In this document: positions 1 through 31,512 of the stretch, piece by piece | Layout of the letters: each line of letters begins with the position of its first letter | Position numbering within the stretch: the first letter of the stretch is position 1 | Virus record (IMG/VR): IMGVR_UViG_3300032562_000119 | Coordinates: 1-31,512 of that record | Reading direction: 5' to 3' (one strand) | DNA: 31,512 bases | DNA from: a virus | Made by a program: the position numbers and the translations under genes | Notes under the pieces: generated by a model | Databases searched by the model: none | The model's input: only the letters and a program-made list of their open reading frames with translations | What the model was told of the DNA's origin: nothing

Positions 1-64
1 TGATCGTTTGCTCGTCGCCCTGATCCCCGATCTTTTGTGAAAAGGCTGTTTGTGTCGTGCTCAT
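1..64 (-). CDS. Phage tail-region protein, N-terminus only (cut by window edge)
   Basis: Only the first 21 codons are present (begins MSTTQTAFSQKIGDQ). The ATG overlaps the TGA stop of the tape-measure gene in an ATGA junction, the same translational-coupling arrangement seen at other junctions of this operon. Position directly after the tape measure suggests a minor tail or tail-tip protein, but no family can be assigned from so short a piece. Confidence 0.6.
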   Translation of the reverse strand, partial: MSTTQTAFSQKIGDQGDEQTI

Positions 65-1659
65 GCGAATCCCAAGGTGCCTGTTGTCAGCCCACCAGTT
101 TTAAGGGCCGTGTTTTTTGAGATGGTTTGAAGAAGGGAGGTATGCCGCCTGTTTTCCTGGAGAACCGGGTCGACCGAACCGCCGCCAACCGATACGCCGC
201 CGCCACCAATTTTGAAAAGTGTCTGTGCAAACGCCGCGCCGAGTTTGCGCTTCGGCTCTTCCGTCATGTCCTCGGTGGGGGCCTGCTGGCCCGGCTTGTG
301 TTCCTTCTCGTATTTATCGGCGGCAGCTTTGTTCGCTTCGATGGCGGCGAAGGTGGAGTCAATGGCGTTCCCCATTTCCTTCTCCGTGTCCCCGGTCTCG
401 AACACCTTCGGTGCGCTGGCGTAGCCTTTGGCGAAAGCATCGCCGATATTCTTCAAAGCATCGCCCGCCCGCTGCTTGATCGCGTCCGCGGCGGGCGAGA
501 GTTTATCGCCACCGGCGTCCCTGTTTTTCTGGCCTTTTTCCCTGATCTTATTCGCCTCGTCACTGATCGCCTGAGCGCCCTTGCCGATCTTCTCGCCGAC
601 AAGGGGTATACCCTTCATTTTCTCAAGCAAGAGCGCGATGCCGTCCAGCAGGAAGGCAATGAACCCTTCCGCGATGCCCATGATGCTGTCGCCGAGGCCA
701 ACCCAGAAATCTGCCGTGGTCGCGATCTGAAAGACGGTGATGGCGTTCTTGAAACATTCGATGATGTATTGCCCGAACGCGTACACGCAGCCAATCAGGG
801 CCGCTTCCAGAAAATTAACCGCGTTTTCAAACGAGAGAATCACCGAGTCGCCGAGGATCGTGCTGAGGTTTCCAGAGGAAAAGGCGGTGACCAGGAACGC
901 GATCACGTCGCCGATCTGCTCGCCCATCTTCGAGAAATCCATTGCCGCGAAAGCGTCCATCAGCGGTTTGATGGCAGGGGCGATCTCCGCCGCCATGCCC
1001 ACGAAGAAACCCTGGAGCTTGATGCCGACCGCGTTGAGCTTGGTGGTGATGTCGTGGAAAATGGCCGAGTTGTCGTCGAGAATCTGCGCCTGGTTGCCGA
1101 TCATCTTTGCCGCCTCGTCCATTGCGCCTGAATTGGCGAACATGGAGAGCATCGCCTGGCCGTTCTTCCCGAAAAGCTGCATCGCATACGCGCTGCGCTC
1201 GGTCGGGTTCTGAATCCGCATGATCGCGTCGCCGACGGTTTTCATCTGCTCTGCGGCGCTCATGTTGCCGAGCGATTTCACGTTGACCCCGAGTTTGCGG
1301 AACGCCTCGCCGTCGCCAGTTGCAGCCGCGCTGACAATCGCCTTCCGCAATTTGCCAAGGGACGGCCCGACCTTGTCTGCTTCCATGCCGTTTTCCTCGA
1401 ACGCCTGCCGCAGCACCATCAAATCTTTGACCGCGCTACCGGTGGCGTTGGAGAGGTTGTTCAGCTCGTTCCCCACATCGAGCGCCTTTTTGAGCCCGAC
1501 CGCGATTGCCGAAGAACTGATCGCCGCAAACGCGCCCGCGACGATCTCCTTCGTCCCGATAACCGAACTGTGCAATTCCTTCAGGCTGTTCTGCGCGTTT
1601 TTGACGCCGCTGCTGAACAGTCCTGTCTTGAGAATCAGTTCTGAGATGATGTTGCCCAT
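61..1659 (-). CDS. Tail tape measure protein
   Basis: 532 residues. It would sit inside the tail tube and set tail length during assembly. The composition is typical: Ala-, Lys- and Gly-rich helices, an N-terminal segment like that of lambda-type tape measures (ELILKTGLFSSGVKNAQNSL), a repeated 'sampling a Met/Phe-rich hydrophobic helix' pattern, and long hydrophobic stretches around residues 30-55 and 215-345. It follows the G/GT chaperone genes, as is normal in siphoviruses. The length would fit a short siphovirus tail, although a fragmented tape measure continuing in downstream genes cannot be excluded. The start ATG lies immediately after the TAA of the upstream gene, so the two are probably coupled. 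Confidence 0.9.
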   Translation of the reverse strand: MGNIISELILKTGLFSSGVKNAQNSLKELHSSVIGTKEIVAGAFAAISSSAIAVGLKKALDVGNELNNLSNATGSAVKDLMVLRQAFEENGMEADKVGPSLGKLRKAIVSAAATGDGEAFRKLGVNVKSLGNMSAAEQMKTVGDAIMRIQNPTERSAYAMQLFGKNGQAMLSMFANSGAMDEAAKMIGNQAQILDDNSAIFHDITTKLNAVGIKLQGFFVGMAAEIAPAIKPLMDAFAAMDFSKMGEQIGDVIAFLVTAFSSGNLSTILGDSVILSFENAVNFLEAALIGCVYAFGQYIIECFKNAITVFQIATTADFWVGLGDSIMGIAEGFIAFLLDGIALLLEKMKGIPLVGEKIGKGAQAISDEANKIREKGQKNRDAGGDKLSPAADAIKQRAGDALKNIGDAFAKGYASAPKVFETGDTEKEMGNAIDSTFAAIEANKAAADKYEKEHKPGQQAPTEDMTEEPKRKLGAAFAQTLFKIGGGGVSVGGGSVDPVLQENRRHTSLLQTISKNTALKTGGLTTGTLGFA

Positions 1660-2304
1660 TTATCGAAACCCTGCGTCCCGCCCTGATTTCTTTTGAAAAT
1701 GATCGAGTTGGCGGTTCATTGCCCCTGTGCGCTTGTCAAGCGCCCGCTGGACACGACGCACGAGGTCTTTGACGTTCGAGGCGAATTTCACGGCGTTGGT
1801 GATCGTGATCCGGGATTCGTTGAGGCCGAACGAAACCTTGATGCTGCCGCGCCCGGTGCCGTGTCGTGAAATCCAGTCCGGCACTTTCGCGCCGAGCTTC
1901 GCCGCCGCTGCATTCCAACCGCTGGCCAGGATACCAACCTTCTCCAATTCCTTTTTGATGTAGGCGGCAAGACCCGACACCTTGATTTTGTATTTGAGAT
2001 TCCGTTTATTCACCCGGCCCGTCTGCCGGTCGCGGAACCTGGCGTGAATGTCGGCGGGATCAGTGCATGCGTCCCTGGCACTCGATTGCCGCATGATTTT
2101 ACTGATGTCATTTTTGATCGCGGTTTCACCGCCTTTCCGGTTCGCCTTGAAATCTTTGTTCGGCGGGGTGATCAGAATGGCGTCTTTCACGAACAGCCGT
2201 GCCTGATCCTTAATCACGGCCTCGCTGGTCTTGCGGGAATTGGCGGCGAACGCCTGGAGCGCCTTTACAAAAGCCCTGTCGTCGATTTTCAGTTCAGCAC
2301 TCAT
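1660..2304 (-). CDS. Phage gp10-like minor tail / virion morphogenesis protein
   Basis: 214 residues, beginning MSAELKIDDRAFVKALQ. The N-terminus (short strand, amphipathic helix, KDAILITPPNKD around residue 45, then a basic linker) resembles HK97 gp10 / virion-morphogenesis proteins, in which a helix is followed by a segment ending in a (T)PP motif. Here the protein is longer than a typical gp10 (about 120-150 residues). It is placed after the tail chaperone instead of beside the tail tube gene, so the assignment is at family-resemblance level only. The start overlaps the stop of the preceding frame (ATGA at 2301-2304), indicating coupled translation. Confidence 0.5.
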   Translation of the reverse strand: MSAELKIDDRAFVKALQAFAANSRKTSEAVIKDQARLFVKDAILITPPNKDFKANRKGGETAIKNDISKIMRQSSARDACTDPADIHARFRDRQTGRVNKRNLKYKIKVSGLAAYIKKELEKVGILASGWNAAAAKLGAKVPDWISRHGTGRGSIKVSFGLNESRITITNAVKFASNVKDLVRRVQRALDKRTGAMNRQLDHFQKKSGRDAGFR

Positions 2305-2552
2305 AAATCGTCATCCTCACAATCACGGGCTATCACCGATTCCAAATGCTCCATCTGGGTTTTTCCATCTGGCATTGGCTTCATCGTCCAGCAATTCATG
2401 GCCCGCAGAGCGCAGTGGTTGTATTGAAGCACCTCGCTCAGTGCCAATTCCCAGAGAATAAAATCCCGCGACCAGCCGGTTTCTCGCGCCAGGGCAAACA
2501 CGCGTGACGCCGTCTGCCCCGGCTCTATGAGTTTGGGGGCGCGTCCTCGGGT
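2301..2552 (-). CDS. Tail assembly chaperone, T-type frameshift extension
   Basis: This frame is open from a stop at 2553-2555 down to TGA at 2301 and lies in the -1 frame relative to the 3' end of the preceding gene. It probably has no independent start: its likely expression is by a -1 ribosomal slip at 2531-2537, giving a G-T fusion of about 210 residues (134 from G, about 76 from T). The extension contains the conserved-looking segment FALARETGWSRDFILWELAL, typical of T-domains that contact the tape measure (a Trp-rich helix, 'GWS..FILWEL'). A GTG at 2501 could also serve as a start, giving 66 residues, but it lacks a ribosome-binding site. Confidence 0.75.
   Translation of the reverse strand, partial: TRGRAPKLIEPGQTASRVFALARETGWSRDFILWELALSEVLQYNHCALRAMNCWTMKPMPDGKTQMEHLESVIARDCEDDDL
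2489..2522 (-). promoter_or_regulatory. Hairpin downstream of the slippery site
   Basis: On the mRNA, CCGGGGCA (2522 to 2515) can pair with TGCCCTGG (2496 to 2489) through eight base pairs, one of them G-U, closing an 18-nt loop. The spacer from the slippery heptamer is 8 nt, inside the range that stimulates -1 frameshifting. Confidence 0.6.
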
Positions 2553-2932
2553 TTATCACCGGGCTTGGACTGCACCTCGACATAGGCCGCGCCTGCCTCC
2601 GACATGACGCGCTGAATTTCCTGCACGGCCTCCGGGATTGCATTCAACGGCAACTCCATCGAGAACGGCAGCACGTATTCGTCGTAGAAATTCGGCGACT
2701 GAATGGCTTTCAGAACGGTCTGGACCGGCTGCGACTGGATGTAAAGGAACGCGATGATCTGCCGCTGCTTTTCCTCGTCGTCCAATTCGTCCAGCTTCGC
2801 GTCGCCGGTAATCATGGAGAGTTTGGTTCTGCGGCAGATGCTCAGGCTGCCCAGTGAGAACGGGCGCAGTTTCAGGCCCAGAACGTCTGATTCACTCGGG
2901 GCGATGAATGGGGCTTCGATGGTGTCGTTCAT
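2525..2932 (-). CDS. Tail assembly chaperone (lambda G-like)
   Basis: 135 residues, acidic, without membrane segments. It would act in the cytoplasm, coating the tape measure with its frameshifted GT form while the tail tube polymerises. Evidence is position (between tail tube-type genes and the tape measure), size close to lambda gpG (140 residues), and the frameshift signal near its 3' end. The middle contains DDEEKQRQIIAFLYIQSQPV, typical of the helical core of these chaperones (a 'workforce' helix with conserved Ala-Phe-Leu-Tyr). The start ATG overlaps the stop of the upstream gene in ATGA (2929-2932). Confidence 0.8.
   Translation of the reverse strand: MNDTIEAPFIAPSESDVLGLKLRPFSLGSLSICRRTKLSMITGDAKLDELDDEEKQRQIIAFLYIQSQPVQTVLKAIQSPNFYDEYVLPFSMELPLNAIPEAVQEIQRVMSEAGAAYVEVQSKPGDKPEDAPPNS
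2531..2537 (-). promoter_or_regulatory. -1 ribosomal frameshift slippery heptamer
   Basis: The minus-strand mRNA reads C CCA AAC in the zero frame of the 2525-2932 gene, matching the X-XXY-YYZ rule exactly. Slipping converts CCA-AAC into CCC-AAA and continues in the open T frame. The zero-frame TAG follows two codons later, at 2525-2527. Confidence 0.8.
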
Positions 2933-3393
2933 AGGAGTGCCAGAATTTTGTCGCGCATAGCCGCCTCGCAGCCTTGCGGGATGAATGCGATTTTATTGCC
3001 GCGCCGAACCATCAAGAGCGCTTTGTTGAGTCTGATCTTATCCCGGAGTCGCTGGTTGGTTTCGTGCATCCATGCCATGTAAGCGATGGGGTGGTGCGGA
3101 TTACCGGTTCGCCATTGCGTGTCCCTGAACCGGTGGACGAATTCCGCCGTGGAAATGCGCTCAGGTTCGAACTTCGGGAGGAATTCCACTTCGCAATCTT
3201 TCAGGCACCAGATGGTCTGCCGTTTCACGTCGTCGCCCGAGCCTTCGAGCGTCTGGATGAACGGCTGGTCTTCCGAGAGTCGGATACCGCTGGTGGTGGC
3301 CGCCGCGACGAGAGCCGTGTTCGGGCTTTTCAACGGCGGGAGATTGTCTTTAAGAACGTGGAGCTTGCGCTCGCGGGTTGTGCTTTCCGTCAT
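2929..3393 (-). CDS. Unrecognised tail-operon protein
   Basis: 154 residues, no signal peptide or membrane segment. The visible pieces are a short basic N-terminus, a central WCLKDCEVEF segment, a Trp/His-containing stretch (QWRTGNPHHPIAYMAWMHET) and a basic, helical C-terminus. It sits between the paralogous virion proteins and the tail chaperone and is coupled to the latter by an ATGA overlap. The position suggests a tail or connector role, but no family is recognised. Confidence 0.6.
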   Translation of the reverse strand: MTESTTRERKLHVLKDNLPPLKSPNTALVAAATTSGIRLSEDQPFIQTLEGSGDDVKRQTIWCLKDCEVEFLPKFEPERISTAEFVHRFRDTQWRTGNPHHPIAYMAWMHETNQRLRDKIRLNKALLMVRRGNKIAFIPQGCEAAMRDKILALL

Positions 3394-3416
3394 TGGGATG
3401 TGTTGGGATTGCGTAA

Positions 3417-3734
3417 TTACGCGTTGGGATAGTTCGTGCCGGAGTATTCGTAGCTGTCGAAATCGTCGTTTTTCTGGGATTGCTTCACCTTGAGAATGAG
3501 AGTGGTTCCACCGGTGATGGCTGCGATTCCTGCCGCGCCGATGCCGACCGCCACGCTCGGGGTGCCTCGCCCTTTCACCGAAAACTCGATGATCGGGTCA
3601 AACGTCTGTCCCTGGCCGAAGGTGCCGTCGGTCGCCTTGATGATCTTCTCCTCGAGCTTGGTTTCCCACTCGACGGATTCCAGCAAAGCGCCGGTGGCCT
3701 GGGTGATGCCGATGTCTGTTGGTCCGGAAGGCAT
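3417..3734 (-). CDS. Small virion protein, paralogue B (tail tube or decoration-like)
   Basis: 105 residues. It shares with the gene at 3739-4062 a (V/I)KGRG motif near the middle, an Ala/Gly-rich segment (GIGAAGIAAITGG), a Val/Lys strand and a C-terminal NDDF-x2-(Y/F)E-x-(S/T)G signature, so the two are tandem paralogues. The beta-rich, soluble character and the position in front of the tail chaperone fit a tail tube or virion surface protein. Only 4 nt separate the genes. The start ATG has no clear Shine-Dalgarno, which agrees with translation coupled to its neighbour. Confidence 0.6.
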   Translation of the reverse strand: MPSGPTDIGITQATGALLESVEWETKLEEKIIKATDGTFGQGQTFDPIIEFSVKGRGTPSVAVGIGAAGIAAITGGTTLILKVKQSQKNDDFDSYEYSGTNYPNA

Positions 3735-3738
3735 GATG

Positions 3739-4062
3739 TTAATGTGCTGCTGATGCGTATTTCACGCCGGTGGTTTCAAAGGTGGGGAAATCGTCGTTCG
3801 CCTCGCTGTTTTTAACCGAGGTCACCTTGACCGTTCCGGCGACCATTGCGCCCGCCGCTACGGCGGTTGTCATGTCGAGGCCGCGTCCTTTGATCGTGAC
3901 GGTGGTCTTGATGGTTTTGCTCGTTACCGCACGGCAGGTTGTGCCGGTCTGATCCTTGATCGTTTTCGCTTCGACCTCGTCCTCAGAACTGGATTCCTCC
4001 ACAACGCCGCCGGTTGGCGGGGTGAGTCCAAAATTACTGGTGATGCCAAAAGTCGCGGGCAT
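3739..4062 (-). CDS. Small virion protein, paralogue A (tail tube or decoration-like)
   Basis: 107 residues from ATG 4062 (MPATFGITSNFG). An alternative ATG two codons earlier (4068) would leave only 6 nt to the GTTGACAC element, whereas 4062 gives the 12-nt spacing seen at other genes and a start resembling paralogue B (MPSGPTDIGITQ). The body is Thr/Val/Lys-rich with the IKGRG motif, an Ala-rich run (AVAAGAMVA) and the C-terminal NDDF...TG signature. It is the first gene of the tail segment downstream of the inserted Mrr gene, so it needs its own expression signal. Confidence 0.65.
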   Translation of the reverse strand: MPATFGITSNFGLTPPTGGVVEESSSEDEVEAKTIKDQTGTTCRAVTSKTIKTTVTIKGRGLDMTTAVAAGAMVAGTVKVTSVKNSEANDDFPTFETTGVKYASAAH

Positions 4063-4074
4063 GCACATGCGGCT

Positions 4075-4082
4075 GTGTCAAC
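4075..4082 (-). promoter_or_regulatory. GTTGACAC start-associated element
   Basis: GTTGACAC on the minus strand, 12 nt before ATG 4062. The plus-strand Mrr insertion begins immediately behind it. Confidence 0.65.
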
Positions 4083-4170
4083 CTCTACAGGGGGGAGAAA
4101 TCCAGCAAATAGGGATTGTTCTTGTTTTGGAATCCCTGAAAGCCAAAATGCATTGAAAAAGAAGCTGTCT

Positions 4171-5070
4171 ATGTCCAAAAATAAACTTTCCCCCTCCCGC
4201 AGTTTGGCGGCAAAGGTCATCTTTGCAGCACTCCAGATTCTCAAGGAAAAGGGGGGCGAAGCTGCTGGGCGAGACGTAATCGCAGAAGTCGAGAAGCGGG
4301 TTTCCCTCGACGAATGGGCCAAAGCAACCTACGAGAAATCGGGCTACATTCGCTGGCAGTCGATTCTCCACTTTTTCAGCATCGATTGCATTAAGGCTGG
4401 TTTTCTAATAAAGAAAAAAGGGGTTTGGTATCTGACGCCCGAGGGAGAGAAGGCGCTCAAACTCGGGGACGAGGGACTATTAAGGGCAGCGACCGATGCA
4501 TACCAAAAATGGAAAGAGGAGAACCAACCACAGGAAGGAAATGGAGATCAGGACGTTAGCGAGAAGGGGCAGCAGGGCCAAGAGGCGACGATTCACGAAA
4601 TCGAGCAACTCGCAATTGAGGGTCTTAAAAAACAGATTGATCTGAAAAACCCTTATGAGTTTCAAGAGCTTGTTGCCGCACTGCTGCGAGGCATGGGTTA
4701 CTATACGCCGTTCGTTGCACCGAAGGGAAAAGACGGAGGAATAGACGTTATTGCATATCGTGACCCTCTCGGAACAGTATCACCTCGAATCAAGGTTCAG
4801 ATCAAACACCGAGATACTGCAGCTACGGTGCAAGAGGTTCGTCAATTGATGGGTCTGCTCCAGAAGGACGGCGACGTGGGAATGTTCGTTTCTTCGGGTG
4901 GCTTTACCAGCGATGCCACAACCACTGCACGTGGAGCACATATACATGTAGAACTAGTTGACGGGGGGCGCTTCATCGCTCTTTGGCAGGAGTTCTATCC
5001 AAAGCTCACCGATGAGGATAAGAGCCTTCTGTCCCTCGTGCCACTGTTCTTCTACGCACCTTCCGTGTAG
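4171..5070 (+). CDS. mrr: Mrr-family restriction endonuclease
   Basis: 299 residues from ATG 4171 (MSKNKLSPSR), matching the roughly 300-residue length of E. coli Mrr. The frame is open upstream to GTG 4075, but that extension overlaps the GTTGACAC element and is unlikely to be translated. Residues about 12-100 form an Mrr_N winged helix; residues about 158-290 form the Mrr catalytic (PD-(D/E)XK-type) domain with KGKDGGIDVI (Asp188, Asp192) and VQIKH (Gln210, Lys212). Such enzymes cleave modified DNA. In a phage it probably acts as superinfection exclusion or host-benefit cargo. It is encoded against the surrounding tail operon and is more A-rich than its neighbours, which points to acquisition by transfer. 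Its stop is 8 nt from the convergent stop of the next gene. Confidence 0.88.
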   Translation: MSKNKLSPSRSLAAKVIFAALQILKEKGGEAAGRDVIAEVEKRVSLDEWAKATYEKSGYIRWQSILHFFSIDCIKAGFLIKKKGVWYLTPEGEKALKLGDEGLLRAATDAYQKWKEENQPQEGNGDQDVSEKGQQGQEATIHEIEQLAIEGLKKQIDLKNPYEFQELVAALLRGMGYYTPFVAPKGKDGGIDVIAYRDPLGTVSPRIKVQIKHRDTAATVQEVRQLMGLLQKDGDVGMFVSSGGFTSDATTTARGAHIHVELVDGGRFIALWQEFYPKLTDEDKSLLSLVPLFFYAPSV

Positions 5071-5078
5071 GGGCTAAT

Positions 5079-5483
5079 TTAACTCTGAGTATCAACTCCG
5101 GCAACGATCTCGATCTCCGCTACCCAGCGTTTCTGCTCAATCGATGTTTGTGATTTGCGCACGAAATATCCGCACAATCCCATGCCATTGAGCTGTAGCC
5201 CGGCGGCGACCGCAGACTCATCCTCCAGCCAGGTGCGCACGGCGTTGAGGCGTTCGTCATGGGCCGCACGGTCATTATCGAAAGCCGGGGTTTCCAGCCG
5301 AAAATCGACGGTCGCTTTCCACAGCGGCCCCACCGTGTGTTCGCAATCGGGGCAATGGACAATGATGGAGGACCCCTCGGCTGTGTTCTCGTCGCCCGAC
5401 ACGCCGGTATGCTGCTCAACCCCGACGAGTTCCGGGAGCCCCCCGACCGCCGCCAGGAATGCGGATTCAATGGCGGTGTTCAT
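5079..5483 (-). CDS. Tail completion / terminator-type protein
   Basis: 134 residues, no membrane segment. The N-terminus (MNTAIESAFLAAVGGLPEL) followed by a beta-rich body with CPDCEH (a CxxC near residue 44) and a C-terminal VAEIEIVAG strand resembles minor tail or tail-terminator proteins found between head-tail connector and tail tube genes. The order (connector gene upstream, tube-like genes downstream) supports this. Start overlaps the stop of the upstream gene (ATGA, 5480-5483). The C-terminus (VDTQS) may have been altered by the Mrr insertion: codons GTT-GAT-AC at 5089-5096 differ from GTTGACAC by one base. Confidence 0.55.
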   Translation of the reverse strand: MNTAIESAFLAAVGGLPELVGVEQHTGVSGDENTAEGSSIIVHCPDCEHTVGPLWKATVDFRLETPAFDNDRAAHDERLNAVRTWLEDESAVAAGLQLNGMGLCGYFVRKSQTSIEQKRWVAEIEIVAGVDTQS

Positions 5484-5785
5484 TTTACTTGTACTGTGAG
5501 GGTGACCATCGGATAGGCCGGGGATTCGCTGACCTTTGAAATCCGGTAGGTTTTGCCGTCGAATTGGATCGGTTCGTTCACCTTGGGTCGGGTGGTGCCC
5601 AGCGCAGCCTTGGCAATCTTGACCGTGAAATCGTATTCCTCGCCGAACCCGCCGATTTGCAGGGTGTCCGAGGATTCAATGGAAGTGATGATCGCCCGGT
5701 AGGTGCGATTGTTCCAGGCCACCGGTTCACCGATCTCCGCAACGATCCCGGCGAGATCAGCGGCTTTTTCTTCCTTTAGCGACAT
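5480..5785 (-). CDS. Head-tail joining protein-like
   Basis: 101 residues with a helical N-terminus (MSLKEEKAADLAGIVAEIG) and a beta-rich remainder (YRAIITSIES, FTVKIAKA, YRISKVSES, VTLTVQVK). The size, fold pattern and position (between capsid and tail completion genes) fit a head-tail attachment protein of the gpFII or Gifsy-2 type. This is inference from layout; no invariant motif is visible. The start is headed by GTTGACAC at the standard 12-nt spacing. Confidence 0.5.
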   Translation of the reverse strand: MSLKEEKAADLAGIVAEIGEPVAWNNRTYRAIITSIESSDTLQIGGFGEEYDFTVKIAKAALGTTRPKVNEPIQFDGKTYRISKVSESPAYPMVTLTVQVK

Positions 5786-5797
5786 GCCCGAGAGCGG

Positions 5798-5805
5798 GTG
5801 TCAAC
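5798..5805 (-). promoter_or_regulatory. GTTGACAC start-associated element
   Basis: 12 nt before ATG 5785 on the minus strand. The TGA inside it is the stop of a short upstream reading frame (…SLRER stop). Confidence 0.65.
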
Positions 5806-5905
5806 GCTCCCTGAGGCTCAAAACGCCGTAACACGGATCGCATTTCTCGGGATTATGGCCTGCGCATTTGATGATTTCGGTGATGAATGCCGGGGCAATG
5901 CACTC
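5801..5905 (-). pseudogene. Possible remnant of a small Cys-rich phage gene
   Basis: The minus strand reads ...APAFITEIIKCAGHNPEKC-DPCYGVLSLRER and ends at TGA 5801, inside the GTTGACAC element of the next gene. A Cys-x-x-His ... Cys-x-x-Cys pattern looks like a genuine small zinc-binding protein. No good start is found: upstream the frame runs into the inserted plus-strand gene, so this may be a gene decapitated by that insertion. It could also be chance. Confidence 0.3.
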
Positions 5906-6583
5906 GACACTTAATCGTGCGCCATCTAAGTAAAGAAACAATGCCATCACCATCGAACATACTCAGAGAGCACGGTGTATTTCTCGCGCACTGCTCCTCT
6001 TACCCGCAGCTCTACGCAAGCGATCTCACCGCACATCTCGGGCCGTTGGAAAGGCTAACTAATGCTGCTCAATCCCAACTTGGGTTGTCATGTTCGACTA
6101 TAGGACCTTATGACTCCTTCAATAACCGCAATTTCACTGGCAAGATCGGCTTGATTCTCGTTCCGCCTTCTTTTGACGCTATTACCCACGCCACACCGAA
6201 GGACGGCGGCACATCGGCACCAGCGAAGCGTGGTGACCCACGCGAACCGTTGCCAAAATTCCCAATCACCGAGCAGCTACTCCGGACAGCGATCAAACAT
6301 CGTCCAAACAACGAACACAACGAGGTTTGCTTAAAGGCATACCATGTGGTTGGTGTCTTTATGTGCCCGCCGGTTGATTTCACACCGAAAGTTGGTGACA
6401 CTCCCATCAGAGTGACCGAACCCGAGATTGTCGATGCGCTTCCGAATCAACGTTTCTTCCTGCTAGACGCTTCGAAATTACACGAGGTTTCCTATGATTG
6501 TGCTATTCAGAAATTTGTCTCCACAGGCAATGCCTATTCGCACGGAGATATTAATCGTGAGGCCAATGTCTAACAATGCACTC
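5896..6583. repeat. 10-bp direct repeat flanking a plus-strand insert
   Basis: CAATGCACTC occurs at 5896-5905 and again at 6574-6583, bracketing the 5941-6573 gene; the second copy begins on the base after its stop codon. It could be a target duplication or the scar of recombination. Confidence 0.4.
5941..6573 (+). CDS. Unrecognised protein, plus-strand cargo gene
   Basis: 210 residues from ATG 5941 (MPSPSNILREHGVFLAHCS). A longer frame from 5887 exists, but its N-terminus has no ribosome-binding site and overlaps the possible remnant gene. 'AAAGAAA' lies just before the chosen ATG. The protein is soluble, with His/Cys scattered (HGVFLAHCSSYPQLY near the start) and beta-strand-like segments KIGLILVPPSF and KAYHVVGVFMCPPVDF that share a 'V-PP-x-F' ending. 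I do not recognise a family. Opposite orientation to the structural operon, apparently lower GC, and the flanking 10-bp repeat mark it as acquired cargo; defence or exclusion is a guess from context only. Confidence 0.65.
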   Translation: MPSPSNILREHGVFLAHCSSYPQLYASDLTAHLGPLERLTNAAQSQLGLSCSTIGPYDSFNNRNFTGKIGLILVPPSFDAITHATPKDGGTSAPAKRGDPREPLPKFPITEQLLRTAIKHRPNNEHNEVCLKAYHVVGVFMCPPVDFTPKVGDTPIRVTEPEIVDALPNQRFFLLDASKLHEVSYDCAIQKFVSTGNAYSHGDINREANV

Positions 6584-6670
6584 CAGAAAACCTCCCCATC
6601 AGCCTTTACTGCAACGGTCTTCACGTTTGAGGACTGCCTGTCGTGATCACCTGAAACTGAACGGCTAGCA

Positions 6671-6706
6671 AAAAGCCCCCGCGCCGTTTCCGACGCGAGG
6701 GCTTTG
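6671..6706 (-). terminator. Rho-independent terminator after the major capsid gene
   Basis: Stem AAAGCCC (6672-6678) with GGGCTTT (6699-6705), extended by CGCG pairing after one mismatch, with a 10-nt loop. On the minus strand the stem is followed by a run of five to six T. It lies just beyond the capsid stop at 6725; on the plus strand it could also end transcripts of the 5941 gene. Confidence 0.75.
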
Positions 6707-6724
6707 AATGGAAACCTGCGCCAA

Positions 6725-7654
6725 TCAGGGCGTCAGGGTGGACCCAGTGGGCAGCGCGGACACAATCCGCTCCAGCACCGGCACGTTGCCGGTTGCGAAG
6801 CCATACATCAGCGTGAAGCTGATTTCCTGCTGGCCGAGCCGCCCGTCGTAACGGTCGCGGACCTGGATGGAAAGACCGGTGCGCCGGTCGCTCACCACGT
6901 CGATCTGCGTGTCGCCGGTGAATTCGGGCACATCCGGAACGCGGGCCGCCATGATGAGGCCTTCGCGGATGCCCGCAATGCCCACCAGGTTTTCCCCGTT
7001 ATTCGGCAAAGCCGAGTATTCCGTGACGGTGAACCCGTTCACGTTTGGCAGCATGCCGGTCACCACAACGTCGGCCACTTGCGGGGCGATGTAGGCTTTA
7101 TACAGAGCCTCATCCTTCTGGAGCGCGTTGTAATAGTCGGAATTGACGAAGATGAAGCGGCCAAGTTGAGGCACATAGCGCTTATTGAGCGTGGTGCCGA
7201 TATCGACCACCGTGTTGCGTCCAAAGCTTCCCGCCGCAACAGCGGTCGTGTTCGGGAAGTTCGCGGCCAGGATGAGGCCGAAGAGATCGTCGCACACTTT
7301 GCGGCCAAGAGCGTAAGCCACCTTATCGGCATACATCAGATTCAGGTCGAGCTCACTCGTGGATCGCTCCTCGTCCGTGATGGCGTATCCCGCATAAGCG
7401 TGGTTGTTGATCTTCACCTTCACGTCCACCATTGCCTGGGCATCGGGGAGATAGCCCACTGCCGGATTGAAAGCCTGAGCCACCGTCGGCTGGACGATGT
7501 GCGTGATGATGTCCTGGTTGAACTTCACTGATTGATCGCTGAAATCCGTCGCGATCCTGGTTAGGACCGGGAATGTGGCGAGCAGCGTGGTAAGCGCCGT
7601 TTGTGCAATCAACGGGCCGTTTACTGTTCCGTCGGAGTTTTGGATGACTGGCAT
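6725..7654 (-). CDS. Major capsid protein
   Basis: 309 residues, the main shell subunit, probably HK97 fold. It follows the protease-scaffold gene as in lambda-like head operons. A predicted E-loop and helix-rich N-terminal part (residues about 40-110, including AYAGYAITDEERSTSELDLN) leads into a core with GRFIFVNSDYYNALQ and a C-terminal P-domain-like stretch (GLSIQVRDRYDGRLGQQEISFTL). It is also followed by its own strong terminator, as expected for the most highly expressed late gene. Its upstream region lacks GTTGACAC; ATG 7654 is preceded by a T/C-rich leader. Confidence 0.88.
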   Translation of the reverse strand: MPVIQNSDGTVNGPLIAQTALTTLLATFPVLTRIATDFSDQSVKFNQDIITHIVQPTVAQAFNPAVGYLPDAQAMVDVKVKINNHAYAGYAITDEERSTSELDLNLMYADKVAYALGRKVCDDLFGLILAANFPNTTAVAAGSFGRNTVVDIGTTLNKRYVPQLGRFIFVNSDYYNALQKDEALYKAYIAPQVADVVVTGMLPNVNGFTVTEYSALPNNGENLVGIAGIREGLIMAARVPDVPEFTGDTQIDVVSDRRTGLSIQVRDRYDGRLGQQEISFTLMYGFATGNVPVLERIVSALPTGSTLTP

Positions 7655-7697
7655 AATTTAGGATGGTGAAGGAAATTGAACTGAGCCTTGGGATTGG

Positions 7698-8162
7698 TTA
7701 CCGCTTGTTGAGAAGGGGTCTGATGTGCGCTTCGAAGTAGGTGGCTGCCTCTTTTGGCTTCTTGGTTTGAACCAGCGCCTTGTGGGCGGAGATGTGTTCC
7801 TCAAGAGTGGATCGGCCCGCGTTGATGGCGGCGTCCCCAGCGGGAGTCACCTTTGCCGGAACCTGAGTGCCGGTGCTGGCGACGATCTGCGCGGATCGTA
7901 AAGCGGCCCGTTTTTCGATGTCCTGTTCCGCAGCCTCAAGTTCAGCATTGCGGGAGGTGACGGATTCGATGGATCGGCGGGCGGTGATGAGATCGGCGCT
8001 CAACTGCTCGCGTTCGGCGCTCAGGGTGGCGAGTTGAGTTTTAAATGCTTCGGCGGCGGTGGATGCCTCGCCCATAAGATTGGCGCTGGCTTGCGCGTCG
8101 GCTTCGAGCGTCTGGACGCGAGAGAGCGCTTCCTGCAATTGTTCCTCGATTGGTTTGCTCAT
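7698..8162 (-). CDS. Scaffolding protein from internal start (Nu3-like)
   Basis: The internal in-frame ATG at 8162 (MSKPIEEQLQEAL) would give 154 residues covering only the coiled-coil scaffold part. It is preceded at 13 nt by a perfect GTTGACAC, the element that heads other starts in this window, although here it lies within the protease reading frame (read as Val-Asp-Thr). Lambda produces Nu3 from an internal start within gene C in the same way. Confidence 0.7.
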   Translation of the reverse strand: MSKPIEEQLQEALSRVQTLEADAQASANLMGEASTAAEAFKTQLATLSAEREQLSADLITARRSIESVTSRNAELEAAEQDIEKRAALRSAQIVASTGTQVPAKVTPAGDAAINAGRSTLEEHISAHKALVQTKKPKEAATYFEAHIRPLLNKR

Positions 8163-9008
8163 TGCCTGAGAGGGCGTGTCAACCCGGCGGGCCTGGGATT
8201 GAAATGAAACGTGATAGGAACGCAGTCGTTGCATGGCTTCGCCGCGATCACGGACAACACCGGCCAGGTTCATCCGCTGGGCCTGTTTGCCGGAGAAATC
8301 CTGTCCTTCCATCGCGTCGGTCGGGATCTTCCGGCCACGAGCGAGAACCGCCGCGTAAAAATCCCCAGCGGTTTCCTCAATGTTGGACTGGATGAATTCG
8401 CGCTGGGCGTCGGTCAACGAAACGCCGGGCGTGCCGATGCTCTTAAACTTGCCAGCGGCGAATACCTCGACCTTTATCCCCTCATTTTTCAGGGCCTCGG
8501 AATCGTCAACCACCGGCTGGATGACGCCGATGGAACCAACCCGGGCGCTAGGGGTGACGTAAATGGCCTGTGCCTGTGAGGCGACCCAGTAGGCCGCAGA
8601 ACACATGAGGCCTGAACTGAAAGCGTAGACCGGTTTTTTACGGTTCACATCCGCGACAGCTTGGGCAAGCTCGGGTGTGCCGGTGACGGTGCCGCCAGGG
8701 GAATCGATATCCAGAAACACGGCCTCGATGTCGGGCCGGTCACCAGCTTCGCGCACGGCAGTGCAGATTTCCTCTGAATCCGTGGCGTTAAAAAGAATCT
8801 GCGAGAACAGATCCGGCTTTCGAATCATCGGCCCGTTCATGGCGACCACGCCGACGCCGTCCTCGAGACTCAGAAGCGGCGACCGGGAAAGCGAGGGAAG
8901 TGGGGTGCGATTGTCGAGGAACGCATGCGCTGCCACGGTCATCGCCCGGAATGCGTCGGGCGTGATGAGCCAGGGTTGTTTGAGAAGAAGGGTTTCTGCA
9001 AGCGTCAT
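7698..9008 (-). CDS. S49 (SppA/lambda C-type) head maturation protease with C-terminal scaffold domain
   Basis: 436 residues. Residues about 50-260 are a Clp-fold S49 peptidase: strands VVAMNGPM and AVFLDIDSPGG (oxyanion region), nucleophile Ser137 in CSAAYW, and general-base Lys189 in AGKFKS, with the 52-residue Ser-Lys spacing known for this family. Residues 283-436 are coiled-coil-like and hydrophilic (LQEALSRVQTLEADAQAS..., SAEREQLSADLITARRS), typical of a scaffolding protein like lambda Nu3. The protease would process portal, scaffold and itself inside the prohead. Start ATG 9008 has the TTGACAC element at 12 nt. It lies between portal and capsid genes, the expected order. Confidence 0.9.
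   Translation of the reverse strand: MTLAETLLLKQPWLITPDAFRAMTVAAHAFLDNRTPLPSLSRSPLLSLEDGVGVVAMNGPMIRKPDLFSQILFNATDSEEICTAVREAGDRPDIEAVFLDIDSPGGTVTGTPELAQAVADVNRKKPVYAFSSGLMCSAAYWVASQAQAIYVTPSARVGSIGVIQPVVDDSEALKNEGIKVEVFAAGKFKSIGTPGVSLTDAQREFIQSNIEETAGDFYAAVLARGRKIPTDAMEGQDFSGKQAQRMNLAGVVRDRGEAMQRLRSYHVSFQSQARRVDTPSQAMSKPIEEQLQEALSRVQTLEADAQASANLMGEASTAAEAFKTQLATLSAEREQLSADLITARRSIESVTSRNAELEAAEQDIEKRAALRSAQIVASTGTQVPAKVTPAGDAAINAGRSTLEEHISAHKALVQTKKPKEAATYFEAHIRPLLNKR
8176..8183 (-). promoter_or_regulatory. GTTGACAC element inside the protease gene
   Basis: 13 nt before the internal scaffold ATG at 8162. Its retention inside coding sequence, at the standard spacing, argues for function in initiation. 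Confidence 0.65.
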
Positions 9009-9020
9009 GCCGAAGGCGGC

Positions 9021-9028
9021 GTGTCAAA
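9021..9028 (-). promoter_or_regulatory. (T)TTGACAC start-associated element
   Basis: TTTGACAC on the minus strand, 12 nt before the protease ATG 9008 and 3 nt past the portal stop at 9032-9034. Confidence 0.6.
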
Positions 9029-9031
9029 TCC

Positions 9032-10495
9032 TCAACCTCCCGGCTTCACGGGTTGTTTGGGCAGGACAACATCATCCTCAGCTTGCTCCGTGAGGACCAC
9101 TGCCCCGGTGCTTGGGCGGTATAGCATTTCCAACGGAACGCTGTATTTCGTCGCGAGGTCGATCATGAGCCGCGCGTCTTGGGCCCGGATTTCCGCCTGC
9201 TCCTCAAAGTCGAGCCCGAGTTCGGCGTAAGATTCGGAAAGTGTTTTCAGGCCAGTCTCGACATCCGCCCGATTCTGCTGCGCTTCCCGCCCTGCATCCA
9301 CGGTCACGCGCTTTGGGCGTTGCCAGCGCACCTTGTGCCAGCCGGGTTGCGCGGGAAGTTCGCGCTGCGCAATTGCATCCCCAATTACATAAGCCCAAAC
9401 CGGGAGTAAAAACCTCTGGATGAGAATGAGCTGGCGGTAGGAGAATCGCCGGTCGGCCTTGGCCACGACGAGCCGCACCCCCGCTCCGCCTATTTTTGAC
9501 GAGTCAGCTGCAAATTCAAACGGCAGCACACCCAGTGCGGCGTCTCGGCGAAGGTGTTCAAGGAAGCCTGTGAAGGTGGGCGACGGGCGCTTGGATTCAA
9601 ATGAATCGATGGACTCGTTTGGTTTAAGCGCCACGAGTTTTCCCCCGACGATCTTTTGCAGCGCCACAGGGTCGCTCGGGTCCTGGTTGCCAGTGCCAGT
9701 CACAGGAAGTGAGAAATCGCCATCCTCGCCGATCTCACCCCGGTCGGTTTTGATAACTCGGGAAATGTCGGCATTGTCTTTGACCGCGTGTTTTTCCAGC
9801 GCCAGCAATTCCATCTCGTCCAGGATATGGTTGATGGAGTGCTGCACCGTGGGCGGGTGCCGCATTGCGCTCACAGACTCCGGTTCGAAAATGTGAAGCA
9901 CCGACTCTGCGGGAAGTTCCTTCGTATCCCCTTCATCCTGTATGAGCCGGTAAAACAAGGGCGCTCCGTAAGAATCGATGCCAATGCCGTCCCGAAATGG
10001 AGTCGGCGCTCCCGATGTTCCACCGTCGCCAATGCGGTGCGTTTCTATTAGCTGCAACACAGGGCGGTTATTCGCGTCCCGTGTTTTGTGAACAAAATAT
10101 TCGCCGTCCACGTCCACCGCCCGGCAGACAAGCGCCTGGCATTCGGCAAAAGAAAACCGTCGCGTGATTTCGCATTGCGACGACCAGTTTGCGAAGTATT
10201 CCTCAGCAGCCCTGTTCCACGCCGGGTCGGGCGATTGCGCCTGGGGCTTGATGCCGTCCCCCGTGGAGTAGATGGCCATGTTGCCAACCAGTTCCCGCAC
10301 GAATCCTGAGTTTTTATGGAGATACCTGGAACGGCGCACCAACTCGTTTCGAACCGCCGGGGTGAGGTCTCGCTTGGTGTCTGTCGGGAGAACACCAGGC
10401 ACACGGGATCGGCGGTAGTTGAAGTTTGCACCCTCATATGGGGTCCACCAAGCCTTCGGAACCAGTCGCTTTAGAATTAGAAAAAGGGGGTTCAT
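9032..10495 (-). CDS. Portal protein (lambda B-like)
   Basis: 487 residues from ATG 10495 (MNPLFLILKRLVPKAWW); an upstream in-frame start at 10510 is less likely because ATG 10495 overlaps the gpW-like stop as ATGA. Twelve copies form the vertex channel through which DNA is packaged. The N-terminal region (NFNYRRSRVPGVLPTDTKRDLT), ELVRRSRYLHKNSGFVRELV, and the later LLALEKHAVKDNADISRVI and FEFAADSSKIGGAGVRLVVAK are typical of lambda-family portals. Position after gpW and before the S49 protease is the canonical lambda order W-B-C. Confidence 0.9.
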   Translation of the reverse strand: MNPLFLILKRLVPKAWWTPYEGANFNYRRSRVPGVLPTDTKRDLTPAVRNELVRRSRYLHKNSGFVRELVGNMAIYSTGDGIKPQAQSPDPAWNRAAEEYFANWSSQCEITRRFSFAECQALVCRAVDVDGEYFVHKTRDANNRPVLQLIETHRIGDGGTSGAPTPFRDGIGIDSYGAPLFYRLIQDEGDTKELPAESVLHIFEPESVSAMRHPPTVQHSINHILDEMELLALEKHAVKDNADISRVIKTDRGEIGEDGDFSLPVTGTGNQDPSDPVALQKIVGGKLVALKPNESIDSFESKRPSPTFTGFLEHLRRDAALGVLPFEFAADSSKIGGAGVRLVVAKADRRFSYRQLILIQRFLLPVWAYVIGDAIAQRELPAQPGWHKVRWQRPKRVTVDAGREAQQNRADVETGLKTLSESYAELGLDFEEQAEIRAQDARLMIDLATKYSVPLEMLYRPSTGAVVLTEQAEDDVVLPKQPVKPGG

Positions 10496-10752
10496 AGCGG
10501 CAGATACCAAGGCACACGGGATTGAGCGACGTTGCGGCGGGGACCGTAGGTTTCGGGATCAAGTGTGCGCAGGGCGAACCTGCATTCCTCGAGGACATCC
10601 TTTACCGACATTGCAAACTGCTTTGTCGCGGTTGATCCGCTGTCGCCCCATGCCATGAGGGTTTTGCCCTCAAGAAGCATTTCTTTGGCTTTCGCCTGAA
10701 TCTGGAGAACTTCAGCTACGGTGAAGCCGGTGGTGAATAGACCTTGAGCCAT
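10492..10752 (-). CDS. gpW-like head-tail joining protein
   Basis: 86 residues, helical N-terminus (FTVAEVLQIQAKAKEMLLEGK), then a beta-hairpin-like GDSGSTATKQFAM and a helix ending VLEECRFALRTLDPETYG. Small size, helix-hairpin-helix pattern and the place directly before the portal gene match lambda gpW, which stabilises the filled head and binds the tail connector. Stop overlaps the portal ATG. GTTGACAC is 12 nt before the start. Confidence 0.75.
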   Translation of the reverse strand: MAQGLFTTGFTVAEVLQIQAKAKEMLLEGKTLMAWGDSGSTATKQFAMSVKDVLEECRFALRTLDPETYGPRRNVAQSRVPWYLPL

Positions 10753-10764
10753 GCCGGGCGCGAG

Positions 10765-10772
10765 GTGTCAAC
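10765..10772 (-). promoter_or_regulatory. GTTGACAC start-associated element
   Basis: 12 nt before ATG 10752. The TGA inside it is the stop codon of the upstream glycosyltransferase gene (CCG CGT TGA CAC). Confidence 0.7.
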
Positions 10773-11529
10773 GCGGCTCGTTCGGAGTCGGTTGAATGCG
10801 TGGCTGACGGCGCTGGCCATCCCAGTTTTCACCAAGGGCCGGTTCCCTTGCGCAGAGATGGTAACAAATAACCGTTGGCAGATGCCGACGGTGGGCGGTC
10901 GCCCATTGTTCTGCGAACATCACATCATCATGGGCGGCGCTGCCAAGGCTCCATGGGTAAGGTTTCTGGGACCCTGCATGCCAGAGCTGAAAAAATCCAA
11001 TCGGCACATATCCGCGAAGCGGGTCAACGTATCGCGGAGAAAGGGGGCGGTTGCCGCCCGGCGCAATGAAAGCGCAATGGGAATGCTGCGGACCGTGCGC
11101 CCGGATCGTGCGCAGTTCGTCCAGACCAATCACATCAACCCGGTCGGCACCGTAAATACAGTTCTCGTCCAGGTGGGTGTGGTTAAAAAGAACCCGCCTG
11201 AAGTTATCCGGCAACGCGATGTCGGAATCGAGGTGCAACCGCCAGCCGTGATATTGCCAACGCGCCATTCCCGCATTGAGCGCGGCACCTTTGTTGAAGC
11301 GTCTGCCATTCTTGCGAAACAAATCGGTTTGCACGCAAATGGCACCATGCTTTTGAGCAACCTGCTGTGTACGGCGGTCCTCGTGGCTGGTGACCACGAT
11401 CATCGTGTCCAAATGCGGGTGGTTCAATCCGAGGGTGACGTCCAGGAGATCGTCAAATCCGACGCATGCCGTGACCGCTTCAAGCCGGAGCGATTCGGCG
11501 GAGTGAGGAGATGAAAGAGCGTATTTCAC
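10768..11529 (-). CDS. Family 2-type (GT-A) glycosyltransferase
   Basis: 253 residues from GTG 11529. It contains DTMIVVTSHEDRRT (nucleotide-sugar binding Rossmann-like start, residues 41-54), FNKGAALNAGMARW (the conserved 'KG-ALN-G' acceptor-side motif, residues 79-91) and LHLDSDIALP with the metal-binding DSD at 101-103. It would transfer a sugar from an NDP-sugar, perhaps to phage DNA, capsid or cell surface; the target is not deducible. No membrane segment is seen, so it is probably cytoplasmic. Its place in the head operon between gpW and lysis-type genes is unusual. GTTGACAC lies 12 nt before GTG, which supports the non-ATG start. Confidence 0.8.
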   Translation of the reverse strand: MKYALSSPHSAESLRLEAVTACVGFDDLLDVTLGLNHPHLDTMIVVTSHEDRRTQQVAQKHGAICVQTDLFRKNGRRFNKGAALNAGMARWQYHGWRLHLDSDIALPDNFRRVLFNHTHLDENCIYGADRVDVIGLDELRTIRAHGPQHSHCAFIAPGGNRPLSPRYVDPLRGYVPIGFFQLWHAGSQKPYPWSLGSAAHDDVMFAEQWATAHRRHLPTVICYHLCAREPALGENWDGQRRQPRIQPTPNEPR

Positions 11530-11541
11530 GACTGATGCCGG

Positions 11542-11549
11542 GTGTCAAC
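11542..11549 (-). promoter_or_regulatory. GTTGACAC start-associated element
   Basis: 12 nt before the GTG start at 11529. The zinc-ribbon cargo gene on the other strand begins directly behind it. Confidence 0.65.
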
Positions 11550-11565
11550 GCTGCCGCATCTCCAT

Positions 11566-11594
11566 TTGCTGTTTCGTTCGTGGCGATCCATACT
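11566..11594 (+). promoter_or_regulatory. Candidate sigma70-type promoter for the 11606 gene
   Basis: TTGCTG (11566-11571), 17-nt spacer, CATACT (11589-11594). Transcription would begin near 11601, almost at the start codon. Weak consensus match; listed because an antisense cargo gene needs its own promoter. Confidence 0.3.
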
Positions 11595-11605
11595 GCTTCG
11601 TGGAT

Positions 11606-12394
11606 ATGATACAAAACCCCTGCGCGCTCTGCCTCAAACCATCCAATCTGTGCAAATCGCATATTATTCCCGACTTCGCCTATAGCACGATAATCAACTA
11701 TGATTCTCACCCGCGGATGGTGGTCGCTCGTGATGTTCCGACCGGGCGAGTGTCTGACCTAACCCGACAGACTGGGTACTGGGAGCGGCTGCTTTGCCAA
11801 GAATGCGAAGGCCAATTTAGCGCCTACGAAAAGTATGCCTCAGAAAACCTTTTCAACGCAACTATTCCTGAACCAAAAACCGCCAATGAAATGCTGGTGA
11901 CCCTCCGTAACCTAGATTATGCCACGCTCAAGCTCTTCTTGCTCTCACTTCTTTGGCGGGTGGGTATTGCAACCAATCCCTTCTTTCGTTGCGTGACGCT
12001 CGGACCTCATCAGGCTCGATTACGTGAGATGCTCATCAACAAAAACCCGGGTCACTCGGACGAATACGGATGCCTTATCACGCCGCTTCTGCCTGAGCCG
12101 GATATTGACGTGAGGCAGCTTCTTTTTCAACCATTCAGGACTAGGACGGAGGGTCATAACGGGTGCCTTCTGTGTTTTCGCGGTTTCGCCCTAAACTTTT
12201 TCATCTCTCGGCATGCACTCAGACCAGGTGTCGCTAGCTCGTTTCTGAACGAAAATGGAAGTTTCGTCATGCTCTGGTCACGCATCGGCAGTTTTCAACC
12301 GTTGCGCACACTGTGGAGCCGGAACGTTTACGCTATTCGACGTGAGGCGTTGGCTGAGGGAGCGAATACTTCCGTCGGAATTCCTTCTACGTAA
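11606..12394 (+). CDS. Zinc-ribbon / HNH-like protein of unknown function, plus-strand cargo gene
   Basis: 262 residues from ATG 11606 (GTG at 11600 is an alternative). The N-terminus has CALC ... KSHIIPDF (Cys-x-x-Cys then Ser-His-Ile-Ile-Pro) followed near residue 62 by LLCQECEGQFSAYEKY. This pattern, C-x2-C ... HIIP ... C-x2-C(E), is the treble-clef arrangement of HNH-related proteins found as uncharacterised or defence-associated genes. The C-terminal two thirds is hydrophobic-rich (LKLFLLSLLWRVGIA; LCFRGFALNFFISRH) without an obvious transmembrane signal. Nuclease activity is not established. It lies against the operon direction, and its 3' end overlaps the convergent RlpA-like gene by 8 nt. 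Confidence 0.7.
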   Translation: MIQNPCALCLKPSNLCKSHIIPDFAYSTIINYDSHPRMVVARDVPTGRVSDLTRQTGYWERLLCQECEGQFSAYEKYASENLFNATIPEPKTANEMLVTLRNLDYATLKLFLLSLLWRVGIATNPFFRCVTLGPHQARLREMLINKNPGHSDEYGCLITPLLPEPDIDVRQLLFQPFRTRTEGHNGCLLCFRGFALNFFISRHALRPGVASSFLNENGSFVMLWSRIGSFQPLRTLWSRNVYAIRREALAEGANTSVGIPST

Positions 12395-12851
12395 GCCTGC
12401 GCGCCGCGCCAAGAATTCTGTAGTCCACCACAATTTTTCCGACCGATAGCGGCGCAAACTGCTCAAACGCCGCAACCGTCAGGTCGATGGCATGGCCGGT
12501 GTCCCGTGCGGGACCCAGGTCAATCACCGGCACCGTGATTTTGTCGCCTGTTTCCAGATGCGTCACTTCCACTTTCGTTCCCCACGGAACTTTCGGGATC
12601 GGTGATCCTGCACACGGGCCGTAACTGAGAGGGAGCGCACACCCCTGAATGTTCGGCCGCTTTTTTGTGCTGACGCCACTGGCCGTTTCGCCGTCATCTT
12701 CAGGATCGTTCGCACCGCCAAACCAAGTGGCCTGGGCATTGCGAACCACGATGTCTTCGCCATCGACCTCAGCCGTGAACGCGAAGCTCCCGTCGCCTTT
12801 CAATATCTGCGGGCCATTCACGCCAAAAAGTTTTTTGAGCCAGGTGAACAT
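12387..12851 (-). CDS. RlpA-like double-psi beta-barrel protein
   Basis: 154 residues. The C-terminal half (VPWGTKVEVTHLETGDKITVPVIDLGPARDTGHAIDLTVAAFEQFAPL…) carries the double-psi beta-barrel signature: 'G-x-V-x-V-T-x-x-x-T-G', 'V-I-D-x-G-P', 'A-I-D-L-T-x-A-A-F'. RlpA proteins act on denuded peptidoglycan, so a role in cell-wall opening (lysis or entry) is likely. There is no signal peptide, so export would rely on the neighbouring holin or on packaging in the virion. The C-terminus (…GAARRLT) may be truncated or altered where the plus-strand cargo gene abuts. It is followed upstream by the holin-lipoprotein gene, consistent with a lysis block. Confidence 0.75.
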   Translation of the reverse strand: MFTWLKKLFGVNGPQILKGDGSFAFTAEVDGEDIVVRNAQATWFGGANDPEDDGETASGVSTKKRPNIQGCALPLSYGPCAGSPIPKVPWGTKVEVTHLETGDKITVPVIDLGPARDTGHAIDLTVAAFEQFAPLSVGKIVVDYRILGAARRLT

Positions 12852-12854
12852 GAG

Positions 12855-13553
12855 TTACGGGGTGGTTGTGCGGGCTGCGGCAGCCGCATTGTTCAAGCCG
12901 GTGGCGATGTTCTCGACGATGGTGGCGGATTTCGTTTGCCCGGCGGATTGCAACGCATCACCCGCGACGGTGCTGAGGCTTCCGGCAAGCTGCTGCCATT
13001 GTGCGCCGTCGTTCGGGCTCCAAATTTTAACGATCTTCGCCACGTCATCGGAGTTCACGATAGTGGTTTCATTCGCTCGCAGGCCGGAGGCAACGGAGTC
13101 GAGGAAGTCGGCTTTGAAGTTTTTGTCCACTTCATCTGTTGCCGTTGAAATCAGAACGTTCTCAGCGACGGAAAGGGCGCGTTGGCCCACGACCGCCAGG
13201 GTGCTGTCGATCTGAGGCTGGTGCGCCGAAATCCACGCGCAGCCGGAAAAGGCGAGCAGAGGAACCATGCACAAAAAGATCAGGGGCACAATTTTCGTGG
13301 GAAGAGTCGGTGCCCCGGTATCGTTCGGAACGGAACCGCCCGTGACCTGCTTGTCCTTTGTGTTCAAAGCGAACGCGCCGCCGGAGACAACAGCCACCAG
13401 TCCCGCCATACCGGTGACGTAGGTGCGCACCGATTCGGGCAGGAATGCAACGATGCCGGGGTTGATCGCAATGGCAGATGCCAGCACGGTGATCCAGCCG
13501 CTGAGGGTGGTGCGCCAGTTAGCGCCGAGGATGAATGTAAATAATGTGTTCAT
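12855..13553 (-). CDS. Holin-like protein fused to a lipoprotein (spanin-like) domain
   Basis: 232 residues. Residues 1-70 look like a class II-type holin: two hydrophobic segments (about 17-32 and 44-63) with a short polar turn, then a charged tail. Residues 86-105 form a second hydrophobic signal (KIVPLIFLCMVPLLAFSGC) ending in a lipobox-like FSG-Cys105, followed by an Ala/Ser/Asn-rich soluble region. This suggests a fusion, or overlap by internal start (Met96), of a holin with an outer-membrane lipoprotein. It would act in the envelope during lysis. Start overlaps the methyltransferase stop in ATGA. The gene is next to the RlpA-like one. Confidence 0.6.
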   Translation of the reverse strand: MNTLFTFILGANWRTTLSGWITVLASAIAINPGIVAFLPESVRTYVTGMAGLVAVVSGGAFALNTKDKQVTGGSVPNDTGAPTLPTKIVPLIFLCMVPLLAFSGCAWISAHQPQIDSTLAVVGQRALSVAENVLISTATDEVDKNFKADFLDSVASGLRANETTIVNSDDVAKIVKIWSPNDGAQWQQLAGSLSTVAGDALQSAGQTKSATIVENIATGLNNAAAAARTTTP

Positions 13554-14860
13554 GAGATTGTTTCCGAGTCAACTGACGGGGCCGCAAAAACCTCCGTGAC
13601 ATCCTCGCCATTGCGCATCACGCGCCGGGCATTGCCCATCGCCAGCCAGCGGTGAATGATCACGTCGCAATAGGCCGGTGAGATTTCCAGGCCGAAAACG
13701 CGCCGACCGAGTTGTTCCCCGGCGATCAACTGACTGCCGCTGCCAGAGAACGGCTCGTAGCAGAGGCCGCCCTTGTTGGTGTGCTGACGCATTGGCACAG
13801 CGAAGCATTCCAGCGGTTTGGGCGTGGGATGATCGGGACGCTCGTCGTTATTTAGCCCTTCGATTTCCCAAACGCTCCGCCCGTAATCGGGCGTCTCCCT
13901 TGGCGGCTTGTTCCCCTTGATCCAGCCGAAGAAACACGGTTCGTGCGCCCACAAATACCATGACCGGGTCAGGATCGGGCGGTTCGGTTTCGCCCAAATG
14001 ATCTGCTGATGGACGAACGCCCCGTTCTTTTCCCACGCATCTTCCACCATTCGTTGCCGTCGGCTGGCGTGCCAGCAATACCACGCGGCATGGGGCTCGA
14101 TGGCGGCTTCAATTGCCGTTTTGATAAATCGGTCGTAAAGCTCGTTGTTCTGCGATGCATCGGCTTCATCCCAACTCGGGCCGTAGGTTTCCGACCAATC
14201 GGTGTTGGTCTTGGGGCGTGTGCCGGGATGGTTCGTGCCGTCATACCCGACCAGGTAGGGCGGGTCGGTGGCGAAGAGAATTGCCCGCTCGCCATTCATG
14301 ACCCGCCGAACGTCGTCAACATTCGTGGAATCGCCGCACAGCAGTCGGTGGCTCCCAAGTTCATACAGGTCGCCCGGCTTCGTGATGGGATTGACCGGTG
14401 GCGGCGTGATCGTGCTTCCGTCACCCTCGGTGCTGTCCAGTCGTTTGAGTAAATCGTCGAGCGAATCTTCATCGAAGCCGGTAAGGTCGAGATCGATCTT
14501 ACCGTCCAGTTCCTTGAGCAGCTCTTTCAGGCTGTCTTTATCGGCTTCGGCCAGTTCTGAAATTCTGTTATCAGCGACCATATCGGCAAACTCAGCCGCC
14601 TCGTTTTCGTAATCCTGAAAATCTACAGGGACTGTCGCCATCCCCAGAAGCTTCGCTGCGTCCAGGCGTCCGTGGCCCTTGATTATAAATCCCGACCGTT
14701 TCGACACCACGATGGGGTTTCGGAACCCTTGGGCTCCGATGATCTTTGCCAGCAGTTTGATTTGAGATTCTGGATGGCGGTTGGGATTTCGCGGGTTTGG
14801 CACCAGCTTCTCGGTTTCCACCATCTCGTCGTGGGCGCAGTCGATTCGAACGTCACTCAT
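13550..14860 (-). CDS. ParB-domain fused DNA adenine/cytosine methyltransferase
   Basis: 436 residues. Residues about 15-110 form a ParB/Srx-like N-terminal domain (NPRNPNRHPESQIKLLAKII; GFIIKGHGRLDAAK), followed by an acidic linker. Residues about 160-425 are an S-adenosylmethionine-dependent methyltransferase: catalytic DPPY at 199-202, SAM-binding FSGSGS at 371-376, with DPPY before FxGxG, as in beta-class amino methyltransferases. Target is N6-adenine or N4-cytosine; the sequence specificity cannot be read. Phages use such fusions to protect DNA from restriction or to regulate. GTTGACAC lies 12 nt before ATG 14860, paired head-to-head with the one of the resolvase gene. Confidence 0.85.
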   Translation of the reverse strand: MSDVRIDCAHDEMVETEKLVPNPRNPNRHPESQIKLLAKIIGAQGFRNPIVVSKRSGFIIKGHGRLDAAKLLGMATVPVDFQDYENEAAEFADMVADNRISELAEADKDSLKELLKELDGKIDLDLTGFDEDSLDDLLKRLDSTEGDGSTITPPPVNPITKPGDLYELGSHRLLCGDSTNVDDVRRVMNGERAILFATDPPYLVGYDGTNHPGTRPKTNTDWSETYGPSWDEADASQNNELYDRFIKTAIEAAIEPHAAWYCWHASRRQRMVEDAWEKNGAFVHQQIIWAKPNRPILTRSWYLWAHEPCFFGWIKGNKPPRETPDYGRSVWEIEGLNNDERPDHPTPKPLECFAVPMRQHTNKGGLCYEPFSGSGSQLIAGEQLGRRVFGLEISPAYCDVIIHRWLAMGNARRVMRNGEDVTEVFAAPSVDSETIS

Positions 14861-14872
14861 GCCGCTTAGCAG

Positions 14873-14895
14873 GTGTCAACGGGCGGTGTTGACAC
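14873..14895. promoter_or_regulatory. Inverted pair of GTTGACAC elements between divergent genes
   Basis: GTGTCAAC (14873-14880; minus-strand element of the methyltransferase, 12 nt from its ATG) and GTTGACAC (14888-14895; plus-strand element of the resolvase, 13 nt from its ATG), separated by 7 nt. Together they make a 23-bp inverted repeat within the 48-bp gap. Confidence 0.7.
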
Positions 14896-14908
14896 TCCGT
14901 GCGGCATC

Positions 14909-15394
14909 ATGCGCCCCACGCTTGCACTCGACTTGGGAACCACGACCGGCTGGGCCGTGTGGAATGACGGCGTGGTCTGTTCCGGTGCGTGGCTGCTGGC
15001 AACGCCTCGCGAACTGCGGCAACAGCGGAAGACTGGCGGCGAACGCCGGGGCGATCTCCGCTTTCACCGGTTGCGCGAACACATCGCTGACGCGATTGCC
15101 GCCCACGGCATCGAGCAGCTTGTTTTCGAGGACGTCCTATTTCTCTCCAGCCAGGCGCAGAGCCAGCTCTGGGCATCGTTGCGGGCAACCGTCTGGTGTT
15201 TCGCTGGCCAGATGCCCGTCGATTGCGTTCACACGGGCACGCTAAAGAAATTCGCAACCGGCTGTGGCAACGCCCAAAAGGAAGCGATGGTGGCCGCCCT
15301 GGGCGTGCTGCCCGCGCCGTGGAACCGTCCTGTGGTCGACGACAACGAGGCCGACGCGCTGTGGATTCTGAGATGGAAATGGGCGCAAAAATGA
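14909..15394 (+). CDS. RuvC-like Holliday-junction resolvase
   Basis: 161 residues from ATG 14909 (MRPTLALDLGTTTGWAVW). An open frame reaches back to GTG 14873, but that lies in the GTTGACAC pair; ATG 14909 has the element at 13 nt. RuvC/RNase H fold: first acidic residue in ALDLGTTTG, second in LVFEDVLF (Glu), and DDNEADALWILRW near the C-terminus supplying the final Asp residues. Phage members resolve branched replication intermediates before packaging, in the cytoplasm. It is the first gene of a plus-strand cluster and diverges from the methyltransferase. Confidence 0.85.
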   Translation: MRPTLALDLGTTTGWAVWNDGVVCSGAWLLATPRELRQQRKTGGERRGDLRFHRLREHIADAIAAHGIEQLVFEDVLFLSSQAQSQLWASLRATVWCFAGQMPVDCVHTGTLKKFATGCGNAQKEAMVAALGVLPAPWNRPVVDDNEADALWILRWKWAQK

Positions 15395-15493
15395 TACCTG
15401 GCAGGCACGGAAAAACTGAATGCAGGACGTGTGCCTGATAGCCATTCCGGGCATCACATTTAGTCAGATTAAGTCCTTCAATTACTCGGCCCG

Positions 15494-15506
15494 AAGAGTG
15501 ATCACA
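15494..15506 (+). repeat. AAGAGTGATCACA leader repeat, copy 1
   Basis: 13-nt element containing the palindrome GTGATCAC, ending 5 nt before ATG 15512. An identical copy lies at 16170-16182, again 5 nt before an ATG. Confidence 0.55.
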
Positions 15507-15511
15507 CGACC

Positions 15512-15847
15512 ATGAAAACAAGCAAAACCACCACCGCAAAAATCACCACGGGAAACGAAGGCTGGGGCTTCAGTGCCACACTCCAATCGAACCTGAAATT
15601 GAGCGACGCCGCAACGGTGGACGCCTTTGACAGGGCCGTTCGCTTCACCGCAAAACGCCTCGACATGGATTTGGATTCAGCACGTCGGTTCCTGGATTCC
15701 CGGCTGGGTCGCCACCTGGCCGACCAATGCCACACCGCCAAGTCAGTGGAGCCAGATCTGGATGCCCTTTACGGCTCATGGAAGCGGGACGTTCGGGAGT
15801 TCCGCAGCGCAGCGATCAATACCACAGACGAAGCTTTCTACTCCTAA
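15512..15847 (+). CDS. Unrecognised small phage protein
   Basis: 111 residues, MKTSKTTTAKITTGNEGWGF. After a Thr/Lys-rich head, the central part is helical with SARRFLDSRLGRHLAD, which resembles the C-terminal piece of small proteins often found in phage early modules; no family can be named. Soluble and slightly basic. It follows the resolvase after a 117-nt gap and has no Shine-Dalgarno but does have the AAGAGTGATCACA leader. Confidence 0.65.
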   Translation: MKTSKTTTAKITTGNEGWGFSATLQSNLKLSDAATVDAFDRAVRFTAKRLDMDLDSARRFLDSRLGRHLADQCHTAKSVEPDLDALYGSWKRDVREFRSAAINTTDEAFYS

Positions 15848-15854
15848 TCGCAAC

Positions 15855-16151
15855 ATGAACACCATCACCGACCAGAAACGACTCGCTGCCGTAGCGGGCC
15901 TGATTGCCGCCGTTGCTGAGACCATTAGGGAATTGGACAGCGTGCCGAGCGGCTATCTTTACGCCCAACTGATGGGCCACATGAGTTTTGAGAGCTATGA
16001 AGCCGTCATCGGGTGGCTCGTGCGCTCTGGCGTGGTGCGCCGGGAAACTAGTCATTTACTGGTCTGGACCGGGCCAGTCGCTGCCACCGACAGCCAATCA
16101 AATTGTGTGCCTGCTGCGCATCAGGGCGAGCAACTAAATGCACATTCATAA
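15855..16151 (+). CDS. Unrecognised small protein, possible winged helix
   Basis: 98 residues from ATG 15855 (MNTITDQKRLAAVAGLI). The segment SVPSGYLYAQLMGHMSFESYEAVIGWLVRSGVVRRE looks like a helix-turn-helix/winged-helix fold, where a recognition-like helix is followed by a beta wing (SHLLVWTG). That could indicate a DNA-binding role, but it is inference from pattern only. Seven nt after the previous stop, so cotranscribed. Confidence 0.6.
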   Translation: MNTITDQKRLAAVAGLIAAVAETIRELDSVPSGYLYAQLMGHMSFESYEAVIGWLVRSGVVRRETSHLLVWTGPVAATDSQSNCVPAAHQGEQLNAHS

Positions 16152-16169
16152 GTGGATGTAATTTCGCAA

Positions 16170-16182
16170 AAGAGTGATCACA
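16170..16182 (+). repeat. AAGAGTGATCACA leader repeat, copy 2
   Basis: Identical to 15494-15506 and at the same 5-nt distance from its start codon (ATG 16188). Confidence 0.55.
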
Positions 16183-16187
16183 GCACC

Positions 16188-16388
16188 ATGAAAACGCCAC
16201 TGACCGCCACCGCAAAAGCCACCGCAACGATTGAGAACATCGCCCGCGAAATACTCGATTTGGAAACGCTTGAAACCCGCAAAATGGACAGCCTTGATTT
16301 TCATGATCTGGCTGTTTGGGAAATCCGCAAAGCACTGGAAGCCGCATACAACGCCGGGCGTGAAGCAGCAAATTCAAAAGGAGAATAA
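16188..16388 (+). CDS. DUF6900-like small phage protein
   Basis: 66 residues from ATG 16188. The segment IAREILDLETLETRKMDSLDF followed by HDLAVWEIRKALEAAYNAGR matches the highly conserved pattern of a small phage protein family that I recall as DUF6900 (LETRxxDSLDFHD-AVW-x-ALEAAY-AG). Function unknown. These proteins are usually encoded among early accessory genes. Shares its leader repeat with the 15512 gene. A longer frame from 16152 is rejected because ATG 16188 fits the leader spacing. Confidence 0.7.
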   Translation: MKTPLTATAKATATIENIAREILDLETLETRKMDSLDFHDLAVWEIRKALEAAYNAGREAANSKGE

Positions 16389-16392
16389 CACC

Positions 16393-16656
16393 ATGACAAA
16401 AACATCAAACCCCCTCGACGATAACTACGCAGTGTTCCGCGCCAATCCAGATTGCATCGATGGCGCAATCCAAAACACAACGGTTGCCCGCGCGGGGAGA
16501 GCCTTCGATTGGAAAATGCAGCAGTCGGTGCATGCCGTCGAAATCGCATTCAATAACGAACCCATCGGCACCACGCGCTATCTCATGGTGATCGACATGG
16601 CGGCGGCAAAAGCGCTGCGCGACCAGCTCGACGCGATCCTCTCCAAGCAGTCCTGA
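16393..16656 (+). CDS. Unrecognised small phage protein
   Basis: 87 residues from ATG 16393, which has a good Shine-Dalgarno (AAAGGAG, 9 nt upstream). The protein has an N-terminal NYAVFRANPDCIDGAIQN segment, beta strands around VHAVEIAFN and TTRYLMVIDMAAAKALRDQLDAIL. No family recognised. Four nt after the previous stop, so part of the same operon. Confidence 0.65.
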   Translation: MTKTSNPLDDNYAVFRANPDCIDGAIQNTTVARAGRAFDWKMQQSVHAVEIAFNNEPIGTTRYLMVIDMAAAKALRDQLDAILSKQS

Positions 16657-16693
16657 TTCCAAAACCAAACCAACAACAGAAAGAACCAATACA

Positions 16694-17257
16694 ATGAAAA
16701 TTGAAATCCCATCCAACACCACGGCGAAGAAAATCCTCGCCACCAACAAACCGCCGCGCGGCGCAACCCACTTCCGGTTCTCGGACGGGAAGCGCAAGCC
16801 GGTGATCGACAAGCTCGCAAACATCGACACGCTGGCGGGCTGCACAGGCACCCTCGAATTCGGCAAGGTCACCTTCGAGGGCCGGGGGCGGTATGCGAAA
16901 GTGAAAGAATTCATCCCGGTCGCGCCGGAACCGGCACCGACAGTTACGATCATCGAAGCCAACCAACCTCCGGTTGTGATCGCCCAAGCCACCGACGTGA
17001 CCGCGCCAAGCAAGGGACGAAAGAACAAGATTCACGGATTCTCCGCCTGCGCGGTGGCAAAGGCGCTCGGCGCGGCGGGCGTGAAGCACGAGGAAGCCGA
17101 CCGCATCTTCCGGGTAAACGGGATCGAGATGCCGAAGGCGAGTCTATCGGTGCAACTCGGTTTCGGGCGCAGGCCTGCCACCTGGGATCGGCATGGGAAA
17201 CCAGCTGAACTCACCGAGGAGCAGATCGCAGGGCTCCGCAACGGCGGGTTGGCCTGA
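16694..17257 (+). CDS. Unrecognised two-domain phage protein
   Basis: 187 residues from ATG 16694. Residues 1-80 form a compact beta-rich domain (KPPRGATHFRFSDGKRKPVI); a Pro-rich linker follows (APEPAPTVTIIEANQPPVVI). Residues about 113-160 (HGFSACAVAKALGAAGVKHEEADRIFRVNG) look like a small helical, possibly helix-turn-helix domain. Found at the end of the plus-strand cluster, with its stop 22 nt from the convergent terminase stop. The C-terminal domain resembles recurring hypothetical proteins in phages, but no function can be given. Confidence 0.6.
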   Translation: MKIEIPSNTTAKKILATNKPPRGATHFRFSDGKRKPVIDKLANIDTLAGCTGTLEFGKVTFEGRGRYAKVKEFIPVAPEPAPTVTIIEANQPPVVIAQATDVTAPSKGRKNKIHGFSACAVAKALGAAGVKHEEADRIFRVNGIEMPKASLSVQLGFGRRPATWDRHGKPAELTEEQIAGLRNGGLA

Positions 17258-17279
17258 TGCCGGATCGACAACTTTCGAG

Positions 17280-19106
17280 TCAGTTCGCCGCAGGCTGATC
17301 ATCGTCGCCGGAAGTGGCGTGTTCATCTCCCTGCACCGCTTCCCGTCCAATCAGCTTGAGCATGGTCGCAGCAGCCGTCTGCATCCCCTCACAATCAAAC
17401 ATGTGATTTGGTCGGCTCCCAATCTGTAACCACGCCCACTTACCTTTGTCTTTCACCCGGTGCTCGGACTCCATCTGTTTTAAATAATCTTCCGGCACAT
17501 CGTCGGGAATTTCCCACGTCACACCGTTGGCCGGGTCCTGGTTGCGGCGTAACCGCGCCAGCGAATCCTTGATGTTAAGGTTGCTCCAGTAATGGACGTG
17601 GCACCAGCGGCTCGCGCCGAGCACCACCTTCCGGCGGGGCGAATAGAACCGCTGAATCGATTTTCCGTTCTTGGTCTTGTGGACAAACGTCGTGCGGCGG
17701 TCGCCCATGAGCGCCACCCAACCGCGCTCGGAGCATTGCTTGTAAACCTCATAGGTGGCGTTGCCTGCATCGACGAACACCAGGTTTGAGTGAATCGAAA
17801 AACGCTTCTGCAAGGCTTCAACGTCCTCGAAAGTGAGGATGCGCTCGCACCAGAGCAGGCGGGATGACCCCTCGGCGCTCCATGACCGGATAACGACATA
17901 GAGATGGTCGATCTGGCAGTCGACGGTCATAACCCGAAGCGGAATCATATGTCGCCCCTCTTCAAAAGGTGGCGGAACGATTTTACCGAATCGGTCGATG
18001 CCGCCTTCGTCGCACCACAAATCCCCCATGCAATATCCAGAGCGAGTAATATCCAGTTTGAAATCCTCGAGGTATTCACGCCACGCCAGCCCGAGCCGCT
18101 TCTGATAGAACTGCTGGATCAATGAAGTATCGCCTTTGCGGGCGACTTGCTTGGCCCGGAGATAAAGTTCCGCAAGCTTTCCCCACGACATCGTGGCCAG
18201 GGCGTTCCAGTGGAACCCGACATTCTCCCGGGCTGCCCGCAAGTTCTGCGGAACGAATTTTCCTGAGGCGTTCAGCCTGCGCCGCATCTCGTCCGTGTCG
18301 GGCAGATAGGTATTGCACGACGCGCACCGCAGCGCCGTCGTTTCATGGACCCGCATGAAATCATATTGCTCGTTCTCATCCTTGCAGTCTTTTGACCACT
18401 CCACGTTTTCCCAGAGGAACGGCTGCCGGTGGCCACACTCAGGACAGGCGAACGTCCACTCCCGCATATCAGTGGTTTCGAATTTCCGGTGTGTGTCGTC
18501 GTCCTCCTCGCCGCCCTGACTCATGAAGATGCATTTGCCCAGCCAGCCGAAGGCGGTGACGCGGGCCTCTGCCTCCGCCATGTGGCCGGTCGGAAATTGC
18601 CAGGTCTCATCTGCGAAAAGCCAGCGGATGGACCGGCGCTGGAGGTTGGTGCGGTTGTGTGCCCCGGCGACCCACAGGGTCATGCCGTTGGCGAAATGGA
18701 TCGTCGTGTTACGTTTCTTGTGGCGGTCAGCTGGGTAGAGCGCCCGGACCGGCTCGCACACATCAAAAAGTTTCTGGAGGCGGGACTCGGACTGATCTTT
18801 AGCATCCTCGTCCGTTTCGTTGAGCCAGAGGGTTGGCCCCGGCATGTTCGCGACGATATACGCCAGTGCGATCTCCGAAACGGTCGTCTTGCTGGCCTGG
18901 ACCGCCGCGATGATTGAGATAAGCCGCACCCTTGGATTGGTGATGGCATCGAACACCTCCCGGATCTGCGGCGAGTTTTCAATGCGGAACGCGCCGGGGT
19001 TCGGAGAGTATGGGATGGCTTTGATGTGTTCCTGCGCCCACTGCCAGATCGGGCGGCGGTCAGGCGGCACACAGACGCGCCGCCACAGATCGTCGTAAAA
19101 ACTCAT
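17280..19106 (-). CDS. Terminase large subunit (lambda gpA family)
   Basis: 608 residues. It cuts concatemeric DNA and drives it into the prohead by ATP hydrolysis. Residues 62-75 carry a variant Walker A (IIAAVQASKTT, characteristic of the gpA type); residues 161-167 (RWLFADE) are Walker B with the catalytic Glu. A zinc-ribbon-like set Cys221-x2-Cys224 and Cys261-x2-Cys264 sits between ATPase and nuclease. The nuclease domain has MTVDCQID (Asp396) and VFVDAGN (Asp446). Length is close to lambda gpA (641). It lies 3 nt after the small subunit gene, so the two are cotranslated. Confidence 0.93.
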   Translation of the reverse strand: MSFYDDLWRRVCVPPDRRPIWQWAQEHIKAIPYSPNPGAFRIENSPQIREVFDAITNPRVRLISIIAAVQASKTTVSEIALAYIVANMPGPTLWLNETDEDAKDQSESRLQKLFDVCEPVRALYPADRHKKRNTTIHFANGMTLWVAGAHNRTNLQRRSIRWLFADETWQFPTGHMAEAEARVTAFGWLGKCIFMSQGGEEDDDTHRKFETTDMREWTFACPECGHRQPFLWENVEWSKDCKDENEQYDFMRVHETTALRCASCNTYLPDTDEMRRRLNASGKFVPQNLRAARENVGFHWNALATMSWGKLAELYLRAKQVARKGDTSLIQQFYQKRLGLAWREYLEDFKLDITRSGYCMGDLWCDEGGIDRFGKIVPPPFEEGRHMIPLRVMTVDCQIDHLYVVIRSWSAEGSSRLLWCERILTFEDVEALQKRFSIHSNLVFVDAGNATYEVYKQCSERGWVALMGDRRTTFVHKTKNGKSIQRFYSPRRKVVLGASRWCHVHYWSNLNIKDSLARLRRNQDPANGVTWEIPDDVPEDYLKQMESEHRVKDKGKWAWLQIGSRPNHMFDCEGMQTAAATMLKLIGREAVQGDEHATSGDDDQPAAN

Positions 19107-19109
19107 CGT

Positions 19110-19697
19110 TTACACTGCCTCCCGCAACACCCCGTCGAGGGCGTCCTGGTTGATCTGCTGAATGGCCACTGCGTCTTTGCCGACGCACAGGGGAGGAAGT
19201 TCCAGGGTGAGTTTTGCAAAAAGGAGATTTTTCAAGACGGCGAATCGCTGGCTCCACTCCGCTTCCACATCGGCTTTGAAAACGTAGAGGCCTTTTTTCA
19301 GCGCGACCTTCAGCTCCCGATCTTCAATTTCCGCCAGAAGTTTCCGGGCTTTGAGGGCTTCGGCGTCCGGGGCGAGCCCGGCTTTCAGATCATGCGCATC
19401 GATGAAGCTGCGCCAGGCGACAATATCGTGAGTGCCGTTGGCCGAGGGGTTGGGGGCGTCCTTCTTTTTTCGCCAGGAGTAGAGGGTTTGCCTGGTGACT
19501 CCGAGCACACGCGCCAGCTCCGCCACGTCCTTGGCTTGCGTGACTGTCTCGTTGCTGCCAGCGGCCCGCGCCCGGATGACCGTCAGCTCGTTCGCATTGA
19601 GGGTGCGCCCGGTTGAGACCTTCTTTACGACATTTTTCCAGTTGGCTTCCAGGACCCGTGAGGCCATTTCTGGCGTGATGGCAGATGTTTCGCTCAT
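19110..19697 (-). CDS. Terminase small subunit (Nu1-like)
   Basis: 195 residues from ATG 19697 (MSETSAITPE); an upstream start at 19727 would run into the TTGACAC elements. The helix-turn-helix at residues about 55-78 (KDVAELARVLGVTRQTLYSWRKK) is the winged-helix DNA-binding motif used to recognise cosB-like sites. The later helical region (LKARKLLAEIEDRELKVALKK) would dimerise and bind the large subunit. The upstream TTGACAC is 13 nt away, and direct repeats further upstream may be its binding sites. Confidence 0.88.
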   Translation of the reverse strand: MSETSAITPEMASRVLEANWKNVVKKVSTGRTLNANELTVIRARAAGSNETVTQAKDVAELARVLGVTRQTLYSWRKKKDAPNPSANGTHDIVAWRSFIDAHDLKAGLAPDAEALKARKLLAEIEDRELKVALKKGLYVFKADVEAEWSQRFAVLKNLLFAKLTLELPPLCVGKDAVAIQQINQDALDGVLREAV

Positions 19698-19710
19698 ACC
19701 GCCGGGCCGG

Positions 19711-19728
19711 GTGTCAAAAAGTGTCAAG
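19711..19728 (-). promoter_or_regulatory. Tandem TTGACAC elements before the small terminase gene
   Basis: Minus-strand TTTGACAC at 19711-19718, 13 nt from ATG 19697, preceded by a second copy, CTTGACAC, at 19721-19728. Confidence 0.65.
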
Positions 19729-19783
19729 CTTTACACTGCCGGGAACGGGTTCCCCCTCTATGAGGACGGGAAAAAGTGTAAAG
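19729..19783. repeat. Nested inverted repeats upstream of the terminase genes
   Basis: CTTTACACT (19729-19737) is the inverted complement of AGTGTAAAG (19775-19783). Inside lies GGGAAC-GG-GTTCCC (19741-19754). Together they could fold as a large stem-loop or form protein-binding sites in the region where cos would be expected. Confidence 0.5.
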
Positions 19784-19888
19784 TTGGAAAAAAGTAGTCC
19801 TCTCTTAAACTCACCAGGCGTCGCGCCAACCCCAAGCCGAAGGCCTTCCATTAAAAGATTCCTTTTTTGACCAGCCCACATGTTGGCC

Positions 19889-19921
19889 GACGTTCGCACG
19901 ACGTTCGCACGACGTTGGCGC
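19889..19921. repeat. Three tandem 11-bp repeats (possible cosB-like terminase sites)
   Basis: GACGTTCGCAC at 19889-19899 and 19900-19910, with a degenerate third copy GACGTTGGCGC at 19911-19921. Non-coding sequence between the small terminase gene and the 52-residue membrane protein gene. No other gene is seen in 19730-19929. Confidence 0.6.
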
Positions 19922-19929
19922 GTGTCGCG

Positions 19930-20088
19930 TCAACGCTTCGCTTCCAAGCGCTTAAGCGCCTCGCGGCACTCGCGAAGAGTGCGCCGCAACTCGTAGAAGT
20001 AATCAACCACGTTGAAGATCAGATGGCCCAACCCGAAAATCGCAGCAACGACTCCGATTTCAGCAAATATGAATAGAATGAAGTTCAT
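19930..20088 (-). CDS. Small single-span membrane protein
   Basis: 52 residues, ATG 20088 to TGA 19930. Residues about 3-32 (FILFIFAEIGVVAAIFGLGH…LIFNVV) form a hydrophobic membrane helix; residues about 33-52 (YELRRTLRECREALKRLEA) are a basic amphipathic helix or coiled coil. Probably inserted in the inner membrane with a cytoplasmic C-terminus. Fifteen nt after the preceding gene, so in the same operon. Function unknown; small membrane proteins in phage early regions often exclude superinfecting phage or regulate lysis. Confidence 0.65.
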   Translation of the reverse strand: MNFILFIFAEIGVVAAIFGLGHLIFNVVDYFYELRRTLRECREALKRLEAKR

Positions 20089-20103
20089 GGTTCAGGCTTG
20101 CTA

Positions 20104-20613
20104 TCAAAGGCGTTCGTAGAGGTCCGCGAACCACTTCAGTTCGTTTTTCAGGACGCGGCGAGAATCCTCCGGCCAGGTGCTGAGCGGGTCTTCATCCATC
20201 CGCTTGTTGAACCAAAGGCGAAAGCCGTCGAGAAACCGGGTGAAGCGCACCCACGGTTTGTTCGGGTCAGGCGGCTGGTCTTTCTTGTCTTCGGGTTGTG
20301 GAATAATCCCGGTAGCAAGGTAGGCTTGGCGCACTGTGGTCGTGTCGTTCAAATCGGACACATGTGTCCGATTTGCCAAAGCCATATAGCGTCGGGCGGT
20401 GCGGTCGGTGATCTCAGGCACGTTCGCGTCGAGCCATTCCAGCCAGCTGCCGTGGCCGAGCGATTCTTTCTGTTGGATGAGAAGTTGGCCGCACTCGATG
20501 GCTTTAGCGACAGCCTTCGTTGCGAATTCGCGTGTCTGGGATACGAGGTGTTCGCATTCGCGATATGCCTCTTGAATTTGCGGTGCCAGGTTGAGTTGAA
20601 GTTGTTCGGTCAT
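20104..20613 (-). CDS. DUF3102-like phage regulatory protein
   Basis: 169 residues. The N-terminal half (CEHLVSQTREFATKAVAKAIECGQLLIQQKESLGHGSWLEWLDANVPEITDRTARRYMALAN) matches the DUF3102 pattern: a helix, 'G-x-L-L-x-x-x-K-x-x-x-x-x-G-x-W-x-x-W', then a helix with 'R-T-A-x-R-Y-M'. Such proteins occur in phages and plasmids near replication functions and may bind DNA. A Pro-rich linker leads to a Trp/Arg-rich C-terminus. The 26-bp palindrome at 20350-20375 lies inside it, encoding NRTHVSDL. The ATG has a weaker TTGACA motif at 13 nt and overlaps the upstream stop. Confidence 0.65.
   Translation of the reverse strand: MTEQLQLNLAPQIQEAYRECEHLVSQTREFATKAVAKAIECGQLLIQQKESLGHGSWLEWLDANVPEITDRTARRYMALANRTHVSDLNDTTTVRQAYLATGIIPQPEDKKDQPPDPNKPWVRFTRFLDGFRLWFNKRMDEDPLSTWPEDSRRVLKNELKWFADLYERL
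20350..20375. repeat. Perfect 26-bp palindrome with GGACAC half-sites
   Basis: Half-site CAAATCGGACACA followed by its exact reverse complement; centre between 20362 and 20363. Encoded in the coding sequence of 20104-20613. The inner GGACAC/GTGTCC matches the core of the repeats at 21218-21459. Confidence 0.85.
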
Positions 20614-21191
20614 GCCCTATTTCGCTTTGTCAATTTGCGGCGTTGATGAACGGCCTTTGCCCGGTCACGGTAAGATGTTCTGGCCCGTTTCGATTTCATC
20701 GACCGCGCCGGTGGCAGGCCGAACTTCGTACACCACTCGACAGCGATCTTTGAGAACGCCTGCTTGGTGACCTTATGTTTGGCTGCAAGCTCCGTTGCGC
20801 TCTGGCCTTCGATTGATAGGACGCCCGTGCCGTAGCACACAGCGTCGAATACGAGTGCGGGGTTGGCGCATCCACGCATCCTGGCACAGAAAGAGGCCAG
20901 AACATCACTGCGAGCCTGCGCATCGGAATTTTCCTCGCCACTGGCGCGACCATCCACCTGCTCGGCGATATCGGGCGTGGTGGCAGCGAGAGGTGATTCC
21001 GCAAGATCGCCGTCGAGAAGAGTTCCTCCTCCATCTTTCGGCAACATCGGCGTGAGCAGTCCATCCGATTCCATTTGGCGGCGCTGCTCCGGCGGCATTT
21101 CTTCGATCCACTTCTTCACCTCGGGCGATTGGAATGATTCGCGGTATTGCCGGTCGCGTTCGGCTTGGCGCTTGGCGTAATCGTCAGACAT
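20610..21191 (-). CDS. Unrecognised phage protein with helix-turn-helix-like C-terminal part
   Basis: 193 residues from ATG 21191 (MSDDYAKRQAERDRQYRES), which has an excellent Shine-Dalgarno (GGAAGGAGG). The N-terminal part is charged and helical, the middle is acidic, and residues about 130-175 (LSIEGQSATELAAKHKVTKQAFSKIAVEWCTKFG) look like a sigma/MarR-type helix-turn-helix (TELAAKHKVTKQAFSKI). A basic C-terminal tail (RARTSYRDRAKAVHQRRKLTKRNRA) could bind DNA. It follows the GGGACAC cluster and would be a candidate origin- or repeat-binding protein. Confidence 0.65.
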   Translation of the reverse strand: MSDDYAKRQAERDRQYRESFQSPEVKKWIEEMPPEQRRQMESDGLLTPMLPKDGGGTLLDGDLAESPLAATTPDIAEQVDGRASGEENSDAQARSDVLASFCARMRGCANPALVFDAVCYGTGVLSIEGQSATELAAKHKVTKQAFSKIAVEWCTKFGLPPARSMKSKRARTSYRDRAKAVHQRRKLTKRNRA

Positions 21192-21217
21192 GGCGGCGAC
21201 CTCCTTCCAAGCGGAGA

Positions 21218-21459
21218 TGGGACACTGAGGGGGTGCGGAGAGATAGTGTCCCGCATAGTGTCCCCGGTTTTTTACCCTGATTTGGGACACATGGGACACT
21301 GGGGACACTATATTTTGAATGTATACGTGTATGCGCACGCGGGCGCACACACGCGCACCCGCGCCCGGGAGAAAAACGATTAGATGCCTCTGCCCCTAGC
21401 GTCCCAGTGTCCCAAACTATTGCAAGAAACTCGCTTTGAGGCACTTGCGAATGGGACAC
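21218..21459. repeat. Cluster of eight GGGACAC/GTGTCCC repeats (iteron-like, possible origin)
   Basis: Copies at 21219, 21246 (inverted), 21258 (inverted), 21284, 21293, 21302, 21407 (inverted) and 21453. The interval 21192-21481 has no gene and separates the primase-helicase gene from a putative DNA-binding protein gene. Mixed orientation and density suggest a protein-binding array such as a replication origin or operator. Confidence 0.65.
21321..21358. other. Alternating purine-pyrimidine tract
   Basis: 21321-21341 (GTATACGTGTATGCGCACGCG) alternates strictly, and 21343-21358 continues the pattern after one break. It could adopt Z-DNA or mark an unwinding element. It lies between the GGGACAC clusters, following an AT-rich TATATTTTGAAT. 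Confidence 0.5.
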
Positions 21460-21481
21460 TTCGAGGGCATTTACGACACGT

Positions 21482-23635
21482 TCAAAAAGGGCATTCAACA
21501 TAAGCCTCCTCCTTTACTGGTAGAATGATCCATGCGCGGCTTGCCCCGTGGTGCATCCTTCTCTCGATGCCCGGGTAATTTTGTGCCTGGAGCTTACCGA
21601 GAAGTCGCCCGATTTGGTCAGGCGTGTACTTTGCCGCAACGTGCTTCGTGGTTTCGTCGGCCATCATTTCAGACAGGAGTTGCGTTGCGGAGCCTGTCCA
21701 TTCCTCGCGGTTTGCGTCTGAGAAGATCGAAGCCTTGAACATCGCCAGCAGTTCAACAAAAACGCCAGTGCGACCCGACTGCCGGGCTTCCTCGAGCAAT
21801 TCGGCGTGGTGATAGCATTTGACGCCGAAGCGGGCATCTCCACGGCATTGTTCCGGGATTTCGTAATCGCGCAGGAATCCTGCGAAATAGGGAAGCTCGG
21901 CACGGATACGGTCGGCTGCGTCGGTAAAATCCCGCTCCACATTGGCGACCTTGAAGAGCATCACCTTGTCCAGGAGACTCATCTCGACGTCTGGTAGGAT
22001 GCGGATGGACTCCGGGTCGGCGTTGCATGTGATGATCACCCGGCCCGCCCACGGTAGCATGAGCTGGTCGCGAAACTTCGGGTGATACTGGAAGCTGTAA
22101 TTGGCCGGGATCTTCTTCAGCATCGCAGAATAGAGCTGCTGCTTTCTTGGATCGGACGATGGGAGCGTGTCGTCCACGGTCCAAAGCCCCACCTCGAACA
22201 ACTCCTTATTGAACCGCGATTCCCCGAGCAGATAATCGCTCGCATCCATGTGGCCGCCCATGATGCCGCCAACGAGAACGTTCGAGATGAGGGTCTTACC
22301 GAGGTTCACGTCACCGGCAAGAAAGGGCACCTGACCATTCCGGGGTTTGCCCGCGAGAGCGTTCCGATAGGCATACGCCAACCAGGAAAGAAAGAACGCG
22401 AGTTGCTCCGCCGGATCAAAAAACCCTTCGAGGAGTTTCGCGATGTAGGGGAAGTTGAGTCCCCACGGTTGCGGACCTTCGGCGGGAACGATGAGACGTG
22501 ACCGCGCGATGTTGAGATATCGCTTGCCGCTGAAAGTGATCACGGCGTCGCGCTGGTAGATAAAGGGCGCGGCACCGTCCACGCTCTTTGCCTGCTGTAT
22601 CTGGTTGATTACCTCATCCATCTGGGAAGCTGCGACGCCGCGCTGGCGTTCGTCGGAGATCCCATGGGCGACGCGGAGATTAAGCGTGATGTCCTGGCGC
22701 TTGAACAAACGCCACACGCCCTCGATCTTGCGCCAATAGTCGCGCCCGTCGAACCACACGCCCTCGATGGCCGCGCCCACCGTGTCAGCGCGGTATGCAT
22801 CCACAAATTTGCGCCCGAAGATTTCACCCCACGGCACGAACGGTTTCGGCCCTGTGAAACACTGCATCCCGGTGGAACGAACGATTGCCGCCGTCGGATT
22901 GTTGGCGCTCTCATCCCAGAACCGGACGCCCCGAGCGCCTTCCTCGAACGGACCGCTCCACTTTCCGGGGAACCGGGCATCGAGTTCCTCGGCCACGCGG
23001 GAAATTGGAATCTTATCACCGTAACCCGACCAGTCGGCTTTCTTCGACACGGTGTAGAGCCAGGAGTGCAGAAGGTGCGCCGGAAGCGGCGTGGGGTGGA
23101 CAAGCTCCCAACCTTCGCCGCAGTGGTAATACTGCGAGACGGAATAAAATGCGTCCTCATCGAGCGCGGGAAAGATTTTCTTCAAGCCCAGTTCCCGCGC
23201 CAGCTTGCGCAGAAATCCCTCGGTTACTTTCGCGCCGAACACCGGCACCCGCGTGGCGAAGAGCCACAGGAGCCGGATGTTCCCGGAGAATGTGGAGCCG
23301 ATGTAATTGGGCGGATAATCCGGGGCCGCTCGGCGCAGGAACGCTTCGCGCTCACCGGGTGCCACCGGGCTGTCGTAGTCGGCCACCACCGCGTGCATGA
23401 ACACGGCGGGGTTCGCGTCGCCCACGCGCATCGCGGCGTGCGTGCCCTCGAACCCGGAAAAGAACAGGCTGTCGGTGGAAGGCATCGCGCACCATCGCCG
23501 GAAATCGTCTTTTGAGGCGTGGTGAGGCGTGGAGCCATTGCGGTATTCCCAAGGTCGCGCCTCGATCACGGACGAGGAGGCGAGGTTGGTGAGACAGAAC
23601 AGATTGCGGGATGAAAGGGTGTCGTCGATAATCAT
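21482..23635 (-). CDS. Primase-helicase (AEP-like N-terminus, SF3-type helicase domain)
   Basis: 717 residues. Replicative protein that primes and unwinds phage DNA. Residues about 55-200 resemble an archaeo-eukaryotic-type primase-polymerase fold: HAVVADYDSP with Asp86 and Asp88 as likely metal ligands. Residues about 430-560 form a P-loop helicase: Walker A FLAGDVNLGKT (441-448) and Walker B LWTVDD (484-489), then RVIITCNADPESIRIL (motif C-like with Asn). The remainder may be a DNA-binding C-terminus. Its ATG overlaps the polymerase stop (ATGA), so the two are translated together. Confidence 0.8.
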   Translation of the reverse strand: MIIDDTLSSRNLFCLTNLASSSVIEARPWEYRNGSTPHHASKDDFRRWCAMPSTDSLFFSGFEGTHAAMRVGDANPAVFMHAVVADYDSPVAPGEREAFLRRAAPDYPPNYIGSTFSGNIRLLWLFATRVPVFGAKVTEGFLRKLARELGLKKIFPALDEDAFYSVSQYYHCGEGWELVHPTPLPAHLLHSWLYTVSKKADWSGYGDKIPISRVAEELDARFPGKWSGPFEEGARGVRFWDESANNPTAAIVRSTGMQCFTGPKPFVPWGEIFGRKFVDAYRADTVGAAIEGVWFDGRDYWRKIEGVWRLFKRQDITLNLRVAHGISDERQRGVAASQMDEVINQIQQAKSVDGAAPFIYQRDAVITFSGKRYLNIARSRLIVPAEGPQPWGLNFPYIAKLLEGFFDPAEQLAFFLSWLAYAYRNALAGKPRNGQVPFLAGDVNLGKTLISNVLVGGIMGGHMDASDYLLGESRFNKELFEVGLWTVDDTLPSSDPRKQQLYSAMLKKIPANYSFQYHPKFRDQLMLPWAGRVIITCNADPESIRILPDVEMSLLDKVMLFKVANVERDFTDAADRIRAELPYFAGFLRDYEIPEQCRGDARFGVKCYHHAELLEEARQSGRTGVFVELLAMFKASIFSDANREEWTGSATQLLSEMMADETTKHVAAKYTPDQIGRLLGKLQAQNYPGIERRMHHGASRAWIILPVKEEAYVECPF

Positions 23636-25383
23636 TTGCAGTAGCGGTCGGAGACCTGGGTTTCGGCCTCGAGGGGGATGCCGGGCATCCAGTCAGGGCA
23701 TGTGGTCATGAGACGGGCGATCTCGGCAGCGGCTGCCGGAGCGGATGCGACGGGCACCTCGCAGACCACCTCATCGTGGCAATGGAAAAGAATCTGGAAC
23801 CCGGCGCGCTGGACGCGCAGGAGTCCCTCTGCAAAAACATCGCGGGCTGTGGCCTGAACCAGATTCTCAGCCAGGCGGCCCCCGTAAAACCTCTGCACGG
23901 GCCCGCCGCGCTCGGTCTGGAAAGTCCAGCCGCCGTCGGAACGCACGTTGAAATAGGAAAGCTTGCGGCCGCTTGGCAGTTCGATTTCAAACGTGCCCTC
24001 GCGCACGGACCGGCGGCAATCGGTTTGCAACCGGTTCCAGAGACTTGTGATCGCCCGGTTGGATGACCGGAACGCGGCCACGGTTTCGTGGGCCTCACGC
24101 TCGCCGATCTCCAGGCCGCACATCATTTTTGCGATGGTACGGAACTTATCCGGCCCGCACCCATAGCCGAGTCCGAGCACCCGCGCTTTCGCAAGGGCGT
24201 AAAGGTGGGGGTCTTCCTTTTTTAAATTGCCGCCGCGCCAGCCCATCGTGTTCCGGGCGTGTGCCTCGTACAAGGGAGTGCCGCCCGCGATTTGATTGAG
24301 AAATGCACTGTCACCGCAGAGCCACGCGAGGCATCGGGGTTCGATCTGCGCCAGGTCGCACGCGATGATCGTGTGGCCTGGGCGAGGAATAAGGCACGCC
24401 CGCAGGTCTACGCCATAGCTCTCGCCGCGAGGAAGATTCTGGATGTTGAATCCGGCATCGCCGCTCCACCGACCGGTGGCTGCGCCGAAATATTTCAGAC
24501 CGTAGCCCATGCACCCGTCCGTTGGGCGCGTTCGAGACCGCATGGTTTTAAGTTTTTCGAGGAGCGCGTTGCTTTTTCGCCAGTCCCGCATCGCGCCGAC
24601 CCACGGATATTGAGTCCCGTGACGGCGCTCCCAAGCCTCGCATTCCGGGTCATCCTCGGATAGCGACGGCGGCGGCGTAATTCCAGCCTTGCGACAGGCC
24701 TCGCCCAGAGCTTTGGGGGAGAGAACCGGGGAATCTCCATCTGCCCACGGGATCAAGCGAGCTGCCTCAAACTTGACCCGTTCGAGATGCGCGATCCCGG
24801 CTTCGACCCGGTTATTGTCGATGTAAATGCCGCGCCAACCGATCAGCATGGTCTGTCGGGCGAGCGCCCGCTCGTGATCGGGCCATTGAGATGAATATTT
24901 CTCCCAGATGGCGAGAGAGGCTTCCGCATCGCGGATCGCGTAATTACGCATATCCTCGCCGCGTCCGGCATCCACCACGTCCTGCCATGTGCGGCCCTTC
25001 ATCCATCCGCGCAGGTCCTTCGAGATATCTTCACCGAGCAGCCCTTTCGCCGCGCCTGAGAGCGCCCGAATGCCGCCGGAGTAACACGAGAGGTTGGCCG
25101 TGCAATGCCATTCCGCAAACCGGACATCATCTGGGATAACGCCCAGTTCCATCAGGCGCAGGAACACCATGCCGTCAAAGGATGCATTGTGGCTGACCAG
25201 CGTTTTGCCTGAGAGTTGACGCCAATCGAAATCCTTCGGGTGCCCGACGAACTCAATACCTTCCCCGGCTACGGAAACGAGGTATGCGTCGAACCTGGGA
25301 TCATTGACGTAGTGCCAGATCCCGGCGTCGCCCACCGAGTAATCGCGGGAGTAAAACGTCTCGAAATCAACGGCAATTGCCAT
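23632..25383 (-). CDS. Family A DNA polymerase with 3'-5' exonuclease
   Basis: 583 residues. Residues 1-170 carry the DEDD proofreading domain (AVDFETF, Asp6 and Glu8; SHNASFD, Asp70; RDAEAS, Asp152). The polymerase domain follows, with motif A ACDLAQIEPR (Asp343), motif B-like AKARVLGLGYGCG (Lys399) and motif C HDEVV (His536-Asp537-Glu538). It lacks a 5'-3' exonuclease domain, as in T7-like or other phage enzymes. It would extend the primers laid by the neighbouring primase-helicase. Its stop is overlapped by the next gene. Confidence 0.93.
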   Translation of the reverse strand: MAIAVDFETFYSRDYSVGDAGIWHYVNDPRFDAYLVSVAGEGIEFVGHPKDFDWRQLSGKTLVSHNASFDGMVFLRLMELGVIPDDVRFAEWHCTANLSCYSGGIRALSGAAKGLLGEDISKDLRGWMKGRTWQDVVDAGRGEDMRNYAIRDAEASLAIWEKYSSQWPDHERALARQTMLIGWRGIYIDNNRVEAGIAHLERVKFEAARLIPWADGDSPVLSPKALGEACRKAGITPPPSLSEDDPECEAWERRHGTQYPWVGAMRDWRKSNALLEKLKTMRSRTRPTDGCMGYGLKYFGAATGRWSGDAGFNIQNLPRGESYGVDLRACLIPRPGHTIIACDLAQIEPRCLAWLCGDSAFLNQIAGGTPLYEAHARNTMGWRGGNLKKEDPHLYALAKARVLGLGYGCGPDKFRTIAKMMCGLEIGEREAHETVAAFRSSNRAITSLWNRLQTDCRRSVREGTFEIELPSGRKLSYFNVRSDGGWTFQTERGGPVQRFYGGRLAENLVQATARDVFAEGLLRVQRAGFQILFHCHDEVVCEVPVASAPAAAAEIARLMTTCPDWMPGIPLEAETQVSDRYCK

Positions 25384-25750
25384 TTATCCCCCTTTCGATG
25401 AGGGACCGCAGAACGGCGCACGCAGCCATGCGGTCGATGTTTTCGAGAGCCTTGCGGAGGTGGTCGAACCGATCCAGGGCCCGCATGCACCGGTCGTAGC
25501 GGCGTTTGCGGAAACAGCGGATTGCTTCCTTGGAACACACCAGCATGCCGCGAAGAACTGCGACGGCGTCATTGGCGAGCGCAGAGGTTTCCCTGCGGGA
25601 TTTTGGAGTGAGAACCAGCGGGCAGCGTAGGAAAATCGAGAGGGCGGTCCAACGGCGAAGCTGGGAACGAGTGTCGGCTGCGATCAGGCCGAGGAGATCC
25701 CGCGTGTCATCAGCGGAATGCGAAAAAGAAGAATGAGAAAAAGGCGTCAT
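25367..25750 (-). CDS. Unrecognised small basic protein
   Basis: 127 residues from ATG 25750 (MTPFSHSSFS). Mostly helical, Arg/Ala/Leu-rich (RDLLGLIAADTRSQLRRWTAL; AIRCFRKRRYDRCMRALDRFDHLRKALE), with several Cys. No motif identified. Overlaps the polymerase start by 17 nt, in the same direction. The codon use looks like its neighbours. Could be a polymerase accessory factor, by position only. Confidence 0.5.
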   Translation of the reverse strand: MTPFSHSSFSHSADDTRDLLGLIAADTRSQLRRWTALSIFLRCPLVLTPKSRRETSALANDAVAVLRGMLVCSKEAIRCFRKRRYDRCMRALDRFDHLRKALENIDRMAACAVLRSLIERGINGNCR

Positions 25751-25846
25751 AGTGATTTGATCTGAGTTGCGAATTCCGGGGCGGGGTGACGCCTTGCTCC
25801 GCCGCACCCCCTGAACTCTCTGTTGTTAGGTTTTCGCTCCGCCCCA

Positions 25847-26596
25847 TTAGCCGAGCAGGCCGAGGGCGAAGGTGGTGAATTCACCGTTGTGTCGCGCCTC
25901 ATGGCGCAGGTTCGGGACATGAATGAAATTCATCCCAACCTTCTCGCGCTTGGAGGTGAGCGCCCACGAACCGGTGTGGAGTCCATCCTTCAGCGCGAAC
26001 TGACTCGCGGTAATGATGGTCTTGCCCGCCCGCGTGAAACCCACGCCCCGCAGCGTCCAGAGCGCCAGCCCATAGGCCGCGCCCGCGAACTCATACGGGA
26101 AGAGTGGGTTCTCCTCGAAGGGCGAGCGGATCAGCACCAGCGCGTGCAGGATCGGCGAGAACGGCGGGCGCTCATTGTTGCGCCAGTCGATCCAGCCACC
26201 GGCCCGCCGCACTTCATCGAGCGTGTCGAAGATGCGCGGAAGCTCGTCGCCGCCGTATGCCAGGTTTTCCTGATACTGCTTCTTGATTCGCATGACCGTG
26301 ATGTTGACCGGCGCGGTGCCGTCGCTGATCACGAGTTCCTTGTTGTAAACATACTGACCAGGCGTGAACTTCTCCGAGAGAGGGCCCACGGCCTGGACGA
26401 GATGCAGTTTCGGAATCACGAAATCTTCCGACAAAAACTCGCCCTCGACAGGCTTGGCCGGGATGGCCAGCTGCGCGTGGGACTCGTCATCATGATCAAG
26501 CGGCGGTGCCGCCGGAATCGGTGCCGGGATTGCGTGGGTTTGTTCCGCCTGCGATGCGGCGGGTTTCGATGCGGGTTGTTTGAATGATGTCTTCAT
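25847..26596 (-). CDS. Putative phage single-stranded DNA-binding / recombination-associated protein
   Basis: 249 residues from ATG 26596 (MKTSFKQPASKPAASQ); an open frame upstream is rejected because it runs into the next gene. A Pro/Ala/Gln-rich disordered N-terminal head of about 45 residues precedes a compact domain (EDFVIPKLHLVQAVGPLSEKFTPGQYVYN ... ELVISDG ... PVNITVMRIKKQYQENLAYGGDELPRIFD). This type of protein is common in phage replication modules beside polymerase and helicase-nuclease genes and is often thought to be an ssDNA-binding protein. No invariant catalytic residues are visible. Ten nt after the helicase-nuclease gene, so cotranscribed. Confidence 0.5.
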   Translation of the reverse strand: MKTSFKQPASKPAASQAEQTHAIPAPIPAAPPLDHDDESHAQLAIPAKPVEGEFLSEDFVIPKLHLVQAVGPLSEKFTPGQYVYNKELVISDGTAPVNITVMRIKKQYQENLAYGGDELPRIFDTLDEVRRAGGWIDWRNNERPPFSPILHALVLIRSPFEENPLFPYEFAGAAYGLALWTLRGVGFTRAGKTIITASQFALKDGLHTGSWALTSKREKVGMNFIHVPNLRHEARHNGEFTTFALGLLG

Positions 26597-26606
26597 TTGT
26601 AGTTTA

Positions 26607-29045
26607 TCAGTTTTTGGTTTTTGCGAGGTAGAACGACTCTTTCGCCGTCTCGACGATGCCGAGATCGGCCAGGGCCTCGCTGAGCTCCTGTTTCGCCTTG
26701 GCTTTGCCCCCACGGGGAGCGGCCTCGGCAAAAGTGTTTTCCAACTTGGGTAGAGAGACGTCGGTGCATCCGATGAACTGGTCGGGTGTCATCCGGTCGC
26801 GAACGGCTGCCCATGCCGCCATCGGGTCAGTGATCTTCCGGGCTCCGGCGCGGGTGCGCAGCTCATGACCGGGGATTTCCTGGCCGCCGAGCCGCATCTG
26901 GAGGGCGTGGTGCTTTACGGAGTCGCACCACTTTTCAAGGATACGCGCCACCTTCAGCGCCCGGCTCATCATCGTGGGATCGAATATCTGGCCGGGATGA
27001 AACTGATCCGGGATCTGGAGTTCGCCCTCATACCCGTTGGCGATGGTGAGCGCGTGCCGGTGAAGGGCGGCGCAGGTGGCCTGGCGCGAGCACCAGAGAC
27101 AGTTGTCGGTGGGGTAAAGTTCCGGCTCCGGGATTTCACAACGCGAAATGATCGTGGAAATTCGCAGCCGCAACCGGCCCACGTCGGCCCGTGTGTATTC
27201 GGCCACGAAAACCTCGTCCCGACGGGGGAGGAGGACGTGCGCCTGGATCAAATCAATGCCGGGGAATTTCTCGAATGCGCCGAGGACGTATGCTTGAACC
27301 TGCGGATTGATCTCGGAATCGGGCACGCTGTTTCGCCCGAATTTGAAATCGACGAGATCCGCTGACCGCAGGCTCGGGGAAATAAGCAGATAATCTGCGG
27401 TGCCGAAGGTCAGGCCTTCGGCGATATTGAACTGAATTTCGCGGTGGATTTCCACCGTGCCCGCCATGCGTGCGGATGCTTCGAGGTTTTCCACGTAACC
27501 CCGGCACATCTCCACGACCTGCAATTGTTCATCGCCAAGGCCATCGAGTTTTCCGGTTTCGAGGGATTTGTGGAGTTGGTGACCTTCCTCGGCGGCGGGG
27601 CTGGATTCGTCCGTTTTTTCAAATCCCGGGCAGACCTCCTTATAGGCGAGCGAACTCGGGCTGTATTTTGCGTGTGAGCGATCAACGCCCGGTTCAGGTG
27701 ATGGTGTATTCATAGGTGTGTTGGTTTTCTGTTCAGGTTGGAGGTCGCCGTCGTTGAGCGTGTCGATGCACGCGAGCTTGGCTTCCACAGCCGCGCAGGC
27801 CCGTTCCTCAACGGTTCCGGCGGCGAAAATGATGCGTTGGATGGAATGCGCTCCCCCGGATCGGTGAACGCGACCGAGTGCCTGCCGGAGATCCTGCGCA
27901 CTGAATGTCGGACTGATGAGAGCGAGCCGGGGTGTCTGCCCGGTTGGATCGTGCAAGGAAACGCCAACGCCCCCGGCGCGGATATTGCAGACGATCACCT
28001 GCGCCTCGTTCGCCTGGAATCGACGGATCGCTTCCTCGCGCTCAGCAGCGGGTTGACCGCCGTGGATGACACAATCCGTGCCGCAGCGCTTTGCCGTCTC
28101 GTGCAGGGTCTCGTCAAAGTTGACGAAGATCGCGACGCTCATCCCTTCGGCTACGGCGTCGCCTGCCATTGATACGAACGTGTCGATCTTGAGACGCTCG
28201 ATGGATTGACGAGCACGGAGCTGGATGGTCAGGTGATTCGCGGCGGTGGCGTCGATTTCCTCAGCGATCTCGTCTTTTCGCACTTGGTCATCGGCGGCTT
28301 CCGCGCGGTTGAGGTCGATCTTGAGCTGGTCGTAGATCGCCTGGATTTCAAGTTCCTGGCCCGTGCCCACGGGTTCCGCGATGATTTGCGTGGCCGGAAA
28401 TTCCGGGATGTCGGCGATCCTCATGCGCGACCCGGCGTGAAGGTCGTTGAAAATTTTGTGATGAATTCGAGCCAGGGATTCCGTGCCGCCGTCAAACTCC
28501 ATCCCGAACCGGCCTTTGCTCACGCCGTGTGCGCGGGCCCACGTCCAGTAATTCCGAAGATTGTGAAGGCCGAGGGCGAAACCGATGGCCCGCATTTCCA
28601 GCGGATTGCTGGCTGCCGTGGCGGAGAGAAGGAGAATCCGGATGCGCTGGCGCTTCGCGGCGATCAGCAGCTTTGCGTTTTGCGAATCCCGGGCCTTGCA
28701 CCGCTGCACCTCATCCAGAACGAGAAGTGCATATGGCGGTAAGTTCCAGATGAACTCGCCGTTCTCGAATTTTCCGAGGCCCGATTTCCCGGTCTTGATT
28801 GCCTCATAATTGATGATGGTCACGACTTTTGCGCCAAAGAGGGCGGCCACCTTTTTCCATGCGGGCAGCACCGCCTTTGGAGCCACGACCACCAACAGCA
28901 GGCCAAGGCGAACGGCGGTGGCGACGGCGACATAGGTTTTTCCTGTACCCGGATCGCTCGTGTCCGCCGCCGCACCGAGTCTGACAAGCGCATCGGCGAT
29001 GCGGTCGGCATGATCGAGTTGATAATTGAGAAGGCGTTTGATCAT
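26607..29045 (-). CDS. SF2 helicase fused to a Cas4/RecB-like nuclease
   Basis: 812 residues from ATG 29045, which overlaps the sigma-factor stop in ATGA. Residues 1-about 430 are an SNF2/DEAD-like helicase: motif I DPGTGKT (31-37), motif II DEVQ (111-114), motif III SAT (141-143), and the C-terminal RecA lobe with FSAQDLRQALGRVHRSG (motif VI). Residues 445-812 are a DUF2800/Cas4-like PD-(D/E)XK nuclease: Cys472, GTAD (Asp551), VDFKFG (Asp566, Lys568) and Cys-x2-Cys-x5-Cys (CLWCSRQATC), as for a [4Fe-4S] cluster. In most phages these are two genes. Met445 (27713) could be an independent start. Likely role: recombination-dependent replication or end processing. Confidence 0.83.
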   Translation of the reverse strand: MIKRLLNYQLDHADRIADALVRLGAAADTSDPGTGKTYVAVATAVRLGLLLVVVAPKAVLPAWKKVAALFGAKVVTIINYEAIKTGKSGLGKFENGEFIWNLPPYALLVLDEVQRCKARDSQNAKLLIAAKRQRIRILLLSATAASNPLEMRAIGFALGLHNLRNYWTWARAHGVSKGRFGMEFDGGTESLARIHHKIFNDLHAGSRMRIADIPEFPATQIIAEPVGTGQELEIQAIYDQLKIDLNRAEAADDQVRKDEIAEEIDATAANHLTIQLRARQSIERLKIDTFVSMAGDAVAEGMSVAIFVNFDETLHETAKRCGTDCVIHGGQPAAEREEAIRRFQANEAQVIVCNIRAGGVGVSLHDPTGQTPRLALISPTFSAQDLRQALGRVHRSGGAHSIQRIIFAAGTVEERACAAVEAKLACIDTLNDGDLQPEQKTNTPMNTPSPEPGVDRSHAKYSPSSLAYKEVCPGFEKTDESSPAAEEGHQLHKSLETGKLDGLGDEQLQVVEMCRGYVENLEASARMAGTVEIHREIQFNIAEGLTFGTADYLLISPSLRSADLVDFKFGRNSVPDSEINPQVQAYVLGAFEKFPGIDLIQAHVLLPRRDEVFVAEYTRADVGRLRLRISTIISRCEIPEPELYPTDNCLWCSRQATCAALHRHALTIANGYEGELQIPDQFHPGQIFDPTMMSRALKVARILEKWCDSVKHHALQMRLGGQEIPGHELRTRAGARKITDPMAAWAAVRDRMTPDQFIGCTDVSLPKLENTFAEAAPRGGKAKAKQELSEALADLGIVETAKESFYLAKTKN

Positions 29046-29683
29046 CTGTGGCGTGCTGGGTGATCCGTCGTGGAGCCTTGATCCCTTCCACTTTTTTTTC
29101 GGAAACCTGGCGATATTCCACGGCACACGAGAAACGCCCGGATGCGTTTGATGGCCCGGTGGTGAGTGGAGTAGGCCATGCCTGCCGCACGACGTGCATC
29201 TTCCGAGTCGAGCGCGGAGTGAAGTCGGCAAAGCTCGCGAAGTTCCTCGGGAAGATCCGCGAGGGCATCATCGAGATCCATTTGCAGCGCGTGGATGTCG
29301 GCGCGATCTTTCCGGGGCGCACCATCTTCGGTTAGCGAGTCCTGAATGCTCAGGGCGTCATTCCACTGAGTGTCGCCAGTCGGGTCGCCCGGCCAATCCG
29401 AGTTGAGCGAGAATGCCTCCTTCCGCCTGTCGCGCTTTTGGCGGTCAGCATGACGAGCAAGATCCGTCACTTTGTCGCGAATGGCGGCGAAAAGATACGT
29501 GGATCGTTTCGCCACCGATTTATCAAATCGTGGCAACGCCAGGTGCCCGGCGAGGATCAGCGTTTGCAGAATGTCATCTGCGTCCGCCCATGTGTACCCG
29601 TAATTTCCCACGAGGCCCGCAGCCTGGGCCATTGCAATGCGCACGAGTTCGGCGTCGTGCTCGCCATATTTGTTTTGAAACAT
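29042..29683 (-). CDS. Sigma70-family (ECF-like) RNA polymerase sigma factor
   Basis: 213 residues. Region 2 is recognisable around residues 30-80 (WADADDILQTLILAG, then KRSTYLFAAIRDKVTDLAR, the core-binding and -10 recognition helices), and region 4 around 137-190 (ALADLPEELRELCRLHSALDSEDARRAAGMAYSTHHRAIKRIRAFL, the -35 helix-turn-helix). The tail is basic. Start ATG 29683 has a Shine-Dalgarno (AAAGGA). It would redirect host RNA polymerase to phage promoters; it is the first of the replication operon genes after the hairpin at 29771-29813, which may matter for its expression. Confidence 0.75.
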   Translation of the reverse strand: MFQNKYGEHDAELVRIAMAQAAGLVGNYGYTWADADDILQTLILAGHLALPRFDKSVAKRSTYLFAAIRDKVTDLARHADRQKRDRRKEAFSLNSDWPGDPTGDTQWNDALSIQDSLTEDGAPRKDRADIHALQMDLDDALADLPEELRELCRLHSALDSEDARRAAGMAYSTHHRAIKRIRAFLVCRGISPGFRKKSGRDQGSTTDHPARHR

Positions 29684-29770
29684 TCGTCCTTTCCGGCGGG
29701 TTGCCGGAGAGGCCGTGTGGGCGGAGCGTGTGCGGAATCAGGCGGGAGGCGCGCATGCCGAAAAGCAAAC

Positions 29771-29813
29771 AGGCCGTTGCGAGAAACGCTTTCGCGTTCG
29801 CCCACAACGGCCT
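29771..29813 (-). ncRNA. Structured RNA hairpin between two genes (attenuator, terminator or small RNA)
   Basis: AGGCCGTTG (29771-29779) pairs fully with CAACGGCCT (29805-29813), nine pairs. Inside, after an internal loop, AACGC-GAAA-GCGTT forms a five-pair stem with a GNRA tetraloop. On the minus strand it is followed by GTTTGCTTTTC, a weak T tract. It lies in the 173-nt gap between the 29857-30174 gene and the sigma factor gene; no gene is visible in that gap. Confidence 0.6.
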
Positions 29814-29856
29814 GCTCCTTGAGCCATGCCTGTTGTCTGGTTCTTTTGGTTGGTTG

Positions 29857-30174
29857 CTATTCCCCGAGGAGCATGCGGAACGGCAGCCCGTGTTTGACTT
29901 CAATCAGTTCGATCTGCCCGGAGGAGATCCCGTCGAATTGGTGGAAGAGTTCCACGACTTGCGCTTTGAGCGAGAAGCAGGGATTGCTCTTTTCGAGATG
30001 CGACCCGTTGTCGCCGCCAAACTTGACTTCTCGGATGACCTTCGGGGGTGGGTCAAAAACGGGTTCGCCATTCTTGATCCCCAGACGCTCGATGCGCCCG
30101 AAGTTGATTTCCTGCATCCTGCGCACAAGGGTTTTCCGCCCCGGCGACAGCCGTTCATAATGAGTAATGTTCAT
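29857..30174 (-). CDS. Small phage protein of unknown function
   Basis: 105 residues from ATG 30174 (MNITHYERLSPGRKTLVRRM). It has a basic N-terminus, then NFGRIERLGIKNGEPVFDPPPKVIREVKFGG, a strand-rich segment I have the impression recurs in phage genomes, and a C-terminal FHQFDGISSGQIELIEVKHGLPF. No membrane segment. It precedes the hairpin and the sigma factor gene. I can give no function. Confidence 0.65.
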   Translation of the reverse strand: MNITHYERLSPGRKTLVRRMQEINFGRIERLGIKNGEPVFDPPPKVIREVKFGGDNGSHLEKSNPCFSLKAQVVELFHQFDGISSGQIELIEVKHGLPFRMLLGE

Positions 30175-30246
30175 TGTCTTGGTTTTGGTAGTCGCGGGTT
30201 TTGTTGAGCCACCCCCGGTGCGACGACGCCGGAGATGGCGAAGTCG

Positions 30247-30558
30247 TCAGGGTTTTGAGGAAAACTCGTGGAGAAGGTCGGCGGCAGCGCACTCGGCGTT
30301 GTCGCTGCTATCGGCAGACAAGTCGGCGAGTTGTCTTTTCCGGACATCGTCGACCGAGTTAAGATCGCCGGAGTTTAACCAGGTTGTGACCTGCTCGATG
30401 TCGAAGCGCACGATGTCGCCCAATCGATATGACGGGAGCCCCCGTTTTCTGAGATTGAACAGGTGTCGTTGGGAACAGCCCAGGTAGGCCGCCAAACGGG
30501 ACGAGTCCCATAATCCGCACGTTGCAGGTTCAGTTGAAGTAGTTGGTGGCTTGCGCAT
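30247..30558 (-). CDS. Excisionase/AlpA-like helix-turn-helix protein
   Basis: 103 residues from ATG 30558. Residues about 14-62 (CGLWDSSRLAAYLGCSQRHLFNLRKRGLPSYRLGDIVRFDIEQVTTWL) are a MerR/excisionase winged helix: 'A-x-Y-L-G-C-S-x-R-x-x-x-x-L', wing, 'R-F-x-x-x-x-V-x-x-W-L'. In phages such proteins direct excision or act as early repressors/activators. The looser element GTTGACAG lies 14 nt before this ATG. The region upstream (30580-30730) carries candidate operators shared with the divergent ATPase gene. Confidence 0.75.
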   Translation of the reverse strand: MRKPPTTSTEPATCGLWDSSRLAAYLGCSQRHLFNLRKRGLPSYRLGDIVRFDIEQVTTWLNSGDLNSVDDVRKRQLADLSADSSDNAECAAADLLHEFSSKP

Positions 30559-30572
30559 ACGAGAACCATGCG

Positions 30573-30580
30573 CTGTCAAC
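30573..30580 (-). promoter_or_regulatory. Looser GTTGACAG start-associated element
   Basis: 14 nt before ATG 30558; differs from the consensus at the last base only. Confidence 0.45.
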
Positions 30581-30612
30581 TGGAACTCGTCGGTAGGAGC
30601 AGGAATAGGCCA

Positions 30613-30726
30613 CGCAAACCCACATATGGCTGTGCGTTGCCTATGATAGTCCCAAGATTGGACGGAAATAGCCTATGCAACCCTATGTAGGGTTTGACGG
30701 TTCTATTGGGGACAGCGCAATTGCGC
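30613..30726. promoter_or_regulatory. Candidate operator region between divergent genes
   Basis: It contains AACCCTA-TG-TAGGGTT (30679-30694, seven-base arms), the perfect palindrome GCGCAATTGCGC (30715-30726) and a second weak inverted arrangement ACGCA…TGCGT (about 30614-30638) around CATATG. Minus-strand blocks beginning near CCCTACATAGGG and CCATATGTGGG are imperfect direct copies of about 29 bp, each ending in GGC(C)TATT-TCC. This looks like an autoregulated control region. Confidence 0.5.
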
Positions 30727-30746
30727 CGGAATACAGTGGCACCAGC

Positions 30747-31512
30747 ATGAAAACTGAATCCACATTCCATCGAATCAAGAATCTGAAAGTGACTGGCGGC
30801 TTTCTCGCCGGGATAGACCTCTCATTTAAGGACGGTCTTAACTGCATTATCGGGCCGCGAGGCAGTGGAAAGAGCACCACGTTGGAGCTTATCCGGTATG
30901 CGCTCGGCGTGCTGCCGGGGCGTGATGAGCGTGACCCGCTGCGCAAACGCATCCAGTCACTGGTCGAGACCACCCTTGCAGGCGGGCGTGTGGAACTCGC
31001 TATCGAAACCAAGGACGGAATGACTTACACCGTGAACCGGGCAGCCGGGGAGGACCCTGTTCTCGTCAGTAGTGAAGGGACCATTCTTCCTAGCGAAACG
31101 CTGCGTTCACAAATCTTCCCGGCGGACATCTACAGCCAGAACCAGATTGAAAACATCGCGGAAACGCCCCATTACCAGTTGGCCCTTCTGGACAAATTCA
31201 AGGAGTCGGAACTCCGGGATGTTCAATCGCAACTGGATGAAACCGCGAGGAAGCTCCAATCCAATGCGGCGCAGATTCTTCCGCTGCTTGCCGAAAAGAC
31301 TAATCTTTTGGGGGAACTTACTCAACTGGAGGCGGTGCGGGAAAAACTAAAATCCTTTGCCAAAATTGAAGGACAGGATTCGGAGGAAATGAACCGGGTC
31401 CATGCGGCCAAGGCTCTTCGAGACCGGGAAATCAAGGCTATTGACCATGCGCGCGGGCAGTTGGCGGATTTTCACAAAAAGCTCGGGAGCTATATCGGCT
31501 ACTATGCGACTC
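30747..31512 (+). CDS. SMC/RecF-like AAA ATPase, N-terminal part (cut by window edge)
   Basis: At least 255 residues, open at the right edge. A start at ATG 30747 (MKTESTFHRIKNL) is preferred; the frame is also open to ATG 30675, which would add 24 residues but run through the inverted repeats. Walker A is CIIGPRGSGKST (residues 33-44). DIYSQNQIENIAETPHYQL resembles the Q-loop/lid region of SMC-like ATPases. From about residue 155 a long coiled coil begins (LRDVQSQLDETARKLQSNAAQI…). Such proteins are DNA-repair or anti-phage ATPases; the role here is open. Divergent from the helix-turn-helix gene, on the opposite strand to the replication operon. Confidence 0.75.
   Translation, partial: MKTESTFHRIKNLKVTGGFLAGIDLSFKDGLNCIIGPRGSGKSTTLELIRYALGVLPGRDERDPLRKRIQSLVETTLAGGRVELAIETKDGMTYTVNRAAGEDPVLVSSEGTILPSETLRSQIFPADIYSQNQIENIAETPHYQLALLDKFKESELRDVQSQLDETARKLQSNAAQILPLLAEKTNLLGELTQLEAVREKLKSFAKIEGQDSEEMNRVHAAKALRDREIKAIDHARGQLADFHKKLGSYIGYYAT

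Follow-up and report, generated by a model that had tools for sequence, protein, structure and literature searches.

A start-codon-locked TTGACA element in Verrucomicrobiota phages with a possible promoter-like role

Many virion and packaging genes of a large, mostly unstudied group of Verrucomicrobiota viruses are preceded by a short bipartite element, which is built on TTGACA, oriented with the gene and placed at a nearly fixed distance from the start codon. The element is genuine and widespread and, as far as the searched literature shows, undescribed, no published description of it having been found there. Sequence comparisons suggest, with a likelihood somewhat short of even, that it is a DNA-level promoter-like element of this phage class, which would yield leaderless or near-leaderless mRNAs.

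Copies of the element in the window

The window (viral record G000, 31,512 bases) is a contig of a Verrucomicrobiota-type siphovirus. It encodes a lambda-type portal, an S49 head protease, a GpA terminase and a ParB/DNA-methyltransferase fusion, as well as a RuvC-like resolvase, a tape measure protein, PolA and a primase-like gene. No near relative of the window was found in the phage record collection, where Verrucomicrobia phage P8625 was one of its distant matches. The best matches of a genome scan with a protease alignment were almost exclusively Verrucomicrobiota records, spanning Akkermansiaceae, Verrucomicrobiaceae, Chthoniobacteraceae and Spartobacteria.

Nine copies of KTTGACAC are present in the window against 1.96 ± 1.37 expected, a number that none of 100 dinucleotide shuffles reached. 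All nine copies lie on the coding strand 12-13 nt ahead of a start codon, at the places and on the strands given in the initial annotation. The pattern TTGACACN{10,16}ATG was found eight times (0.41 expected), and the reversed pattern with spacing had zero matches in the window. Plain TTGACA is not enriched there (14 copies versus 14.3 expected), its placement being the unusual feature.

On the minus strand, GTTGACAC-N9-TG at 4064..4082 precedes start 4062 of a tail-region gene (3739-4062) and is kept in the G017 and G003 orthologues. The copy GTTGACAC-N9-GG at 5787..5805 (minus) is located before start 5785 of a conserved small head-region protein (5480-5785), a gene with exact TTGACA at identical spacing in 12 of 15 phages. 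Within the protease gene, GTTGACAC at 8165..8183 (minus) precedes the internal start 8162, which is nested and scaffold-like. This start shares the frame and the stop of the protease ORF (7698-9008) and has the position of a nested scaffold start of the lambda C/Nu3 type; relatives carry TTGACA-N14-ATG at the corresponding start. The S49 head maturation protease itself (start 9008) has TTTGACAC at 9010..9028 (minus). Further upstream, GTTGACAC at 10754..10772 (minus) precedes start 10752 of an 86-aa gene upstream of the portal, and the TGA of this copy also terminates the gene upstream, 10768-11529 (product unknown), whose GTG start at 11529 is in turn preceded by GTTGACAC at 11531..11549 (minus). 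The ParB/DNA methyltransferase fusion (start 14860) has GTTGACAC-N9-GG at 14862..14880 (minus), back to back with a divergent GTTGACAC on the plus strand at 14888..14906, which precedes start 14909 of the RuvC-like resolvase. The terminase small subunit (start 19697) is preceded by TTTGACAC-N9-GG at 19700..19718 (minus).

The initial list of copies was incomplete. It had overlooked a one-off GTTGACTC at 13566-13573 (element 13555..13573, minus), which lies 12 nt before start 13553 (gene 12855-13553) within the 3' end of the methyltransferase gene; orthologues of 12855-13553 have exact TTGACAC at this place. Also missing was another TTGACAC in tandem with the copy at 19711 and 10 bp upstream of it (19721-19727); this arrangement, present in the window and in L004, is rare overall. 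From the two looser copies proposed, the one before start 20613 was retained (ATTGACAA-N9-GG at 20616..20634, minus; gene 20104-20613, product unknown), and an orthologue keeps ATTGACA there with the same spacing. The other, before start 30558 (TTGACAG at 15 nt, lacking a GG downstream), is weak and probably a chance match rather than a member. The initial annotation had also described the first half of the element only, missing the GG fixed 11-12 nt downstream.

The element is absent from the terminase large subunit GpA (17280..19106, minus) and from the lambda-family portal protein (9032..10510, minus; lacking in 15 of 15 phages), and its exact form from the major head protein (6725..7654, minus; also 15 of 15). 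No exact copies were found at these genes in any of the genomes compared. Two window stretches of about 1 kb, 4063-5078 and 5786-6724, contain no conserved coding-strand gene, and the opposite-strand ORFs located there (4075-5070 and 5887-6573) have no homologue among 15 relatives.

Conservation and anatomy

Conservation was measured across 80 viral contigs carrying a related protease; most viral records are fragments, and the start codons of relatives were assigned by rule rather than annotation. Counting both strands, 300 of the 321 TTGACAC copies have a start codon 12-17 nt downstream (d, counted from the end of the searched motif to the first codon of an ORF no shorter than 35 codons), compared to 48 of 321 in the reverse-complement control of the same set. 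The proposal of a fixed, oriented and start-associated element is borne out. Prophage-bearing host contigs showed a similar start-locking (172 of 198 copies), and phages related through PolA only had 8 of 74 copies start-locked.

The motif and its spacing persist at 50-60% protein identity, with the spacer sequence rewritten. At the protease start, exact TTGACA is present in 14 of 15 phages, 13 of them at equal distance, with wholly rewritten spacers and either ATG or GTG as the start codon. Nearly all Verrucomicrobiota prophages inspected keep the protease element, the exceptions being mostly Akkermansia. The element was also found in far more divergent phages with terminases about 33% identical and a GC content of 48-54%. 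A DNA pattern scan of IMG/VR returned 38 stretches, a number near chance, about half of them in element-rich contigs.

Universal to the group are genes for the virion and for packaging, together with a ParB-domain protein that usually carries a methyltransferase, and replication genes vary between members. For example, the window (21482-25383, PolA and a DUF5906 primase-like gene) and G013 (L247:9141-12815, a different primase/helicase set) have the late cassette and the element in common despite unlike replication modules. The ParB-domain gene (window 13550-14860; L250:11301-12815) is present in every phage compared; it is fused to an N4/N6 DNA methyltransferase in the window, and the G018 copy apparently has no methyltransferase domain.

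The consensus from 225 non-redundant sites, which are not fully independent because non-redundancy was set via simple identity, is bipartite: (G/T)TTGACA(C)-N9/10-GG. The G at positions 16-17 is locked to TTGACA, and the start codon floats 1-5 nt behind the GG; in the classes d=14, 16 and 17, G17 reaches 72% in the motif frame versus 35% for G at -2 in the start frame. A search for a second upstream element revealed no conservation from -70 to -2 over the 225 sites. The start codon is directly preceded by C in 60% of sites. The motif TGA is the stop codon of an upstream ORF in 28% of sites; 39% are located inside an upstream ORF overlapping the start, and an upstream ORF is missing in 32%. Among viral loci L087-L166, starts at d=15 are several times less common than those at 13, 14 and 16, and this distance would put the motif TTG in the frame of the gene. 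Termination-reinitiation at the motif TGA was considered and rejected, the stop codon being present in just that minority of sites. GC-richness of the spacer was likewise not retained as a feature, as it roughly tracks genome GC in AT-richer phages.

Recognition of the element

Initiation of transcription by the element, the site of its RNA start and a phage-specific reader are all inferred. A protein or a form of RNA polymerase acting on phage DNA would recognise (G/T)TTGACA(C)-N10-GG and place the RNA 5' end on the start codon or a few bases from it at most. Leaderless or near-leaderless mRNAs would then be produced from individual virion and packaging genes or from short series of them. This reading agrees with the start-locking of viral and prophage copies, and the C that commonly precedes the start codon fits a pyrimidine-purine transcription start. 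The GG is tied to TTGACA rather than to the floating start codon, and therefore resembles part of a binding site and not start-codon context.

The distribution of TTGACA points in the same direction. Outside starts, no other non-palindromic hexamer of these phages is as depleted as TTGACA (observed/expected 0.23, with expected counts from an order-3 Markov model), which is avoided on the sense (0.30) and antisense (0.33) strands alike. Avoidance on the antisense strand would not be expected of an RNA signal and argues against one. Four host genomes also avoid the hexamer, at weaker ratios of 0.44-0.73, and the argument therefore rests on degree, the antisense deficit in phages having P = 4e-6 under the pooled host ratio. 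In several lineages, back-to-back copies a few bp apart serve divergent genes and thus leave no space for ordinary promoters. No sigma70-like promoter was found on the coding strand over 18 kb of the late region of the window. RNA structure becomes weaker only once the start codon is reached, and the region from -15 to +14 is more structured than in shuffles, a profile unlike that of the usual leadered initiation region.

Leaderless RNAs are common in the phylum and represent 10% of the transcription start sites of Akkermansia (PMC4782308), and host genes lack a Shine-Dalgarno signal. Phage P8625 (L006) has TTGACA exactly 30 nt upstream of starts 5448, 10772, 15594 and 22442; three of these are annotated genes preceded by TTGACA-N17-TATnnn-N7-ATG, and the fourth has the same distance. 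These sites appear to be leaderless sigma70 promoters in another Verrucomicrobiota phage. Within the phage family studied here, L112, L114 and L147 carry TTGACA-N19-TAGGAT-N7-ATG with the common string GTGCGTGTCTCGCG, a second type of leaderless promoter with a conventional look.

Several observations stand against the promoter-like reading. Searches of the phages revealed neither an RNA polymerase nor a sigma factor. The T7-type polymerase domain PF00940 was absent from 11 phage records, possibly incomplete, which is a weak test because control genomes also gave none, and Sigma70_r4 gave below-cut-off matches only, with no convincing sigma factor. The spacer is GC-rich in GC-rich phages and offers no melting region, and the major head protein, expected to be the most expressed gene, has no element. 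The weaker avoidance of TTGACA by the hosts also counts against it. Since replication genes vary within the group, the reader would be encoded in the conserved cassette or be a host protein. The fuller proposal of an undescribed phage initiation mode, in which a phage-directed form of polymerase would use TTGACAC-N10-GG with no -10 hexamer and produce a leaderless mRNA for each virion gene or short operon in hosts lacking Shine-Dalgarno signals, is possible but doubtful.

Alternatively, the element may act in RNA, with UUGACAC...GG read by a phage or host ribosome-associated factor in place of a Shine-Dalgarno sequence in hosts poor in them, which we consider rather unlikely. Its tight coupling to start codons, GTG and nested ones included, would suit a translation signal, as would the location of many sites in upstream ORFs and the use of the TGA as upstream stop. 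Shine-Dalgarno sequences are absent in these hosts, and some Verrucomicrobia are classed as scarce in them (PMC10783764). A permutation test also gave significance for spacer hairpins at d=13 and d=16, but not at d=14, the third spacing class examined. However, a conserved hairpin was not adopted: column pairs show no covariation, and AT-richer phages keep the element though the hairpin is impossible there. Pairing with the ribosome, suggested earlier as a check, found no support, as the six-base complements TGTCAA, GTGTCA and GTCAAC are absent from the two host 16S genes found, and the element is not a complement of the 16S 3' end located 5-9 nt before the start, as a Shine-Dalgarno sequence would be. 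Equal avoidance on the two strands, the tie of the GG to the motif, structure that is not lowered upstream of the start and the lack of use by host genes all speak against an RNA signal, and divergent pairs would require promoters within the opposing genes. The avoidance, the divergent pairs, the structure profile and the absent 16S complement lean towards recognition at the DNA level.

Quite unlikely, in our estimate, is a repressor or silencer operator, an asymmetric stoperator-like site at which a phage immunity or late-gene regulator would block transcription. The many asymmetric copies oriented with transcription, their presence in prophages and the avoidance of the motif elsewhere on both strands are in line with such a role. 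Immunity specificities usually diverge fast, whereas the same motif is found in phages with terminases about 33% identical. A repressor acting as a monomer with two domains, like that of the L5 type (PMC9283540), would suit a two-part site. However, blocking of transcription would not need a distance to the start codon nearly so tight, and no common repressor gene was found among the genes shared by the phages compared.

It is highly improbable that TTGACA, which equals the -35 consensus, is an ordinary sigma70 -35 box of transcripts beginning inside genes. A -10 hexamer 16-18 bp downstream is present in 1 of 225 sites versus 5.8 in shuffles, in agreement with the initial view that a normal promoter was unlikely, and at 15-19 bp at least four matches occur in 3% of sites versus 9% of shuffles. 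Such transcripts would also lose the first codons, and the conserved protein N-termini come after the motif-linked start.

Least probable of all, and barely conceivable, is a host-wide start signal that phages have in common, the earlier suggestion of a host-wide feature: the hosts are the same throughout the phylum, but their genomes do not use the element. Chthoniobacter flavus has 18 copies of TTGACAN13-14ATG versus 23 at control spacing, other hosts being similar, and no match to the strict form in 7.8 Mb. Nine host genomes combined have 16 strict matches, several within known prophages, and the matches listed for two genomes are clustered in prophage. Histograms of the motif-to-start distance are flat in four hosts (about 1.2 Mb of host DNA), and neither the element nor a Shine-Dalgarno signal was found in host start regions.

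The element would amount to a code of gene expression in the phages of an entire phylum for which phage biology is almost lacking. It flags true and nested start codons in metagenomic viruses, allows Verrucomicrobiota phages to be identified without homology, and provides a system for asking how bacteria poor in Shine-Dalgarno sequences start late phage genes.

Comparison with known systems

The start-associated sequences (SAS) of Cluster K mycobacteriophages (PMC3203893) resemble the element in being asymmetric, one-orientation repeats of unknown function, located directly before starts and kept at orthologous genes. The SAS is the 13-bp GGGATAGGAGCCC with a Shine-Dalgarno core able to pair with 16S rRNA (PMC3203893), whereas the element, KTTGACAC-N9-GG, has no such pairing. 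Unlike the SAS, it also has a floating start codon and two-strand avoidance, and it is found in phages of another bacterial phylum.

Read on one strand, the L5 stoperator consensus contains TTGACA. Like the element, the Cluster A stoperators (L5, TipsytheTRex; PMC9283540) are present in tens of asymmetric copies genome-wide, oriented with transcription, but they are contiguous 13-bp sites with a known repressor and no 12-16 nt lock to starts, and no repressor was found for the element. The likeness in logic to start-associated sequences noted at the outset holds, the sequence itself being unrelated.

In leaderless sigma70 promoters (Deinococcus, Mycobacterium, Akkermansia and P8625), position likewise defines the start codon and a Shine-Dalgarno sequence is unneeded. 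These promoters have a -10 hexamer about 7 nt and TTGACA about 30 nt before the start, whereas the element has no -10 there, the hexamer at -13..-8 matching TATAAT at 0.81 of 6 positions, below the 1.2 expected by chance, and its TTGACA lies at 13-16 nt. Promoters of T7-like RNA polymerase, T4 late and sigma54-like type share with it a short, phage-only consensus before late genes, and its downstream GG recalls T7-type starts. In contrast to such phage-specific promoters, the element has no T7-type polymerase found with it and no AT-rich melting stretch, and its spacing misfits -24/-12 or -10 arrangements. The element behaves like an SAS or a leaderless promoter, yet lacks the features that define either of them. 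It may mark a mode, specific to phages, of starting mRNAs with very short leaders or none.
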